Below are positions 1 through 64,000 of a stretch of 64,000 nt of DNA, piece after piece. The translations under genes were made by a program, and so were the position numbers. Within the stretch, counting starts at the first letter, position 1; each line of letters starts with the position of its first letter. Below the pieces are notes generated by a model, which had not been told where the DNA came from, did not search any database, and worked only from the letters and a program-made list of their open reading frames with translations. The stretch is from Pelagibius litoralis (GTDB lineage: Bacteria > Pseudomonadota > Alphaproteobacteria > Kiloniellales > Kiloniellaceae): the NCBI RefSeq assembly GCF_011683915.1, contig NZ_JAAQPH010000017.1, forward strand, positions 62,001 through 126,000. Reading direction: 5' to 3'.

Positions 1-2
1 CC

Positions 3-755
3 TGTGATCTAGGCGAACTCTGGGTCTCCACCAAGTGCGGCGAGTCCGACACCACCTCCGGGCTGGCATCCAACCCGACCGTCGGCAACTTCATCGACAA
101 GTTCGACGAGCTTGGTGCGACGACCTGTTTCGGCGAAACCTCGGAGCTGACCGGCGCCGAGCAGGTCTGTGCGACCCGCGCCGCGACGCCGGAAGCGGCG
201 GAGAAGTTCCTGAAGACCTGGCAGGCCTACATGGACGAGGTTATCGAGCCACATAAGACCAGCGACCTTTCCGACAGCCAGCCGACCAAGGGCAACATCG
301 CCGGCGGCCTGACGACCATCGAGGAAAAGGCTTTCGGCAACCTGCAGAAAATCGGCAAGAAGACGAAGTTCATCGACGTCCTGCAGCCGGCCGAGCAGCC
401 AGCAAGCGGGCCGGGGCTCTACTTCATGGACACCAGCTCCGCCGCTGCGGAATGTGTGACCCTGCAGGCCGCCGCCGGTTTTGTGGTACATCTTTTCCCG
501 ACGGGCCAGGGCAACATCATCGGCAATCCGATCGAGCCGGTGATCAAGCTGACGGCCAACCCGAAAACGGCGCGGGAGATGGGCGAGCATGTCGATCTCG
601 ACGTCTCGGGCATTCTGCGTGGTGAGATGAACATGGACGAAGCCGGGGATGCCCTGATCGACATCACCCTGCGCACCTGCAACGGGCGTCTGACCGCGGC
701 AGAGGCCTTGAAGCATCGCGAGTTCGTCATGACCAAACTCTATCGCAGCGCCTGA
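3..755 (+). CDS. suyB: SuyB-like sulfolactate sulfo-lyase large subunit (UxaA/altronate dehydratase family), C-terminal part
   Basis: The reading frame is open from the first bases, so the 5' end lies outside the window; about 250 C-terminal residues are present. The part shown belongs to the galactarate/altronate dehydratase C-terminal family: [10 protein letters not shown], then [20 protein letters not shown], then [11 protein letters not shown]. The ending ([13 protein letters not shown]) and the CGESDTTSG stretch fit, from memory, the large subunit of (2R)-sulfolactate sulfo-lyase, which releases sulfite and pyruvate, better than true altronate dehydratase. The next gene, an Ldh-family 2-hydroxyacid dehydrogenase 38 bp downstream, also fits sulfolactate metabolism (ComC-type). 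The small subunit would lie upstream, outside the window. Assignment to the family is firm; the sulfolactate substrate is inferred. Confidence 0.68.
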
Positions 756-793
756 TCGGTTCCGACGCAGGCACAAAACAAGGGGGAAGCGGC

Positions 794-1801
794 GTGAGCG
801 AAGGTGAACGCTTTACGCTGGCCGAGGCACGCGACTTGGCGGTCAAGGCTTTGGTGACGGCCGGCACGGCGGAAGGAAACGCCCTGTCGGTCGCCACCGC
901 CCTTGTGGCCGCCGAGGCCGACGGTCAGAAAGGCCATGGCCTGTCGCGGCTGGCCAGCTATGCCGGCCAGGTCCGAACCGGGAAAGTGAAGGGCGCGGCC
1001 GAGCCGCAGATCGAGCGACTATCGGCTTCGGCGATCCGGGTGGACGCCGGCGCGGGCTTTGCATTTCCGGCTTTGGATTGCGCCCGGGACGCCCTGGTGT
1101 CGATGGCCCGCAGCCAGATGATCGCGGTGGCGGCGGTCTATAACTCCCACCACTTCGGCCAGGGCGGCTATCATGTCGAGCGGCTGGCGGAGCAAGGGCT
1201 TGTCGGGCTGATGCTCGGCAATTCGCCGCAGGCCATTGCTCCTTGGGGCGGCACGCAGGGGCTCTTTGGTACCAATCCGATTGCGATGGCCGCGCCACGA
1301 CGCGAGGCGCCGCCACTGGTTATCGACCTTTCCCTCGCCAAGGTGGCGCGCGGCAAGGTTATGGCCGCCGCCAAGACGGGCCAGGAGATTCCCGAGGGCT
1401 GGGCCCTGGACGCGGAGGGCCGTCCGACCCGGGACCCGGAGGCGGCGCTGGCCGGCACCATGATCCCGATGGGCGAGGCAAAGGGCGCCGCGCTGGCGAT
1501 GCTCGTCGAAATCCTCTCGGCAACCCTGGTGGGCGCCAACCATGGGTTCGAGGCCTCTTCATTCTTCACCGCCGAGGGGCCGCCACCCGGTGTGGGACAA
1601 TTGCTCCTGGCGTTCGATCCGACGCCGCTCTCCGGCGGTGGCTTTGCCGATCGCCTCGAAATCTTGGTTAATGCACTCCAGTCACAGCCGGGCGCCCGCC
1701 TGCCCGGGACCCGTCGTTTGACGGCGAGAGAGGTTGCCGAGCGTGACGGGCTACTCGTTCCGGCTGCAATTGTGGCAGAGATCAAGGCCTTGTTGCGCTA
1801 A
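794..1801 (+). CDS. comC: Ldh family oxidoreductase, possible (R)-sulfolactate dehydrogenase
   Basis: A 335-residue protein of the malate/L-lactate dehydrogenase (Ldh/YlbC/ComC) family, which uses NAD(P)H on 2-keto or imino acids. Family marks are the HGLSRL stretch near residue 55, NSHHFGQGGYHVERLAEQGL around 117-136 and the GLFGTNPIAMAAP motif around 155-170. It starts at GTG 794 behind an AAGGGGGAAG ribosome site and directly follows the SuyB-like gene, so the two are probably co-transcribed. In sulfolactate-using bacteria a ComC enzyme pairs with another dehydrogenase to invert sulfolactate stereochemistry before SuyAB cleavage, hence the proposed role. Other Ldh members act on malate, ureidoglycolate or piperideine-carboxylate, so substrate confidence is moderate. 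Confidence 0.72.
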   Translation: MSEGERFTLAEARDLAVKALVTAGTAEGNALSVATALVAAEADGQKGHGLSRLASYAGQVRTGKVKGAAEPQIERLSASAIRVDAGAGFAFPALDCARDALVSMARSQMIAVAAVYNSHHFGQGGYHVERLAEQGLVGLMLGNSPQAIAPWGGTQGLFGTNPIAMAAPRREAPPLVIDLSLAKVARGKVMAAAKTGQEIPEGWALDAEGRPTRDPEAALAGTMIPMGEAKGAALAMLVEILSATLVGANHGFEASSFFTAEGPPPGVGQLLLAFDPTPLSGGGFADRLEILVNALQSQPGARLPGTRRLTAREVAERDGLLVPAAIVAEIKALLR

Positions 1802-1883
1802 GGCAGGCGGTATTGCCGGACCTCACGGTCCCTATCCAAGCTTGTAAAACCTTTCCGGCGGCTACCTCTATTACTCCAACAAT

Positions 1884-1926
1884 TTGACTAATCAACTTGT
1901 TGATTGGTGATGGTAAGTCCATGCTA
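1884..1926 (+). promoter_or_regulatory. Promoter region with AATCAA-CTTG-TTGATT palindrome
   Basis: The 200-bp gap between the dehydrogenase and the histidine kinase gene holds a perfect 16-bp inverted repeat AATCAACTTGTTGATT at 1890-1905. A plausible -35 (TTGGTG, 1904-1909) and a TATCCT-like -10 near 1924-1929 lie on its right side, so the palindrome would overlap the -35 region. It could be the operator of the kinase/FecR/OmpA cassette. The regulator is unknown. Confidence 0.35.
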
Positions 1927-2032
1927 TCCTATGCTTTAGGGTGGAATTGCGGGGCGGTACGCTAGCTCATGTATCGGCAGGGAGAGCAGATAAGGCGAGC
2001 CATTGAGGCGGCGCGGGCGAAGAAGCGTCGTC

Positions 2033-4258
2033 ATGCCCGACGAAGGCGGTGGACTCAGGCCTGGGTTGATGGTGCCTCTTTGCTCCGCGTCGGACGATTG
2101 TCGGCGAGCGAGGCCGCTGGTGTTTAGGGACGAACGACGATCGGCGGGTTCAGGACTTCTTGCGAAAACCGCTGGTGGCTGGGTCAGGAGAGGGCTTCTT
2201 TGGATGGTTGCCATCCTGGTTGTGTCTCTTCGTTTCGCCGATCCGGAGCCGCTTCCGACCTTTCGGGACGCATTTTTCGATTTTGCCCAAAGGCTTTTGC
2301 CTGCGGGTGCCGAGGAGCCTGCCGAGAACCTTGTCATCGTGGATATCGACGAGCGGAGCTTGGCGGCGCTTGGCCAATGGCCCTGGCCGCGTGATCTGCT
2401 GGCCGATCTTGTCGGCCGGATCGCCGCCGGCAAGCCATCCGTTCTGGGTATCAACATCATCTTTTCCGAGAGCGACCGCCTGTCGCCGGAAAATCTGCTG
2501 AAACGCTTTCCCTTGGATGCCCCTTTGCGCGAGAGCCTGGCGGCTTTGCCGTCCAACGACAGCATGCTGGCGGCCAAGCTGCGCACGCTGCCGGTTGTGC
2601 TGGCCGCAGCGACGGCTGGTAATGAGGTTCCGGTTGCGGAAGGCGGCGCTGTGCAGACGCCGGTCCTGTTGCGGTTGGGCCGGCAGACGGGCTCGGAACT
2701 GCGACGCTATCCGGCTTTGCTCCGGAACCTGCAAGTGCTGGAGGACGCGAGCGCCGGTGTTGGTGTTGCCAGCCTGGCATTGTCCGGCGATGGCGTGATC
2801 CGCAAGCTGCCCGTCGTGATGCTGGTGGGCGATGCCATCCTGCCGAGCTTTGCGGTCGAGGTGCTGCGTATCGCCAAGGGAGCCGAAGCCATCTCGGTTG
2901 AGATCGACGGGCCGGGCGTGACCCGTGTGACCTTGGCCGAGACGACGATCGAAACGGCTTTTCCCGGTCATGTCTGGCTGCGAGACCGCAGCGCCGAATC
3001 GTTCTCGCGAATCTCCGCCGCGGCCTTGTTGGCGGACGAGGTTCCGCTTTCCCGCCTGCAGGGGCGTATCGTGCTTCTCGGCTCTACCGGGGTAGGCCTT
3101 GGCAAAAGCTTTATAACCCCTGGCGGAGAGTTGCGCGCGGCCTTGGACGTCCAGGCGCTTTTTGTTGAGAACCTGGTGAATGAGAGCTACCTGATCCGGC
3201 CCCACTATGCGGCGGTTTGGGAAGGAATTGCGGCCGCCCTCTGCTTCGCGCTGGTTATCGCCTTCACCTCCCGGCTCTCCGGTTATGTCAGTCTGGCAGC
3301 CGCTTTTACGGGATTGGTTTTCCTGTTTGCCGTTTCCCTCTATGTATTTGACCGGCATGCGACCCTGCTTGATCCGAGCTACGCTGCCCTGGTCCTTGTT
3401 CTCAGTTATCTGGTGATGCTGTCGCTTGGCATTGTGGAAGCGCAGCGGCTACGGCGCCGCAGCGACGAGGAAAGGGAGATGGCCCTGGTTCTGGCCGAAG
3501 CGGCCAATCGGTCGAAAACCAGCTTCCTGGCGAATATGAGCCACGAACTGAGGACGCCGTTGAATGCGATCTTGGGTTTTTCGGAAATGATGAAACGCGA
3601 GATTCTTGGGCCGGTTTCACCGCCGAAATACCGCGATTATGTGAGCGATATTCACCACATGGGCCAGCATCTGTTGTCACTGGTCAATGACATATTGGAG
3701 ATGTCGAAGGTCGAGGCGGGCGAGAGCCAGATCACGGAATCGGAGTTTCCGGTGCGCGAGATCCTTGAAGAATGTATGCGAACGGTAAAGACGGCTTACC
3801 AGCATCGTGCCACCAGGATCGTTCAGGAGAGCACGCCGTTCTCGCCTCTGCTTTGGGGCGACCGGCGGATGTTCACGCAGATGGTTCTGAACCTGCTTTC
3901 CAATGCGGTGAAGTACACACCCAGTGGAGGCCAGGTAAAGCTTACCGGCAAGGTAGGCGATGACGGTGCCTATCGCCTGTCGATTTCCGACACAGGCATC
4001 GGTATGTCGGACAAGGAAGTGACCGAAGCCTTTGAGCCCTTTCGCCGCGTCGACCATGCCCTGGCATCCAACCTTGAGGGCATTGGGCTGGGCCTGCCCC
4101 TGACCAAGGCGATGATTGAAATGCATGGCGGAAAGCTGGAGGTTGCCAGCGTTAAGAACCACGGTACGACCGCAACCCTGGTTTTTCCCGCCGAGAGGGT
4201 TCGCAGTCCGATCGAACGAGTGAGCGAAGAGGAAAAGCGCTATGAAGAGTCCGCTTGA
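2033..4258 (+). CDS. CHASE2-domain sensor histidine kinase
   Basis: A membrane histidine kinase of about 741 residues from ATG 2033; a TTG at 2003 would add 10 residues and neither start has a strong ribosome site. Layout: a cytoplasmic N-terminus, one transmembrane segment (GLLWMVAILVVSL), an extracytoplasmic CHASE2 domain (from LVIVDIDERSLAALGQWPWPR to about residue 380), three further hydrophobic segments, then a HisKA dimerisation domain with the phosphoacceptor His in NMSHELRTPLNAILGFS and a HATPase domain (N-box LSNAVKYTP, G1 SDTGIGM, G2 EGIGLGLPLTKAM). No receiver domain is fused and no response regulator gene is adjacent. The downstream FecR and OmpA genes form a cassette recurrently seen with CHASE2 proteins, which suggests cell-envelope or stress sensing. 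The 3' end overlaps the FecR gene by 17 bp, so they are co-expressed. Confidence 0.88.
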   Translation: MPDEGGGLRPGLMVPLCSASDDCRRARPLVFRDERRSAGSGLLAKTAGGWVRRGLLWMVAILVVSLRFADPEPLPTFRDAFFDFAQRLLPAGAEEPAENLVIVDIDERSLAALGQWPWPRDLLADLVGRIAAGKPSVLGINIIFSESDRLSPENLLKRFPLDAPLRESLAALPSNDSMLAAKLRTLPVVLAAATAGNEVPVAEGGAVQTPVLLRLGRQTGSELRRYPALLRNLQVLEDASAGVGVASLALSGDGVIRKLPVVMLVGDAILPSFAVEVLRIAKGAEAISVEIDGPGVTRVTLAETTIETAFPGHVWLRDRSAESFSRISAAALLADEVPLSRLQGRIVLLGSTGVGLGKSFITPGGELRAALDVQALFVENLVNESYLIRPHYAAVWEGIAAALCFALVIAFTSRLSGYVSLAAAFTGLVFLFAVSLYVFDRHATLLDPSYAALVLVLSYLVMLSLGIVEAQRLRRRSDEEREMALVLAEAANRSKTSFLANMSHELRTPLNAILGFSEMMKREILGPVSPPKYRDYVSDIHHMGQHLLSLVNDILEMSKVEAGESQITESEFPVREILEECMRTVKTAYQHRATRIVQESTPFSPLLWGDRRMFTQMVLNLLSNAVKYTPSGGQVKLTGKVGDDGAYRLSISDTGIGMSDKEVTEAFEPFRRVDHALASNLEGIGLGLPLTKAMIEMHGGKLEVASVKNHGTTATLVFPAERVRSPIERVSEEEKRYEESA

Positions 4259-4712
4259 AATGCGCCGGGTTATCCCGGGACTGATGCTGACCTCGGCACT
4301 GCTGTTGCTTGGGGGAACGCCCACAGCGGCGCAGCAGGAACAGGTCGCTCTGGTCAAGGTGATTGCGGGAGAAGCCTATGCCCTGCGGGCCGAGCAGCGC
4401 GCCGAACTCGACGTTGGCGAGGCGATCTTCGCCAAGGACATCGTGGAGACCGCCGATGGATCCGTCGGTCTGACCTTCAAGGATGGATCGCGGATTTCGA
4501 TCGGTCCCAACTCGCGGGTTCAGTTCACACAGTTCCAGTTCGCCCCGGCGGAGGGGCAACTGTCTTTCCTGATCGAGTTCTTCCGTGGAACCATGCTTTA
4601 CGTCTCGGGCGTGATTGCAAAGCTCTCACCAGACGCTGTGAAGGTGAAGACGCCGGTGGCCACGGTGGCTGTGCGCGGAACCCGTTTCCTGGCAGAAGTT
4701 GAGGGAGATTGA
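4242..4712 (+). CDS. Exported FecR-domain protein
   Basis: A 156-residue protein with an N-terminal signal peptide (hydrophobic LMLTSALLLLGG then TPTAAQQ). The mature part is a FecR domain: GEAYALRAEQRAELDVGEAIFAKDIVETADGS-type residues, then SVGLTFKDGSRISIGPNSRV, then the VKTPVATVAVRGTRF ending typical of the family. Unlike the iron regulator FecR of E. coli it has no cytoplasmic sigma-binding part or transmembrane anchor, so it is a free periplasmic FecR-fold protein. ATG 4242 lies inside the kinase gene, a translationally coupled overlap, and the OmpA lipoprotein gene begins 4 bp after its stop. It probably acts with both as an envelope-associated sensing or scaffold module. The ligand is unknown. 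Confidence 0.85.
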   Translation: MKSPLEMRRVIPGLMLTSALLLLGGTPTAAQQEQVALVKVIAGEAYALRAEQRAELDVGEAIFAKDIVETADGSVGLTFKDGSRISIGPNSRVQFTQFQFAPAEGQLSFLIEFFRGTMLYVSGVIAKLSPDAVKVKTPVATVAVRGTRFLAEVEGD

Positions 4713-4715
4713 TCT

Positions 4716-5309
4716 ATGCTGCGCGCCCTAGTTACGCTGATAATTCTGCTCGGTCTTTCAGCCTGTGCCGGGAACAATCGTTTCGTGCTGCTGGAGGAGG
4801 AGGACGGCAGCGTCGGTTCGATCGTCATCGAGAACGAGGCGGGTTCGCAACTGGTCGATGAGCCGCGGGAGACGACCCGGGTCGGCAGTGCCACGACCGC
4901 GCCAAGCGAACCGAAGGTCATCAGCGAGCAAGAGATTGCGGAGACCTGGGGCTCGACGATCGAGGCCAGTCCCCTGAAGCCGAAGACTTTCATTCTGTAT
5001 TTCATTGTCGGATCGAATCGCCTGACCCCGGATTCACAGGCTCAGTTGCCGGCGATTCTGGAATCGATCAAAGAGTATCCGGCCGCTGAGGTTTCCGTTG
5101 TCGGGCATACCGACCGCACCGGATCGGAACGGCGCAATGCCCAACTCGCGCTGGATCGGGCAGAGACGATCCACGATCTCCTGATAGCCGAGGGCCTGGA
5201 CGCGGGCCTGGTCGATGTCGATTCCCACGGTGAGAGCAACCCCTTGATCCTGACCGAGGATGAGGTCGCCGAGCCGCGTAATCGCCGCGTCGAGGTGACC
5301 GTGCGCTAA
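4716..5309 (+). CDS. OmpA-family lipoprotein
   Basis: A 197-residue protein with a lipoprotein signal (MLRALVTLIILLGLSAC, lipobox LSAC with Cys-17) followed by a low-complexity acidic linker and, from about residue 90, an OmpA-like peptidoglycan-binding domain: FYFIVGSNRLTP-like start, VVGHTDRTGSERRNAQLALD and the final SHGESNPL...NRRVEVTVR. The conserved Asp and Arg that hold diaminopimelate are in HTDRTGS and NRRVEV. It would be outer-membrane anchored and bind the cell wall. It sits 4 bp behind the FecR-domain gene and completes the CHASE2 kinase / FecR / OmpA cassette. Confidence 0.88.
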   Translation: MLRALVTLIILLGLSACAGNNRFVLLEEEDGSVGSIVIENEAGSQLVDEPRETTRVGSATTAPSEPKVISEQEIAETWGSTIEASPLKPKTFILYFIVGSNRLTPDSQAQLPAILESIKEYPAAEVSVVGHTDRTGSERRNAQLALDRAETIHDLLIAEGLDAGLVDVDSHGESNPLILTEDEVAEPRNRRVEVTVR

Positions 5310-5514
5310 CCTTGTCCCGGCGAGCGCAAGACCCTCTTCGGAGTGGTAGGGACTGCCTCTGAGAGAGCCTCGTATTCGGCCATATTCTCCCGACCTCTGT
5401 CCCGGGAGGGACATCGCGCTCTATTGAACCTTTTTGGCCGTTGCGGCGACCAATAGCGGATGCCGTTTTGCCTGCAAGGCGGTGTCCTGCCCGCAGCGAC
5501 CGGAGGATCAACAG

Positions 5515-5697
5515 GTGGTCGAATCTCTCATTCTGCGCTTTCTGGCGCTTCGCGCCCTGGTGGCCTTTACCTTGGTCGCGTTGTTGATCGTCGCCCTGAT
5601 CAGCGACGTCGGGGCCAGTAAGGTGGGGGCCAGCGAGGTGGGAACCGGTCAGCCGGAGCTGGAGGAATGCGGTCGTGTCGGCGAAGTTCCGAACTAA
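5515..5697 (+). CDS. Small single-pass membrane protein, unknown function
   Basis: A 60-residue protein from GTG 5515, chosen because GGAGG at 5502-5506 lies 8 bp upstream; the same frame is open further upstream without a ribosome site. It has one hydrophobic segment (LRALVAFTLVALLIVALI, about residues 11-28) followed by a polar tail with two copies of a VGAS(K/E)VG-type repeat. The gene overlaps the next membrane-protein gene by 23 bp, so they are translationally coupled. I recognise no family. Confidence 0.5.
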   Translation: MVESLILRFLALRALVAFTLVALLIVALISDVGASKVGASEVGTGQPELEECGRVGEVPN

Positions 5698-6268
5698 AGT
5701 CTCTTATCTTGGCTACGCTGCGATGCTTTTCCTCGTCGTGATCTACTGGCTGATGGTGCTCTTACGGAGCGCCATCTATGCGTTTCATAGCCCCGTGGAG
5801 GAGCCGTCAAATATAGTTGACTACGGTCGCGAAGATGCCTGGTTCGAGATCGCGGTTTTCCTGTCGGACGCTGCGGATTACGTCATTTTTCTAAGTGTCG
5901 TCTGTGCGGTGCTGGCTTTTGCATCGTCTGTTCTGCCGGCTGGCAAAGCAGCGACGGCTAAACAAGACTATCCCCTCTACCAAAGCCACAGGGCATATCA
6001 ACGACGCTATGGGACGATCGCGCTTTGCTTTCTCCTGCTCTTCCTTTTGACGCTGCAGCCATTCGGTTTTTATCTCGAGATCGCGGCAGTCGCGGTGCTC
6101 GCCTGGTCTTCCTGGATCATCGTTAAAGGGTGGCGGGCCCTTGCCGGCGAGAGGATCGTGACCGGGCCGCCAGCATGGTGGTTGGGCCTGGCTGCCAATC
6201 TGCTCTTCGTCGCTGGGGTTGTTGCACTTTTAGCTGCCGTTGAACTCGTCGGCCTTCGGCTGCGATAA
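5675..6268 (+). CDS. Multi-pass membrane protein, unknown function (paralogue of next gene)
   Basis: A 197-residue protein starting at GTG 5675 behind GGAGGAA. It has an N-terminal membrane segment (YLGYAAMLFLVVIYWLMVLL), a second one around residues 60-85, and two or three more in the C-terminal half, ending LLFVAGVVALLAAVELVGL. It is clearly related to the next gene: both have a SYL(G/A)YA start, a (Q)xHRxxxxR loop before a long hydrophobic pair, and a KGWRAL / AGWRAF element followed by VTGPPAWW / VAGPLGWQ. No catalytic motif is visible. It belongs to the small cluster between the OmpA gene and the lysozyme gene. Confidence 0.55.
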   Translation: MSAKFRTKVSYLGYAAMLFLVVIYWLMVLLRSAIYAFHSPVEEPSNIVDYGREDAWFEIAVFLSDAADYVIFLSVVCAVLAFASSVLPAGKAATAKQDYPLYQSHRAYQRRYGTIALCFLLLFLLTLQPFGFYLEIAAVAVLAWSSWIIVKGWRALAGERIVTGPPAWWLGLAANLLFVAGVVALLAAVELVGLRLR

Positions 6269-6301
6269 CCCAAAAGCCGGATTAATTTGAGGAACCCCAC
6301 G

Positions 6302-6847
6302 ATGGCATCGAGTTGGATGGTAACGACCTCTTATCTGGCTTATGCGGTCGGCCTCTTGTGCATGGCCGCGAGTTGGTTTGCTTTCCTGGCTGTCTGGGTC
6401 GTCTATCGACAGATTGACGCAGGCAACCTGGAGGAATCTTGGCGCGCGACCGGCCATCTTGTCGCGCGGTCTTCATGGCTTGCTCTGTGGCTTTCTGCTG
6501 TTTCGATTCTCTCCGGCTTCGCGGCGGCCTTGCCGGGTGGGGTGGAGGCCGGTTCTCTCGGACAGACCCATCGGTCATTTCTTCTGCGTCTGGCGCCCAT
6601 CGCGGCGCTCTGTTTTGGCTTGGTCTTTCTGGCTGAGGGGCGGATGGGGTCGCTTGACGCCGATCTTCTTTCCGTTGCTGCCTTGCTTTGGTGTTTCTGG
6701 CTGCTCGCCGCCGGTTGGCGGGCGTTCTGCACCGATGTCACCGTTGCCGGCCCCTTGGGATGGCAGGTCGCACTCGCTGTCAGTCTTGCCGTCGGGGGTT
6801 TCTGCGTTTGGTTCTTCTGTTGCTTTCGCATGACCCGCCTCTTTTAG
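6302..6847 (+). CDS. Multi-pass membrane protein, unknown function (paralogue of previous gene)
   Basis: A 181-residue protein from ATG 6302, preferred over TTG 6287 because GAGGAA at 6289-6294 is correctly placed for it. Four to five hydrophobic segments are visible (SYLAYAVGLLCMAASWFAFL, the SWLALWLSAVSILSGFAAAL stretch, two central ones and the C-terminal QVALAVSLAVGGFCVWFF). It is the diverged twin of the preceding gene, sharing the loop ending HR(S/A) and the GWRA(F/L) element. The pair may form a heteromeric membrane complex; this is inference only. Confidence 0.55.
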   Translation: MASSWMVTTSYLAYAVGLLCMAASWFAFLAVWVVYRQIDAGNLEESWRATGHLVARSSWLALWLSAVSILSGFAAALPGGVEAGSLGQTHRSFLLRLAPIAALCFGLVFLAEGRMGSLDADLLSVAALLWCFWLLAAGWRAFCTDVTVAGPLGWQVALAVSLAVGGFCVWFFCCFRMTRLF

Positions 6848-6954
6848 GTTTACCGTGCCGCTCGTTTGCCGGTCCGTTCCCCGAATGCGCCATTGACGGC
6901 AGGTTACAAGCGGTCGCAGGCTCTAACCTGCGGTCGGTGAGGGAAGAGGGATCT

Positions 6955-7761
6955 ATGGCAATTGTTCCGCAGATAGTTCAGGGGTCTTACGATGCCGCGC
7001 TTTTCGACTTCATTGCGAAAAGCGAGGGTTTCGTGGCGCGGGTCTACAGCGATCATCGCGGCATACCGACACTGGGGCTGGGTTATGCCCTCTTGGTGGA
7101 CGCGCCGGGCTGGCCGAAACGGCAGGGACTTGGCGACGATCTTTCCGCTATCGGCGTGACATTGAGCGAGGCCGATGAGGCCCTGCTCGATTCACTCAGC
7201 CGCGCTCTGGCCGGCGGCGCGGTGGACGAGGCAAAAGCCCTGGTAGCGCCCTGGAAACCAGGCGAGGACCCGGCCGCCGGCAATGCTTTCAGTTTTCTGA
7301 TCACCCGTGAGCAGGGCCGGGCGCTCTTTGAGCGTATCCGGCCGGATTATGAGGGCATTCTGACCCAGCGTCTGGGCCGCCCTTTGCTGCAGGCGCTTGC
7401 CGGGTCGCAGGAGTTGATGGTGCTCTTCTCCCTGACCTACAACAGCCCCGCTTTGATCGGCCCCGGCCTGACCGCGGCCCTGCGCGAGGGCGCGCGGGAG
7501 AGGGCCTGGTACGAGATCCGCTTCGGTTCCAACCGTGAACGGCACCGCGGTCTTCAGAACCGGCGCGATCACGAAGCGGAGATGTTCGGCGCCCTGAATG
7601 CCCAGCCTACGGCGGCCGAACAGCTTGCCTTTCTTCAACTGATCGATACGCGGCGCGACAAGATCACGCGCTATCTTGGGCAGGTGGGCTTGGAAAGGGA
7701 CGGGATAGAGACTGTCCTGGCGGGCCTGGAAGACAGTGCCCGCACGACGCGCCTGGCTTGA
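6955..7761 (+). CDS. T4-type lysozyme-like muramidase (GH24/pesticin-like)
   Basis: A 268-residue protein from ATG 6955 after a GGAAGAGGG ribosome site; the same frame is open further upstream but without coding character. The N-terminal half resembles T4 lysozyme: IAKSEGF carries the candidate catalytic Glu, RVYSDHRG the Asp and GIPTLGLGYAL the Thr of the Glu-Asp-Thr triad, all within about 25 residues. A later VLFSLTYNSPALIG segment fits the second helical lobe. No signal peptide is seen, so export would need another route, or it acts in the cytoplasm or is phage-derived. No other phage genes surround it. The C-terminal 60 residues are of unknown function. Confidence 0.6.
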   Translation: MAIVPQIVQGSYDAALFDFIAKSEGFVARVYSDHRGIPTLGLGYALLVDAPGWPKRQGLGDDLSAIGVTLSEADEALLDSLSRALAGGAVDEAKALVAPWKPGEDPAAGNAFSFLITREQGRALFERIRPDYEGILTQRLGRPLLQALAGSQELMVLFSLTYNSPALIGPGLTAALREGARERAWYEIRFGSNRERHRGLQNRRDHEAEMFGALNAQPTAAEQLAFLQLIDTRRDKITRYLGQVGLERDGIETVLAGLEDSARTTRLA

Positions 7762-7870
7762 GGGGCGCGCGCTTTGTTGTGCCGCGACGGCATTTCGCCC
7801 GCGAAATTTAGCGAGTCATCGTGTTAGCTTGCCGACCGTAAAGATAATCGGTGCTTCGGGAGGGCAAGCT

Positions 7871-8770
7871 ATGGCGAAAACGCGTGTCGGTGTGATCGGT
7901 CTCGGTTCCATGGGGTTTGGCATGGCGGTGTCGGCACAGAAAGCCGGCCTGGAGGTTGTCGGGTTCGATCTCGCTGCCGAGCGCCGGGACGCGCTGGTGG
8001 CAGAGGGTGGCAGCGTCGCTGCCTCCTTGCGCGAGCTTGCCGGGGGTGTAGACGTTCTGGTTTCGGTCGTGGTCAACGCGGCCCAGACCGAGGCTGTGCT
8101 TTTCGGCCCGGACGGCGTGGCTGAAGTGATGCCGGAGGGGGCGGTCTTCGTGTCCTGCGCAACGGTCGCGCCGAAGTTTGCCGGCGAGGCCGCCGCCCGT
8201 TTGGAAGCCGGTGGCCGGCACTACCTTGATGCCCCGATGAGCGGTGGCGCAGTCGGCGCCAATGCGGGGGCGCTGACCTTCATGGCCTCCGGCAGTGCCG
8301 CGGCCTTCGAGCGTGCCGATCCGGCGCTGCAGGCCATGGGCAAGAAGATCTACCGGCTCGGCGATACCGCGGGGCGGGGGTCTTCGATGAAGCTGATCAA
8401 CCAGTTACTGGTCGGCATTCATATTGCGGCTGCCGGTGAGGCCATGGCGATGGCGGTCAAGCTGGGGCTCGATCCCGAGGAGGTCTATGAGGTGATCAGC
8501 AATTCAGCCGGCGCGTCCTGGGCCTTCTGCGACCGCGTTCCCAGCATGCTGACCGGCGACTACAGCCCCAAGTCCGCGGTCAGTATTTTCACCAAGGATC
8601 TTGGGATCGTGCTGGATACGGCGCGGGCCGAAGGCTTTCCCGTCCCGCTGGCGGGTAATGCTTTGCAGTCCTACCTGATGGCGGAAGCGGCGGGCATGGC
8701 CGGCGATAATGATTCTTCGGTGGTGCGGGTCTATGCAAAACTGGCGGAGCTGGATCTGCCGGGCGGCTGA
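7871..8770 (+). CDS. ltnD: L-threonate dehydrogenase-like 3-hydroxyacid dehydrogenase
   Basis: A 299-residue NAD(P)-dependent enzyme of the 3-hydroxyisobutyrate dehydrogenase superfamily. ATG 7871 is chosen because GGGAGGG lies just upstream and the Rossmann motif GVIGLGSMGFGMA begins at residue 6. Substrate-binding DAPMSGGAVGANAG (about 122) and the catalytic-Lys segment SSMKLINQLLVG (about 172) are intact. The details (VSVVVNAAQTEAVLFG, LLVGIHIAAAGEAMA, NSAGASWAF) are closest to LtnD, which oxidises L-threonate and related 3-hydroxy sugar acids. It stands alone, ending at a hairpin shared with the convergent LysR gene. Pathway partners (DUF1537 kinase, DUF1338 or aldolase genes) are not in the window. 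Confidence 0.75.
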   Translation: MAKTRVGVIGLGSMGFGMAVSAQKAGLEVVGFDLAAERRDALVAEGGSVAASLRELAGGVDVLVSVVVNAAQTEAVLFGPDGVAEVMPEGAVFVSCATVAPKFAGEAAARLEAGGRHYLDAPMSGGAVGANAGALTFMASGSAAAFERADPALQAMGKKIYRLGDTAGRGSSMKLINQLLVGIHIAAAGEAMAMAVKLGLDPEEVYEVISNSAGASWAFCDRVPSMLTGDYSPKSAVSIFTKDLGIVLDTARAEGFPVPLAGNALQSYLMAEAAGMAGDNDSSVVRVYAKLAELDLPGG

Positions 8771-8772
8771 GT

Positions 8773-8795
8773 GCCGATGGCTTGGGTCCATCGGC
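8773..8795. terminator. Hairpin between convergent genes
   Basis: Perfect 8-bp stem GCCGATGG / CCATCGGC with a 7-nt loop, lying in the 29-bp gap between the ltnD-like gene and the convergent LysR gene. There is only a weak T-run (CAGTCTTT) on the right, so it probably serves both strands as a terminator. Confidence 0.55.
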
Positions 8796-8799
8796 TGCG

Positions 8800-9735
8800 T
8801 CAGTCTTTGGCCCCCGGTGCTTCTCCGAGCTTGACCCTCTCTTCCAGCAGGCTCCACAGTGCTTCGATCATCGGGCCGCGGGGGGCCTTCAGCCGATAGG
8901 CCGTTATCATAACCTCCGGCGCCAGGTGCTCCCCCGGCAGACGGACCAGGGCACCGGCGGCCAGATCGGTCGCAACCAGTTCGGCCGGCAGCCAGGCCAC
9001 GCCGGTTCCATGCAGGGCGACCCTGCGCAGGCTCTCGCTCAAGGGGCTTTCAAAGACCGTCCGGAACTTGCCTGAGTAGCGGTAGAGAATCGGCGCCACG
9101 ATCTTCTCGGAGAACGAGAAGCTGGTATAGGAGAGGATCGGGATGGGCTCTTTTGCTCCCTCCAGCCAGTTCTCAGGCAGCGCCGCCGCAAGGGCGGGGG
9201 AGGCTACGGGAATCATCTGGTCCCGGCCGATCCGCAGAACGCTCAACTGAGAGAGGGTTGCCGCGTCCAGCTTCACCATCGCGCTCTCGTAAGACAGCAC
9301 GACGTCCGACAGGCCGGCCTGCAAAGAGTCGAAGTAGGCTTCGATGTCCTGGATTGAGGGCAGGATCGAGAGAGATCCTTCGGGATGCAGCCGGGCAAAG
9401 CGGGCGGCAATGCGCGGCAGCAAGCTCAAGGCCAGCGTGTGAAGCGTTACGATGCGCACCGCCGTCTGGCTGCGGGCGTGCATCAGGCGCAGGTCTTGGC
9501 GTGATAGATTGATATCCGCGATGAGGGCCTGCGCCCGGGGCAAGAATTCTTCGCCCGCCGTGGTCAACTGAACCGGGAAAGAAGACCGGTCAAACAGCGT
9601 TACCCCCAACCAGTACTCAAGCGAGCGTATCCGGCGCGAGTAAGCGGGTTGGGTGACATTGCGTTCATCGGCCGCCCGGCTGAAGCTTCCGGTTCGGGCA
9701 AGCGCGACAAAATCATCGAGCCATTTCAGTTCCAT
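8800..9735 (-). CDS. LysR-family regulator of the adjacent peptide-transport locus
   Basis: A 311-residue LysR protein starting at ATG 9735. The N-terminal winged helix-turn-helix is typical (MELKWLDDFVALARTGSFSR..., AADERNVTQPAYSRRIRSLE), followed by the effector-binding domain from about residue 90. It is transcribed away from the ABC transporter operon at 10151, with 415 bp between. That gap holds two palindromes, one of which (ATGCCGTATCGGCAT, with the T-N11-A form used by LysR proteins) recurs in front of the aminotransferase/asparaginase pair at 17537. The protein is therefore the likely regulator of the whole 10-18.7 kb locus; the inducer is unknown but probably an imported peptide or amino acid derivative. 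Confidence 0.85.
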   Translation of the reverse strand: MELKWLDDFVALARTGSFSRAADERNVTQPAYSRRIRSLEYWLGVTLFDRSSFPVQLTTAGEEFLPRAQALIADINLSRQDLRLMHARSQTAVRIVTLHTLALSLLPRIAARFARLHPEGSLSILPSIQDIEAYFDSLQAGLSDVVLSYESAMVKLDAATLSQLSVLRIGRDQMIPVASPALAAALPENWLEGAKEPIPILSYTSFSFSEKIVAPILYRYSGKFRTVFESPLSESLRRVALHGTGVAWLPAELVATDLAAGALVRLPGEHLAPEVMITAYRLKAPRGPMIEALWSLLEERVKLGEAPGAKD

Positions 9736-10021
9736 CTGCCACCAACAATAGCAGCATCGCTTTGGCTCAAAAGAGCAAAGGTCAGAGACTGTCTTGTAAC
9801 GGCCAACCGCCAACGGCCGGTTGAGTCTTCACGGTTGGCTGCCACTCCCGGGAATCTAAAAAAGCTCATCAGCGGTACCATCGCGCGTGGACGGCCTGGA
9901 AGTCTGCATTGACTCTGTAAGTCATCGAACCTCGTCAATCATTGCTGCACGGGCCTTTAGCTTTGCGCGGATCTGATCCACCGGTCAACGGGGCGGTCGC
10001 TGGAAAAGTAAGATAACTGAC

Positions 10022-10059
10022 TGGAATGATTGGCATTCCAAGTCATGCCGTATCGGCAT
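10022..10059 (+). promoter_or_regulatory. Two inverted repeats upstream of the binding-protein gene (LysR sites)
   Basis: TGGAATG-ATTGG-CATTCCA (10022-10040) is a perfect 7-bp inverted repeat with 5-nt spacer. Immediately after it, ATGCCG-TAT-CGGCAT (10045-10059) is a perfect 6-bp repeat with 3-nt spacer and T-N11-A symmetry, followed by AAC. The second one is nearly repeated at 17537-17551, also followed by AAC. Their place between the divergent LysR and transporter genes suits LysR recognition and activation sites. Confidence 0.55.
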
Positions 10060-10150
10060 AACGATCCAACGCAAAGGTATTGGACAACCCCCTCCGAAGA
10101 AAACCAACTAGCAGGCATAAAACCAAGCGTGACAGGGAGACGCAAACAAC

Positions 10151-11674
10151 ATGAAACTGAGATGGACTCTGATGGCCGTGGCGGCGACGCTTGCCGTGGC
10201 CATGCCGGCGCAGGCCCAAAAGGCCAAGGATACGCTGATCGCCGCTTTCCCGCGCGAGGTGAAAACCACCGACGGGCTCTACTCGACAATCCGGGAGAAC
10301 GACATCCTCGGGTTGCTTGTCGACGACGCGCTATACTACGTGGATCCGGAAACGCAGCAGCCCGTTCCGCTTGCTGCGCAGGGTCATGAGTTCACTGACG
10401 ACAAGACGTTGGTCGTCACGCTGCGCCCCGACGTGACCTTTCACGATGGCTCCCCGTTGACCGCTGCGGATGTCGTCTACTCTTTCAGGCATATCGTCAG
10501 CGAGGCGGGCGAGACCCGCTATGCCACCCGGATCGGGCGCTGGCTGGAAAGCATCGAGGCTGTCGACGACACTACGGTTCAGTTCAATATGAAGCACCCC
10601 TACGCAATGGTGCTTTACGATCTGAGTTACTATTCCAAGCTGCGCAAGCTTGGCGCCTATGAAGTCGACGGGGTCATCACCCCCAACGCCCAGCAAAACC
10701 AGGTCAACGGAACCGGCCCCTATCGGGTTGTGGATTTTCAACCGGGCCAGAGGATCGAGTTGGCGCTCCATGACGGCTATCGCCAGGATAGCCCCAAAGC
10801 CATGGCATCGATTCAGAACATCGTCATCCGGATGATCCCGGATTTCTCGACCCAGGCTGCGGAGGTCATGTCAGGCGGTGTTCAGTGGACCTTCAACGTC
10901 CCCACGGATATCGCAGAAAACGTCGGCCGCACCGGGCGTGCTCAGTTCGTTGCCGGCCCTTCGATGCGTGTCGGCTACATTGCGCTGGATGCCATGGGCC
11001 GCTCCGACCCCAATGCACCGACGAGAGACGTGCGCGTGCGTCAGGCGATGAACTACGCCATCAATCGCGAGGATATCGTTTCCAACATCACCGGCGGTAC
11101 GGCGCGGCCCCTTTGGACTGCCTGCCAGCCGATCCAGTTCGGCTGTACGGAAGATGTGCGGACCTACGACTACGACCCCGAAAAGGCCAAGGCGCTTCTG
11201 GCGGAAGCCGGTTATGCCGAGGGTTTCGACCTGGAGTACTGGGCGGCCCGCGACCGTCCCATTCAGGAAGCCATCGTGAACTACTGGCAGGCGGTGGGCA
11301 TCAATGTAAGCCTGCGCTATGTGAAGTCTGTCTCCAAGCCGCGTAATGCCGGCGAACTGACGGCCTTCTACGGCTCATCCGGATCATTCTCCATCCCCGA
11401 TGCGGGCGCGATCATGCCGGACCGCTTCATCCTGGATGTTGCGCGCGTCTATACCGGCGATCAGGAACTGAGCGACCTTGTGGCGAGCGCCAACGCGACC
11501 TATGACGCGGCGGTGCGAGAGGCGCGGTTCCATCAGGCGGTCAAGCACATTGCCGAACAGGCTTATTGGGTGCCTGTGCAGAAGTATACCCAGAACTTCA
11601 TGCTGTCGAACGACCTGGTCTACGTGCAGCCGGAAGACGGCATGCCGCGGCTGTTCATGGCCAAGTGGAAATAG
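10151..11674 (+). CDS. Family 5 ABC transporter periplasmic binding protein
   Basis: A 507-residue secreted protein with a Sec signal peptide (MKLRWTLMAVAATLAVAMPAQAQ). It shows the extracellular solute-binding protein family 5 signature: LRPDVTFHDGSPLTAADVVYS around residue 90, NGTGPYR around 190 and RVRQAMNYAINRED around 295. Such proteins deliver di-/oligopeptides, opines or nickel-like ligands to Dpp/Opp-type permeases. It begins an operon-like run with two permeases and a fused ATPase; a hairpin after its stop probably lowers downstream expression. Downstream PLP enzymes and an asparaginase suggest an amino-acid-derived ligand. It is not a close paralogue of the three binding proteins of the island. 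Confidence 0.9.
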   Translation: MKLRWTLMAVAATLAVAMPAQAQKAKDTLIAAFPREVKTTDGLYSTIRENDILGLLVDDALYYVDPETQQPVPLAAQGHEFTDDKTLVVTLRPDVTFHDGSPLTAADVVYSFRHIVSEAGETRYATRIGRWLESIEAVDDTTVQFNMKHPYAMVLYDLSYYSKLRKLGAYEVDGVITPNAQQNQVNGTGPYRVVDFQPGQRIELALHDGYRQDSPKAMASIQNIVIRMIPDFSTQAAEVMSGGVQWTFNVPTDIAENVGRTGRAQFVAGPSMRVGYIALDAMGRSDPNAPTRDVRVRQAMNYAINREDIVSNITGGTARPLWTACQPIQFGCTEDVRTYDYDPEKAKALLAEAGYAEGFDLEYWAARDRPIQEAIVNYWQAVGINVSLRYVKSVSKPRNAGELTAFYGSSGSFSIPDAGAIMPDRFILDVARVYTGDQELSDLVASANATYDAAVREARFHQAVKHIAEQAYWVPVQKYTQNFMLSNDLVYVQPEDGMPRLFMAKWK

Positions 11675-11699
11675 TGAGTCGTATCGGTCACGCAAGGCT

Positions 11700-11725
11700 G
11701 GCCCCCAAGCTTAGGTTTGGGGGCC
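11700..11725 (+). terminator. Intercistronic hairpin between binding protein and permease genes
   Basis: GGCCCCCAA / TTGGGGGCC, a perfect 9-bp stem with an 8-nt loop, 26 bp after the binding-protein stop and before the permease gene, without a T-run. Such structures usually protect the binding-protein message and attenuate the distal genes. Confidence 0.55.
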
Positions 11726-11747
11726 GCCGTTCAACGGCAATGGCAGT

Positions 11748-12665
11748 ATGTTAATCTATGCTCTAAAGCGCGGCGCTCTGGCACTGTTGGTCGCCTTCAC
11801 GATCAGCCTCGTCGCCTTTTTGCTGCTCAACTTCGCCACCGATCCGGCCAGTCTGATGGCCGGCGATGAAGCCGATATCGCCGATGTCGAACTGATCCGC
11901 AAGCAGTTCGGGTTCGACCGCCCGCTCTATGTACAGTACTTCTCCTGGCTGGGCAGTGTATTCCAGGGTGATTTCGGCGACAGCCTCTATTGGCGCTCGC
12001 CGGTCGTCGACCTGGTCGTGCGGCACTTCCCGGTCACCTTGGCCCTGGCCGGGTCGTCCATTCTGGTGACGATCCTGGTCGCCATCCCTCTCGGTGCGGC
12101 GGCGGCGCTGAATCCAAACACTCTGATCGACCGGATCGCATTGAGCCTGGCCGTGGCCGCTCAGGCGGTTCCGAATTTCTGGCTCGGCGTGATGGCGATC
12201 ATGCTGTTGGCCGTGACGTTTCCGATCTTCCCGGTATCCGGCGCCGAAACCTGGTGGCACTTCGTGCTGCCGGCCTTTGTTCTCGGGCTCTCCTCGGTTC
12301 CCTCCGTGATGCGTCTGACGCGCACCGGATTGTTGGAGGTCATGGCCTCCGATTACATTCGTACGGCCCGGGCAAAGGGTTATCGCGGCCTCGGGCTGCT
12401 GCGGCGTCATGCCATGCGCAATGCGCTTTTGCCGGTAGTAAGTATTCTGGCGGTTCAACTCGGCGAAAAGCTTGGCGGTTCGCTGGTCACGGAAAGCGTT
12501 TTCGCCATCAACGGTCTGGGTCGCCTGGCCATTGAAAGCATCATCGGGGGTGACGTACCAACGGTGCAGATGCTTGTTTTCATCTTCGCGCTCACGTTCG
12601 TTCTTTTCACCTTTCTGGCTGACCTCCTCAATGCCTGGCTCGACCCACGGATAAGGCTCGGCTGA
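11748..12665 (+). CDS. Dpp/Opp-type ABC transporter permease (DppB-like)
   Basis: A 305-residue inner-membrane permease with six hydrophobic segments: an N-terminal one (ALLVAFTISLVAFLLLNF), a large periplasmic loop, then the BPD_transp_1 domain. The ATPase-docking EAA loop is present (MASDYIRTARAKGYRGLGLL...HAMRNALLPVV). This is the B-type subunit by length and by the LVTESVFAINGLGRL segment. Its stop overlaps the next permease start by one base (TGATG), so the operon is translationally coupled. It acts with the binding protein at 10151 and the double ATPase at 13555. Confidence 0.92.
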   Translation: MLIYALKRGALALLVAFTISLVAFLLLNFATDPASLMAGDEADIADVELIRKQFGFDRPLYVQYFSWLGSVFQGDFGDSLYWRSPVVDLVVRHFPVTLALAGSSILVTILVAIPLGAAAALNPNTLIDRIALSLAVAAQAVPNFWLGVMAIMLLAVTFPIFPVSGAETWWHFVLPAFVLGLSSVPSVMRLTRTGLLEVMASDYIRTARAKGYRGLGLLRRHAMRNALLPVVSILAVQLGEKLGGSLVTESVFAINGLGRLAIESIIGGDVPTVQMLVFIFALTFVLFTFLADLLNAWLDPRIRLG

Positions 12666-13555
12666 TGGCGGCTCTCGACACTGAACTGGAGCTTGTCGGT
12701 GAGGACTCGCGTCATGCCCTGGTTCGCCGCGCCTTGCAGCATAAGGGCTTTCTCTTCGGAGCGGCCGTTATTGCCGTGATCTGCGCCATGGCGTTGCTGG
12801 CCCCGCTTCTGGCGCCCTTCGACTATACCCAGCAGAATCTCGGTAACCGGCTCGCCTATCCGGTCTGGGCCGGCGGCAGTTGGGACCACCCTCTCGGCAC
12901 GGATCATCTCGGCCGCGACTATCTCAGTCGCCTTCTCTTCGGAGCACAGATCTCGGTCATCGTCGGCTTCTCGGCGGCGGTTATCGGCTGCGTGATCGGT
13001 GTCTCGTTAGGCGTACTCGGCGGCTTCTTCGGCGGCCGGGTCGATCACGCGGTGAGCTTTCTCCTTTCCTGCCAGTTGGCCATGCCAACACTGCTCCTCG
13101 GCATGGCCATGGTATTTCTGATCGGACCGTCGGTGACGGTTGTGATCTGCGTCATCGGTGTCCTGCACTGGAACCTCTTTCTGGTCGTCACCCGCGCGGC
13201 GACACAACGCGTCCGTCAGCTTGAATTCGTCACCGCATCGAAGGCTTTGGGGGCGGACAAGTTCTCCATCATATGGCGTGACGTCTTGCCTAACCTGACC
13301 AGTCATATTCTGGTGATCTTCACCTACGAAGTCGGCAAGGCCATCCTGGCTGAAGCCGCCTTGAGCTTTCTCGGTGTGGGTATACCGGCACCGACACCAT
13401 CCTGGGGCCTGATGATCGCCGAAGGCAAGGACGCCATGTTCTTCCAACCTTGGCTGGTTGCCATCCCCGGTTTCGCGCTGTTCCTGCTGGTGATCGCGAT
13501 CAATCTGATGGGCGATGGCCTGCGCGATGTTACCGCGCCGGAGGCCCGGCACTGA
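12665..13555 (+). CDS. Dpp/Opp-type ABC transporter permease (DppC-like)
   Basis: A 296-residue permease of the C type: an OppC N-terminal region with one membrane segment, the characteristic HPLGTDHLGRDYLSRLLFGA element near residue 77, and the BPD_transp_1 domain with its EAA loop (LEFVTASKALGADKFSIIWR...LPNL) and the LSFLGVGIPAPTPSWGLMI ending. Start and stop both overlap neighbours by a single base. It pairs with the preceding B-type permease to form the membrane channel. Confidence 0.92.
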   Translation: MAALDTELELVGEDSRHALVRRALQHKGFLFGAAVIAVICAMALLAPLLAPFDYTQQNLGNRLAYPVWAGGSWDHPLGTDHLGRDYLSRLLFGAQISVIVGFSAAVIGCVIGVSLGVLGGFFGGRVDHAVSFLLSCQLAMPTLLLGMAMVFLIGPSVTVVICVIGVLHWNLFLVVTRAATQRVRQLEFVTASKALGADKFSIIWRDVLPNLTSHILVIFTYEVGKAILAEAALSFLGVGIPAPTPSWGLMIAEGKDAMFFQPWLVAIPGFALFLLVIAINLMGDGLRDVTAPEARH

Positions 13556-15171
13556 TGGATCAGCGTGAAGTGCAGCGGCCCGCCGTCACCATCGAGGGCC
13601 TGACCGTTACCCTGCCCATTCCCGGTGGCGTGCTGACAGCCGTGAAGGATATGTCGTTCAGCCTGAAGCGCGGCGAAACCCTGGGCATTGTCGGCGAAAG
13701 CGGATCGGGCAAGTCGATGACCGCCCATGCGTTGATGGGCCTGCTGCCCAGCGCCGCCCAGTGGACCGCCGAGCGGGTGGAGCTTGGCGGGCACAACCTG
13801 CTGACCATGTCGCAGAAGGCGCTGGCGACGGAGGTGCGGGGCCGGGAGGTCGGCATGATCTTCCAGGAGCCGATGACGGCCCTCAATCCGGTCTATTCAA
13901 TCGGGCGCCAGTTGGCGGAAGGCATGACGCTGCACGGCGGAACGGCGCGCGCTGCCAAAGCGCGGGCGATCGAACTGCTGAACGCTGTCGGTCTGCCCAA
14001 CCCCGAGGAGCGGTTCAATCAGTATCCGCATCAGTTCTCCGGCGGGCAGCGCCAACGCATCGTGATTGCCATGGCGCTGATGAATGAGCCGGACGTGCTG
14101 ATCGCCGATGAGCCGACGACGGCCTTGGATGTGACGATACAAAAGCAGATTCTGGACCTGCTGAAAGACCTGCAGGATCGGCTCGGCATCGCCATCATTC
14201 TTATCAGCCACGACTTCGGGGTGGTCGCCAATTTCACCGACCGGGTGATGGTGATGCTGAAGGGCGAGGTGGTGGAGCAGGGGGCGACCCGTCAGGTCGT
14301 GAGCGATCCGCAGCACGACTACACGCGCCGGCTGATCGACAGTATTCCCAGGCCCTCCGGCCGGATTGCCCAATCCAAACTGCGTCAGCCAATGATAACC
14401 GTGGAGGGCGTCAGCCGGAGCTACTACGTGAAGCGCGGACTCTTTGGTCCGGTGCGGGAGATCGCCGCGGTCAATGCCCTGTCGCTGACGGTCGGCAAGG
14501 GAGAGACCTTGGCCGTGGTGGGGGAGAGCGGTTCGGGGAAATCCACTCTGTCGCGCCTGATTCTGGGTCTGGAGGCGCCGGACAAAGGACGTATCACGCT
14601 CGATGGGGTCGATGTCGGGCAGGTCCCGCAGCTCAAGCGCGCAAGGGTGGTTCAGCCAATTTTCCAGGACCCCTATGGGTCGTTGAACCCGCGCATGTCG
14701 GTCAGCGAAATCATCCGCCGGCCCCTGGATATCCACGGTATCGGCTCAAAGGAGGAGCGGCGGCAGAGCGTTCAGGCGGTTATGGAACAGACCGGTCTGA
14801 CGGCCCGCTTCACCCACGCCTATCCGAACCAGATGTCCGGCGGCCAGCGCCAGCGCGTCGCCATTGCCCGGGCCCTCATCCTTAGGCCGGAGGTGGTGAT
14901 CTGCGACGAACCGACCAGCGCTCTCGACGTCTCCATTCAGGCGCAGATACTGAGCCTTCTGACGGAGCTGCGCGAAGAACTGGGCCTCACCCTGGTTCTG
15001 ATCACCCATGACCTGGCGATCGTCGAGCAGATGGCCGACCGGGTGGTCGTCATGCAGAACGGCAAAATCGTAGAAGAGGCCCATACCGATCAGCTGTTTG
15101 CCGCGCCGCAGCAGGCCTACACGAAACAGCTTCTGGCGTCGGTTCCAAGCCTTGAGTCGATATCGCGATAG
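13555..15171 (+). CDS. Fused dual ATP-binding subunit of peptide ABC transporter (DppD-DppF fusion)
   Basis: A 538-residue protein with two complete ABC ATPase domains in tandem. Domain 1: Walker A GESGSGKS near residue 46, signature FSGGQRQR and Walker [11 protein letters not shown] near 180-190. Domain 2: a second GESGSGKS near 324, [15 protein letters not shown] and [12 protein letters not shown]. It thus replaces the separate D and F subunits found in the island transporter at 43697-45716. ATG 13555 shares its A with the TGA of the permease gene. The C-terminal oligopeptide/dipeptide region is shortened. It energises uptake by the 10151-13555 system. Confidence 0.92.
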
Positions 15172-15182
15172 CCTGCGCTGCG

Positions 15183-16274
15183 TTACCAGCCGTCGACCCG
15201 GGGCCAGACCTGACCGTCCGTGGTGTGATAGGCGCCGTAGCCTCCTGCGGCGGTCAGGCAGGCATGGCCCGGGAGTACCCGTACCGTGGAACCGATGGGC
15301 AGGCGTTCGTACCATACCGGATCTGCGACCTGAACGGTTCCATGCTCCTGATGCACCGCGTTGATCGACAGGCCGCTGGGCTCCAGCGTCTTCGTATCGC
15401 AGAGCCAGCCGTAGTGTGCGCTCGAAAGGAAGGCATTGGCGCCGATGTCCTTGGACATCGCAAGGGCGCCCGCATCCAGTGTCAGGACGCCGGCCTTGCG
15501 ATTGTGGCCGATCACCGTGGTGAGGACGCTGAGCGCCATATCGTCGAGTGTGCAGATGTTGCGGCTGAGCTGTGACAGATCGCAGAACAGATAGACCCCT
15601 GCGCGTACCTCTGTGACACCATCAAAGCTGTCGGCGTGCATCACCGTCGGTGTCGACCCGATGCTGACAACCTCCACGGCCATACCCGCGGCACGCAGCT
15701 GCCCGGCTGCTGCGTTCGCGGCAGAAATCTCGGCCTTGGCGACCGACTTCACTTCGGCGATCTGATCCGTTGCGTAAGAGTGACCGGCATGGCTGATGAC
15801 GCCGCGCAGCTGTAGCCCCAGGGCGCGCCCGATTGCGATCAGTTCGTCGGTCTCGGCCGGTAAGCCGCCACGATGCTCCCCGCAATCGATCTCAATCAGG
15901 GCCGGCGCCGTGACTGCGCTTTCGGCCAGGGCTTGTGCCATCTCGATGGAATCGACACAGAGCGTGATCGTTTTCCCGGTTTCGGCCATGATGCCGGCCA
16001 CCCGGGCAAACTTGTTGGGCGTTATCCCGACCGCATAGAGCAGGTCGTTGAAGCCGGCACGGGCGAAGTACTGTGCTTCTGCAAGCGTCGATACCGTGAC
16101 ATGCGACATCCGTCCGCCGGTCGCGATCCTGGCGACCTCTGCGGACTTCGTGGTCTTCAGGTGCGGCCGCAGCGCGACATTCCTGGCCGCGCAGTGTTCG
16201 AGCATCCGCTCGGCGTTGCGTCGGAGCCGTTGCGGATCGAGAATCAGGCAGGGCGTTTCGAAGCCGTCGAACAT
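15183..16274 (-). CDS. D-threonine aldolase / D-serine dehydratase (DSD1) family PLP enzyme
   Basis: A 363-residue fold-III PLP enzyme. The N-terminus TPCLILD and the PLP-lysine segment LRPHLKTTKSAEVA (about residue 36-50) are conserved, and the C-terminal metal/substrate segment reads LPGHACLTAAGGYGAYHTTDG, where the DSD1 family has a His-x-Cys site. Members cleave or dehydrate D-threonine, D-serine or 3-hydroxyaspartate. It follows the class V aminotransferase gene with no gap (its ATG is next to that gene's stop), so the pair is one transcription unit running towards, and convergent with, the transporter operon. A diverged relative is in the island at 36240, again beside peptide-uptake genes. 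The exact substrate is unknown. Confidence 0.8.
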   Translation of the reverse strand: MFDGFETPCLILDPQRLRRNAERMLEHCAARNVALRPHLKTTKSAEVARIATGGRMSHVTVSTLAEAQYFARAGFNDLLYAVGITPNKFARVAGIMAETGKTITLCVDSIEMAQALAESAVTAPALIEIDCGEHRGGLPAETDELIAIGRALGLQLRGVISHAGHSYATDQIAEVKSVAKAEISAANAAAGQLRAAGMAVEVVSIGSTPTVMHADSFDGVTEVRAGVYLFCDLSQLSRNICTLDDMALSVLTTVIGHNRKAGVLTLDAGALAMSKDIGANAFLSSAHYGWLCDTKTLEPSGLSINAVHQEHGTVQVADPVWYERLPIGSTVRVLPGHACLTAAGGYGAYHTTDGQVWPRVDGW

Positions 16275-17465
16275 TCAGGCATCCTTGGCGATTGCCAGAA
16301 CACGTTCAACATCCGAAGCATTGTTGTAAAGGTGAAAGCCGAAGCGAAGCATGCCGCGGCGAATGGAGAAGCGCGCGCCCTGGGCTTCCAGAGCCCGTGC
16401 AATCCGGTTCAGCCGTTCGTCTCCGGTTGTGTAGGTATCGCCAAGCCCCATCTCGCCGACCGTCACCAGATGCGAGCGGCGCGTGGATGGCTCGGCCATC
16501 GATACTTTCAGCCCAAGCTCTGCAAAGCCCTCGCGCAGCCGGTCGGCCAGGGCGAGCACATGGCGTTCGATGGCGGGGGTGCCGATCTCCAGAATTTCGC
16601 CGAGGGCAACATCCGCCACCGCGATGCCGGTCCAGTTGTAGTTGCCGATCTCGAAGCGGGTTGCGTCGGGCGCATAGGTAAAACCGGTTCCCTCAAATTC
16701 GCTCTCATGCCCAGAGTGCATGACGGAGTGCCGGGCGACGAAGGCCGGGCGCAGGCGATCGTTCCATTCGGCATTCACGTAGAGAAAGCCCAACCCCATA
16801 AGCCCCAGCAGGCCCTTTGAAGTCGATGTCGCCAAGCCGTCGGCACAGACGTCGTTCACATCGATGTCGAGAACGCCGCAGCTCTGAACGCAGTCGATCA
16901 GAAAGAACGCGCCCTTCTCACGGGCGGCCAGGCCGATGCTGCGCAGATCGGTTCGAAAGCAGGGGGTCAGGCTGACTGATGAAGCCGTTACAAGCCTCGT
17001 CCTTTCGTCGATGGCTTCGGCCATACGCTCTGCGTCGATATGACCGTTTTTATGCGGAACCTCCCGCATTTCCACGCCTCGGTCACGCAGCGCGAGCCAA
17101 AGATAGATGTTGTTGCCGTGTTCCAGTTCGGGCGTCAGGACGACGTTGTCGCCCGCCTCCCAGGGCAGGGCGGTGGCGATGGAGTTCAGGCCTTCGCTTA
17201 CGTTCTTGAGTACGGCGATCTCATTTGGGTTTGACGCTTTCACAAGTTCCGCGAATTGCGTCCGGCAGCGGTCCAGCATCGGTTTGCGTTCCGACTTCGC
17301 CATGTCTGACAGCCAGTGCCCCTCTATCATGCGGTCGGCGGCCGCTTTCGAGGCGTTGGAGATAACCCCGCGCGACCCGACATTCAGATAGATCTGGCGC
17401 TCTGCAGCCGGAAAGCGGCTGCGCCAGGTGGGCCATATCTCTGCAGTCTGGACGGTGGTTGTCAT
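16275..17465 (-). CDS. Class V aminotransferase-fold PLP enzyme
   Basis: A 396-residue fold-I PLP enzyme of the class V (isopenicillin-N epimerase/cysteine desulfurase-like) group. Visible marks are YLNVGSRGV near residue 25, the PLP phosphate site LEHGNNIYLWL, the Asp-containing FFLIDCVQSCG and the Schiff-base Lys in TSTSKGLLGLMG near residue 215. It leads the leftward pair with the D-threonine-aldolase-like gene, starts at ATG 17465, and diverges from the asparaginase gene across a 170-bp gap that carries the LysR-type palindrome. The island gene at 25916 is a paralogue with the same layout. Function may be transamination, epimerisation or lyase action on an amino acid; not determined. Confidence 0.8.
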   Translation of the reverse strand: MTTTVQTAEIWPTWRSRFPAAERQIYLNVGSRGVISNASKAAADRMIEGHWLSDMAKSERKPMLDRCRTQFAELVKASNPNEIAVLKNVSEGLNSIATALPWEAGDNVVLTPELEHGNNIYLWLALRDRGVEMREVPHKNGHIDAERMAEAIDERTRLVTASSVSLTPCFRTDLRSIGLAAREKGAFFLIDCVQSCGVLDIDVNDVCADGLATSTSKGLLGLMGLGFLYVNAEWNDRLRPAFVARHSVMHSGHESEFEGTGFTYAPDATRFEIGNYNWTGIAVADVALGEILEIGTPAIERHVLALADRLREGFAELGLKVSMAEPSTRRSHLVTVGEMGLGDTYTTGDERLNRIARALEAQGARFSIRRGMLRFGFHLYNNASDVERVLAIAKDA

Positions 17466-17536
17466 GGCGGAAACTTCGTGATTGAAGGGATGGCGGAAAG
17501 CATACCGCCATATCCGATCAGGGGAAGCGGGAGGCT

Positions 17537-17551
17537 ATGCCGTTTGCGCAT
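17537..17551 (+). promoter_or_regulatory. LysR-type palindrome shared with 10045
   Basis: ATGCCGTTTGCGCAT followed by AAC, almost the same as ATGCCGTATCGGCAT-AAC at 10045. It lies between the divergent aminotransferase (leftward) and asparaginase (rightward) genes and keeps T-N11-A symmetry. Most simply, the LysR protein encoded at 8800 also controls these genes. Confidence 0.5.
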
Positions 17552-17634
17552 AACCCAAGGCGATATCTCTGTTCGCGGCGGCTCCTGCAACTGACTAGTT
17601 TGGCACCTGAAATGAAAGGCAGGTGCGTGTGAAG

Positions 17635-18660
17635 ATGTTTGAGGAGTTCGCCCAGGTAAGGCGCGGCGAAGTAGTCGAGAGCCGGCACTTGGGCGTGGCG
17701 GTCGTGGCCAATGCCGACGGCGAGGTGATTGCCGGCTGGGGCGATCCGGATCTGGTTACCTATCCCAGATCCTCCATGAAGCCCTTTCAGGCCCTGGCCC
17801 TGGTCGAGTCAGGGGCGGCGGAGGCCTATAAGCTGTCGCCTGAGCATCTGGCGCTCGCCTGTGCTTCCCATCGTGGCGAGGCGCATCACACCGAGCTCGC
17901 GGCCGCCTGGCTGTCGCAGATCGGCTGTGAGGTTTCCGATCTTGCCTGCGGCCCTGAGTATCCAAAACACCAGGACACCCAGTTCAAGATGATCCGGGCA
18001 GGGCAGGCGTCGTCGTCGCTCCACCACAACTGTTCTGGAAAGCATACCGGCTTCCTGACCGTGTGCCGTCATTGCGGCTACGAGATTGAGGGATATCGCA
18101 ACGCGGACCATCCCTCTCAGCAACTGTTCTTCAACCTGCTTGCCGACCTTGGTGCGCCCGTCGACCTGCCGTTGGGGGTCGATGGCTGCACGCTGCCGAG
18201 CCCGGCGCTGAGCCTTGGCGACACGGCCCGGATCGCCGCCAGGTTCGCGGCCGGCCGGGCGCCGGGGAACCGGGCGGCGGCGATGACCCGCCTGATTGAG
18301 GCGATGGGCCGCCATCCCGAATACACCTCCGGCTCCGGTCACCCGATGGTGGCGATTGCCGAAGCGACGGGCCGGCGCGTGGTCTTCAAGGTCGGGGCCG
18401 AGGCATTCCTGCTCGCCTTCCTGCCGCAGGACGGCCTCAGCATCGCCTTGAAGGTGGCAGACGGCAATTCGCGTGCGCGCATCCCTGCGCTGATCGCCAT
18501 TCTGGAAGCCTTGAGGATGATCAGTCGCGCTGAGGCCGAGAGCCTTGCCGGCTTCGCCCGCCCCGTCATCACGAACAGCCGGCAGGAGCCTGTCGGCCAG
18601 ATCGTCCCGGCATCGTTTGTGAGAGAAAGGCAGAACAAGCCGGAGCGGCATAGCGCCTAG
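17635..18660 (+). CDS. Rhizobium-type (type II-like) L-asparaginase family protein
   Basis: A 341-residue protein from ATG 17635 (in-frame GTGs at 17623 and 17629 are alternatives). It belongs to the thermolabile Rhizobium asparaginase family, unrelated to E. coli AnsA/AnsB: VESRHLGVAVV near the start, YPRSSMKPFQALALVESGAA, CASHRGEAHH, the HHNCSGKHTGFL segment with the Ser-Lys pair, and GVDGCTLPSPALSLG. It would hydrolyse asparagine to aspartate and ammonia in the cytoplasm. It is divergent from the aminotransferase/aldolase pair and shares their putative LysR site, so its role probably lies in using imported amino acid amides. No signal peptide is visible. Confidence 0.85.
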   Translation: MFEEFAQVRRGEVVESRHLGVAVVANADGEVIAGWGDPDLVTYPRSSMKPFQALALVESGAAEAYKLSPEHLALACASHRGEAHHTELAAAWLSQIGCEVSDLACGPEYPKHQDTQFKMIRAGQASSSLHHNCSGKHTGFLTVCRHCGYEIEGYRNADHPSQQLFFNLLADLGAPVDLPLGVDGCTLPSPALSLGDTARIAARFAAGRAPGNRAAAMTRLIEAMGRHPEYTSGSGHPMVAIAEATGRRVVFKVGAEAFLLAFLPQDGLSIALKVADGNSRARIPALIAILEALRMISRAEAESLAGFARPVITNSRQEPVGQIVPASFVRERQNKPERHSA

Positions 18661-18725
18661 GCTGCTTGGCGCTGGCTAGTGGTCGTCTCGATCCGATGGT
18701 TCTGAAAATCGCGGGGAAGGTTGGC

Positions 18726-18750
18726 TGGCTGGGGGACCTGGATTCCAACC
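18726..18750 (-). repeat. Left attachment-site copy: tRNA 3' end fragment
   Basis: TGGCTGGGGGACCTGGATTC (18726-18745) is identical to 56156-56175; the next five bases differ at one position (CAACC here, GAACC there). Read on the minus strand it is the 3' half of a T-arm plus the acceptor end with an encoded CCA. Here the T-loop CG is changed, so only a non-functional 3' remnant remains. It marks the left end of the island. Confidence 0.7.
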
Positions 18751-18900
18751 CGCCATATTTTTCCCTTTAAATCAGTATCTTACAGGACGCGTGGACAGGA
18801 ATGTGCCACAATCCGGTTAAGGCGACAAGCCTCTTCAAAGCAGCCCGCGAAGCCGAGGAACCCGAGCGCCGCGCCCAGGGTGTGGTGGAGAAACTGCCCC

Positions 18901-19080
18901 TCAAACAAACCAGCCGGATCGAGCCACCAGGCCTACCGCCAGCCCCGCCGGGATCAGCGGCAGGGTTAGCACGTCGGGCAGGATGAAATGCTTGGCGTCG
19001 ATGACCGCCAACGCCAGCAGCGCCCAGCCCAGAGCCGCCGTCGGCCAGGCGCAGCGCGGCGGGCGGTGGAACGAGCTGGG
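18901..19080 (-). pseudogene. Prepilin peptidase (A24) fragment
   Basis: In the frame ending at the stop at 18901-18903 the minus strand reads ALLALAVIDAKHFILPDVLT followed by LPLIPAGLAVGLVARSG. This is the IDxxxxxLPDxLT membrane segment of type IV prepilin peptidases (PulO/GspO), including the first active-site Asp. Nothing of the N-terminal zinc-binding part or the second Asp is recognisable nearby, so it is a short remnant with no start codon. Confidence 0.55.
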
Positions 19081-19115
19081 CGTCTTCGCCTCCGATGGTG
19101 GCCTCGACTATGCCA

Positions 19116-19481
19116 TCAGCCTGTCGGATGAGCGATCTTTGCCAGACGCTCACGGGCCAGCTTCAGGGCCCGCTCTTCTACCAACACTTCGAGCGGGCAC
19201 CAGGACATAGGCCACCCGGCAGTCTAGGGCGCGCGTAGCGCGCTCCAGGCTAGTCATGGTGATCGAGTCGTCGGCTTCGGCCTTCTCGATGGCGACAACT
19301 AGGGACGAGCCATCCCGGTCCGCCCGGCCAGCTGTCGGGTGGTTATCCCGAGAGCTTCCCGGATGGCCTTCACCCAGCCGCGCGCAGGACGCGCAAGTTC
19401 ATCGATAGCTCCAAGCGAATTTAGGCGCTTATCGATTTGGCGCCGGGCCATCGCCCGTTCATCGCGCTGCATCATGATCAT
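19116..19481 (-). pseudogene. Mobile mystery protein A, broken
   Basis: The first part (60 residues from ATG 19481) reads ARRQIDKRLNSLGAIDELARP then RGWVKAIREALGITTRQLAGR, the start of mobile mystery protein A, a helix-turn-helix protein usually found with a Fic-domain partner on mobile elements. It stops after GMARP. The rest continues in other frames: AIEKAEADDSITMTSLERAT with DCRVAYVLVPARS, then after another shift VLVEERALKLARERLAKIAH, ending at 19116. Two frame breaks make it a pseudogene. The expected partner, mobile mystery protein B, is not found downstream. Confidence 0.65.
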
Positions 19482-19560
19482 CCATATGTTTTCGGACCTC
19501 TTCTATTTGATCATATAAATACGATCAAATAGATCAAATCAATCATGCGTATATGATCGA

Positions 19561-19833
19561 TTACTCCGTGATGAGGAAAGGTCGTGCGCTTCTTGTGTCG
19601 GGCTGGGGCAACCCTGGAACACGGCTGAAGGCGGGATCCGCTGCGAGGTGGGGATTGCGCGCGGCAAAGCAATCTACAGTGCTTGTCGGAAATCCTCGAA
19701 CCATGAGGTCGTGGAGAATGAACAGGTTCTCTGCCTTGCTCCCGAGAAGAGATCTGCCACCGAGCGAGGCGATGATCTCCGCGAGATCCGCTTCGTCCGA
19801 AACCTGCGTTCCACATGAATCGCCTGAGCTCAT
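19561..19833 (-). pseudogene. Possible antitoxin fragment (Xre/MbcA/ParS-like)
   Basis: From ATG 19833 the 90-residue frame includes ADLAEIIASLGGRSLLGSKA and LHDLMVRGFPTSTVDCFAA. The pattern of a GG-turn, a long helix and a (V)xxGFPxxxxxxF segment resembles the middle of DUF2384 (MbcA/ParS) antitoxins. The C-terminal helix-turn-helix/toxin-binding part is missing: the frame ends in unrelated sequence next to an AT-rich stretch at 19500-19555. No RES toxin gene follows. Family assignment is tentative. Confidence 0.3.
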
Positions 19834-19868
19834 GGCGGACTCCTTCGATGCGCATGTTCGAACGCAGT

Positions 19869-20087
19869 TCAATGAGAAACAACCCTCAGCGCGCCGCCGC
19901 GCCGATAGGTCTGGCACCCGGGCATCTGGTGGCGCAGGTCGTACTCGGCCCACCCGTCCGCACATTGGAAGCCCCACAAGAGCGAATCAAACCAAGGTGC
20001 AAAGTCCGATCGCATTTCTTCGCGCCACGTGCCGCGTTCGCTCTCAGCGATCTCCTGCCGCAGCCTCCTCTCGAACTCGTCCATCAT
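19869..20087 (-). CDS. Hypothetical small protein
   Basis: A 72-residue protein from ATG 20087, with AGGGGA nine bases upstream. The sequence is hydrophilic and acidic at the start (MMDEFERRLRQEIAESERG, then TWREEMRSDFAPWFDSLLWG) with several Trp residues, and ends in a less convincing tail, so it may be truncated. No family recognised. Confidence 0.4.
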   Translation of the reverse strand: MMDEFERRLRQEIAESERGTWREEMRSDFAPWFDSLLWGFQCADGWAEYDLRHQMPGCQTYRRGGALRVVSH

Positions 20088-20129
20088 GTCATCGTTCCCC
20101 TGTGGTAAGTCGGTCTGCCATGTTGCCGA

Positions 20130-20222
20130 TCAATGGCGTGGCTTGAGGAAGTCCTCGCGGTCCGGGTCGTAGGCGGGCGCGTCGAAGCGGAACCCAGCAG
20201 CTTCGTGGAGCGCGTTCTTCAT
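20130..20222 (-). CDS. Possible 30-residue ORF
   Basis: A short frame on the minus strand, MKNALHEAAGFRFDAPAYDP followed by DREDFLKPRH, has protein-like composition and ends just before the 72-residue ORF. It could be a remnant of a longer gene or a genuine small protein. There is no further support. Confidence 0.22.
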   Translation of the reverse strand: MKNALHEAAGFRFDAPAYDPDREDFLKPRH

Positions 20223-20401
20223 CGCTGAGCGGTTTCCTGGCCATGACCTTCAGGCCTCCTGTGTGAGTAGGAAATGCAAAGTCCTCGTGAGCCCAATTTT
20301 TGCGCCTGAGAGCGGGATTTCTATCGGGTTGGCTCCGTAGGCACCGAGAGGATCGGAAATTCGGCTCTCGGCTGAAAAATCGGACCCTGCCGGCGATGTC
20401 A

Positions 20402-21069
20402 TGAGGGAGACTCCCCCTCTGCCGAGGCACTACGCCACTGCGGGCGGGCCTTCGGCGGCCGGCCGCGCCGCTTCGTCGCCGTGGTCTCGGTTGGCGGCCG
20501 GGCCACCGCCGCCTGGCGGGTACGGTTCGGCACCGGATCGGGCAGGGCCTTCACCTCGCACAGCGGCTTCAGAACACGGATCCAGCAGCCGGGCCAAAGC
20601 CTCTTGCGCGCCAGGGGGAAGGCTTTGCGCAGCTCGCCCGGATCATCGGACCAGTTGATCTGGGCCCGCGCTTTCGTTGCTCGGGCAGTTCTTGGCGGGC
20701 TGCGACGATGAGCCATGCCAGCTCCAGGCGACGCAGTTGCTCTTTGTCTCCCGGTGGGACAGCTTCGAGCCTGACGACCAGCAAGCCGCTCCGCCTGGAA
20801 ATGACTCTCGAGAGCACTGCGGCGGATGAAGTTCGCGGCAATCGGCGGGACTTGTTCCCTCGGCCGAGTTCAACACGGGAGCGCGTGATGTGCTGCCTGA
20901 TCCTTGCACGGCGATTCTTGGTCGAGCCGATGTAGAGCTGCAGCGGCGCACTGGGGACGACCAGTCCATAGACGCTGGGCGCGGTGGCCTCCGCCGGTGC
21001 ATGAGGCGGGCCTGTCAAATCCAGCACCCAGATCGGAACGTCCTTCGTGGTGAGGGCATAAAGCAGCAT
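20402..21069 (-). pseudogene. GIY-YIG nuclease-domain protein, frameshifted
   Basis: From ATG 21069 the protein reads SVYGLVVPSAPLQLYIGSTK followed by NRRARIRQHI near residues 33-60, a GIY-YIG nuclease fold (Y-G-L and Y-I-G strands with the following Arg). Around 20665 the frame shifts: the original frame becomes RGPRSTGPMIRASC-like nonsense, whereas the next frame continues QINWSDDPGELRKAFPLARK and RLWPGCWIRVLKPLCEV and ends with a basic Pro/Arg-rich tail at 20402. An indel therefore splits the gene. Solitary GIY-YIG proteins of this kind are common in mobile DNA. Confidence 0.5.
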
Positions 21070-21605
21070 CGCTTCCTCCTTGGCTGAGCCAACGATGGGT
21101 CGGAAGCGGAGGCAAGATCAACGAAACCTTTCGGCGAAAATTCAGATATTTGCGTTGAGCCGGCCGGCCAGCGCTATGGGTGTTTGCTTTGAGGTGTGGG
21201 GTCGGGCTTCCCGCGAAGCCCCTCAAGGGGCCTCTCGAGGCCACGTCCTGCCTCGCGATTCCGTGCTTGGGACCGTATCGATAACTCCTATGAGCGATGA
21301 TGTCGGAACGGGCGGAAACAACATCCTGGAGCAAAGGCCCGAGAAAGAGGTGGCTCACCTTGGTTTGGGACAATCATGTTAGCTTCTTGCTCAAGAAGGT
21401 ATGCCGTCGCAACTGATTTGAGATGGGGCGCTGTTGAATCTGAGCCATTGGGCTGTGTTTAAAGATGGGCCGAACAAGGACAACGCAGTGAAGTGGTCCA
21501 ACGCCTATGAGAGAGTGTGGCGCGGGCCAATTGCGCTGTAGAGTTTGGGCGGGATTGGGGTCGCGGCTGCCTGATACCCATCGAAGCGGCCATTTGGTCG
21601 GGCAC
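21070..21605. other. Intergenic stretch without a recognisable gene
   Basis: Several open frames cross this stretch but none has a ribosome site or recognisable motif. It lies between the broken GIY-YIG gene and the end of the LysR gene and is probably debris of earlier insertions. Confidence 0.4.
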
Positions 21606-22457
21606 TCATCCCTCGTGACGGATCGTCTCTTCGATTCGCTGAAGCAATGCAGTCGACAATACTGTCGGCCGGTCGTTTGCGTAGTATGGAACGAGTGCAG
21701 CTTTTGGCAGAGCTGGCAGGTGACGATTGGCGGCCAAGATTTTCATTTCCGATGGAATACTGCCCCGGATTACTGCGGAAACGGCGAAGCCAGCCCCCAC
21801 GAAAGCCAGCACTGCCGCCAGACTATCACTTGATACGACAACCCTATGCGAGATACCGGCATCCGAAAGTGTGCGAAGCACGGTTCTCCGGTAAACGCAG
21901 GGTTCCGATATGAGTGCCAGGGTCAATCCCGAGGAATCGTCACTGATCGCAGCTTCCTTCCCTATCCAGACAAGGTCCTCGACAATCAGCGTACCCGCAG
22001 GTTCGTCTCCGAGAATCTCCCGCACAAGCACAAGATCAAGATCGCCGGCACGCAAGCTTTCCAGCAGGTTGTCGGCTAGGCCGGCTCTCACTTCCAACGT
22101 GACGAGTGGCTGCTCTCGCGAAAAATCGGAAATCGCATGTGCGATCGGATTGAACAGATGGTAGTCGTCGGGAACGCCAACCCTTAGCTCCCCACGAAGT
22201 GTGTCGGGCCGATACTGCCTCTCCATCTCATCGAAGCGGTTGACGACATCTCGCGCCTGCTCGAGCAGAGTCCGGCCCGTCGCCGTGAGGTCGCAACGGC
22301 GGGTGGTGCGCTCGAAAAGCCGCCGGCCGATATGACCTTCAAGCCGTGCGATCTGATGACTGACCGTCGACTGTGTGAGATTGAGCTTGTTAGCGGCACC
22401 AGAAAAACTGCCGGTGTCAGCGACGGAAGTGAAGCTTCTAAGAAGCGTGAGGTCCAT
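21606..22457 (-). CDS. LysR-family transcriptional regulator
   Basis: A 283-residue LysR protein: MDLTLLRSFTSVADTGSFSG, AANKLNLTQSTVSHQIARLE as helix-turn-helix, then the substrate-binding domain from about residue 88 (RGELRVGVPDDYHLFNPI). It diverges from the M20 peptidase / gamma-glutamyl hydrolase pair with 141 bp between, in which a perfect palindrome ATGGCGC-T-GCGCCAT sits. It is the probable regulator of that pair. It is the first intact gene inside the island from the left. Confidence 0.85.
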   Translation of the reverse strand: MDLTLLRSFTSVADTGSFSGAANKLNLTQSTVSHQIARLEGHIGRRLFERTTRRCDLTATGRTLLEQARDVVNRFDEMERQYRPDTLRGELRVGVPDDYHLFNPIAHAISDFSREQPLVTLEVRAGLADNLLESLRAGDLDLVLVREILGDEPAGTLIVEDLVWIGKEAAISDDSSGLTLALISEPCVYRRTVLRTLSDAGISHRVVVSSDSLAAVLAFVGAGFAVSAVIRGSIPSEMKILAANRHLPALPKAALVPYYANDRPTVLSTALLQRIEETIRHEG

Positions 22458-22491
22458 TCTTTAACCATCCCTATGACTAGAGCCCTATTCA

Positions 22492-22506
22492 TGGCGCTGC
22501 GCCATC
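22492..22506 (+). promoter_or_regulatory. LysR-type palindrome between divergent genes
   Basis: ATGGCGCTGCGCCAT, a perfect 7-1-7 palindrome that satisfies T-N11-A, in the 141-bp gap between the LysR gene (leftward) and the M20 peptidase gene (rightward). Candidate binding site of that LysR protein. Confidence 0.45.
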
Positions 22507-22598
22507 AATGGATGAAAACATATCGTTACCGCACCTCGCAAGCTTCCGGCAGGTTGTTAGGCACCGATAGCTCATTCTGCGGAACTCACTGTATTGCG

Positions 22599-23729
22599 AT
22601 GAAAGCTGATACACACTTCAACGCTTTAGAATTTTTGCGAAATCTTATCACGATAGAGACTTGCGACCCGCCTGGCCGGGAAGTGGACGCGGCCCGCTAC
22701 ATTCGCAACACTCTGGCCGCGAGCGGAATCCCGGCCGAAATCGATGAATTTCTCCCTGGCCGCGCAAACCTCCTTGCCAAGATTGTCGGCGCAGGTGAGA
22801 AGCCCCCTCTTGTTTTCTCCGCGCATCTCGACACCGTGCCGGTTGGTCATCAACCTTGGTCCGTACCACCGTTCTCCGGCGAAATCCGGGAAGGTCGGCT
22901 TTTCGGTCGAGGAGCATCGGACATGAAGAGTGGGGTCACTGCGATGGCAGCTGCCGCGGCTCGGCTCGCATCCGGTGGCACATCGCTGGCGGGCGATCTG
23001 ATATTGGCCTTTTCTGCTGGGGAGAGTTCGAATTGTCTCGGGGCCAAGCGCTTTGTCGAACGCGGGGATATTGCCGACGCCGGCGCAATTCTCGTTAGCG
23101 AGCCTTCATCCTTAGGGATCATCGTCTCCGAAATGGGTGTCTTGTGGCTGCGGGCTGTCGCACATGGGCGCCTTGGCCACGTATCAGGCAATTCTGGGGT
23201 CAATGCTATTGAAGCAATGTCCGACTTTCTCCGTGACCTCCGCACAATCAATCTGCCATCCCCGGAACATGCCCTGTTGCCCAATCCCTCTATCTGCGTT
23301 GGTACTATCTCAGGAGGTTCGGCAGTCAACATCACTCCTGATCGATGTGAGGCAGAGATAGATATTCGTTTGCGGTCGGGCACAGATCAAAAAGTCATTA
23401 TTTCAATTTTGAAGGACATAGCGCCGCCCGAAATCGAGCTCATCGTTTCTGACTTCAAGCCGCCGGTTGAAACTGCACCGGACCATCCATTCGTGGTGAC
23501 TTGCATGAGGGCTTTGGAAGTTGGGAGCGGGGCCGCGCCGATACCGCAGGGCGTGGCTTACTATTCCGACGCAACCATCTTCAATGAGGCGCACGGAACC
23601 CCTTTTGCGATCATTGGGCCCGGCGACAACGGAATGAGTGGGCAGGTCGACGAGTCTGTAGACCTGAACAACGTCGAACAAGCCATCGAAATTTATTGCC
23701 GTATCGCGAAGAGTTGGTTGGCGTCATGA
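22599..23729 (+). CDS. M20-family metallopeptidase / deacylase (ArgE/DapE-like)
   Basis: A 376-residue cytoplasmic enzyme from ATG 22599; the open frame extends far upstream into the LysR gene but is not coding there. Co-catalytic metal motifs are visible: SAHLDTVPVG (His and catalytic Asp, about residues 69-78), GRGASDMKSGV (bridging Asp, about 103-113) and the zinc-binding domain with a dimerisation insert starting near 175. The usual catalytic Glu-Glu pair appears as AGESSNCLGA, with Ser in the second place. Members remove acyl or aminoacyl groups (N-acetylornithine, succinyl-diaminopimelate, dipeptides). Its stop overlaps the start of the gamma-glutamyl hydrolase gene by 4 bp, so the two work together, probably on N-acyl or gamma-glutamyl amino acids. 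Confidence 0.82.
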   Translation: MKADTHFNALEFLRNLITIETCDPPGREVDAARYIRNTLAASGIPAEIDEFLPGRANLLAKIVGAGEKPPLVFSAHLDTVPVGHQPWSVPPFSGEIREGRLFGRGASDMKSGVTAMAAAAARLASGGTSLAGDLILAFSAGESSNCLGAKRFVERGDIADAGAILVSEPSSLGIIVSEMGVLWLRAVAHGRLGHVSGNSGVNAIEAMSDFLRDLRTINLPSPEHALLPNPSICVGTISGGSAVNITPDRCEAEIDIRLRSGTDQKVIISILKDIAPPEIELIVSDFKPPVETAPDHPFVVTCMRALEVGSGAAPIPQGVAYYSDATIFNEAHGTPFAIIGPGDNGMSGQVDESVDLNNVEQAIEIYCRIAKSWLAS

Positions 23730-24478
23730 AAACGAGTCTTCCACCCCGCCCGCTAATTGGCATTACCTCAGATCAGGAGATATCTGGCGACTATGCGGCA
23801 GAACCTTATTACGCTTTGCGCTCGAACTACGTGACGGTTGTCCTGGCAGCGGGCGGTATTCCCCTCGCACTTCCATACGCGGCCGGTAATATTGGCTCGC
23901 TCTTAGACATCCTTGATGCTGTCGTAATCAGCGGCGGTATGTTCGATATTCATCCAAGCATCTACGGTGGGAAAGCCTGTTCGGGCGACCTAAGCCTAAA
24001 ACCAGAACGGACTGCATTCGAACGAGAACTGGTCTTAGCTGCACTGGCGCGGAACATGCCGATCCTGGGAATTTGCGGTGGAATGCAACTCCTCGGTGCT
24101 GTTGTCGGTTCGAAACTCCTGCAGCATATTCCGAGTGAGCTTCCAAGTGCGATTGAGCACATGAAGCCGCGTTGCCCAAACATGCCGGCCCACCCCGTAG
24201 AAATTCAGCCACAGACTCGCCTCGCTCAGCTGATCGGCCACCGCTGCATTGATGTAAACAGTGTTCATCACCAGGCGATTGCCGATCCAGGAGAGAAAGC
24301 GGTCGTTTCGGCCGTGGCCTCAGACGGGATCGTCGAGGCCATAGAAATTCCAGAAGCGCGCTTCGCTATCGGCGTTCAGTGGCATCCAGAATACAACGTT
24401 GCCGGCGAGACAGGCATCTTTACTGGGCTTATCAGCGCGGCCAACGAATACCCCGGCACCAAGGTTCAAACGGATTAA
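23726..24478 (+). CDS. Gamma-glutamyl-GABA hydrolase-like class I amidotransferase (PuuD family)
   Basis: A 250-residue protein from ATG 23726, overlapping the M20 gene by ATGA. It belongs to peptidase family C26: the Cys nucleophile in ILGICGGMQLLG (about residue 116), the HRCIDVNSVHHQAI segment, and the catalytic His-Glu in IGVQWHPEYN near the end. These enzymes hydrolyse gamma-glutamyl amides such as gamma-glutamyl-GABA in putrescine breakdown. Here the partner is an M20 deacylase rather than the Puu genes, so the substrate is more likely another gamma-glutamyl compound. Probably controlled by the divergent LysR protein. Confidence 0.82.
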   Translation: MKTSLPPRPLIGITSDQEISGDYAAEPYYALRSNYVTVVLAAGGIPLALPYAAGNIGSLLDILDAVVISGGMFDIHPSIYGGKACSGDLSLKPERTAFERELVLAALARNMPILGICGGMQLLGAVVGSKLLQHIPSELPSAIEHMKPRCPNMPAHPVEIQPQTRLAQLIGHRCIDVNSVHHQAIADPGEKAVVSAVASDGIVEAIEIPEARFAIGVQWHPEYNVAGETGIFTGLISAANEYPGTKVQTD

Positions 24479-24563
24479 TGCTGGGTCGATCCAGAATTAT
24501 CTATGGAGCTTTCGGAAAATTTTTGCAACTGATCAGCCCCAATCGATCGGTCCGGATTAATTG

Positions 24564-24872
24564 TTAGTGCATGAACGGTCTCTGATCCATTGGTATAATG
24601 GTCTCTGGTACGGGCGGCCGGTATTCGAGCGCAGAGTGTTGGCGCCTGGTTTTGTAGTGTCTCTGCCACTGCTCAATGATGACCTGGGCCTCTGAGAGAG
24701 AATAGAAGGCCTCCCCGTTTAGCAGCTCATCGCGGAAATGGGCATTGAAGCTTTCGATGTATCCGTTTTCCCAGGGTGATCTAGGCTCGATGTATGCGGC
24801 CCTTGCACCGACCGCAGTGATCCACCTGCGGACGGCTTCAGCAACAAACTCAGGGCCGTAGCACATTGGGAA
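24564..24872 (-). pseudogene. IS3-family transposase, C-terminal remnant
   Basis: The minus strand reads PEFVAEAVRRWITAVGARAA, YIEPRSPWENGYIESFNAHF, RDELLNGEAFYSLSEAQVII and HYKTRRQHSALEYRPP: the end of the DDE domain of an IS3 transposase including the final Glu (ENGYIESFN). The DNGPEF motif is damaged (CYGPEF), and upstream of about 24872 the homology ends in unrelated sequence. The 5' two-thirds of the transposase are gone. Confidence 0.7.
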
Positions 24873-25004
24873 AGGCATTCGGTGGAGGTCATGACCGCCC
24901 GTGTAGCCCTCAGTTAGCTCAAACGAGCGGTCATGGCCGGGCCACGGATCTCTAGAGTGATTGTGTTCCACCACGCACTTCGGCGTCGGACCGACCATGA
25001 CCAA

Positions 25005-25808
25005 GGCAGGGTCGGACCAAACCCGCTTGAGCCGGAGTATGGCATTCTTTAGCCTCCGGCGATGCACAACCCCTTTCGCTATTTCAACAGTTCAACCGAG
25101 ATCATCCGCTCACGGTGATGATGTACGTTCGTTATCCGTTGTCGCTGCGCCAAGCCCAAGATTTGTTGTGCGAGCGTGGCATCGATATCTGCCGCGAAAC
25201 CGTGCGGTTCTGGTGGACCCGGTTTGGGCCTATTTTGGCTGCGGAGATCCGGAAGCGGCGTGTCCAATACCGGTGCTATTCGCAGTGGCGCTGGCACCTG
25301 GATGAGGTGTTCTTGCGGATCAACGGCGAGATTCACTACCTCTGGCGAGCTATCGATCACGAAGGTGAGGTGCTCGAGGTTCTCGCGACGAAACAGCGGG
25401 ATCGCAGGGCTGCGCTCAAGTTTCTGAAGCGCACGATGAAACGTTACGGTCGACCAAAGGTGATCGTGATGGACCGACTTCGGTCGTATCGAGCAGCGAT
25501 GAATGTGATCGGTAATGTCGCCGACCAGGAATGCGGACGTTGGCTAAACAACCGGGCGGAAAACTCACACCAGCTATTCCGAAGACGGGAGTGTGCGATG
25601 GCGAAATTCCGGAACGTAAAGACTCTGCAGAAATTCACCTCTGTCCACGCCTCGGCCCACAATCATTTCAATCTTGACCGTCACCTGAACTGCCGCGAAA
25701 CCTTCAAAGAGGACCGCGCCGCCGTTCTGGCAGAATGGCGCCAGTGGCGGCGTGGATATTCCCAGTTGCAGAAATTTGCACACTGCTTCGCGTTTGTCTG
25801 ACAGTGCC
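25005..25808 (+). mobile_element. IS6-family element with frameshifted transposase
   Basis: The transposase (DDE) frame begins at ATG 25063 (MHNPFRYFNSSTEIIR) but shifts by one base around 25110, continuing as MMYVRYPLSLRQAQDLLCER to 25801. The DDE residues remain: HLDEVF, VMDRLRSYRAAM and NNRAENSHQLFRRRE. The right end GTCTGACAGTGCC (ending 25808) and the left end starting GGC at 25005 resemble the IS6 terminal repeat and align with the second copy at 48331. No 8-bp target duplication is seen. The frameshift probably inactivates it unless ribosomes slip. The element lies between the IS3 remnant and the aminotransferase gene. Confidence 0.7.
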
Positions 25809-25915
25809 GCCCATTGTGTTCGTTAGCTCAGCTTACCCGATTAAACAACCGGTACCGATCAGGGTTTGCGGTAAAGCTCGAGAGCAGTCTTCCGGCGGCA
25901 TCGTTCACTGTGGTG

Positions 25916-27175
25916 TCAGGTGTTCTTGAGCTTACTCTTGCTTCGGTTCTCGATCAGGTCCAGCACGCGGTCGATATCAGCCTCGTTGTTGTAGATGTGT
26001 GCGGAGAAGCGAAGCATTCCCCGGCGCACCGTCAGCCGCACTCCGTTGTCGTTGAGATGCTGATAAAGCTCCTTCATCTCAGGATCTCTGGCGACGTCGT
26101 GGGTGTTGCGGACGTACTGCCCGGTTGTGACGATGTTCGACAAGTCCGATCCGGAGGGGTCGCCACTGACTTGCATACCAAGCAGGCGCAGACCTTCGGC
26201 CAGCTTGCGCGCCAGGCCGGTGACATGAGCCTCGACCTGGGGGATGCCGGTCTCCAGCAGCATGTCCAGCGACGGTTCGACCGCATGGACCGCTGGATAG
26301 TTGTAGTTGCCGGCGTCGAACCGACGCGCCCCTGGCATCAGCACGTATTCGTCGCCGCCGACCGAGGCTTCGTGATGGCCAGCTTCGCCAAGGTCGACGC
26401 TGAAGCGCGCAAGTGCCGCCGGCGCCATCACCTCTGCCCATTCGCGTCGGCAATAGAGGAAACCCAGGCCGTAGAGGCCTAGCAACCCTTTCTGCGTCGA
26501 TACCGCAAGCCCGTCGATCATCAGCCGCTGTACATCGCTGTCGATCAGGCCGACAGACTGCGCGCCGTCCAACAGGAGGAAGCTGCCGTTCTCCCGGCAG
26601 GCGCGGCCCAGAGGCTCGATTTCAACGCGCAGGCCCGGGGAGAAAGTGACCTGGGACAGTGTCACCAGCCTCGTACGCTCGTCGATCGCGGCGATCATCG
26701 CCTCTATGTCGATGGCGCCTTCGCTGTCGCGCACTGTCCGGATCTCCACGCCGAGGCGAGTCCGCAAGTTGAGCCAGGGATAAATGTTGTTCGGGTGTTC
26801 AGCAGCTGTGCAGAGGACGACATTGTCGCCGGGTTGCCACGGGATCGCCCCGGCGACGATGTTCAGTCCGTCGGAAATATTCTTGGTGAAGGCGATCTCG
26901 TCCGGGTGGGCGTTGATCAGGCGGGCGAACTTGCCGCGCACAGACTCCACCTTGGCGAAATAGGCGTCCTTGTCGGCGCGGCCATCCCGCAGCTCTTCGA
27001 GGTGGTGTTGAAGCGCCGTTTCAACATCGAGCGAGAGAAGGCCGCGTGCGGCGACATTGAGATAGGTCGTGCGCTCCGCACCCGGAAACCGCTGGCGCAG
27101 GGACTCAAAGGCCGATGAGTCTGGTGGCGCTACGGGGCGGTGCCAACGCTGCTGATCTGGGTGGCTGCTACTCAT
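25916..27175 (-). CDS. Class V aminotransferase-fold PLP enzyme (island paralogue)
   Basis: A 419-residue class V PLP enzyme, the counterpart of the core gene at 16275: YLNVAARGLL near residue 39, EHPNNIYPWLNLRTR, FLLLDGAQSVG, the PLP Lys in VSTQKGLLGLYGLGFLY and the RRGMLRFSAHIYNNEADI ending shared with it. It follows the creatininase-family gene with a 4-bp ATGA overlap (27172-27175), so both are one leftward operon under the GTATAC operator at 27984. Family known; reaction unknown, possibly breaking down the amino acid released by the creatininase-like hydrolase. Confidence 0.8.
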   Translation of the reverse strand: MSSSHPDQQRWHRPVAPPDSSAFESLRQRFPGAERTTYLNVAARGLLSLDVETALQHHLEELRDGRADKDAYFAKVESVRGKFARLINAHPDEIAFTKNISDGLNIVAGAIPWQPGDNVVLCTAAEHPNNIYPWLNLRTRLGVEIRTVRDSEGAIDIEAMIAAIDERTRLVTLSQVTFSPGLRVEIEPLGRACRENGSFLLLDGAQSVGLIDSDVQRLMIDGLAVSTQKGLLGLYGLGFLYCRREWAEVMAPAALARFSVDLGEAGHHEASVGGDEYVLMPGARRFDAGNYNYPAVHAVEPSLDMLLETGIPQVEAHVTGLARKLAEGLRLLGMQVSGDPSGSDLSNIVTTGQYVRNTHDVARDPEMKELYQHLNDNGVRLTVRRGMLRFSAHIYNNEADIDRVLDLIENRSKSKLKNT

Positions 27176-27954
27176 TTCGCCGCCACCATACTTTGTTCGG
27201 TGGCCGGTAGTACCGGATGGATTGCGTGCACTTTCTTGAAAAAGTCGGTGAGGCCATCCGCCAGGGCATCGAACAGCAAGGCGCCCTTGGCCGCAGTACC
27301 CAACTGCGGGTTGTCGGTATAGCCGAGGCCCAGACCGGAACGCCGGGCGGCCAGATAGACCCTGGTGCCGTCGACGATCACCTTCGACTCACGGGTGGGC
27401 GAAGGGGCCGGGATGCCGTCGGTGACCAAGTCAGGAGTAAGGTGCTGCATTATCGAGGTTTCAAACTCACCGGCATGACCAAGAGGCACAGAGAGTGGGG
27501 TTTTCACGATTGACCAACAGTCTGCGCCGGTAATGGTCACATCGTTATGGTTGTTGATCTCCCGCGCCACAATGCTGACGTAGTTCGAGTTTCCGCCGTG
27601 TCCGTTGATAATGGCAATGCGGTGGAAACCGGAGTCTATGAGGCTTTCCGACAGTTCCATGAGCACGGCAATCATCGTGTGGCCGCTCAGCGTCAGGACG
27701 CCGGGGTGCGGTTTATGGTGATGGGACACGCCATAGGCCACCGTTGGTGCAACGAGGACCCTGATATCTGGGAAAGCACGCTCCGCCGCCTCGAAGCAGA
27801 CACGCTTCACTATCTCTGTGTCCGTGTTGACCGGCAGGTGCGGTCCGTGCTGCTCAATGGCCCCGACGGGGAGGACGGCCAGACTGTCGGGCGCCACCGC
27901 GCGGATCTCCTCGCGCGTAAGAGTCGCCAACTCCAACATCTTTCCGGAACCCAT
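27172..27954 (-). CDS. Creatininase-family amidohydrolase
   Basis: A 260-residue protein from ATG 27954, chosen for the GGAGGAAGG site just upstream; ATG 27987 is the alternative. Metal-binding motifs of the creatininase family are intact: LPVGAIEQHGPHLPVNTDTE (about residues 28-47), IINGHGGNSNYV near 118 and GHAGEFETSIM near 164. Members open cyclic amides or deformylate (creatinine, MftE, 3-amino-5-formamido substrates). It leads the operon with the class V aminotransferase. A damaged homologue remains at 37616. The operator array 27984-28003 lies 30 bp upstream. Confidence 0.85.
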   Translation of the reverse strand: MGSGKMLELATLTREEIRAVAPDSLAVLPVGAIEQHGPHLPVNTDTEIVKRVCFEAAERAFPDIRVLVAPTVAYGVSHHHKPHPGVLTLSGHTMIAVLMELSESLIDSGFHRIAIINGHGGNSNYVSIVAREINNHNDVTITGADCWSIVKTPLSVPLGHAGEFETSIMQHLTPDLVTDGIPAPSPTRESKVIVDGTRVYLAARRSGLGLGYTDNPQLGTAAKGALLFDALADGLTDFFKKVHAIHPVLPATEQSMVAAK

Positions 27955-27983
27955 TCTACCTTCCTCCAATGTCTTTCTAGAAT

Positions 27984-28003
27984 GCATTCAGTATACGGTA
28001 TGC
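27984..28003 (-). promoter_or_regulatory. GTATAC operator array upstream of creatininase operon
   Basis: GCATTC-A-GTATAC-G-GTATGC on the plus strand, three half-sites spaced by 7 bp; the core 13-mer (27991-28003) is GTATACGGTATGC. On the minus strand the TATACT inside it can serve as the -10 box for the creatininase operon. Member of the shared island operator family. Confidence 0.65.
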
Positions 28004-28224
28004 ATAAAAGAGACTAGCGAGAACCTCAGCGAGATGCAAGCTCTGCTAACTGATTTTGTGGAGGGCGGCGCCGATGGTGCGAGAGGCGGGAATGCCGCGA
28101 CAGCATGGCAGCTTTCGGGAAAGAGCAGCAACCCACCTGCCGGCAAATCGAAACAGACGGCGATACCGTCGGGGTCAAGGTTTCGCTTTCGCTCTATCCG
28201 CAGCCTGTAAGTCGTCGAGATTGG

Positions 28225-28555
28225 CTAGGCGCAAAGCTTCGCCGCTCGACTGACATCTTTAGGGTAGGCTTGGCTCTGGAGATCGTTCTCTGCACGTTGG
28301 TGGCGTAGCGCAGCGTTACGGCCGGCAACCTCGCCGCTGACTATGCACTCGGCAGCATTTTCACTACCCAGATAAAGATGGCCGAACGCTTTGCCGCATT
28401 CGCGGGCCACATAGAGGCCGGGGATCGGCTTGCCGAAAGGATCAAGCACGAACTGCTCTTTGTCGCGCGTGGGCCCACCTTGCGTATTTGAGAGGGTTTG
28501 GTGGACCTCGGTGACACAGAACGGCGGCTCCTGAGAGCAGGGGATTGCAAACCGG
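28225..28555 (-). pseudogene. FAD-binding dehydrogenase (FRD/SDH flavoprotein type), C-terminal remnant
   Basis: The open minus-strand frame reads CVTEVHQTLSNTQGGPTRDK, then FVLDPFGKPIPGLYVAREC, GKAFGHLYLGSENAAECIV and SGEVAGRNAA. This is the end of a fumarate-reductase/ketosteroid-dehydrogenase type flavoprotein, where the last GRxAGRNAA helix binds FAD. No start or N-terminal FAD motif is found to the right, and the operator and promoter of the next binding-protein gene begin at 28580. It is thus a truncated leftover. Confidence 0.6.
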
Positions 28556-28579
28556 CTCCGAGAGCACTTTCAAAATGAG

Positions 28580-28608
28580 TTGGCTGAATTATTGGTATAC
28601 GGTATTCT
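28580..28608 (+). promoter_or_regulatory. Promoter with overlapping GTATAC operator, binding protein 1
   Basis: -35 TTGGCT (28580-28585), 17-bp spacer, -10 TATTCT (28603-28608). The operator 13-mer GTATACGGTATTC (28595-28607) covers the end of the spacer and the -10, so a bound regulator would block RNA polymerase. The layout is the same as at 32498-32526. Confidence 0.65.
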
Positions 28609-28653
28609 TAATATGGTTGTAGAGAAGCAATCTAAGAAATGGAGGCGGGGACA

Positions 28654-30228
28654 ATGAAAACATTTGTTTTTAGATGGCTGGCCGCGATGGCCCTGAGCGT
28701 GGGCTTCGCGGTAGGCGCCGTGGCACAGGCCAAAGCGGCGGAACTGCGGATCGGAATGGACGGGGCGATCAGTTCGATAGACCCGCTGTATCACAACAAT
28801 GGCAATAACCTGATGGTGTCGGCACACATATTCGACCCATTGGTGGACAGGGATGAAAAAGGTGAGCTGATTCCAGGCTTGGCTCAGTCGTGGCAATTGG
28901 TGAACGATAGGCTTTGGGAGTTCAAACTACGCCCCGGTGTTAGGTTTCATGACGGTGCACCGCTGACAACAGGAGATATCAAGTTCTCTCTTCAACGCCC
29001 GCCCAAGGTCCCGAACAGCCCATCGTCCTATGTCGGTTACGTGAGATCGATCGAGCGCATAATCCAAGTTGATGAATTAACCCTTCAAATTGAAACAGAG
29101 GCACCCGACCCGGAGCTTCCGCGAGATTTATCGTACGTTTATATTCAATCGAAGAAGGCCGCCGAGGGTAAGACAACGGACGATTTCAATAAGGGAGTTG
29201 CGGCCGTCGGTACGGGCCCCTTCAAATTCGTCGAATACATCCCCGGCCGGCAGATCGTCCTTGCGCGCAATGATGATTATTGGAGAGGGGTCTCCAATTG
29301 GGAAAAGGTAACGATTTTGCCGATCAAAAACAGCGCGGCTCGGCTTGCGGCGCTGCTCACCGGTGATGTCGATGTAGCATCGGGAATCCCAACGGTCGAT
29401 CTGCCTAAGCTGCGTCAAAATCCCAAAATTGCCATCGTCTCGGGACCGCAAAACCGCGTTTTCTATCTGCAAGTAGACCACCGCGACCAATCGCCCATGA
29501 CGTTCGACAATGACGGCAATGTGCTTGCAAAGAATCCTTTACAGGATCTACGCGTGCGCCAGGCAATGTCCAAAGCTATCAATAGAGAGCTTCTCATTGA
29601 TCGACTTCTAGAAGGGCAGGGTACTCCGGCCGGGGAAGCTATTCCGCCGGGGTTTAGGGGTTCGAACCCGAAACTGATCGCTGACGCCTATGATCCGGAA
29701 GGTGCAAAAAAGCTCCTGACTGATGCCGGCTTTCCAGACGGGTTTCGTTTGATACTGCACGGCGCCAACGATCGGTATGCGTTCGATGAAAGCATGCCTC
29801 AAGCGATTGCTCAGATGTTTTCTCGGATCGGCATCAAGTCGGAAATTGAACTCTCCCCAAACTCCTTGTTCCGAAAGCGTGGTAAGGCCGGTGAACTCAG
29901 CCTCCAGTTCGGTGGTTGGGGGAATTCCAGCGCGGTTTCGATGCTGGTTGCTGTCATGCATTCTCCCGACAAGGAAAAGGGTTTCGGATCTTCGAACAGA
30001 GGGCGGTATTCGAACTCGGAGTTCGACGAATTCCTCGAGCAGACTCTTGCAACGATGAACCCAGAGGAACGGCTCGCGTCGATCCGGAAAGCCACTGAAA
30101 TGGCCATGAAGGATCTCGCGGTCATCCCATTGTTTTGGACCGAGTTCGCATGGGGTATGCGAAACGATCTCTTGATGAAGCCCAATTCTCGAGGGCTGAC
30201 CTTTGCGAAGGACGTTAAACCAAATTGA
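28654..30228 (+). CDS. Family 5 ABC transporter binding protein 1 (island paralogue)
   Basis: A 524-residue secreted protein from ATG 28654 behind GGAGGCGGGG, with a Sec signal peptide (WLAAMALSVGFAVGAVAQAKAA). Family 5 marks include KLRPGVRFHDGAPLTTGDIK, AAVGTGPFKFVEY and DLRVRQAMSKAINRELLIDR. It is one of three island paralogues (others at 32569 and 53530), all with PNSPSS, EGKTTDDFNKG and the C-terminal IPLFWTEFAWGMR or IPLYWA(T)xSWGMR element. Only one permease/ATPase set (41774-45716) exists in the island, so the three probably feed one transporter with different ligands. Regulated through the overlapping GTATAC operator; ends at a strong hairpin. Confidence 0.9.
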   Translation: MKTFVFRWLAAMALSVGFAVGAVAQAKAAELRIGMDGAISSIDPLYHNNGNNLMVSAHIFDPLVDRDEKGELIPGLAQSWQLVNDRLWEFKLRPGVRFHDGAPLTTGDIKFSLQRPPKVPNSPSSYVGYVRSIERIIQVDELTLQIETEAPDPELPRDLSYVYIQSKKAAEGKTTDDFNKGVAAVGTGPFKFVEYIPGRQIVLARNDDYWRGVSNWEKVTILPIKNSAARLAALLTGDVDVASGIPTVDLPKLRQNPKIAIVSGPQNRVFYLQVDHRDQSPMTFDNDGNVLAKNPLQDLRVRQAMSKAINRELLIDRLLEGQGTPAGEAIPPGFRGSNPKLIADAYDPEGAKKLLTDAGFPDGFRLILHGANDRYAFDESMPQAIAQMFSRIGIKSEIELSPNSLFRKRGKAGELSLQFGGWGNSSAVSMLVAVMHSPDKEKGFGSSNRGRYSNSEFDEFLEQTLATMNPEERLASIRKATEMAMKDLAVIPLFWTEFAWGMRNDLLMKPNSRGLTFAKDVKPN

Positions 30229-30270
30229 GAGAAGGCTTGGCTGACCCTGGTTCAGGTTTTGGCGTACATA

Positions 30271-30303
30271 GGCCCGAATGGTGGTGCTTTCGCCATTCGG
30301 GCC
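30271..30303 (+). terminator. Terminator-like hairpin after binding protein 1
   Basis: GGCCCGAATGG / CCATTCGGGCC, a perfect 11-bp stem with an 11-nt loop, 43 bp after the stop. A degenerate copy follows binding protein 2 (34199-34228). Confidence 0.6.
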
Positions 30304-30470
30304 GTCCCTGCGCAAGGGGTTGCTCGCCCGCTGATATGATGACCTTTTCGAAAACCTGAAAAGCTATCGGAAGAGGCTTTCCATTTTTCTGGGCAAAGCC
30401 TGGCCCATTCTGTTACCAGGGTTATGGCAAGTTTCGATATCGCCTCTGCGAGCCAGGAGATACCCCTTCA

Positions 30471-31658
30471 CTACAATTTCTGGAGGGGTACGTAGACTCT
30501 CCCACCAAACAGCTTTCGACTGGTACGCACAATCGAGATGCCGGAGACGGATTCTTCAGTATCCGAGTTTTCCTTATCAACAGAAAGTGTCATGAAGCCG
30601 GACGGATGCTCTATACAGAAGTCAATCTTGTGGCCAGCTGGATTGAGGGTGGCAATTTCGGAAGCTACTGTCCCCGATAGCACCGAGGCCATCGTCAAGC
30701 AAACCGCACCAGAACCGGAATAAGCAGCATGACAGCGGGCCGGCGAACCGGGGTGGGTTGCCAATTTGCGTGACGCTATCGAACCTTTTTCTTGCGGCGG
30801 TGCGATCATGATTGAGCCTGGTGAGGTGTTGTTTGCAAAATCCTCAAGGCCGATCAATCGACCAGCTTCTTGCCTGATCGGTTCGATCTGTGCGGCAAGC
30901 GCCTCGTCCGCATCTAGCTCTTTCTTGCTCTCGTAGCCTGTTCTGCCAAATGAGTCGGCACGAAAGACTATGCATACCGTGCCGCCGGCATCGACAACTG
31001 TGATAGGGACCCCATTGACCACATCGAGTCTGTGGCCTGTTGGGAAAAGTGCGCCAACAAGGTTTCCAAAGGGGGGCCGGTAGGTCACCAATACCGGAGC
31101 TGACGTACCGGCCACCCCGTCGATTGCGGTGTCGCCCTCATATGTGACGGCGCCTTGTGGTGTCTTCACTTTGGAAGTGTAGTTCATCTGAGAATTCACG
31201 GCAAAGATACGCACCTCCGTTTCGTCACTCGATGCTGTTACAAGACCGTTTTCGACAGCAAAAGGGCCAACAGATGTCCCCATGTTCACGCTGTTCCCAA
31301 ACCCGTCGATTCTCGTGCTGTGCGGAGTGATTTGAAGAAATGTGTAGTCAACATCAGCTTCCGGCCTTTGCGACTTTGAAACAATGATGACCTTGTTGGA
31401 TAGCGTTTCCGCGCCGCCGACGCCGTCTATTTGACCTGGGTGTTCGGGGTTCAGTGCCGCCAGAATGATCCGATTCCGAAAATTCTCATCGCTCGGTAAG
31501 TCAGAAGCTAGGAACACGGGGCCCTTGGAAGTGGCGCCTCGATACAGAGAACAAGGAATTCCAACAAGACCACCTGCGATTTCGAGGGATGGGGTTTCGA
31601 GCCAGTCAGCTAGCGATGGTGTATCGGGCTTGTCAGGCATTTCGGCGGATTTTTTCAT
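30471..31658 (-). CDS. PrpF/4-oxalomesaconate tautomerase-family isomerase 1
   Basis: A 395-residue protein from ATG 31658 behind GGAGG; the frame is open to 31790 but with no ribosome site. It belongs to the PrpF (DUF453) family, a diaminopimelate-epimerase fold that shifts double bonds in methylaconitate, oxalomesaconate and similar tricarboxylates. Visible marks are PCSLYRGATSKGPVFLASDL (usual RGGTSKG, here RGATSKG), DGVGGAETLSNKVIIVSKS and the CHAAYSGSGAVCLTMAS stretch near the C-terminus. It is separate from, and convergent with, binding protein 1. A second, more typical PrpF gene is at 50552. The substrate here is unknown; an epimerase-like action on an amino-acid-derived acid is possible. 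Confidence 0.8.
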   Translation of the reverse strand: MKKSAEMPDKPDTPSLADWLETPSLEIAGGLVGIPCSLYRGATSKGPVFLASDLPSDENFRNRIILAALNPEHPGQIDGVGGAETLSNKVIIVSKSQRPEADVDYTFLQITPHSTRIDGFGNSVNMGTSVGPFAVENGLVTASSDETEVRIFAVNSQMNYTSKVKTPQGAVTYEGDTAIDGVAGTSAPVLVTYRPPFGNLVGALFPTGHRLDVVNGVPITVVDAGGTVCIVFRADSFGRTGYESKKELDADEALAAQIEPIRQEAGRLIGLEDFANNTSPGSIMIAPPQEKGSIASRKLATHPGSPARCHAAYSGSGAVCLTMASVLSGTVASEIATLNPAGHKIDFCIEHPSGFMTLSVDKENSDTEESVSGISIVRTSRKLFGGRVYVPLQKL

Positions 31659-31885
31659 GCTGGTATTCCTCCAGATAGGTAATGGCCATTTCCTGCTACG
31701 AGCAGGTATCGAGGGAAGGTGCTCGGCGGAACTGATTGCACCCGCTAACCATGATCCGCTCCAAGGGAGAGCTAGTGCATTTCCAAACAAACTATTGAGT
31801 GCTGAGCCGTCGTTTGGGTCAAAGAGCCAAGATCAAACAGGTTCAGGGACCCTTCGACCCAATGTTTCACCAAAGCATGGTAATG

Positions 31886-31898
31886 GTATACTGAATAC
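31886..31898. promoter_or_regulatory. GTATAC operator-like site upstream of PrpF-1
   Basis: GTATAC-T-GAATAC, one mismatch from the palindrome. It lies 228 bp before the PrpF-1 start on the minus strand. It could serve a leftward promoter, or a lost rightward gene, since TATACT here also reads as a plus-strand -10. Confidence 0.45.
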
Positions 31899-32490
31899 GA
31901 ATTTAAGGGAACTCTATTGTCCTGCCTCTTGAGCACTTTTCGAGACGGCGCACTCCGGAGGTTGGGAGTAGGCAGCCCTGGACTGGAGGGTTTGCTCGGA
32001 CGACGGCCGAGTGAAACTTCACATCGGGCAATGCTTGTTCATCACTTGATTTCTGCCGCCATTGGAAATGAGGCGACTATCCAACGAACGCCATTGGCGG
32101 AGCACGGTTTCTGGCCCAGCGCGCTCGACCCAAGGCGCCCATAAGCATAGAGGCTTGTCGAATCGTAAACTCGGCAGAGCATGGCGGCATCACCGGTTTA
32201 TCGTCGACTTGTTTCGGGAAAGGACGCCGCGATGCAGGAGCATGCCGCATCGTATTCCGTCCGTCTTTTGTTATGTTGACAGTAGAGTATGTTAGGCAAT
32301 TACTTTCCGTTTCATGACAATTAATATTTATGAATAGTATACGAAAGAAGGAGTGATATTTAGAGCGCAATATTGGTTTCATATTATTCATTATTTAGTT
32401 TCAGGAAAATCCCGAAATTTCCAGTGTAATAGGGCAGCGTATTTGCTGTGTCCGGCCACCGGGTTTCAGGCAGCCTCCGAGGAGATTTTT
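31899..32490. other. Intergenic, AT-rich towards the right, no gene seen
   Basis: Short open frames cross this stretch but none shows a motif or ribosome site. From about 32270 to 32410 the sequence becomes markedly AT-rich, as also before binding protein 3 (53240-53390). A lone GTATAC (32337-32342) without a second half-site lies in it. Confidence 0.4.
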
Positions 32491-32497
32491 AAAAAAG

Positions 32498-32526
32498 TTG
32501 GCTGTACTCATTGTATACGGTATACT
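32498..32526 (+). promoter_or_regulatory. Promoter with perfect GTATAC-G-GTATAC operator, binding protein 2
   Basis: -35 TTGGCT (32498-32503), 17-bp spacer, -10 TATACT (32521-32526). The operator 32513-32525 is the perfect 13-bp palindrome GTATACGGTATAC and includes the -10 box. Best copy of the motif in the window. Confidence 0.7.
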
Positions 32527-32568
32527 GTGCGCGGCCGTATAAAGACAACCTAAGCAATGGAGGCAGGG

Positions 32569-34149
32569 ATGATGAAATTATCTGTTTTGAAATCACTGGC
32601 GGCTGTGATCCTGAGTGCCGGCATCACGGCAGGCGCCTTGGCGGAGACCAATGGGACCGAGCTTCGAATCGGTGTCAGCGGCGCTTTCAATTCGGTGGAT
32701 CCGATGTTCCACAATCTCACGCCTAACCTGGATGTTTCGAAGCACCTTTTCGATGGTTTGGTTAAGCTTGATGAGAACCTGGAACTGAAGCCGGGTCTGG
32801 CTCAGTCGTGGAAGCTGGTGAACGATACCGTTTGGGAGTTCAAACTGCGCCCCGGCGTGAAATTCCACGATGGCAAGCTGCTGATGCCGGAGGATGTTAT
32901 CTTCTCCATTGAACGCGCGCCCAACGTACCGAACAGCCCCTCTTCGTTTGCCGGTTATGTGACGTCCGTTGAGAGGGTTATTGAAATTGATCCGTTGACG
33001 ATCCACGTCGAAACCAAGGAGCCCAATCCAACCCTGCCCCGGGACTTGGTCAATATATCTATTCTGTCGAAGAGCGCGGCCGAAGGTAAGACAACAGACG
33101 ACTTTAACAAGGGGGCAGCCGCTGTCGGCACAGGCCCCTTCAAGTTCGTCGAGTTTGAGCACGGCAGACGCATTGTCCTTGCCCGTAACGGCGGCTACTG
33201 GGGTGAAATGCCGGCTTGGGAGAAAGTGACCATCCTGCCGATCACGAATAGCGCAGCTCGCGTCGCGTCGCTGCTTACCGGTGACGTCGATGTAATTGCC
33301 GGGATACCACCGATTGATCTGCCGAAGCTTCGGGAGAATTCGAAGATCACGATAGTTTCGGGGCCGCAGTCTCGCATCTTCTATCTGCAGATCGACCACC
33401 GCGACCGAGCGCCTATGGTATTCAATAACGATGGCGAAGTGTTCGACAAGAATCCACTTCAAGACCTGCGCGTCCGACAGGCAATGTCCAAGGCAATCAA
33501 CCGCCAGCTTCTGATAGACCGGGTGATGGAGGGGGAGGCTGTTCCGGCGGGTCAGATCTTGCCAAATGGGTTCTACGGGGCCAATCCGACGCTTGACCAG
33601 GCTGACGCATACGATCCGGAAGGCGCCAGGAAACTATTGACCGAGGCTGGTTACCCGGACGGCTTTCGTATGACGCTAACCACCTCGCATGACCGTTATC
33701 CAACTGCGGAGAGCATGGTCCAGGCAATTGCTCAGATGTTGACACGGGTAGGTATCAAAACCGATGTCGAACTGGCCCCCCACTCTATCTTCCGCAAGCG
33801 CGGCAGGGCGGGAGAGCTCAGCGTTCAGTTTGGCGGTTGGGGCAACGACGGTGCCACGTCTTTTATGGTGGGCGTTTTGCATACGCCTGATAAGGAAAGG
33901 GGATTTGGACCTGCGAACCGTGGTGTTTATTCCAATCCGGCATTCGATCAGGCTCTGGAGGAAGCGCTTCGTACGATGGATGTGGACGAGCGCCTGGGTA
34001 AGATTCGTAAGGCGACCGAAATGGTTATAAACGACCTTGCGATTATCCCGCTTTACTGGGCGACGCATTCGTGGGGGATGCGGAAAGACCTCGCTTTCAT
34101 TCCCAATCCGTTGCAACACACGCCGGCCATGGAAATAAGGCCACGATGA
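32569..34149 (+). CDS. Family 5 ABC transporter binding protein 2 (island paralogue)
   Basis: A 526-residue secreted protein from ATG 32569 or 32572 (GGAGG just upstream) with a Sec signal peptide (SLAAVILSAGITAGALAE). It is close to binding protein 3 along its length (SGAFNSVDPMF, KLLMPEDVIFSIERAPNVPN, FEHGRRIVLARN) and more distant from protein 1. Family 5 elements LRPGVKFHDG, GTGPFKFVEF and RVRQAMSKAINRQLL are intact. It stands alone behind the strongest GTATAC operator. Expected to hand its ligand to the permease/ATPase complex at 41774-45716. Confidence 0.9.
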   Translation: MMKLSVLKSLAAVILSAGITAGALAETNGTELRIGVSGAFNSVDPMFHNLTPNLDVSKHLFDGLVKLDENLELKPGLAQSWKLVNDTVWEFKLRPGVKFHDGKLLMPEDVIFSIERAPNVPNSPSSFAGYVTSVERVIEIDPLTIHVETKEPNPTLPRDLVNISILSKSAAEGKTTDDFNKGAAAVGTGPFKFVEFEHGRRIVLARNGGYWGEMPAWEKVTILPITNSAARVASLLTGDVDVIAGIPPIDLPKLRENSKITIVSGPQSRIFYLQIDHRDRAPMVFNNDGEVFDKNPLQDLRVRQAMSKAINRQLLIDRVMEGEAVPAGQILPNGFYGANPTLDQADAYDPEGARKLLTEAGYPDGFRMTLTTSHDRYPTAESMVQAIAQMLTRVGIKTDVELAPHSIFRKRGRAGELSVQFGGWGNDGATSFMVGVLHTPDKERGFGPANRGVYSNPAFDQALEEALRTMDVDERLGKIRKATEMVINDLAIIPLYWATHSWGMRKDLAFIPNPLQHTPAMEIRPR

Positions 34150-34198
34150 GATAACCTGTGTTTCGCCGATTGTAAACGTCGTGAGACAGCTTTCGTGG

Positions 34199-34228
34199 GG
34201 TTCGAATGGCCTTCGTGCCGTTCGGGCC
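34199..34228 (+). terminator. Degenerate terminator-like hairpin after binding protein 2
   Basis: GGTTCGAATGGC / GCCGTTCGGGCC with a 6-nt loop; related in sequence to the hairpin after binding protein 1, so gene and terminator were probably duplicated together. Confidence 0.5.
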
Positions 34229-34686
34229 TCAAGGCGACAGGGTATCTCTCACGGTATTGAGAGCCAGTAGCGGCAATCCATGTTGCCGGAGGGTTCTGAC
34301 TTATCAGCAAGGCATGGGCCACGTATCTCATCAAGAGCGACATTCCGCCCACTTTCGAGTAACCCATAGTCAGAACTGCGACGATTCTGACCGACAAGGG
34401 AAGGGGTCCTCGTAGGCCGGCCCGAGCAGATCGAGGATGGCAACATCAGAGTCAAGCGGCATAGTCCGATGGCTTTGTCGAGAGTCCGCACAGAGCCTCA
34501 CTCGGCGAAAACTTCGGCGTCATGAAAAGAAAAAAGTGTTACGAAGTGTACCAAGTAGAGGTGGGCGAGTTTTGATGCATACCTCACACTCTGAGACGCC
34601 GAGCGCCATCGTCGAGCGTGGCAAGATTGCCGAGGTGCCGCAAAGATTTTGCAAAGATGGGCTGCCAAAGACGGAGAGCGCGAAAC
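34229..34686. other. Intergenic, no gene recognised
   Basis: No frame in this 458-bp stretch has a ribosome site or recognisable motif; it leads into the CapA-like gene, whose own ribosome site GGAGAG is at about 34673. Confidence 0.35.
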
Positions 34687-35973
34687 ATGCTTTATGAAGC
34701 AGATAAAAGAAATCTATCGTTAATTGCAGCCGGTGACGCCCTTATTGGCCATCGTTTATCAATACACAATGAAGAACGTTTTAGATTTGTTATAGATCGA
34801 ATACGAGAGGCAGATGTTTCTTTCGTCAATCTAGAAGTGCTCATACATAGTTTTGAAGGTTTTCCTGCCCAGCATAGCGGCGGCAACTACATGGCCATGC
34901 CTCCTTTCATTGCCGAGGAGTTAAAGTGGGCTGGTTTCAACCTTCTATCTCGGGCCAACAACCATGCCATGGATTACTCGCATGGTGGAATGGTCGCGAC
35001 GTCTCGTTATCTTGATGCTCAAGGCTTGGCTTATTCCGGAGTCGGAGAGAATCTGGCTAAAGCGCGTGCCCCGGTTTACTTGGATACTCCCAAAGGTCGG
35101 GTGGCCCTACTTTCGATTTGCTCCACTTGTCCGCCCGGATCGCGGGCGGGGCAGCAACGTCCAGATATCCAGGGGCGGCCCGGCGTGAATGGCTTACGTC
35201 ATAAAAAGAGATACGTTGTCCCTGCCAGGGAGATTGGAACCTTACGCCGCATTGCCAATAGCATCGGAGAAAGTGATAACGCCGAGGAAAAGCCTGATCA
35301 GTGCAATTTCTTGGGTCATGAGTTCGTTTCGGGTGAAAAGCCAGGCGCCTATAGCGAGCCGGATGAATCAGATCTCCAAGCGATGGTTAAGGGCATTGAG
35401 GCGGCGAGGCGCCAGGCCGATTTTGTGTTTGTCAGTATTCATCATCACGAGCACGATGAAACCATCGAGATACCGAGCCAATTCGTACAGACCTTCTCCA
35501 GAAAATGTATCGATGCAGGCGCGCACGCGGTTATTGGTCATGGCGCCCATATCTTGCAAGGTATTGAAATTTATTCGGGCTATCCAATTCTCTATAGCTT
35601 GGGAAATTTCCTTTATCAGAGTCAGACCATTGATTATCTTCCGGCAGAGGTTTACGAAAAGCATGGGCTTGATGAACTACGGTCTTTCCCTGCGGACGCT
35701 TTCGACGCTCGCATACAGGGTCGCGCCTTGCTACGTGACTCTCGTTGGTGGGAAACCGTTTTTGCTCGCTGTGACTTCGAAGCAGGCAAGCTGACAACGG
35801 TGATCTTACATCCTGTAGAGTTGGGTCAGCATACTCACAGGGCGCAGCACGGGCGCGCGATGATAGCGCGTGATGAAAAAGCGGAGCAAATTATCCAGGA
35901 TCTAAAGCGGCTGTCTCTGCCCTTTGGTACAAAGATTGATTTTAAAGATGAAGTAGGCGTTGTTAACCTATAA
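34687..35973 (+). CDS. CapA/PgsA-family metallophosphoesterase-like protein
   Basis: A 428-residue protein from ATG 34687. It has the CapA fold: LSLIAAGDALIGHRL (metal Asp), VSFVNLEVLI, SRANNHAMDYSHGGM (Asn-His motif, about residue 95), VSIHHHEHDE near 255 and VIGHGAHILQGIEIYSGYPI with YSLGNFLYQ near 285-310. CapA/PgsA proteins take part in poly-gamma-glutamate capsule export, but the ligase genes CapB/CapC are absent and there is no signal peptide or membrane anchor. A soluble cytoplasmic member in a catabolic island more likely hydrolyses a phosphoester or gamma-glutamyl compound. Its function is therefore uncertain. It is a single-gene unit with no GTATAC site. Confidence 0.75.
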   Translation: MLYEADKRNLSLIAAGDALIGHRLSIHNEERFRFVIDRIREADVSFVNLEVLIHSFEGFPAQHSGGNYMAMPPFIAEELKWAGFNLLSRANNHAMDYSHGGMVATSRYLDAQGLAYSGVGENLAKARAPVYLDTPKGRVALLSICSTCPPGSRAGQQRPDIQGRPGVNGLRHKKRYVVPAREIGTLRRIANSIGESDNAEEKPDQCNFLGHEFVSGEKPGAYSEPDESDLQAMVKGIEAARRQADFVFVSIHHHEHDETIEIPSQFVQTFSRKCIDAGAHAVIGHGAHILQGIEIYSGYPILYSLGNFLYQSQTIDYLPAEVYEKHGLDELRSFPADAFDARIQGRALLRDSRWWETVFARCDFEAGKLTTVILHPVELGQHTHRAQHGRAMIARDEKAEQIIQDLKRLSLPFGTKIDFKDEVGVVNL

Positions 35974-36105
35974 GTTAAATAATCGAGAAACTCGCGGTAT
36001 GATTTCCATTGCGCCTTGCTCTGGGCTGCCGGTGAGTAGAGTTTCTGAGCCGCAGGTCATGAGTAAAAGAGTTCAAGAACCGCTGCTTCTTTTAGAAAAC
36101 CGCTA

Positions 36106-36241
36106 GATCGGATCATGTTTTGACGGAACCACTTCGTGGTTGCGCCAAAACATGTGAATCCGATCGCCATCAAACAGTGAGAGCAGATTCACCCGGTCGA
36201 TGGATCGCCTTCGGCGATTCCATCCGATCGGGATCTGCTCT
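36106..36241. repeat. Tandem TTCG-loop palindromes (REP-like pair)
   Basis: Two long imperfect hairpins in a row: 36106-36165 (arms starting GATCGGATCATGTTTTG, loop CTTCG) and 36180-36241 (arms AGAGCAGAT...ATCTGCTCT, loop TTCG flanked by GGATCGCC/GCGATTCC). The second runs into the stop codon of the leftward PLP-enzyme gene (36240-36242). Such paired TTCG palindromes are common dispersed repeats in alphaproteobacteria and can end transcription on both strands. Confidence 0.7.
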
Positions 36242-37418
36242 AGAACGCGCCGCGCGCATCGACCGGCCAGATGTCGACCAGAGTATCTCCGTCGACCACA
36301 TGATAGTGGCTGTATAGGTTCACCGTTGGGTCGCAGTGCGGGACAAGACACTCGACACAGTCTCCAATCTCCAATGAGTCATCCTTTGAGCTAAAATAGA
36401 TTGCCCCGTGCTCGTCGCTTCGTGGTTCATATCGTCTCGAGCGAGACCCACCCTTGTGGATTCTTGGCAGTGCCCCATTACTGCCGGCAAAGTGTTTATG
36501 CCCGGCATCGGTTGTGACCATACCAGGCCAGTTTTTGCTGATAACCGTGGTTCGAACAAAAAGTGAGGGTTCAAATAGTGCTCCACCCCGACCGTCCAAA
36601 TTCACCTCTTGGTATTCGACGTCGCTAAAAACGTAACTCCCATATTGTAATTCTGAATAAACGTCCACTTGAGCATCCACTACTATTGTTCCCATGCTAC
36701 CGCCTGAGATTTTTTTTACCGTTATCGATTGATCATGCAGCGCTACACAAACTTCGCGAACCATGTTCGCAACGACCTTGGCGCCTTCCATACGCGCTGA
36801 GAAATCTGCAAGATGCGACAGGTGACCGGCGTAGGCCTGAAGTCCGATAAACTCAAAGCTCTTATTCTGCGTCAGCAAGCGTGCCAGTTCGACGGCCGAT
36901 TGTATCGAACTCACTCCTGTTCGATGCCGCCCGGTATCGATATCAAGGTAAACAGGCACCGCTGCATTCGCTTGAGAGGCGTGTGCGGCAAGGCGACGCG
37001 CGACATCAATATGGTCAACGACCACCGCCACGCGGCGGCTCACCTTCAGCAACCGCATCAAACGGTCAAACTTTGCATCCGATACGAACGGAGAGGTAAT
37101 CAAGATATCGTCAATTCCAGCGGCTGCGAAAATCTCCGCTTCCCCGATGTTCGCGACGCAAATTCCTTGTGCTCCAGCATCCAACTGCTTGAGCGCGATC
37201 TCCACGCTCTTATGTGTCTTGGTATGGGGCCGAAAGGCACACCTCGCCTCTCTGCAGTGGGAGGCAGCTGTTTGGATATTCCTATCGAGAGCACCGAGAT
37301 CAATGCTCAAGCAGGGTGTGGTTAAACGTTCTCTCGATCCTGGGAGACCAATCAGCGGCTCATTGGGCCCAAGTTCAAATTCTCGCAATTCATTTGACGC
37401 GGTTAGCTCTTTGACCAT
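36240..37418 (-). CDS. D-threonine aldolase / 3-hydroxyaspartate aldolase-type PLP enzyme (DSD1 family)
   Basis: A 392-residue fold-III PLP enzyme from ATG 37418 (AGAGAG upstream); the frame is open to 37619 but without coding character. Conserved parts: TPCLSIDLGALDRNI near residue 35, PLP-Lys segment FRPHTKTHKSVEIA near 65, YLDIDTGRHRTGV near 155 and the metal-binding C-terminus VPHCDPTVNLYSHYHVVDGD. The HCDP metal site and the WPVDARG ending are like D-threonine aldolase and beta-hydroxyaspartate aldolase, unlike the core paralogue at 15183, which has GHAC. It probably cleaves a 3-hydroxy-D-amino acid to glycine plus an aldehyde. Downstream of it are REP hairpins; upstream lies the creatininase pseudogene, suggesting a former operon. 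Confidence 0.82.
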   Translation of the reverse strand: MVKELTASNELREFELGPNEPLIGLPGSRERLTTPCLSIDLGALDRNIQTAASHCREARCAFRPHTKTHKSVEIALKQLDAGAQGICVANIGEAEIFAAAGIDDILITSPFVSDAKFDRLMRLLKVSRRVAVVVDHIDVARRLAAHASQANAAVPVYLDIDTGRHRTGVSSIQSAVELARLLTQNKSFEFIGLQAYAGHLSHLADFSARMEGAKVVANMVREVCVALHDQSITVKKISGGSMGTIVVDAQVDVYSELQYGSYVFSDVEYQEVNLDGRGGALFEPSLFVRTTVISKNWPGMVTTDAGHKHFAGSNGALPRIHKGGSRSRRYEPRSDEHGAIYFSSKDDSLEIGDCVECLVPHCDPTVNLYSHYHVVDGDTLVDIWPVDARGAF

Positions 37419-37615
37419 CTTTGCTCTCTTAAATGCGATAGAGCTAAGCCAGTTTGACCGGCTATGTTTATTTCGACTCCATTCGGCGAAATTACTATCA
37501 ACTGTTGCAGCGCAGTTCCTTTTCGTAAGTTGGGTTATCTCTGGCCAAGTCATCAACCATCTTGGTGCTGCTACTGGCGTGGAGTTCGTCGCTGTCAAGC
37601 CGAAAGCGCTTGACT

Positions 37616-38010
37616 TCAAGTCAATCTGTCCGCCGTGGCCGGCACATCTCTGCGAGGGTTGATTTTTCTGGTTACAGGCCTGACGAGAGGCGTGTTGCCA
37701 TAGTGACTGTTGATGATCGCAATTCGACGGGACCCTGAGTTGACGGTACTCTCAGTTGGTTCGGCACGAAGTGAGGTCAATGTGTTCACACTCACAGTAA
37801 ACACGCCGGGACGTCGGCCATGATCGTAAGATACGCCATGTGCCACGGCTGAAGCGTCAAGAGCTTTGAGGCTGTCTGAGGCGCGACGGGCGGCTTCAAA
37901 GCAAGGGCGCGTGATAATCTAGGTGTCGGTACTGACCGGTAGATGAGGTCTATGTTGCTCTGCCACGCCAACTGGTGGTACCGCCAGGCTGTTTGATACT
38001 GCACATGAAT
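37616..38010 (-). pseudogene. Creatininase-family pseudogene
   Basis: One minus-strand frame reads NSLAVPPVGVAEQHRPHLPV, STDT, a stop codon, then IITRPCFEAARRASDSLKAL, AHGVSYDHGRRPGV and SGSRRIAIINSHYGNTPLV. It aligns block by block with the intact enzyme at 27172 (SLAVLPVGAIEQHGPHLPV, VAYGVSHHHKPHPGV, FHRIAIINGHGGNS). The stop replaces the Glu of NTDTE; the metal motif EQHG became EQHR and GHGG became SHYG. The C-terminal half is missing after 37616. It is a dead second copy next to the PLP-enzyme gene, just as the intact copy sits next to the aminotransferase gene. Confidence 0.75.
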
Positions 38011-38202
38011 CTCTTTGCCTGTGAGTGCGGACCGCTCCGAGCATTTTCTGGAGTTCACTTTAGCTCTCACAACACTGTAGGCACTATTGACAGAGGTTCG
38101 GCCAAAACCAATCCGGTTCCTTTTTTTGAGTGGTGCGCAAATGGGATCCAGGTTACTTCCTCATCATCGAATTCGCCGGCCATCTGGGCAATGAAGTTCA
38201 GA

Positions 38203-39780
38203 TCACGGCTTGCTCACTGTTAGTTCTTCAGCAGCATGCTCGAGTGAAACCACTCCTGACCAAGTTGCTTGCGGATCTAGGGGGTACATGGGCCTGGGTA
38301 TTTTGTGGAAAGGAAAGGCATCGAGTTGCCGCGCGGTGAGACCGGGCGAATCGACGTCGTAGACCTGCTCAGGTCCGAAGAACTCGCTGAAACCTGCCCT
38401 GAAGTGCCCACGAGACTTTACGGCCACGCTGCGCACTTGGGCGAGGTCCACCCCAACCATTTCGAAGAAGACCGGGTCATAGCACTGCTGCCGAATCGAG
38501 ATGACGAGAACTCGGATGCCGCCAATACGAAGGAGACAACTTGCTCCCAAGTCCAGGCTTTGCCCTTCCATGACGCCTTTTCGGCCGACGCAGCGGCCAT
38601 TGTGTAGGCGCTCGATAACCGCTTCCGCATCGAATTTTCCTGATAGGGGGTCTTCTTCATTTCGGTTGAACTTTGCCCGGAACGTTGCGCCCTCGCCGAG
38701 GCGGTGAGCTTCCGCCGCCAGCATGGGGTCGTTGAGTCCGCCCATGACACAATCTTGGATACCGGCTTCATGAAATGCGGACAGCAGCCAGATCGTGTTG
38801 CCGCGGGCGCCGCCGCCTGGATTATCGCTGGTGTCCGCGAAAATCACCGCAGGCTCGTTCCGGCTCAAATTCGCCTTTCGTGCCAGGGAGACGGCGTCGT
38901 CTATGGTGATAAGATTCAGGACGAAGCCGTCACGTTCTTGCCATAGCTTCGATGCGACGGCCGTTGCGACCCGCTTTGCAGTCTCCTCATCATCTTCGGT
39001 GGTCACGGTGACGGCCATACCGCTCTTCGGGCTGTCGCCATGGGTATAGCCGGTGGTAAGGGAGATGTGGAGGACCGGCGGCTTCCAGAGGGACTGCGCG
39101 TAATCCAGAACATCACGAATAGGATACTTATCGGTGAGCTGCGTCGGTGACGGCGCAATCAGCGGCAGTTTCACGAAGGCGCTTCTCGTTTGCATCCCCT
39201 TAAGCATGCGGGCGACAAGCTCCGCGGCTTCTGTTCCGCATTCGGCCATATCAACGTGGGGGTTTGTACGATAAGCGATCAGAACGTTAGCCAACTGGGC
39301 CATTTCCGACGACACGTTGGCATGGAGATCGAGAGTGACCACAATCGGCACCTTCGGTCCAACGATGTGCCGAACCTGATTCAGCAACGTGGCCTCTGGA
39401 TCTTCATCCTCGGCACCCTTGGCCGAGCCATGGAGCGCCAGGTACACGGCGTCAACCGGAAGAGCGCTGCGAATACAATCGCAGATTTCGGCAATCATCT
39501 CGTCGAGGAAAGACTGCTCGATGGGACCGGTGGCTCCGCCATAGGCACTGATCAGAGGGATGAGTTGGCAAGTCGGTTCCAGTTTCCTGAACTGGTCGGT
39601 AAAAGCCTTCAACTCCTGTGGCGCGCGGGGATGGCTTTGCCGTATGTCGTCCATCAACGATTCGCCGGCGAAGAATCCGTTGGCGTAGAACTCCTCTTTT
39701 GTCGCGGTAGGCGAGCGAGGATTGCACTCCGCCATCAGGCTTCCGACCGCTACTTTGTAGTGATTGCGTGACGAACTCAT
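38203..39780 (-). CDS. M81-family metallopeptidase (MlrC-like)
   Basis: A 525-residue protein from ATG 39780. It has the M81/DUF1485 N-terminal domain (VAVGSLMAECNPRSP, YLALHGSAKGAEDEDPEATL, VVTLDLHANVS with metal-binding Asp and His near 155) and the C-terminal MlrC domain (TTGYTHGDSPKSGMAV, VIFADTSDNPGGGARGNT). The founder MlrC cleaves linear microcystin fragments, peptides rich in D-amino acids and Adda. The usual early metal ligands HE...TFSP read ECNPRSP here, so one ligand may differ. It is divergent from the D-aminoacylase gene across 239 bp holding the double GTATAC operator, so the two are co-regulated and probably act on the same imported D-peptides. Confidence 0.82.
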   Translation of the reverse strand: MSSSRNHYKVAVGSLMAECNPRSPTATKEEFYANGFFAGESLMDDIRQSHPRAPQELKAFTDQFRKLEPTCQLIPLISAYGGATGPIEQSFLDEMIAEICDCIRSALPVDAVYLALHGSAKGAEDEDPEATLLNQVRHIVGPKVPIVVTLDLHANVSSEMAQLANVLIAYRTNPHVDMAECGTEAAELVARMLKGMQTRSAFVKLPLIAPSPTQLTDKYPIRDVLDYAQSLWKPPVLHISLTTGYTHGDSPKSGMAVTVTTEDDEETAKRVATAVASKLWQERDGFVLNLITIDDAVSLARKANLSRNEPAVIFADTSDNPGGGARGNTIWLLSAFHEAGIQDCVMGGLNDPMLAAEAHRLGEGATFRAKFNRNEEDPLSGKFDAEAVIERLHNGRCVGRKGVMEGQSLDLGASCLLRIGGIRVLVISIRQQCYDPVFFEMVGVDLAQVRSVAVKSRGHFRAGFSEFFGPEQVYDVDSPGLTARQLDAFPFHKIPRPMYPLDPQATWSGVVSLEHAAEELTVSKP

Positions 39781-39801
39781 AGGCTATTTCCTCAAGACGT
39801 A

Positions 39802-39821
39802 GAATACAGTATACCGTATTA
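39802..39821. promoter_or_regulatory. Double GTATAC operator between M81 peptidase and D-aminoacylase genes
   Basis: GAATAC-A-GTATAC-C-GTATTA: three half-sites with 7-bp spacing forming two overlapping 13-mers. Leftward, TTGACA (minus strand, about 39829-39834) with 17-bp spacing to TACGGT within the array gives a promoter for the M81 gene. The site could govern both divergent genes. Confidence 0.65.
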
Positions 39822-40019
39822 AGTTGAGATGGTCTTGTCAATCGCGGAAGCGATCGGTGGGTTGGAAGCTTTGTCAGATGTTTAGTCTTGGACTGTCGTT
39901 GTGTTTTTCAATTTGTCAGAGCAGGTGCAGGACCTTGAAAGGCGACAAAAGCGGCAGGCAACATGTTTCCAGCCAGCGGACGTGATCTCCGCAGAATGCG
40001 GAAAAACAGAGGGAAAATC

Positions 40020-41468
40020 ATGACCTTCGACATACTGATCAGAAACGCGATGATCGTAGACGGAACCGGAAAGCCGGGCTACCGGGGCGATGTTGCAATA
40101 CAGGGCGATCGCTTGGTCGAAGTTGGTGCGGTGCACGGCCGTGGTCTTTTCGAACTGGATGTTCAGGGTTCCGTCGTTTCTCCTGGCTTCATCGATGTCC
40201 ACACCCATGATGATCGCCTTGTTCTCATCGACAGGTCGGTCGAACCGAAAGTCAGCCAGGGCGTGACCACGGTGGTCGTCGGCAATTGCGGCGTAAGTCT
40301 TGCCCCTCTCGTGTTGTCGGTCGATGACCCTGTGCCTCCGCTCAATATCATTGGATCGCGCGACGATTTCCGTTTCGGAACGTATCGGTCTTATCTGAAC
40401 GAAATTAAATCATCGCCCCCCGCCGTAAACGTGGCACCGCTGGTGGGTCATATGACGCTCCGGGTGGCAGAGATGACGATGCTGAACCGGCAGGCCTCGC
40501 CCAGTGAGATCGCCGGCATGAGATGTCGCTTGGCCGAAGCTTTGGAGGCCGGCGCCCTGGGTCTTTCGAGCGGTGTGTTCTATCCGCCGTCCAGCGCCGC
40601 CACCCGCGAGGAGATCCTGCCGCTCTTGGAAGAGGTTTGCAGGCGCGGTCGGCTCTATTCGGCACACATCCGCGATGAAGGCGACCGCATCTTCGAAGCG
40701 CTGGATGAGGCGCTCGATTGTGCGCGCTCGGCCGACGTTCCAATCATCATCTCGCATCTCAAATGCGCCTCACCCAAGGTGTGGGGTGAAAGCGACCGGG
40801 TCCTTCGCTATCTCGACAAGATGAGTGACCGGCAGACAATTTCATTTGACGTATATCCTTACATGGCCAGCTCTACGATGATCCGCAAAGAAATGGTAGA
40901 GGACGCGCGCCGCGTGACCATCAGCTGGTCAAAGCCGCATCCGGAGGCGGCAGGCAGGGATCTTGCGGAGATTGCCCGTCAGTGGGATTGCAGCCTGGAG
41001 GTCGCGGCAGACAAGCTTAGTCCTGGCGGGGCAGTCTATTTTCGCATGGACGAGGAAGATGTTCGGCGAATCCTGCGGCACCCAAGGTCGATGATCGGTA
41101 GTGACGGGTTGCCCCATGACATCCATCCGCATCCGCGCCTTTGGGGCTCTTTTCCCAGGGTTCTCGGGCATTATGTTCGGGAGGTCAATTTGTTCCAGCT
41201 GGAAGAAGCGGTTCGCAAAATGACATCGCTGCCCGCTGAGGCCTTGGGCCTGAAAGACCGGGGCGTGATCGCACCAGACAAGTGCGCGGACCTTGTTGTC
41301 TTTGATCCCAAGGAAATTGATGAGCGCGCAACCTTCGACGAGCCAATGCAAGGGTCCTCAGGGGTCAGCCATGTTTTTGTTAACGGCGAACTCGTCTGGG
41401 AGGCAGGAAAGAGTTCAGGAAGAACCCCTGGGCGGGTGCTTTCCCGGGCGAGCGGAGCAGGGCAATGA
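40020..41468 (+). CDS. D-aminoacylase / N-acyl-D-amino acid deacylase
   Basis: A 482-residue amidohydrolase from ATG 40020 behind GAGGGAAAA. Metal-dependent hydrolase motifs: GFIDVHTHDD near residue 60, TTVVVGNCGVSLAPL near 90 (Cys zinc ligand in GNCG), YSAHIRDEGDRIFEALDEAL near 215, IISHLKCASPKVWG, and MIGSDGLPHDIHPHPRLWGS with PRVLGHYVRE near 370, the typical D-aminoacylase ending. It frees D-amino acids from N-acyl-D-amino acids. It is divergent from the M81 peptidase gene, under the double GTATAC operator, and precedes the transporter operon by 305 bp. The product could pass to the D-amino acid aminotransferase at 46142. Confidence 0.9.
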   Translation: MTFDILIRNAMIVDGTGKPGYRGDVAIQGDRLVEVGAVHGRGLFELDVQGSVVSPGFIDVHTHDDRLVLIDRSVEPKVSQGVTTVVVGNCGVSLAPLVLSVDDPVPPLNIIGSRDDFRFGTYRSYLNEIKSSPPAVNVAPLVGHMTLRVAEMTMLNRQASPSEIAGMRCRLAEALEAGALGLSSGVFYPPSSAATREEILPLLEEVCRRGRLYSAHIRDEGDRIFEALDEALDCARSADVPIIISHLKCASPKVWGESDRVLRYLDKMSDRQTISFDVYPYMASSTMIRKEMVEDARRVTISWSKPHPEAAGRDLAEIARQWDCSLEVAADKLSPGGAVYFRMDEEDVRRILRHPRSMIGSDGLPHDIHPHPRLWGSFPRVLGHYVREVNLFQLEEAVRKMTSLPAEALGLKDRGVIAPDKCADLVVFDPKEIDERATFDEPMQGSSGVSHVFVNGELVWEAGKSSGRTPGRVLSRASGAGQ

Positions 41469-41535
41469 TGGTGGAAAACGCCAATTCAAAACAGCCCAAT
41501 TTTCAGGGGCAGATCAGAGACACGGCCGTATTTCT

Positions 41536-41558
41536 TGACTGTATACGGAATACATGCA
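41536..41558 (+). promoter_or_regulatory. Promoter/operator of the island transporter operon
   Basis: TTGACT (41536-41541) overlaps the start of the operator GTATAC-G-GAATAC (41541-41553); a weak AAACAT follows at 17-bp spacing. The operator therefore lies between -35 and -10, unlike the binding-protein promoters. It sits 220 bp before the first permease gene. Confidence 0.5.
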
Positions 41559-41773
41559 AACATCGTTTTGCAGGATACAATAAGACTGAGGCTTGGATTC
41601 AATGCTTCGGCGGTGCAGCAGGGGTGGTTGATGTCGCATTCAAGGTTTGCTGACCGCAGGCTGTGTTCCGGCAGTAGTGTCGTCGGCAATGAGGGCGGAA
41701 GTGGTTTCTTGGCGGGTGGCCAGGGTATCGCATCTTGGCGATTTGGTGAGTCATCGGGTGTTGGAGCGGCGTT

Positions 41774-42760
41774 GTGACTGTTTTTGTTATTCGCCGACTG
41801 TTTCAAAGCATCCTGACTCTGTTCGTCACATCGCTCCTGATATTCTTTGCTGTCTTTGCCATCGGCAACCCGATCGACGTACTGATCGATCCTGCGGCGG
41901 ATCAGATCGAATTCGAACGTGCCATGAAAGCCCTTGGTCTCGATCAACCGATCTGGGATCAGTACTTCATCTTTCTGAAGAATGCCCTGCAAGGGGACGT
42001 AGGGCGTTCGTTCGTCTTCAACACTCCCGCGCTTGAGCTCATTTTGCAGCGTTTCCCGGCGACGCTGGAACTGGCACTTACTTCCCTGGTGATTGCGAAT
42101 GTGATTGGAATTCCGCTTGGGCTGTATGCCGGACTCAAACCGGAAAGCGTTGGCGGGCGTTCTATCATGGCCGGATCAATTCTCGGGTTCAGCCTACCTG
42201 GTTTCTGGGTCAAGTTGACAATGATCATGTTGTTTGCGGTCGAGCTTGGCTGGTTTCCAGCAGGGGGGCGGGGTGAAACGGCGACGTTCCTCGGGATTAC
42301 CTCAAGTCTCTTCACAGTCGACGGCCTGAGTCACATCGCTTTACCCGCTACGGGCTTATCGTTGTTCACCATGGCTTTGGTGATCCGTCTGACTCGCTCC
42401 GGGGTTCGCGAAACCTTGCCGATGGACTACATCAAGTTTGCCCGTGCAAAAGGCCTTAGGGAGTCACGGGTGATTTCGGTGCACGTCCTCAAGAACATTT
42501 TGATCCCGATCGTGACGGTGATGGGATTGGAGTTTGGAGGCACGGTCGCCTTCACGGTGATAACGGAAACCATTTTTTCTTGGCCGGGTATGGGCAAGCT
42601 CCTTATCGAGTCGATAAACTTTCTCGATCGCCCGGTTGTGGTGGCCTATATCCTGCTTGTCGCAACGATGTTCATTGGCATCAATCTCATGGTCGATCTC
42701 GTTTACGCGGTACTTGACCCCCGCGTGCGACTCTCGGATACGGGAAGCGAAAGCAAATGA
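41774..42760 (+). CDS. Dpp-type ABC transporter permease (DppB-like), island
   Basis: A 328-residue B-type permease starting at GTG 41774: N-terminal membrane segment (LFQSILTLFVTSLLIFFAVFA), a periplasmic loop, and five more segments with the BPD_transp_1 domain. The EAA loop is PMDYIKFARAKGLRESRVIS...LKNILIPIV. First gene of a four-gene operon (two permeases, two ATPases) with overlapping starts and stops. It is the only family 5-compatible channel in the island, and so probably serves all three island binding proteins. Confidence 0.92.
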   Translation: MTVFVIRRLFQSILTLFVTSLLIFFAVFAIGNPIDVLIDPAADQIEFERAMKALGLDQPIWDQYFIFLKNALQGDVGRSFVFNTPALELILQRFPATLELALTSLVIANVIGIPLGLYAGLKPESVGGRSIMAGSILGFSLPGFWVKLTMIMLFAVELGWFPAGGRGETATFLGITSSLFTVDGLSHIALPATGLSLFTMALVIRLTRSGVRETLPMDYIKFARAKGLRESRVISVHVLKNILIPIVTVMGLEFGGTVAFTVITETIFSWPGMGKLLIESINFLDRPVVVAYILLVATMFIGINLMVDLVYAVLDPRVRLSDTGSESK

Positions 42761-43692
42761 CCGTCGTTTCTTCTACGCAAGGATCTGATACCACCAGTGA
42801 TGAAGAAGGCAGAGTCTTCGTAGAAACGCCGCTTCGGCGTTTCATCTCGGACTTCAGTGAGTCATGGCTCGCTCTTGCCGGCTTGGTGATGTTTCTCACC
42901 ATAGTGTCTTTGGCAGTATTTGCTCCATTAATCGCACCGCAAGATCCCTACGATCTTTCCACGCTCGACCTTTTGGACAGTAAGCTTAAACCGGGAGAAC
43001 TGCTGTCCAGCGGACAGGTCGCCTGGCTCGGAACAGATGGGCTGGGCCGCGATATCCTGAGCGCGATCATGTATGGCTTGCGCATCAGCCTCGCGGTCGG
43101 GGCCTCAAGTGCGTTCATTGCACTCTTCATTGGTGCTTCTATCGGGTTGGCCGCCGCTTATGCCGGGGGACGTGTCGATGCGATCATCATGCGAATCGTC
43201 GACATTCAGCTGAGCTTTCCATCAATACTCATCGGCTTGGTTCTGATCGCAGTGTTGGGGAGCGGTACTGAAAAGATCATCGTTGCTCTGGTGGCCGTGC
43301 AGTGGGCCTACTACGCACGGACCGTGCGCGGTACTGCGCTGGTTGAACGGCGAAAAGAGTACATCGAAGCAGCACGGTGTCTTGCGCTCAGCAGTCGTGT
43401 CATTCTCTTTCAGCATCTTCTGCCGAACTGCCTGCCGCCCTTGATCGTCCTTGTCACCGTGCAGGTCGCCCACTCGATTGCGCTGGAGGCCTCCTTATCC
43501 TTTCTCGGTGTCGGCTTGCCCGTCACGGAACCCTCGTTGGGCCGGCTGATCGCCAACGGCTTCGAGTACATGATGAGTGGGAAGTATTGGATTAGCTTCT
43601 TCCCAGGCCTCGCATTGCTGTTTCTGATTCTCTCGATCAATCTGGTTGGCGATCAAGTCCGAGACGTTCTAAATCCACGGCTCCAACGGTAG
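42757..43692 (+). CDS. Dpp-type ABC transporter permease (DppC-like), island
   Basis: A 311-residue C-type permease, overlapping the previous stop by ATGA. OppC-like N-terminus with one membrane segment (LAGLVMFLTIVSLAVFAPLI), the WLGTDGLGRDILSAIMYGLR element near residue 92, EAA loop (RKEYIEAARCLALSSRVILF...LPNCLPPLIV) and the LEASLSFLGVGLPVTEPSLG ending. Together with the B-type subunit it forms the channel. Confidence 0.92.
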   Translation: MTVVSSTQGSDTTSDEEGRVFVETPLRRFISDFSESWLALAGLVMFLTIVSLAVFAPLIAPQDPYDLSTLDLLDSKLKPGELLSSGQVAWLGTDGLGRDILSAIMYGLRISLAVGASSAFIALFIGASIGLAAAYAGGRVDAIIMRIVDIQLSFPSILIGLVLIAVLGSGTEKIIVALVAVQWAYYARTVRGTALVERRKEYIEAARCLALSSRVILFQHLLPNCLPPLIVLVTVQVAHSIALEASLSFLGVGLPVTEPSLGRLIANGFEYMMSGKYWISFFPGLALLFLILSINLVGDQVRDVLNPRLQR

Positions 43693-43696
43693 ATCT

Positions 43697-44689
43697 ATGA
43701 CACATATTCCCACTCTGGCTGTTGAGGGCCTTCAAACTTGGTTTCACACCAAAGCCGGCGTACTGAAGGCCGTCAACGGGGTTTCTTTCGAAGTCGACCG
43801 CGGCAAGGTTTTGGGCCTGGTTGGCGAGTCCGGGTCGGGTAAGACCGTAACAGGTTTCTCAATCATCGGGCTCGTGGATCCTCCTGGTAGAGTCGAAGGT
43901 GGGCGTATACTTTTTAACGGAACCGATCTTGCCCGTTTGCCGGCTGAGGAGCTGAGGCAGCTCCGAGGTGCACGCATCGCCATGATCTTCCAAGACCCTA
44001 TGATGACCCTGAACCCGGTCCTTCGCATCGATACCCAGATGATTGAGGCTATCCGCACGCATTCGAACGTTTCTTATAAGAAGGCGCGAAGCCAGGCTCG
44101 TGATGCGCTTGGTCAAGTTGGCATCCCGAGCCCAGACGAGCGGCTTGCAGCTTACCCGCACCAGTTTTCAGGCGGTATGCGTCAGCGTGTCGCGATCGCG
44201 ATCGCACTGCTCAACAAGCCAGACCTGATCATTGCCGACGAGCCGACCACCGCTCTCGACGTGACGATCCAAGCCCAGATCCTGTTCGAGGTTCAGAAGC
44301 TTTGCCGTCAGACGGGAACGGCATTGATTTGGATCACGCACGACCTTTCTGTGGTCGCCGCGATCGCCGACGAGGTCTGTGTCATGTACGCGGGTCGAAT
44401 TGTCGAACAAGGCGTTATCGACGAAGTGCTTGATCGGCCAACCCATCCCTACACCCAAGGACTCATTGGCTCTGTCCCCGGCCACAATCGCCCCGGCTCG
44501 CCTCTTCAGCAGATCCCAGGCGTCATGCCGTCTCTGCTTACCTTGCCAAAGGGTTGCAGTTTTCGCCTACGTTGCCGTTATGCCGACAGCGCCTGTCAGG
44601 TTGAGCCGGAGATGCACGTCGTCGCGAATCCTTACCACGCCACCAAGTGTTGGCACCCCCTTTCCGGTGAGGTCAGTCATGGCATCTGA
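43697..44689 (+). CDS. Peptide ABC transporter ATPase (DppD-like), island
   Basis: A 330-residue ATPase: Walker A GESGSGKT near residue 40, Q-loop IFQDPMMTLNP, signature FSGGMRQRVAIAIAL, Walker [14 protein letters not shown] and switch His in ITHDLSVV. The C-terminal oligopeptide/dipeptide region with the Cys cluster (GCSFRLRCRYADSACQ) is present. It begins 4 bp after the permease stop and overlaps the next ATPase gene by 11 bp. Works as a heterodimer with the F-type subunit. Confidence 0.93.
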   Translation: MTHIPTLAVEGLQTWFHTKAGVLKAVNGVSFEVDRGKVLGLVGESGSGKTVTGFSIIGLVDPPGRVEGGRILFNGTDLARLPAEELRQLRGARIAMIFQDPMMTLNPVLRIDTQMIEAIRTHSNVSYKKARSQARDALGQVGIPSPDERLAAYPHQFSGGMRQRVAIAIALLNKPDLIIADEPTTALDVTIQAQILFEVQKLCRQTGTALIWITHDLSVVAAIADEVCVMYAGRIVEQGVIDEVLDRPTHPYTQGLIGSVPGHNRPGSPLQQIPGVMPSLLTLPKGCSFRLRCRYADSACQVEPEMHVVANPYHATKCWHPLSGEVSHGI

Positions 44690-45716
44690 GTCGACACCAC
44701 CTGCTCGTCGTGAATCGGTGGCAGCACCGCTCATCGAACTCGCCGGCGTGTCGCGGCGTTTCGAAAAGAAGCGCGATATCGCTGTAAAAATTGCCGGAGC
44801 GTTGGGACTCGGCGTTCAAGAGGAAATTGTCCAAGCAGTCGACCAAGTTGATTTGGTGGTACGTGAAGGTGAAGTCGTCGGTCTGGTTGGCGAGTCCGGC
44901 TGTGGCAAGTCTACGCTGGGCCGCATGGCCGCCGGAATACTGCCGCCAAGCGAAGGCCATATCTACTATCGAGAGCGGGACATCTCGAGTCTGGATAAAG
45001 CAGAGGCCCGCGCTGCCGCGCTTGCTGTTCAAATGATCTTTCAGGACCCCTTCGGGTCACTCAATCCGCGCATGCGCGTCAAGAATATCATTGGCGGCGC
45101 GCCTGTTCATCACGGGTTGGTCCGGCGTTCGGAAGTCAGCCGTCATGTCGATGACGTGATGCAGCGGGTCGGCCTCGACCCAGCGTACAAGCGTCGCTTC
45201 CCTCATCAATTCTCCGGCGGACAACGTCAACGCGTCGGAATCGCCCGGGCCCTTGCGGTGAACCCTAGGCTTATCGTTTGCGACGAAGCGGTGGCGGCCC
45301 TGGACGTTTCGATCCAGGCCCAAATCCTGAACCTCTTTATGAAGCTGCGCAGGGACCTTGACCTCACGTACCTCTTTATCAGTCATGATCTAAGCGTGGT
45401 GCAGCATCTTTCCGATCGCGTGGCGATTATGTACCTGGGCCGTATTGTCGAAGAAGGGCCTGCCGCCGAGTTGTTTGCAGAGCCCAATCACCCCTACACG
45501 ATAGCGCTGTTGAAAGAAGTGCCGCGATTGGATGTGCGCCGCCAGGAGTTCGCGCCCATAAAGGGCGAAATTCCCTCGGCGCTCAATCCTCCATCGGGCT
45601 GCCACTTTCATCCGCGTTGCCCACACGCCACGCCAAAATGCCGCACCGAGACACCTGAGCTTAAGGAGATCGCACCGGGAAGGCGCTCCGCCTGTCATTT
45701 GAACGCCGAACTATAG
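44679..45716 (+). CDS. Peptide ABC transporter ATPase (DppF-like), island
   Basis: A 345-residue ATPase from ATG 44679; the upstream open frame lies within the D-type gene and is not coding. Walker A GESGCGKS near residue 71, [15 protein letters not shown], signature [15 protein letters not shown], Walker [13 protein letters not shown] (usual EPT reads EAV), switch His [10 protein letters not shown] and the C-terminal Cys cluster [15 protein letters not shown]. Last gene of the transporter operon; 425 bp without a gene follow. Confidence 0.93.
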
Positions 45717-46141
45717 ATTCGGTCTTTGAGAAGCCGATACGAGGAGGCTCTCGCTTTAAGAAAGCAGGTGGTTGTGGCGATGAAATAGACCAGACAGAAC
45801 GCTCGATTACCTGAGGACCAAGCGAAGAAAATGGCCGAGATAATGAGGAAGCGCTAGCATGACCACATTTCGGTCGCGTGACGGTGCCAGGTAACAGAGG
45901 GTCAGCAATGGGGCTTGGGTCAACGAGTAATGGCGCGCTCCTGATGCACCGATTTTTGAATTAGTTCCAGAAGATAGTCTGTTGAGATGAAGCAGGCACA
46001 TCATCTGAAACTATGTTGGTGTTCGTGAAGGTCAGGCAGATAGCCGAGAAATCATCATTCACCATCATATCATAGAACCAAGCGGCATAGCATAGCTGGT
46101 TAGAAAGACTTGAAGCTTCGAAAATCGGAAAAGGAAATCCT
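45717..46141. other. Intergenic, no gene recognised
   Basis: No convincing frame or motif in this stretch. No GTATAC operator precedes the D-amino acid aminotransferase gene that starts at 46142. Confidence 0.35.
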
Positions 46142-46996
46142 GTGTCGCGGGTCGTTTACGTCAATGGAGATTTTGTGCGAGAGAAGGAAGCAAAAGTGTC
46201 CGTCTTTGACCGCGGTTTCCTTTTCGGTGACGGTGTCTACGAGGTCTGTTCCGTCCTTGATGGAAAGTTGATTGATAAGGATGCACATCTGGCTAGGCTG
46301 GGGCGATCTCTGGAAAGCCTGAAAATGAACTGTCCGGCCTCGCTCGAAGACATCACCAGCATCCAAAGAGAACTGATCGCTAAGAACGGTATTGTCGAGG
46401 GAACGATCTATCTACAGGTCACCCGCGGCGTGGCGGACCGGGACTTCAACTTTCCCAATAGCGTTACACCGTCTCTGGTGATATTTACGCAGAAAAAAAA
46501 CCTGCTGAACGACCCCATAGCCGGCAAAGGCATCTCGGTGATCACCTTGCCCGACATCCGCTGGCGCCGGCGGGACATTAAAACGGTTATGTTACTGCCC
46601 GCATCTTTGGCCAAGCAGGAAGCTTTGGAGCGTGGTGCCGGCGATGCCTGGTTGGTGGAGGATGGCTATGTGACCGAGGGCTCGGCCAACAATGCCTATA
46701 TCGTCACTATGGGCGGCGTCATTGTGACACGGCAGTTGACTCATTCCATCCTTCACGGCATCACGCGCAAGGCTGTTCTGAAATTGGCTGAGCAAGACGG
46801 CTACGAGGTAGAGGAGAGGGCGTTCACGCCGGGCGAGGCTTGTGAAGCGGCTGAAGCCTTCATCACCAGTGCATCAAGTTTTGTCACGCCAGTCGTGAAG
46901 ATCAACGACAGGGTTCTCTGCAACGGCATACCCGGCCCTGTCACCAGTAAGTTGCGCAGGCTCTACATAGAAATGGCCCGGGCTGAAGCTGAATAG
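46142..46996 (+). CDS. dat: D-amino acid aminotransferase (class IV)
   Basis: A 284-residue fold-IV PLP enzyme starting at GTG 46142 with AAGGAAA upstream. Marks: VFDRGFLFGDGVYEVCSVLDG (residues about 20-40, phosphate/entry loop), the PLP-Lys segment RRRDIKTVMLLPASLAKQEA near 145, and EDGYVTEGSANNAYIV near 175. The R-G-F-x-F-G-D-G-V-Y-E form and the short length fit D-alanine/D-amino acid aminotransferase better than branched-chain IlvE. It would convert D-amino acids, for instance those freed by the D-aminoacylase at 40020, to keto acids plus D-glutamate. It is a single-gene unit without a GTATAC site of its own. Confidence 0.82.
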   Translation: MSRVVYVNGDFVREKEAKVSVFDRGFLFGDGVYEVCSVLDGKLIDKDAHLARLGRSLESLKMNCPASLEDITSIQRELIAKNGIVEGTIYLQVTRGVADRDFNFPNSVTPSLVIFTQKKNLLNDPIAGKGISVITLPDIRWRRRDIKTVMLLPASLAKQEALERGAGDAWLVEDGYVTEGSANNAYIVTMGGVIVTRQLTHSILHGITRKAVLKLAEQDGYEVEERAFTPGEACEAAEAFITSASSFVTPVVKINDRVLCNGIPGPVTSKLRRLYIEMARAEAE

Positions 46997-47049
46997 GCAA
47001 TAAGCCCGTCGCTTCAACTGCAGCGATCACGGGCGAGATCTCGCCACGG

Positions 47050-47240
47050 TTATCCGTGGTGGTAGTTCATGTCGGGCTCGGGGACTGATGCGCTGTCGAT
47101 TGTGACGATTCCGCCCTGCTGGATTTCCATGCGGTCTGAGCGGAGGTCGGGATGCTGAGGCCCTGACCATGGATAAACAAAGCCAACAGCGAAGACGACG
47201 AACTGCCCGGTGCAGGCAGCAAGCCGTGATTGGGCACCAA
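47050..47240 (-). pseudogene. Unidentified coding remnant
   Basis: One minus-strand frame without a start codon reads GQFVVFAVGFVYPWSGPQHP, DLRSDRMEIQQGGIVTIDSA and SVPEPDMNYHHG before a stop at 47050. The composition looks like the end of a real protein, but I recognise no family. Confidence 0.3.
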
Positions 47241-47282
47241 ATTGATAGGATTTGTCATCCCCACGTGATAAATGTGAATTCT

Positions 47283-47295
47283 GTATACGGGCTTC
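47283..47295. promoter_or_regulatory. Degenerate GTATAC operator
   Basis: GTATAC-G-GGCTTC: one perfect and one decayed half-site, about 300 bp before the first GntR gene. Possibly a relic of an operator for a lost gene or a weak autoregulatory site. Confidence 0.3.
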
Positions 47296-47551
47296 TGACT
47301 CTCGGATTACGCAGTTTCTAACGCTCGCTGAAAAATCGGAGGGGATTTTGGGGCAAATCTCGCTATAGGATTGTCGCTCGCTATAGGATTGTCGTAAGTG
47401 GCAGGGATTGAAATTGTCCGAACATTGAAACCGCTGTAGTCATTGATGAAAAACGATTGAACATTGCCCACGAAGATGAAGGTATCTGATATGTGCTTGC
47501 GCTTTCATGAGTGACCGCCCGAACCGAGTTCCGGAGTCGAAAACTCCTCCA

Positions 47552-48230
47552 TTCTGCATAGCCCTTACTATAGAACCGAGTTAACTGTCATGGATGCACC
47601 AGCCCGATCCTCTCATCTGTTCGAACAGATACACGAAATTCTCTGGGGAAAAATCCTCCAAGGTGAAATTGAACCAACTCAGCGCCTGAAAGATGTTGAA
47701 TGGGCTGCGAAGCTCGGCGTAAGCCGGACGCCGGTACGCGAGGCAATGAGAAAGATGCAACAGGAAGGTATCCTCATCCCGCTCAATCAAGGTGGGTATG
47801 AGGTACGATCGGTCACGATGACCGATCTCCAAGATCTTTACCGCTGCCGGTCGGCGCTTGAAGTGCAGGCTGCACGCGAGGCTGCGGAGCATTTTGGGCC
47901 GAAGGTCGCGAAGCATTTCACTGGCCTCATCCGGATGATCGACCGTGCCCTTGAGCGTAAGGACTTAGACTTGGCTTTGGCATTGAATGGCGATTTCCAT
48001 CGTGATTTGATCAAGCAGAGTGGAAATGTTCATCTGCTAGGCCTCTACGAAACGATCAGAAAACTCACGCTCTTCTACCGCACAACATTGTTGAATCGTG
48101 CCAAGGCGGACACAGACCGAAAGAAAACATACGCCCGGCGCTTCATGGCTGGCAACAAGGAGCACCGGGCCATTATCAAGGCGTTGACTGAACAGGATGG
48201 TGAAAAGGCCGCCAGCCTGATGCAGAGTCA
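47552..48230 (+). repeat. Tandem duplication unit A (GntR gene with leader)
   Basis: From TTCTGCATAGCCCTTACTAT at 47552 onward the sequence repeats at 49141-49819, covering the 38-bp leader and most of the GntR gene. Identity is near complete over the leader and the first about 250 bases of the gene and falls off afterwards. A decayed IS6 copy (48331-49067) separates the units. Confidence 0.85.
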
Positions 48231-48276
48231 CATGCTTCGGGCTACCGAACACTTGAACCAGGAAATTTCGAAGTGA
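47590..48276 (+). CDS. GntR-family (FCD) regulator 1
   Basis: A 228-residue FadR/FCD-type repressor from ATG 47590. N-terminal winged helix: LWGKILQGEIEPTQRLKDVE and WAAKLGVSRTPVREAMRKMQ (recognition helix in SRTPVREAM). The FCD effector domain from about residue 85 keeps the metal site: ALNGDFHRDL, NKEHRAIIKAL and MQSHML. FCD proteins usually bind carboxylates or sugar acids. Residues 1-80 are identical to regulator 2 except at positions 2 and 5, so both should read the same operator, presumably the island's GTATAC-N-GTATAC. The ligand domain has about 30 differences plus a different tail. Lies right of the D-amino acid aminotransferase gene. Confidence 0.9.
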   Translation: MDAPARSSHLFEQIHEILWGKILQGEIEPTQRLKDVEWAAKLGVSRTPVREAMRKMQQEGILIPLNQGGYEVRSVTMTDLQDLYRCRSALEVQAAREAAEHFGPKVAKHFTGLIRMIDRALERKDLDLALALNGDFHRDLIKQSGNVHLLGLYETIRKLTLFYRTTLLNRAKADTDRKKTYARRFMAGNKEHRAIIKALTEQDGEKAASLMQSHMLRATEHLNQEISK

Positions 48277-48330
48277 ATCTCATATAAATCCACTACGGCC
48301 GCTCCAGAATCCCCAAGCAGCACGTGTAAT

Positions 48331-49067
48331 GGCGTTGTCAGAGTAAATTGGCTTGAGCCGAGAAGGGAATGTTCTGCAATCTCCGGCGATGCGTAATCTG
48401 TTCCGCTGTTTCAACAGTTCGCTCGAGGTGATGACGTACATCGGCTATCCTTGAGACAGGTTGAGAATCTTCTGCTCGAGCGCGGTGTCGATATCCGCCA
48501 CGAAACGGGGCGGTTTTGGTGGAACCGGTTTGGCTTGTTGTTCGCCGCGGCGGTCCCGAAGTGGCGCGTTCATTCTTTATGGTATACCCAATGGCGATGG
48601 TAATTCGACGAGATCTTCGTGAAGATTAACGGCGGGATGCACTGTCTCTCGCGAACGATTGATCACGAAGGCGAGATGCTTGAGGTTTTGCGACGAAACG
48701 ACGGGATTCATGGTCATGCTGAGGTTCTTGAAGCACACAATGAACCGCTACGGCTGACCATGATTGATCGTAACAGACCGGTTTCGCTCTACGCTACGGC
48801 ACCGAAGGTTATCGGTATCGGTGAGCTTCAGAAGTGTGCCGTTAACTCAACAACAGAGCCGAGAACTCACACCAACCGCTCCGACGATGAGAGAGGGTGG
48901 GGAGGGGGAATTCAGCGGCATCGAGACTCTTGAGGAGTTTGCCTCCGTTCGTGCTTCGATCCATAGTCACTTTAGTCAAGACCGCCACCCCAACCGCCGG
49001 GATATCTTCAAGCAGAACCGCGCGCTATCCGGGTCGAGTGGCGGCAGTTGGCGGTCTGACGACGCTG
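48331..49067 (+). mobile_element. Decayed IS6-family element (second copy)
   Basis: The sequence follows the IS6 element at 25005 from the left end (GGCGTTGTCAGAG, 48331) through MRNLFRCFNSS-like, EIFVKINGGMHCLSRTIDHE and NNRAENSH-like parts in several frames to a decayed right end (GGTCTGACGACGCTG, near 49067). Several frameshifts and stops make the transposase dead. It sits between the two GntR genes and may have mediated or followed their duplication. Confidence 0.65.
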
Positions 49068-49140
49068 AATCCGTGAGTTTTGAAGACTGGTACCCTCTAG
49101 ATTGACTCTACCCTCACGCTCATCAAAGGATCATAATCGC

Positions 49141-49819
49141 TTCTGCATAGCCCTTACTATAGAACCGAGTTAATTGTCATGAATGCACCAGTCCGATCCT
49201 CTCATCTGTTCGAACAGATACACGAAATTCTCTGGGGAAAAATCCTCCAAGGTGAAATCGAACCAACCCAGCGCCTGAAAGATGTTGAATGGGCTGCGAA
49301 GCTCGGCGTAAGCCGGACGCCGGTGCGCGAGGCAATGAGAAAGATGCAACAGGAAGGTATCCTCATCCCGCTCAATCAAGGTGGGTATGAGGTACGATCG
49401 GTCACGATGACTGATCTCCATGACCTTTACCGCTGTCGATCGGCGCTTGAGGTGCAGGCTGTACGCGAGGCTGCGGAGCATTTTGGACCGAAGGTCGCGA
49501 AGCATTTCACTAGCCTCATCCGGATGACTGACCAGGCTATTGAGCGCAACGACCTAGACAGGGTATTAGCGCTGAACAGCGAGTTCCATCGGGATCTGAT
49601 CGAGCAGAGTGGGAATGTTCACCTGCCGGGCCTCTGCGAAACGATCAGAAAACTCACGCTGTTCTACCGTACCGCTTTGTTGAATCGCGCCAAAGCAGAC
49701 GCACGGCGGAAGAAAGACTACGTCCAGCGCCTCAAGGCCAAGCAGAAAGAACATCGCGCCATCATTAAGGCGCTCACCGAACAGGATGGAGAAAAGGCTG
49801 CCAGTTTGATGCAGAGCCA
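49141..49819 (+). repeat. Tandem duplication unit B (GntR gene with leader)
   Basis: Second copy of the unit at 47552-48230; same leader, near-identical DNA-binding part, diverged effector part. No GTATAC site is present in the shared leader. Confidence 0.85.
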
Positions 49820-49859
49820 TCTACTCCAGACTGCCCAGCACATGGAGTTGGAATCTTGA
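49179..49859 (+). CDS. GntR-family (FCD) regulator 2
   Basis: A 226-residue paralogue of regulator 1 starting at ATG 49179 with the same leader. The helix-turn-helix is the same to the residue, while the FCD domain differs in pocket-flanking regions (SLIRMTDQAIERNDLDRVLA versus GLIRMIDRALERKDLDLALA; KADARRKKDYVQRLKAKQ versus KADTDRKKTYARRFMAGN). The metal residues LNSEFHRDL, KEHRAI and MQSHLL remain, with Glu in place of Asp before FH. So it probably binds the same DNA but answers to a different ligand. Heterodimers with regulator 1 are possible. Confidence 0.9.
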   Translation: MNAPVRSSHLFEQIHEILWGKILQGEIEPTQRLKDVEWAAKLGVSRTPVREAMRKMQQEGILIPLNQGGYEVRSVTMTDLHDLYRCRSALEVQAVREAAEHFGPKVAKHFTSLIRMTDQAIERNDLDRVLALNSEFHRDLIEQSGNVHLPGLCETIRKLTLFYRTALLNRAKADARRKKDYVQRLKAKQKEHRAIIKALTEQDGEKAASLMQSHLLQTAQHMELES

Positions 49860-50129
49860 GACAGCCTTTTTGGCAAGTCCACTACCGCGCAGTCGGCATC
49901 CCTGCCAGTTCGTATGATCGATTCTTGAATCGTTCACGAAGGACCCGGAGATAGACTGATCCGTCGCCTGATCTGGGCTAGCAGTTCTGCTTTTAGGCAG
50001 GCCGCTAAGTCCGCCTACTACCAGTCACCGTTCATCGATCGGAAAAAACTGTCCGCTCTTCTCGCCTGCGTAAAGCAGCAACGGTCTGATCAGGATATCG
50101 TTCTCCTGCTGCTCAAGGATTTGAGCGAC

Positions 50130-50225
50130 CTAGCCGGGCAGGCGGTCGATCAGCTCCTCGGTCCCGTAGGTCTGGAAGTTGCGGCGTATCTCGTAGAGCT
50201 GCTGGCGGCTAGGCGCAGGCGACCA
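50130..50225 (-). pseudogene. Transposase fragment (helix-turn-helix leader type)
   Basis: The minus strand reads SRQQLYEIRRNFQTYGTEEL followed by IDRLPG and a stop, which resembles the N-terminal helix-turn-helix of IS481-like transposases. Only about 30 residues remain; the rest of 49860-50243 shows no gene. Confidence 0.4.
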
Positions 50226-50243
50226 TAAGCGATCTGCGCGAGG

Positions 50244-50489
50244 TCACTCAGAGCACCATGGGGGTAGACGTCCACCTGCTATGTCATCAGTACCGGCATC
50301 TATCGCCGCATAGGGCCAGGTTAGTTTTTGCTGTGCTTCTGACAGGCTTTCATCGAACCATTTGTCGAACGCCGCAGGGTCTGCACCGTTGAGCGGAAAG
50401 AACTGCCAGATGCGGGCGTCTTCTGCGATCTTCGTGCGGAACCAAAGTTGGCTCGCTGCCTGATCGCGGTCACAATGGAATTCCGTCAC
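50244..50489 (-). pseudogene. GNAT acetyltransferase N-terminal fragment
   Basis: The frame reads ARIWQFFPLNGADPAAFDKW, FDESLSEAQQKLTWPYAAID and then leaves homology after DIAGGRLP. This matches the first third of RimJ-like GNAT N-acetyltransferases (xxIWxxxPx...WP(F)AxID). The acetyl-CoA-binding part is missing. Confidence 0.45.
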
Positions 50490-50551
50490 CCGGCGCAGTT
50501 AACGTGTCAGTGCCTCCGGGGGACTGCAACACTAGGAAAGAAGATTGATCG

Positions 50552-51715
50552 ATGAAACAAAGGACAATCAAGGCCGTTTTCATGCGTGGTGGTACTAGCA
50601 AAGGTTTGTTCATGCATCGTTCGGACCTGCCTGAAGATGCTTCCATGCGTGATGCCCTTATCTTGGCCGCGATGGGTAGTCCGGATCCGTTTGAACGCCA
50701 ACTCGATGGAATGGGTGGTGGCATCTCTTCACTGTCAAAAATCATGATCGTGGATCGATCCACCCGGCCTGGTGTCGATATTGAATATGTCTTTGGCCAG
50801 GTCTCGGTTGACGAAGCCGTTATCCACTATCAAGGGAATTGCGGAAACCTGACGTCGGCGGTTGCGGCCTTCGCTGTAAACGAAGGCCTGGTTAATCCCA
50901 AAGACGGCTTGGTGAAACTAAGGATGTTGAGCCTGAATACAGGAACTATTGTTGGGGCAACCTTGGGGGTGAAAGAAAGCGAGGCTGTGGTGGAAGGGAA
51001 CTTCGTTGTCGATGGGGTATCGGGCTCAGGAGCACTGATCCAACTGGACTTCCTCAATCCTGCCGGAGCAGTGTGCGGGAAGTTGCTTCCGACCGGTATG
51101 CCTGTCGATGTGCTTGAAGTTCAAGGGGTCGGAGGTGTCAGTACAACGATCATGGATGCCGGCACTCTCGTCGTGTTCGTGAACGCTGAGGCACTGCGAT
51201 TGTCCGGGCGGGAACGGCCAACCGAAATACAAGCTGATAAGCCTATGATGGCCAAGCTTGAAGCGATCAGAGTCGAAGCTGCGGTCCGTATTGGGGCGGC
51301 CCGCTGCACCTCAAGAGTCAGTCACCTCTCCCCTTCAAAACTATCTATTTCTCTGGTTGCCTCGACAGAGGGACAAGCTGCGGCGGAATCTGAGACTATT
51401 CGACATAACGAAGCCGACATATATGTCCAGAGTATCTCGATGGGCGTTCCACATAGGGCAATCCCGGTTGGTGTCGCAATGTGTACTGCCGTTGCTGCAA
51501 AGGTTGAAGGCACAGTGGTCAACCACCTGATCCGGCGTAATGTCGACGGGCGCACAATCCAGATCGCCCATCCCGCAGGCCTTTGTCCTGTTGATGCAGT
51601 CGTAAGCAATACTGATGGCTGGCATGTCGATTCGATAGCAGCGTCGAGAACGGCACGCCGTTTGATGAGCGGCTTGGTTTACGCACCGGAGTCGCGGGTA
51701 TGCCTTCCACTCTGA
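50552..51715 (+). CDS. PrpF/4-oxalomesaconate tautomerase-family isomerase 2
   Basis: A 387-residue protein from ATG 50552 behind AGGAAAGAAG. Typical PrpF features: FMRGGTSKGLFMHRSDLP near residue 10, DGMGGGISSLSKIMIV near 50, VIHYQGNCGNLTSAVAAFAV near 90 and PHRAIPVGVAMCTAVAAKVE near 295. Compared with isomerase 1 (30471) it keeps the family's RGGTSKG and GNCGN with the catalytic Cys, so it is the more orthodox member. Likely isomerises an unsaturated di- or tricarboxylate. It stands alone between the GNAT piece and a degraded gene; no GTATAC site is near. Confidence 0.85.
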   Translation: MKQRTIKAVFMRGGTSKGLFMHRSDLPEDASMRDALILAAMGSPDPFERQLDGMGGGISSLSKIMIVDRSTRPGVDIEYVFGQVSVDEAVIHYQGNCGNLTSAVAAFAVNEGLVNPKDGLVKLRMLSLNTGTIVGATLGVKESEAVVEGNFVVDGVSGSGALIQLDFLNPAGAVCGKLLPTGMPVDVLEVQGVGGVSTTIMDAGTLVVFVNAEALRLSGRERPTEIQADKPMMAKLEAIRVEAAVRIGAARCTSRVSHLSPSKLSISLVASTEGQAAAESETIRHNEADIYVQSISMGVPHRAIPVGVAMCTAVAAKVEGTVVNHLIRRNVDGRTIQIAHPAGLCPVDAVVSNTDGWHVDSIAASRTARRLMSGLVYAPESRVCLPL

Positions 51716-51716
51716 T

Positions 51717-53124
51717 TCACGGCCTCGGAACAACACTGAATTGAGCGACAGGCATCCGCGATCTTACGTTCGAGGAAGCCGCCGCCGTTAGGGCATGGAG
51801 TACTGATAGGGCCTTTTCGGCAGCCGGTTGCCAGTCCTCGACAATTTGCTCTATGCGCTGGCTCATCATGCCGGCCTTACCTGTCAAGTTGTTGGTGTCG
51901 TCGTGGACGCGGATCATGAGATCTTTGAGACAGTCGACATCGTTGGGGAAGGACTCATGTGGACATAGGTTGAACAACCCGGTAGGCAGCAAGACATAGA
52001 GTACTGGATCAATCTCGGGCTGTTGACGAATCACGGGACAATAGAATTTACGCAGGTAATTGGCCACACTACGGAAGTATCCGCGGGCTCTGGGTGGATA
52101 GCCCGCCATCGGAATGCCACCTCAGTGGAGATGTGGACTGCAGGGACGCGTCAATTCCGACGGTACTTCGTCGAGGGCTGGATAGTGACTCTGAAGAACT
52201 GAATAAAGCATTTGGATTATGGAAATGGCTGGAAGAGGCATTTGTTCGGGCAGGTCTTTGATCCTTTCCACAAAAACACTCGGGCTGAGCGGTGAGTAGG
52301 ATCGGGAGCATTGCGTGGTCTATGAGTTCACGAATGTCAGAGTAATGCGCCGTGTTCATCCGGAACCCCTGTCCCGATAATTCGAGCGGCACTCGAGTGA
52401 CGCGGCCGTCCAAGCTTACACAGCGATCAAATATGCGCTTCAACAACTGCTCTGGTTGCTTGTGACCACGGGCATCATCGAGTAGCACGCCAAGTATCTT
52501 CCGCACGAGCCCCTCATGGCGTACGAAGAGTGTCGACTGAAAACGGAACTCTCCAAGATCATTGAGGTTGTTGCGGTGAAGTCTTGTAAGGGGCAATAGC
52601 TGACCGTCGATGGAGGTAAGAGTGAACGGAGTGAAAAGAGGCCCGCTCCTGTCTCTTTTGCGAAAGCAAGAGCCATTCCACGTGAAAAGGTCCAGCATTC
52701 TTCGTTCTGTGCGATCGACCATCGAGCCGGGCATACAACTCCAGTCACCGGCGTCTGGGGCTTCGGCTTCCGTCTGATTGCAATCGAAAATAAGGGGATA
52801 CCCCAAGCGACGTGAGCCAAAGGCAATGTGGTTGTAATCGCGCGAACCGGCGCGACCGTGAACCATATTTGCCCAGTTACCAATATGTCCGGTTCGCGAA
52901 GGAAGTATGAAGGGGTCTTGGCGCAGTGTATCTATAAGTTGGCCGATTTCGATCTCAGAGTTACCCATGTGAACCCAATCGAACGCCAACTCTCTGCTGG
53001 CAAACTGATCCATGGATCGCGCATTCAGTTTAGCTTTGTTTGCCATCTGCTTGAACATGCCGATCGATCGAAGCAATTGTGTTCGACATAGTCTCCGGAA
53101 ATGGCTTGGGGGCGTGTTTTCCAA
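51717..53124 (-). pseudogene. Degraded gene of unknown function, at least two frameshifts
   Basis: Three consecutive minus-strand frames together look like one protein of about 450 residues. Segment 1 (from 53124, best from about 53010) contains ASRELAFDWVHMGNSEIEIG, RTGHIGNWANMVHGRAGS and GEFRFQSTLFVRHEGLVRK. Near 52290 it shifts to a frame reading VFVERIKDLPEQMPLPAISI and YSVLQSHYPALDEVPSEL, while the first frame becomes Ser-rich nonsense. From about 52109 a third frame reads ANYLRKFYCPVIRQQPEIDP, VLYVLLPTGLFNLCPHE and VEDWQPAAEKALSVLHAL to 51717. I recognise no family; there are no membrane segments or clear catalytic motifs. Confidence 0.5.
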
Positions 53125-53450
53125 TACTCAGTCATCTGATTTTCATCAATCCATAAGGCTGGGATGGATGGCGTGCTCTCCAGCGGGCCGTTACGGGCGG
53201 CTTTATATTTTGTCTGCGTTGCAATGCGTTCAGAACAGAAATCAGGAATCTCTATTCTAATGCAATACAATGAAATTATAACAATGAAAAATGTTCGCGT
53301 ATTCAATATTAGAGAAATAATATAGAAAAATATATTGTAGTTCATTTTTCTACTTTTCTTGAAATACTGAAGCTGTTTTTGTCTCCTGGTTGGGCTTATT
53401 GCGGCATGCGGCGGTGTGGACTGTGAACGCCGCCAAGGCGGCGTTCAAAA
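53125..53450. other. AT-rich intergenic region
   Basis: No gene. From about 53235 to 53385 the sequence is strongly AT-rich with A/T runs, similar to the region before binding protein 2. A short G+C-rich palindrome AACGCCGCC-AAG-GCGGCGTT (53426-53446) precedes the promoter of binding protein 3. Confidence 0.45.
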
Positions 53451-53453
53451 GAT

Positions 53454-53483
53454 ATGGCAAAATCATATTGTATACAGTATCCT
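53454..53483 (+). promoter_or_regulatory. Promoter with overlapping GTATAC operator, binding protein 3
   Basis: Operator GTATAC-A-GTATCC (53470-53482); its right half with the next T forms TATCCT (53478-53483) as -10. The -35 is weak (ATGGCA or TGGCAA, 53454-53460). Same arrangement as before binding proteins 1 and 2. Confidence 0.55.
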
Positions 53484-53529
53484 GAACACAGGAATGATTT
53501 GATACAACAAAATCGGGGGGGCAGAGACG

Positions 53530-55107
53530 ATGAAGATGTCTGTTTTAAAATCGCTTGCGGCGATGGCTCTGAGCGCCGGTGTCGCATCCGGCGTTGCAGT
53601 GACGGCCAATGCGGCCGACCTTCGAATCGGCGTCAGCGGCGCCTTCAATTCCGTCGACCCGATGTTCCAAAACATTGCACCTAACTACAACGTGTCGCGG
53701 CAGATGTTTGATGCGCTGATTCAAGTAGGCGACAAGTTCGAATTGAAGCCGGGTTTGGCTCAGTCATGGAAACTCGTGAGCGATACAGTTTGGGAGTTCA
53801 AATTGCGCTCCGGTGTCAAATTCCACGACGGCAAGCGGCTTATGCCGGAAGACATAGCGTTCTCAATTGAACGCGCACCGAATGTGCCGAATAGCCCGTC
53901 TTCCTTTGCTGGATTCGTGAGGTCAATCGAGAGGGTTGTGGAGATTGATCCGTTGACGATTCATATCGAGACCAAACAACCCCATCCGACCCTTCCCCGA
54001 GATTTGGCCTTTGTCTCTATTCAGTCTAAGAGTGCGGTCGAGGGTAAGACGACAGACGATTTTAACAAGGGGACCGCTGCGATCGGTACTGGGCCTTTCA
54101 AGTTCGTGGAGTTTGAGCACGGCAGGCACCTTATCCTTGCCCGAAATGACGATTACTGGGGTGAAACGCCGGCATGGGAGACGGTCACCATGCTGCCAAT
54201 CACCAACAACGCGGCCCGCTTGGCGGCGCTGCTTACTGGTGACGTCGACGTGATCGACGGTATACCACCGATTGACCTGCCGAGGCTTCAGAAGAATCCT
54301 GAGATCGCTGTGGTTTCTGGTCCGCAGACGCGCGTCTTCTATCTGCAGATCGATTTCCGTGATCAGGCGCCCATGGTATTCGACAACGACGGCAACATGC
54401 TCGATCAAAATCCCCTTCAGGACCTGCGCGTCCGCCAGGCGATCTCCAAGGCAATCAACCGCCAACTTCTGGTGGACCGGATCATGGAGGGGCAGGCGGT
54501 TCCGGCCGGTCAGATCATGCCGGATGGGTTTTACGGCTCCAACCCGAAGCTCGATCGAGCGGAAACCTACGATCCGGAAGGCGCCAAGAAACTGTTGGTC
54601 GAGGCTGGTTACCCGGATGGTTTTCGCATGACGCTTCACACATCGCACGATCGCTATCCGACAGCGGAGAGCATGGTCCAGGCAATTGCCCAGATGCTGA
54701 CCCGGGTCGGGGTCAAGACCGATGTCGAATTGGCACCACACTCTATCTTCCGTAAGCGTGGCAAGAATGGCGAACTCAGTGTCCAGTTCGGCGGTTGGGG
54801 AAGCACCTCCGAGACCTCGATGATGGTGAGCGTTTTGCATACCGCCGACAAGGCAAAGGGCTTTGGATCAGCGAACCGCGGGTTTTATTCAAACCCGGAA
54901 TTCGACGAAGCTCTTGAGAGTGCGCTTCGTACGATGGATCCGGATGGGCGCCTGGCCAGAACCCATCAGGCAACCGAAATAGTTGTCAATGATCTTGGAA
55001 TTATCCCGCTCTATTGGGCGACGGCCTCATGGGGAATGCGGAAGGATCTTTCTTTTATTCCCAACCCTCTATCACAAACAGCGGCCATAAACATAAACCC
55101 AAGATGA
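53530..55107 (+). CDS. Family 5 ABC transporter binding protein 3 (island paralogue)
   Basis: A 525-residue secreted protein from ATG 53530 with signal peptide SLAAMALSAGVASGVAVTANA. It is the nearest relative of binding protein 2 (SGAFNSVDPMFQN, ERAPNVPNSPSSFAGF, FEHGRHLILARND, SHDRYPTAESMVQAIAQML) with differences concentrated in ligand-pocket loops. LRSGVKFHDG, GTGPFKFVEF and RVRQAISKAINRQLL are intact. It is the last accessory gene before the integrase remnant; the terminator hairpin present after the other two copies is missing, in keeping with a breakpoint close behind the stop. Confidence 0.9.
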   Translation: MKMSVLKSLAAMALSAGVASGVAVTANAADLRIGVSGAFNSVDPMFQNIAPNYNVSRQMFDALIQVGDKFELKPGLAQSWKLVSDTVWEFKLRSGVKFHDGKRLMPEDIAFSIERAPNVPNSPSSFAGFVRSIERVVEIDPLTIHIETKQPHPTLPRDLAFVSIQSKSAVEGKTTDDFNKGTAAIGTGPFKFVEFEHGRHLILARNDDYWGETPAWETVTMLPITNNAARLAALLTGDVDVIDGIPPIDLPRLQKNPEIAVVSGPQTRVFYLQIDFRDQAPMVFDNDGNMLDQNPLQDLRVRQAISKAINRQLLVDRIMEGQAVPAGQIMPDGFYGSNPKLDRAETYDPEGAKKLLVEAGYPDGFRMTLHTSHDRYPTAESMVQAIAQMLTRVGVKTDVELAPHSIFRKRGKNGELSVQFGGWGSTSETSMMVSVLHTADKAKGFGSANRGFYSNPEFDEALESALRTMDPDGRLARTHQATEIVVNDLGIIPLYWATASWGMRKDLSFIPNPLSQTAAININPR

Positions 55108-55188
55108 GCGGTTATCGATTGTGAGCACTGGGAAAGCAATCTGGACCATAGGGCACGAGATCTTCACCCGAGAGATGATCTGCGTAAG

Positions 55189-56019
55189 CTAGATGGTGAG
55201 CCCTTCGAGGCTCGAATGGGGTCTGTGGGTGTGCTGAAGATTCCGGTCGATGTATTCTTTGGCCACCTCTTCAACGGTGCATGCGAGAAAATTCACTTCC
55301 TCGGTATTGAAGCGGCCGCTCCAAGTTTGGAGCACAGCGGGAGCCAAAGGGTACTTGTCGTCTATCCAGTCCGGGGCTCGCTGGCCCTGGCCGCGAATGC
55401 CGTCCCAGCGGTCGAGTTCAATCCGATAGGCCTCGGCGGCGACGCTAACCGCATCCTGGCGCGGCGGCTGCGACGAGGCGGCCTTAAGATCGACTTCGAG
55501 GCCACAGGCCTTGAGCGCTGCTTCAAGAAGAGGATTGATGTGGTCGAGGACGTTGCCGGTGGCGAAGTCAGACCACTCTTCGGCCAACTCCTCAAGTAAA
55601 CCTTCAACAAAGATTCCTCGGGCCCGATAGCGCCGGTAGGTCTCCATCGTGTCAGGATCCGCGGTGCCGTCCAGGATCTCTTGGCGGTTTCCGTTGGGAA
55701 GCTGGGTGAAGCCGTCGCCGAGCAGCTCGCGCTGGCGGTCGCCCTCTCGGAGAATGTGGTCGAAGAGCTCTTTCAGAACGAGATTGAGCTGCCCCGGCGT
55801 GGGTTGTCGTTCGGTTGGCATTTCTTGCAGCGCCTCAGCGATTTGATCAATGGCGACGGAAATCTTTCGGGCGAGCCGGCGGGCCCGCGCGGGATCTGCG
55901 GTCTGCAAGGAGCCGTCAAAATGGCTGCGGCTTAGAATTCCCTTAATCGGCGAGGGCAGGCGGCGGCGGAAATGGTAGATCGCGCCGCGGCGCAGCAAGT
56001 GCTGGTTCGGAGTCGGCAT
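55189..56019 (-). pseudogene. Tyrosine-type integrase lacking its catalytic domain, with transposase-like tail
   Basis: From ATG 56019 (GTG 56088 possible) the protein starts NQHLLRRGAIYHFRRRLPSP followed by DGSLQTADPARARRLARKIS, the DUF6538-type N-terminus of phage/island tyrosine recombinases, then a helical core-binding region. The R-H-x-x-R and Tyr catalytic part is absent. Instead the frame ends YIDRNLQHTHRPHSSLEGLTI-like, resembling the very end of an IS3-type transposase (HRPHSSLGGLTP). The gene was therefore cut by an insertion or deletion and cannot catalyse excision. It lies 137 bp left of the right tRNA-fragment att site, the usual place for an island integrase. Confidence 0.7.
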
Positions 56020-56155
56020 GGCAAGGGCGTCCCTTCGGTGGGCGCGCCGTACCGCTTGGAGGCACCTCAGAGGCGGTGTTTGTGACACACCTCTGTGATA
56101 CAGAGCGTCTCCGCACCCTGTAAGAAACTGATTTTGCGGGATTTCCCTGGGGGAA

Positions 56156-56190
56156 TGGCTGGGGGACCTGGATTCGAACCAGGGCTAACC
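56156..56190 (-). repeat. Right attachment-site copy: tRNA 3' part
   Basis: On the minus strand: a complete T-arm (CCTGG, TTCGAAT, CCAGG) followed by the acceptor strand TCCCCCA, discriminator G and CCA. No matching 5' strand (TGGGGGA), D-arm or anticodon arm precedes it within the expected 76-90 nt, so it is a 3' remnant, not a working tRNA. U1-A72 pairing and the G discriminator with CAGCCA end recall tRNA-Gln, but identity is not certain. Direct repeat of 18726-18750, 37.4 kb away. Confidence 0.7.
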
Positions 56191-56571
56191 ATAACCACTT
56201 GATTTCTCAGCCGTTCCGGCAAGTGCCAGAAGGCAATGTGGCACAGCAATGTGACACAGTCCAGGGCCTTTGCCGCAAATGCGATCTTTCGGCGAATGTG
56301 CCATAGCTGGTGCGGAACGTGCCGGCCGCTTGTACACGGTTCGTCCCCGGCGAGCCGGCGTAGATCGCCGACCAGAACCCTGCCACGGTCGTCCTCCTGT
56401 GCCTGGGCACAGGTGAATTCTGCGGGGGGTGGGAGAGTTGACATGATCTCTGGCCATTGGCGACTTCGGCTCGTGAGCCGAAGTCGCCCTTGCTGCACCA
56501 ACCTGGCACCTCATAAGCGGATCCTCTCGCGAACCAGTTCTTTGATTCGCGCTTGTCCGGTCGAATGCGCC

Positions 56572-58431
56572 CTAATCAGGGAGAATATCTGCCGAACCCG
56601 TGCGGTGGACACCGGACGGGGCAAGAAGGTTCTCAATCCACGCAACAGGCTGGCCGCGCTCAGCGCACAGAGTGAAGAAGGCCCTTTGCTTTGCGCGTGT
56701 GAAGGCCACAAAAAATGAATTCAGCTCTTCGAGGCGATTGGGCGTAAGGCTCCACCACGTCTGGTTGTCGAGCCCGTAGAAAATGATCGTGTGGAACTCA
56801 AGGCCCTTGCTCTTGTGGATCGTCATGAGGGCGATCTGACCGAGACCCTCGAACTCGTCGAGAGCGCCTGACCAATTTTTCGTGTGCTGGAGGGATTCCT
56901 GAAGGAGCAGAGTGAATCCGTTCCAGACGCGATCGAAATCGGGCTGCCTCTGATAAGAGGGAAAGGCCTGACGCAGGACTTCCATGCGGACGAAATCGAG
57001 CGCAGCTTGCGCGGCCTCTGCTGCGGAATCAGGAATGGGATCAAGACCTCTCAGGGTGCGCCGCATCTTACGCACAAATTCCTGGAGCCGTCTTTGCAGG
57101 AGCTGCTGTCCCGCTTCATCGACGGGATCAACTGCTTCGAGAAACTGCAAGTCCAGCAGCGCAGCGTTCCAGTTCTCGGGACTCCGGGTGGTCGAGCCAA
57201 GGCGCACCAGCCGCAGAAGGATTTGGGTCAGGTCCTCGCCAAGCAGGTCCTGAATCGCGATCTCGCCGACGTTGCGCGCGACATTCCGGAGCCTGAGCCC
57301 TCGCTCCTCAAAGGCAGCGGAGAGCTGGCCTTCGACTTCATCTGCGCGCATGCGCACAAGGATGGCCACGTCGTGGGGCTCGACGTTGCCCGCCTGGACC
57401 TCGCGCTTAATCCACTGCGCGAGGCAATCGCTTTCCTCGTCCTCCGTCTCGAATTCCCAGATGGCGGCAACGTCGCCGTCCACCAGCCGGTCGGCCCGCG
57501 CTTCCGGCTCCTCGACGTTGGGATCGATCCTGCTCGCGATGACGTGCTGAATGCGCACGAGGTCCTCATGCGAGCGCCAGTTGCAGATTATGGATATGCG
57601 CTGCGCGGCGAAGTGCTGCTCGAACTGCGCAAAGGCATCCGGCATGGCTCCGGCCCAGACCATGATCCGCTGCTTGTCGTCGCCAACCGCCGTGAAGGCG
57701 GCTTCGCTGCCGTCAAACGCAGTGCGCAGGAGCTGGAACTGCGCGAAGGTGGTGTCCTGAAACTCGTCGAGAAATACGACGGGATAGGTGAGATGCAGCG
57801 CCTTCAGAATTGAAGGGTTCTCCCGGATCAGCAATTCGACAAGACGGTTGATCATTGCAAACGAGAGCAGCACATCGTCCTGATCGTTGTACTGCGCGCG
57901 CCAGTACGCGGCGACCGCGCGCTGTAGCTCCGAGCCCTCATCGGCCACCGGCAATTGCGCTCTGGCTATCGCCCGTTCAAGCTGGTCGGCGTTAACACCG
58001 TGGAGTTCCTGCGCATCCAGAAAATCGAGGTAGTCCTGCCGGCGTGGCATCACGATCCGATAGTCCGCAGGGGGACGATATGCGTCGGGAACCGCCGCAC
58101 GAAACCGGTCCACAAGGCTCTTCGCGAATGCGTCAAAGGTATAGGAGTTGAAGCGCCGCGCCTGCTCGGGCGGGCAGCGCTTAGCTACCCGCTCCGCCAG
58201 ATTGCGTGCCGCATCGCGCTTGAAGCTGATCGCAAGTATGCGTTTGGGCGCGGGGCAAAGACCGGTTTGGAGAAGATAGGTCGCCTTCTGCGCAAGGAAT
58301 TCTGTCTTTCCTGCGCCCGCGCCTGCCGTGACCAGCACGCTCCGCTCAATCTGCCGCAGCGCTTGCCATGCGCGCGGCTCGAGGTCCTCAAGGCCTTGCG
58401 GCCTCCAGTCTTCGGGACGCCCCCGGCTCAT
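56572..58431 (-). CDS. gajB: UvrD-like helicase, Gabija GajB-like
   Basis: A 619-residue superfamily 1 helicase starting at ATG 58431, overlapping the nuclease gene stop by ATGA. Motifs: Q/Walker A VTAGAGAGKTEFLAQKA (about residues 34-50), Ia ISFKRDAARNL, Walker B VVFLDEFQDTTFAQ near 215, III VGDDKQRIMVWAGA, IV ICNWRSHEDLV, V TIHKSKGLEFHTIIFYGLD near 545 and VI FFVAFTRAKQRAF near 585. With the OLD-type nuclease immediately upstream this is the Gabija arrangement gajA-gajB, in which GajB senses DNA ends or single strands and activates GajA. It is somewhat longer than the reference GajB. The region 56191-56571 to its left holds no other gene. Confidence 0.78.
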   Translation of the reverse strand: MSRGRPEDWRPQGLEDLEPRAWQALRQIERSVLVTAGAGAGKTEFLAQKATYLLQTGLCPAPKRILAISFKRDAARNLAERVAKRCPPEQARRFNSYTFDAFAKSLVDRFRAAVPDAYRPPADYRIVMPRRQDYLDFLDAQELHGVNADQLERAIARAQLPVADEGSELQRAVAAYWRAQYNDQDDVLLSFAMINRLVELLIRENPSILKALHLTYPVVFLDEFQDTTFAQFQLLRTAFDGSEAAFTAVGDDKQRIMVWAGAMPDAFAQFEQHFAAQRISIICNWRSHEDLVRIQHVIASRIDPNVEEPEARADRLVDGDVAAIWEFETEDEESDCLAQWIKREVQAGNVEPHDVAILVRMRADEVEGQLSAAFEERGLRLRNVARNVGEIAIQDLLGEDLTQILLRLVRLGSTTRSPENWNAALLDLQFLEAVDPVDEAGQQLLQRRLQEFVRKMRRTLRGLDPIPDSAAEAAQAALDFVRMEVLRQAFPSYQRQPDFDRVWNGFTLLLQESLQHTKNWSGALDEFEGLGQIALMTIHKSKGLEFHTIIFYGLDNQTWWSLTPNRLEELNSFFVAFTRAKQRAFFTLCAERGQPVAWIENLLAPSGVHRTGSADILPD

Positions 58432-60416
58432 TCAGCGCCGTCCTCAAGGTCGAGCGCTTCCTTCACATGCTCGATGAGCGCCTTGAGCTCAGCAGGCGTG
58501 CCCTCGGCAAGTTCGTCCTGCTCGATCCGCGCAAGCGCGGCGATATGGGTCTCGGGCTTGCTTCTGCTCAGAAAGAGGTACGGATACCACTTGAACTCAT
58601 CGTCATAACTGTAGTCATAGAGGTTGGGATCGCCGCCGGTCTTAAGCGTGACAGCCTTCTTGTCCCGGATCGTATCGGCGTCGCCGCGCGGCCCGCGGCC
58701 TCCGGGATTCGGATGCTGATAGGATTCCGGAAAGGCGCCGATCATGGCGAAATCGATATCCAGCGGAAACGAAAGGAATACTCCCTCTTCCCTGAGGGCT
58801 CGCAGCCAGTCGTGGTCCCCTCCCTCGTCCAGCAAATCGCTGTCCGCCACATCATCCACCTCATTGGGATCGATGGTGTCGGCCTCGATGAACGAATTCT
58901 CGCTCAGGTCGTTGTCGATCTCCTTCAGCTTTTCGACGATATCGGCGATAAGGGTTGCGCCGCCGTGCGCGCGGCCAAGATCGAGGTCCAGCAAGGTCGC
59001 ATGGGGGATGCGAAGATCATTGAGAAGCCGCCAGAAGTGGCTGACATATCGCCCGCCGAGCGGCACGATGGGCACGAATGACGGGTCGAGCTGAACACCC
59101 ATCGCGTCGGCGACGCGCGGGATCACAAGGCGCTCGGAATCCCCTTCGCCAAGAATGACGAAGCGGGCGAAGTAAAGCTCCGGATAGGCCCTGATGGCGA
59201 GCCGTACATACTGGCTTGCCTCGTCATCGCCTTCCGGCATCGTAATCCGCCGGACATAGGCGCGCCGCCGCGCGCGGTTCAGGCGGAAGTAGCGCACCTC
59301 CTCCGGCTCTATGCGGCTGAGGATCGCCGGCGAGTGGCTTGACAGGGCTACCTGCGCGGATGCGAGCGTGCCGATTTCCCGTGCCTGCGCGACGGTGCGC
59401 GAGAGAAAGAACGGCGAAAGGCTGTTCTCCGGCTCTTCGATCGCAAGGAAGGTGAGGCTGGTCCGCCGAAGCTTGTCCTGATCGAACGCGCTTTCGTCGG
59501 CAGCCTGCGTGAACACGTCCTTTTCGACTTCCAGAGTCGTCGCGGTAAGAGCGATATGAAAGAGCGAACGCTGCCCGTCGCTGAGATCCGCCAGCGCGCG
59601 CTCCTGCCCGGCCTCGTCGGGAGAAAACGCGAACTCCGCCTTGCGGACCAGCTCCTCGAACCGACCCTCGACCAGGCGCAGGACCGGCGTTGTGTCGGTA
59701 TCTGCTTCATGGACCTGCCGCCAGCGCTTGGTGAGCCGCTCTATGATAAATTCCGCGGGCTCCTCGCGCTCGAACTGCCGCTGAATCCCTTGGGCGCTTG
59801 CCGCACTGCTGTCGCGGAATTTGTCTGACCATTTTGCGGCCTGCCACAGCCGGCCTTTGAGCAAAGCAGTCACCTGCGTCGCAGCGTCTCGGGCAGCCGG
59901 GACATAGATGAGCTGGATGGAGCCGCGCTCTACAGCCTGCACACGTTTGCATTCATCCCACTCGAATTCGTCATCGAGCGTGGTGATCCACCGAAGATAC
60001 TCGTCGATGCTGCCGTCCGGCGTGCCGTCGTCTGTCCACGTCGCCTGAAGCCTCATCCTTGCCTTCAGCGGAGCGTCCGGCGCGGAAGCTGCCATTTGCA
60101 GGAAGAATTCCGGGACCGCGTCCTCCGCCTCGTCCTCGTCGAGCCCCTCCAACTCGGGAAACGAGAACACGACCTCGATCGACAGCGTGGCTCCCGATTG
60201 AAGCTCCTGATGGTCAGCGGGGACATGGAAGTCCTGCCGCCGCACCGCGCGCTGCGTGGGCGTGACGCCAAACAGCCGGGATAGCCCCAGAAAGACGGCG
60301 GTCTTGCCTGAGCCGTTGGTGCCAACGAACGCGGTGACTTCGCCTTGGAGTTTGACTTTCGTTCCTCGCGGGCCGAAGCAGCGAAATCCCTTAAGGGATA
60401 CCTTGTCAATCTTCAT
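58428..60416 (-). CDS. gajA: OLD-family ATP-dependent nuclease, Gabija GajA-like
   Basis: A 662-residue protein from ATG 60416 (TTG 60422 possible). N-terminal SMC/ABC-type ATPase: KVSLKGFRCFGP, Walker A VGTNGSGKTAVFLGLSRLFG (residues 31-50), signature DLSDGQRSLFHIAL near 285, Walker B FLAIEEPENSLSP near 330 and His switch LSSHSPAIL. The C-terminal TOPRIM nuclease domain has FVILGEGDSERLVIP (catalytic Glu) and LLDLDLGR (Asp-x-Asp), about residues 430-510. It is coupled to the UvrD-like helicase gene by a 4-bp overlap, the class 2 OLD / Gabija pattern. Gabija GajA nicks phage DNA when nucleotide levels fall. It is longer than the reference GajA (about 580), the extra part lying in the TOPRIM region. 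Confidence 0.78.
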   Translation of the reverse strand: MKIDKVSLKGFRCFGPRGTKVKLQGEVTAFVGTNGSGKTAVFLGLSRLFGVTPTQRAVRRQDFHVPADHQELQSGATLSIEVVFSFPELEGLDEDEAEDAVPEFFLQMAASAPDAPLKARMRLQATWTDDGTPDGSIDEYLRWITTLDDEFEWDECKRVQAVERGSIQLIYVPAARDAATQVTALLKGRLWQAAKWSDKFRDSSAASAQGIQRQFEREEPAEFIIERLTKRWRQVHEADTDTTPVLRLVEGRFEELVRKAEFAFSPDEAGQERALADLSDGQRSLFHIALTATTLEVEKDVFTQAADESAFDQDKLRRTSLTFLAIEEPENSLSPFFLSRTVAQAREIGTLASAQVALSSHSPAILSRIEPEEVRYFRLNRARRRAYVRRITMPEGDDEASQYVRLAIRAYPELYFARFVILGEGDSERLVIPRVADAMGVQLDPSFVPIVPLGGRYVSHFWRLLNDLRIPHATLLDLDLGRAHGGATLIADIVEKLKEIDNDLSENSFIEADTIDPNEVDDVADSDLLDEGGDHDWLRALREEGVFLSFPLDIDFAMIGAFPESYQHPNPGGRGPRGDADTIRDKKAVTLKTGGDPNLYDYSYDDEFKWYPYLFLSRSKPETHIAALARIEQDELAEGTPAELKALIEHVKEALDLEDGAE

Positions 60417-61017
60417 CGGCAACCGTCAGTATTTACGATTTAGAAGAAATGTCGCGGTGCGCCTCAGTAATCATCTGTCCTGGCACTATATTCAGTGACT
60501 GTTAAGTTGGATGCCTACCGCGCGAAATACGAAACACTACCCATGGTTTTACATCCCGGTCAATCCATCTATCAACTCTGCATCATCAACGGTGCGGTGC
60601 ATGCGAAGGGATCCAGGACCATGGTCACTGGAGTAGGTGCAGTTTTGCGGTGCCCATGGTCCTCGTCGCCGCCGTAGCGTCCACCGTGGGCTGGCGCGCG
60701 GAACTGCGCAGTCAATCGCCCACCGGCCGCAGGCCCATAGAGCCCAATCATGTACCGACATCTCCGCCCCTGCCGGCAGGTGGAAGTGAGAGCGTTGTCG
60801 AAGTCGGCCAGTTTGCGCCTGTTTGCGGAGGCGGCTTCCTGAACGGCATCGGAAAGGACAAGTCGCCGGGTTGCTGGGGGCGGGCAGGAGCAACTCCGAC
60901 GTCAGATGTGGCAAGGCTATTCAATGCATGGTATGATTCGTTTCTGCCATTTGAATGGGTGTCGGAGCGTCACAGGCCCGGCGTTAACCATATGACTGAC
61001 CACCACCGATCCTGCCG
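60417..61017. other. Intergenic between Gabija-like and Wadjet operons
   Basis: A 600-bp gap between the divergent nuclease and JetA genes. Short open frames on both strands lack motifs and ribosome sites; promoters of both defence operons must lie here. Sequence composition is less coding-like than the neighbours. Confidence 0.4.
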
Positions 61018-62580
61018 ATGCCGCTCTTTCGCCATCTCGACGACGACGCGTTCCTGATCTTCTCACGGAAGCACAGGCACCTCTACGAGGCTAGCCTGCT
61101 GAAGGTCTATGATCGCTTCTTCTCCTCCGGCGTCTCCTACGTCTCTCCCAGGGATGTGGTCCGTGCCGTCTACGACCTGATTGCCGGGCGACCAGACCTG
61201 TTGCCGGACGACGCCGACATCGGCGAAGGCCTGCCCGCCCTGGTACCCTCCGGACGGCGGCGCCTCAAGATTTCTGGGGCTGCCCGCGGGGCCTACGCCG
61301 AGCGGGTGAATCGCATGGCCTACGAGGCCTATCAGCGCCTCGTGCAGGCTGGCTGGCTGGAGGAAGAGGAGTACGGGCTCCAGGTCAGCGTCGACATGCC
61401 GATGGGTGCGCTCCTGGTCATGCAGTGCCTCGCGAATCTCCAGGCCAAGCCTGTTCACCGCTTTGGCGGCGTGGTGGTCACTATCAAGACGAGCCTGGAG
61501 CAGGTTGAGCGATGCGCGGATCTGGACTCCGGCAAGGGGGAGGCGGATGCGGCCCACGGCCTGAATAGCGCCAGACAGAATGCCGAGAATTTCATCAAGA
61601 CCTTGCGTGCCATCCTGTCGGACCTGAAGCGCATCCGGAAGGCCGTCATGGAGGCAGGATCACTGGAGGAACGCTTCGACACCTACTTCGAGCGCTTCAT
61701 CAGCGAGCTGATGCTCAAGGATTTCGAGTCCATCTACACCACGAACCATCCGTTCCGGCACCGCGACTGGATCGTCTCCGCCGCCCGGCGTATCGGGAAC
61801 AGCGAGACATTGCTTCCCATCATCGCGTCCGGGTACCTGCAGGCTGGCCTGGCACCGACCTACGAAGCAGCCCTGGATGCCGTCCGCAGCGACCTCGTAG
61901 CCATCGAAGCGGCCTTCGACACGGTGGAAGCCATGTTCGGTCGCATCGGCCAATTCAGGCGCAGCCTGGAAGCGCGCCTACGCAACACCGTCCACTATGC
62001 CCAGCAGGGCGACAGGAACCTGGCATCCAGAACGATGAGCGTCGCGGCTCGGCTGGACGCTCTCCTCGAAGCCGACCCGGAACGCTATGCCAAGGAGTCC
62101 GTCAGAACGGTGATCGAGCATGTCAGGACGCCATGGTCAGAAAGTCAGCTCGCACGGCCGCGTCAGCCGCGGGTGCCTGTGACGCCGCAGGTCATAAAAC
62201 CTCGGAAGCACGATCCGATCTACGTACACCGCAAGCGCTTGATGGAGGAATACCGGGAACGCATCAATCCGCCCCCTGAGCGGCTGCTACGGTTCCTCTC
62301 CAGGATGGTCCCGCCGGACGTGACGGTGGAGTCCCGCTACATGCGACTGGAGACAGTCGACGACTTCCTCGCCTTCGACGCACTCCGGAGGATTGCCAAT
62401 CGGAAGAGGGCGCCGGCGTCCATCGCTCGCGAGTTCGTCCTGTGGCCTGCTGGAGACGGCGAGCGGCACGACTGCGACTGGATCGAGTGCGGCAATTTCC
62501 TGGTGCGGCACGTCGGGGACTCGGAACACAGCGCGTTGGGAGCAGGCGAAGACCTGAAAGAAGGCAAGCATGCTGGCTGA
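61018..62580 (+). CDS. jetA: Wadjet anti-plasmid system protein JetA
   Basis: A 520-residue protein from ATG 61018, starting MPLFRHLDDDAFLIFSRKHR, characteristic of JetA, the MukF/kleisin-like subunit of Wadjet. It has an N-terminal winged-helix region (YEAYQRLVQAGWLEEEEYGL), a long helical middle (residues 150-380) and a C-terminal winged-helix part (MVPPDVTVESRYMRLETVDD, FLAFDALRRIA). Wadjet is an SMC-type condensin that extrudes loops and cuts small circular DNA through JetD. It overlaps jetB by 11 bp. The C-terminal tail ends in a Glu/Lys-rich stretch typical of the overlap with jetB. Confidence 0.9.
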   Translation: MPLFRHLDDDAFLIFSRKHRHLYEASLLKVYDRFFSSGVSYVSPRDVVRAVYDLIAGRPDLLPDDADIGEGLPALVPSGRRRLKISGAARGAYAERVNRMAYEAYQRLVQAGWLEEEEYGLQVSVDMPMGALLVMQCLANLQAKPVHRFGGVVVTIKTSLEQVERCADLDSGKGEADAAHGLNSARQNAENFIKTLRAILSDLKRIRKAVMEAGSLEERFDTYFERFISELMLKDFESIYTTNHPFRHRDWIVSAARRIGNSETLLPIIASGYLQAGLAPTYEAALDAVRSDLVAIEAAFDTVEAMFGRIGQFRRSLEARLRNTVHYAQQGDRNLASRTMSVAARLDALLEADPERYAKESVRTVIEHVRTPWSESQLARPRQPRVPVTPQVIKPRKHDPIYVHRKRLMEEYRERINPPPERLLRFLSRMVPPDVTVESRYMRLETVDDFLAFDALRRIANRKRAPASIAREFVLWPAGDGERHDCDWIECGNFLVRHVGDSEHSALGAGEDLKEGKHAG

Positions 62581-63316
62581 ATTCGAGCGCATCGAGGCGG
62601 AGTACGGCGCGGACAAGGGCATCGCGCTCCGCAAGGCCTGCCGTTACCTCGTCCGCAACCAGTTCGTCTGGTCCGGAGACCGCGGTGTCGCGGTCATCTA
62701 CGACATCCTCACGGACGGCAGGTTTCGCAAGATCATCGAAGAGTACTTCGACTGCCTCGGATACCGTGTCCCGCACAGCCCGGAGGAACAGTGGGTGGGA
62801 ATCGTCCTTGATGACGAGGACTTCTCATCCGCGCCGCGAATGAGGCTCGACGAGACCATCGTCGCCCTCATCGTCGCTGCTTTCTGGCAGGGAGCGCTAG
62901 ACCAGGGGAACATCGGAGACCGCGGGACAGTTGTCACCCGCTTCAGCACCCTGTTCGAGCACTACAAGGATTCCATCAACCGCGGTGGCAACACGGCCCT
63001 CACGCCCATCAAGTTCGAGGAGACCCTCAAGTCCCTGGCCCAGCGCAACCTCGTCTGGGTCAGCGACCGGGATCCGGAACAATCCGACCGCGAAGTGGTC
63101 ATTCGTCCCATGATCAGGCTCGTGGCGGGCAAGGACGCCCTGGAGAGGCTGGAGCGCTATGCCCGGGACGAGGAAGCCATTGCCGCGCGCCGTGCCGGGA
63201 GCAAAGCAGTGACAGTCGGCTCCGGGGCGGACGCAAGCGATGGGGAAGAGCCCGCGTCTCGGCCTGAAGCCGGCTCGCAGGACGCGGGCGAGTCGGACGC
63301 CGGGGAGGATTCCTGA
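62570..63316 (+). CDS. jetB: Wadjet anti-plasmid system protein JetB (DUF4194)
   Basis: A 248-residue MukE-like winged-helix protein (DUF4194) from ATG 62570: ACRYLVRNQFVWSGDRGVAV, ILTDGRFRKIIEEYFDCLGY, then LDETIVALIVAAFWQGALDQ and TPIKFEETLKSLAQRNLVWV. The last 40 residues are an acidic, Gly/Ala/Ser-rich tail (from KAVTVGSGADASDGEE). JetB bridges JetA and the ATPase JetC. Its TGA shares a base with the ATG of jetC (TGATG), and its start lies inside jetA. Confidence 0.92.
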   Translation: MLAEFERIEAEYGADKGIALRKACRYLVRNQFVWSGDRGVAVIYDILTDGRFRKIIEEYFDCLGYRVPHSPEEQWVGIVLDDEDFSSAPRMRLDETIVALIVAAFWQGALDQGNIGDRGTVVTRFSTLFEHYKDSINRGGNTALTPIKFEETLKSLAQRNLVWVSDRDPEQSDREVVIRPMIRLVAGKDALERLERYARDEEAIAARRAGSKAVTVGSGADASDGEEPASRPEAGSQDAGESDAGEDS

Positions 63317-64000
63317 TGGAACTGCGCCGCATCACGATGGTCAACTGGCACATATTCGACGTTGAGGACATCGAGGTGCGGGGCAACGCGGGTATCCTTG
63401 GTGAGAATACGTCGGGCAAGTCCACCGTTCTGGACATGATCCAAGCCGTCATGACCGGGGCGAGCCGCTCCTTCATGCGCCTGAATGCCGTCGCCGGGGA
63501 CGGCAAGAAGGTGCGCGGCGGCAAGTCCAAGCGCTCCGTGCATGCCTACTGCCTCGGCACGCTCGGCGAGCACCACCGGAAGCGCAAGGAGTCCGTCACG
63601 TACCTGGCGCTCGGCTTCGAGTCCCCGGACCCGGACACGCCTCCCGTCACCATAGGGCTTGCTCTGGAGGCGCGGGAGAACGATCCGCCGGAACAGATTC
63701 TCGGGCGCTTCGTCGCCGTCGGTGCCCTCCTTGCGTCAGAGGACTTCGTGGAGCCTCACGAAGAGGGCTTCATCCCCTCCCAGTGGGGCGACGCCAGGGC
63801 CGGGATCGAGGCGAAGGTGGGCCGGGGAAGGTTTCATGACCACCACGACAGCGCGATGAACTACGTGCGCGAATACATGAGACACATCCTGCCGGGCACT
63901 CCGGCGGACGAGAAGCACGCACGCTCTCTCCTGAAGGCTATCGTCAATTCGGCGACCCTGGACCAGGGGTACTCCGCGACGGGCTTTGTGCGGCAGTTCA
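63316..64000 (+). CDS. jetC: Wadjet SMC-like ATPase JetC, 5' part
   Basis: The first 228 codons of an SMC/MukB-like ATPase, open to the window end; the complete protein is usually over 1,000 residues. It starts MELRRITMVNWHIFDVEDIE, with Walker A GENTSGKST at residues 29-37 (the Asn-Thr variant used by JetC) and the RSFMRLNAVAGD segment after it. The coiled coil, signature and Walker B, and the nuclease gene jetD, should lie to the right of 64,000. Coupled to jetB by a TGATG overlap. Confidence 0.9.
   Translation, partial: MELRRITMVNWHIFDVEDIEVRGNAGILGENTSGKSTVLDMIQAVMTGASRSFMRLNAVAGDGKKVRGGKSKRSVHAYCLGTLGEHHRKRKESVTYLALGFESPDPDTPPVTIGLALEARENDPPEQILGRFVAVGALLASEDFVEPHEEGFIPSQWGDARAGIEAKVGRGRFHDHHDSAMNYVREYMRHILPGTPADEKHARSLLKAIVNSATLDQGYSATGFVRQF

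Follow-up and report, generated by a model that had tools for sequence, protein, structure and literature searches.

Atu1419 of Agrobacterium fabrum, a regulator of the VanR group of FCD proteins, binds ATGTATACAT, with Arg45 contacting G3 and Thr46 contacting A5 (PMC7797058). According to that report's account of its operators, these share the core GTATAC and consist of single 10-bp palindromes, each standing some 110-190 bp from the next, that overlap the -10 element or sit between -10 and -35, and the Atu1419 tetramer can loop DNA (PMC7797058). In E. coli, NanR, a GntR-type repressor of catabolic genes, binds three adjacent hexamers, (GGTATA)3, cooperatively as three dimers; these non-palindromic repeats are bound asymmetrically, and the cooperativity is described as needing a 32-residue N-terminal extension (PMC8012715). 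Weaker extra boxes, corresponding to half-sites, have been found bioinformatically 7-12 nt from GntR-family sites in 23 orthologous groups, as summarized in the report concerned (PMC4494728).

The window, the whole 64,000-nucleotide stretch of Pelagibius litoralis DNA analysed here, contains a catabolic island whose candidate operators resemble those of Atu1419 in core and promoter position and, as in the NanR system, would serve a GntR-type repressor of catabolic genes. The differences lie mainly in layout: hexamers are packed at a 7-bp phase rather than set far apart as described for Atu1419 (PMC7797058), they are GTATAC-like (GwATwC) rather than GGTATA direct repeats as in NanR operators (PMC8012715), and whole hexamers normally recur at a single fixed offset, in contrast to the weaker half-sites of the bioinformatic survey (PMC4494728). 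Moreover, the island is peptide-type, whereas Atu1419 controls hydroxycinnamic acid breakdown genes (PMC7797058), and GntR1, the predicted binder, lacks the NanR extension, its GntR domain beginning at residue 12. The predicted regulon is new and its operator layout unusual, but the kind of system is a known one. In the literature searched we found no description of full-strength FCD dimer sites at a fixed 7-bp step, and exact tandem strings turned up only in papers unrelated by title.

A motif scan of the window recovered all eight places at which the original prediction had put a 13-bp palindrome, GTATAC-N-GTATAC, upstream of the genes it had named. The array GCATTC-a-GTATAC-g-GTATGC (27984..28003), with three hexamers, stands before an operon of a creatininase-family amidohydrolase (27172..27987, minus strand) and an aminotransferase class V enzyme (25916..27175, minus strand); the creatininase-family ORF has its first ATG within this array and probably starts downstream of that codon. 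The peptide-type solute-binding proteins (SBP_bac_5) all have a site 31-47 bp upstream: SBP1 (28639..30228, plus strand) follows GTATACGGTATTC (28595..28607) by 31 bp, SBP2 (32557..34149, plus strand) follows the perfect site GTATACGGTATAC (32513..32525) by 31 bp, and SBP3 (53530..55107, plus strand) follows GTATACAGTATCC (53470..53482) by 47 bp. PrpF-1, a PrpF-family, 4-oxalomesaconate-tautomerase-like protein (30471..31790, minus strand), has GTATACTGAATAC (31886..31898) 95 bp before its ORF, and the array GAATAC-a-GTATAC-c-GTATTA (39802..39821) lies between the divergent genes for an M81 (MlrC-like) metallopeptidase (38203..39780, minus strand) and an amidohydrolase (39963..41468, plus strand), called a D-aminoacylase in the original prediction. 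The OppB-C-D-F-type ABC transporter operon (41774..45716, plus strand) is preceded by GTATACGGAATAC (41541..41553), 220 bp before OppB, and GAATTCTGTATAC (47276..47288) lies about 300 bp before GntR1.

In these sites a GTATAC-like hexamer, usually GwATwC, is followed at an offset of exactly 7 bp by a second one, and in some cases by a third. Across ten stretches (172 kb), 24 of 40 hexamer pairs no more than 40 bp apart show an offset of exactly 7, a count that includes the stretches L037 and L039-L042, which were picked for holding motif hits and are therefore not independent; in the rest of the window, 29 hexamers form no such pair. The 13-bp palindrome, first taken as the unit, is present but is part of a 7-bp-phased array, as the third hexamer at 27984-28003 illustrates. 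Likewise, the supposed two overlapping palindromes at 39802-39821 are three hexamers, the last incomplete, and a site reported as decayed at 47283 really occupies 47276-47288 and fits the refined consensus exactly, 47283 being its right-hand overhang. Mismatches in the island sites fall at hexamer positions 2 and 5 in 24 of 25 cases (27 sites), versus 28 of 87 in 93 background sites. This is the pattern to be expected from the Atu1419 contacts to G3 and A5, which predict constant hexamer bases at 1/6 and 3/4 and freedom to vary at 2/5, and the GTATAC core also fits the operator form given for the FCD subfamily, (N)yGT(N)xAC(N)y (PMC7797058).

This architecture bears on how the sites would be occupied. 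It is unlikely, if worth serious attention, that GntR is the right regulator but that a single dimer or tetramer covers all 13 bp of the palindrome, with third hexamers as mere decoration; the 13-mer is itself palindromic about N, and the third hexamer is complete in only 4 of 27 arrays. Against this, the repeat of conserved bases lies inside the individual hexamer, as a full two-fold Atu1419 site would lead one to expect, and complete third hexamers do occur at the same phase. We favor a model in which each GTATAC-like hexamer (GwATwC) would be one dimer site of the Atu1419 kind, so that an operator of two, sometimes three, hexamers at 7 bp would probably bind as many dimers.

The candidate binders are two paralogous FCD-type GntR regulators, GntR1 (47590..48276, plus strand) and GntR2 (49179..49859, plus strand), the only regulators among 20 window proteins scanned with Pfam. 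Both have an N-terminal GntR wHTH and a C-terminal FCD domain, each above its Pfam cutoff, and their DNA-binding parts are identical at 76 of 78 residues. Their nearest solved homologue by sequence is Atu1419 (6z74), whose contact residues S44, R45, T46, and R49 (PMC7797058) correspond to S45, R46, T47, and R50 in the island GntR; these four are invariant in ten aligned proteins. We rejected an identity with PhnR (TIGR03338), for which the two proteins score 124.7 and 123.0 bits against an NCBIfam requirement of 271.5. From the DNA contacts of this nearest solved relative, together with the co-occurrence of sites and GntR genes, we infer that the sites are operators of GntR1 and GntR2.

That co-occurrence extends to other genomes. 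Six genomes chosen by similarity to the island's FCD-type GntR contain 26 sites with no more than one mismatch, and 24 of these are no further than 40 kb from a GntR gene (G007, 4/4; G005, 7/7; G441, 1/1; G442, 6/6; G443, 2/4; G835, 4/4). G835 was identified and scanned when the motif had already been settled. The two G443 sites away from GntR are mismatched at conserved positions, and we take them as chance. Five same-genus genomes without a detected GntR of this type have 0, 0, 0, 0, and 1 such sites; in these protein searches only the best 7-15 candidates were scored per genome. By the same best-candidate search, 385 genomes of the class yielded this GntR in the source genome only, and no plasmid record carried it at E 1e-40. 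The genes behind sites elsewhere encode M81, PrpF, Opp, binding-protein, PGA_cap, aminotransferase-V, and GntR proteins. One relative (L012) has a site with two mismatches upstream of its GntR gene at a distance similar to that of GntR1, whereas another (L034) has none. In the relatives' loci, 18 of the 36 listed matches with up to two mismatches fall inside crudely called ORFs, several of them in N-termini that these crude start calls probably leave overlong, upstream of the homologous part (for example L034:9157, L039:7472, L041:877).

A different regulator, encoded elsewhere, with the GntR genes as mere neighbours of its sites, is an improbable source of this pattern. In its favor, other FCD genes adjoin such sites in G005 (some of its sites), G061, G146, G156, and G096, and the G005 case indicates that a sister FCD protein could share them. 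What speaks against it is the clustering near the GntR relative in the six genomes selected for having one, the presence of GntR1 and GntR2 as the only regulators in the Pfam scan, and the recognition of GTATAC by their nearest solved homologue. The GntR reading does not make the motif a universal GntR operator, an idea we rejected because the 11 loci with an exact 13-mer (from 10 genomes, G612 contributing two; window excluded) all lack a GntR relative within about 1.5 kb, as do the 20 control loci. An FCD regulator is the immediate neighbour of the site in 3 of 16 class loci hand-picked by motif type. The exact 13-mer occurs in 11 of 398 phylum genomes, the source genome included, versus 20 for the reversed control, and single sites with no more than one mismatch are common, occurring in 94 of 190 relatives.

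The similarity of the sites could in principle reflect promoter DNA copied along with duplicated genes rather than selected operators, and the SBP1 and SBP2 promoters do share some letters. We consider this highly improbable, since almost no shared information is found in the flanks outside the array, and the sites precede genes unrelated to one another and are retained between species amid diverged surroundings. The OppB-side block, CTTGAC[T/A]GTATACnGAATACATG, for example, is kept in three loci whose surroundings have diverged.

Across the whole 6.03-Mb genome, the palindrome occurs with at most one mismatch at seven places, which all belong to the island and lie outside called genes, so a genome scan did not give the random or intragenic placement by which the original prediction could have been refuted. 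The reversed pattern occurs at four places, indicating that what marks the motif is its concentration and not a much greater frequency than its control's. With up to two mismatches there are 21 places, 10 of them in the island (reversed control, 45), and GWATWCNGWATWC occurs exactly at six, all in the island. As a regulon would require, the same operator stands before the genes assigned to it and is scarce in the remainder of the genome. The claimed absence of sites from island coding regions stands at two mismatches, where all 10 centres lie outside called ORFs (27% of the island being non-coding), but not at three, where look-alikes appear at 30604 (PrpF-1) and 43905 (OppD). That an AT-rich word should have clustered by chance in an island that is itself AT-richer (G+C mostly 50-58%, against 59-64% outside) is a negligible prospect given the genome concentration, the exact 7-bp phasing, the repeats in other genomes, and the 22 window matches within three mismatches, a count reached in none of 100 shuffles (mean 4.8, maximum 11). 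The original view of the scattered genes as one regulon gains support from the genome scan and from recurrence near the same GntR type, but for six island genes, those encoding the D-serine-dehydratase-like protein, PGA_cap, PrpF-2, D-amino-acid transaminase, DUF6025, and GntR2, the window contains no separate site within two mismatches.

Overall, it is likely that an FCD-GntR repressor, of which the island has two copies, recognizes every hexamer as the site of one dimer and, for as long as no inducer is present, blocks promoters in this peptide-type uptake and breakdown island. The SBP2 operator covers the -10 element of TTGGCT-17-TATACT, the one promoter among five regions scanned that matches the sigma-70 consensus. 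At SBP1 the -10 appears covered by eye (TTGGCT, then TATTCT 17 bp on), and before the transporter operon the operator directly follows a -35-like TTGACT; the promoter scan calls neither. In these positions, bound regulator would block RNA polymerase. The regulator would come off the DNA once its FCD domain had bound a metabolite derived from the imported, peptide-like substrate, and this would induce the three binding proteins, the Opp-type transporter, M81, the amidohydrolase, the creatininase-family/aminotransferase-V operon, PrpF-1, and probably GntR1 itself.

More speculatively, and with considerable doubt, full-strength FCD dimer sites at 7-bp steps (about 240 degrees of rotation) may bring two or three GntR dimers together in a compact helical stack, the sites being read by both GntR1 and GntR2, whose near-identical DNA-binding halves (probably from gene conversion) and diverging effector halves would give one operator code and two sensors for a peptide-type catabolic island. 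Such paralogues with a common DNA-binding half would be a possible natural case of that arrangement, and the sites make a specific prediction for FCD-type GntR stacking: 7-bp-phased dimer sites with G1 and C6 essential and positions 2 and 5 free. The operator code indicates which scattered genes of the island work together, and its recurrence around related GntR genes in six other genomes means that pathway and inducer can be sought as one system. As for the substrate, microcystin-like peptides were considered because of the MlrC likeness of M81 and rejected on its score, 172.8 bits against an NCBIfam MlrC cutoff of 999; MlrC (microcystinase C, 7ylq) is the nearest solved relative of the island M81, which is not itself that enzyme but belongs to a related family.

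The pattern GTATAC-N-GTATAC, allowing up to three mismatches, occurs at 22 places in the window, whereas 100 dinucleotide shuffles average 4.8 and never exceed 11. With at most one mismatch, it is found at exactly seven places in the 6,028,128-base genome, and all seven lie inside the 25.5 kb catabolic island rather than scattered at random. The reversed pattern, our control motif, has four places in the same genome, so the motif is distinctive by concentration, not by number. At two mismatches there are 21 genomic places, ten of them in the island, and 45 for the reversed control. None of these ten island sites has its centre within a called ORF, and 27% of the island is non-coding. The sequence GWATWCNGWATWC has six exact copies genome-wide, all in the island. 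The pattern is present at the positions first reported for it; a site described as decayed at 47283 does exist, but it lies at 47276-47288 and is an exact GWATWCNGWATWC copy. Overall, the motif family is real, with good support for reading it as an island-wide regulon.

The alignment covers 31 sites carrying one mismatch or none, taken from the window and related loci; four come from genome G061. Core conservation here follows from construction, and the flanks beyond the core show just slight A+T richness. Without G061, 27 sites remain, not all independent because some arrays overlap and some promoters are related; of their 25 mismatches, 24 sit at hexamer position 2 or 5, versus 28 of 87 in 93 background sites drawn from among the matches listed in the relatives' scan and one further scan. 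This bias makes the unit mostly GwATwC. Across ten stretches (172 kb, with L037 and L039-L042 chosen for their motif hits), hexamers form 40 pairs no more than 40 bp apart, and 24 of these pairs are offset by exactly 7; the rest of the window holds 29 hexamers and no pairs. A complete third hexamer is present in 4 of 27 arrays, including 27984-28003, and is incomplete at 39802-39821. The operator layout is unusual and tightly phased, and the regulon is new, with a predicted regulator of a known family.

Sites lie upstream of the creatininase-family/aminotransferase-V operon, the three SBP_bac_5 solute-binding protein genes, PrpF-1, the Opp-type transporter, GntR1 and the divergent M81/amidohydrolase pair. 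In front of SBP2, the right-hand hexamer forms the -10 box of TTGGCT-17-TATACT, the sole promoter called by our consensus scan. SBP1 has the same layout by eye, with TATTCT; the scan made no call there, nor in the SBP3, OppB and M81/amidohydrolase regions. Upstream of OppB, CTTGAC[T/A]-GTATAC-n-GAATACATG stays conserved amid diverged surroundings in the window, in L034 (another genome of the genus) and in L012. The latter contig, 6.4 kb long and labelled as the cyanobacterium Cf. Phormidesmis, encodes the same transporter at 79-91% identity and the GntR protein; it probably reflects contamination by an associated alphaproteobacterium. A second operator-like site follows the first by 25 bp in these transporter promoters (L012:42 and 67; L034:9490 and 9515), reduced to one GGATAC hexamer in the window. 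The GntR1 site lies ~300 bp upstream of its gene (centre 308 bp); L012 has a two-mismatch site upstream of GntR (centre 302 bp), and no counterpart was found in L034. The operator at 27984-28003 covers the ATG at 27985-27987, the first in the creatininase-family ORF, whose true start is probably a later Met. Of the 36 matches listed for the relatives' loci at up to two mismatches, 18 are within crudely called ORFs, several of them in predicted N-terminal extensions beyond the homologous part.

By family knowledge, the set of Opp-type transport, M81, amidohydrolase, creatininase-family, PrpF and PLP-enzyme genes suggests modified or D-residue-containing peptides as the putative substrate. Window 22000-56000 is likely an acquired island: G+C drops to 50-58% (26-28 kb excepted) versus 59-64% outside, and an IS6-family transposase (25115-25801) lies by the left edge. 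A DUF6025-like protein is encoded close to the GntR island in the window (52069-53124) and in two further genomes of the genus (L034:15926-16735; L038:2102-2911).

GntR1-like proteins turned up rarely: in 3 of 190 relatives (all three from the window's genus, its own genome counted), in 1 of 385 class genomes (its own), and in 2 of 346 genomes of G442's family (G442 counted). Searching genome contigs gave four loci, one being L013 of Pelagibius marinus. Sites with at most one mismatch lie near a GntR gene in G007 (4/4), G005 (7/7), G441 (1/1), G442 (6/6) and G443 (2/4); five same-genus genomes in which no GntR1-like protein was detected have 0, 0, 0, 0 and 1 sites. As a forward test, G835 was selected for a 42% identical GntR and scanned later: all four such sites lie near the GntR gene, and at two mismatches there are 19 places, mostly away from it (reversed control, 93). 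In G442, a Chelativorans contig, sites precede aminotransferase V, PGA_cap, D-serine-dehydratase-like, binding-protein, M81/GntR and PrpF genes. In G005 (L036, L037), sites with no more than one mismatch are also found close to a DctP-type binding protein and to additional FCD regulators; the same stretch holds an aconitase-family and a PEP-mutase-family gene, which hints at a tricarboxylate branch.

Single sites with at most one mismatch are common, with at least one in 94 of 190 relatives. An exact copy occurs in 11 of 398 phylum genomes (own included), versus 20 for the reversed control, and no GntR relative was seen near any of the 11 phylum motif loci examined. Another FCD gene directly adjoins 3 of 16 single sites hand-picked in Alphaproteobacteria and also the G061 cluster; sister FCD regulators may therefore share the same operator code. 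In distant Alphaproteobacteria, other FCD-GntR genes have sites of this type no more than ~130 bp from their matched stretch (L060:3471, L061:3488, L064:3440, L047:8072), which looks like self-regulation by this code.

GntR1 (47590..48276, +) and GntR2 (49179..49859, +) both have GntR and FCD domains, and their closest relative of solved structure is Atu1419 (6z74). Atu1419 binds ATGTATACAT, with Arg45 contacting G3 and Thr46 contacting A5 (PMC7797058). Mapped to the hexamer, these contacts predict reading of bases 1/6 and 3/4 but not of 2/5, which matches the variation seen in our sites. S45, R46, T47 and R50, matching the Atu1419 contact residues, do not vary across the ten proteins aligned, which include two distant FCD regulators. 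Together, contacts, variation and invariance support a predicted arrangement of one GntR dimer per hexamer. The closest working analogue is NanR, where three dimers cooperatively bind three adjacent hexamers (PMC8012715); its repeats, however, are non-palindromic, and it has an N-terminal extension missing from GntR here.

Synonymous codon differences between GntR1 and GntR2 number 4 in codons 1-78 and 39 in the remaining 147 (Fisher P 6e-5, with similar P for cuts at 100 and 110), and the two proteins share 76 of 78 and 115 of 147 residues, respectively. This mosaic divergence suggests that the DNA-binding half underwent gene conversion while the effector halves diverged.
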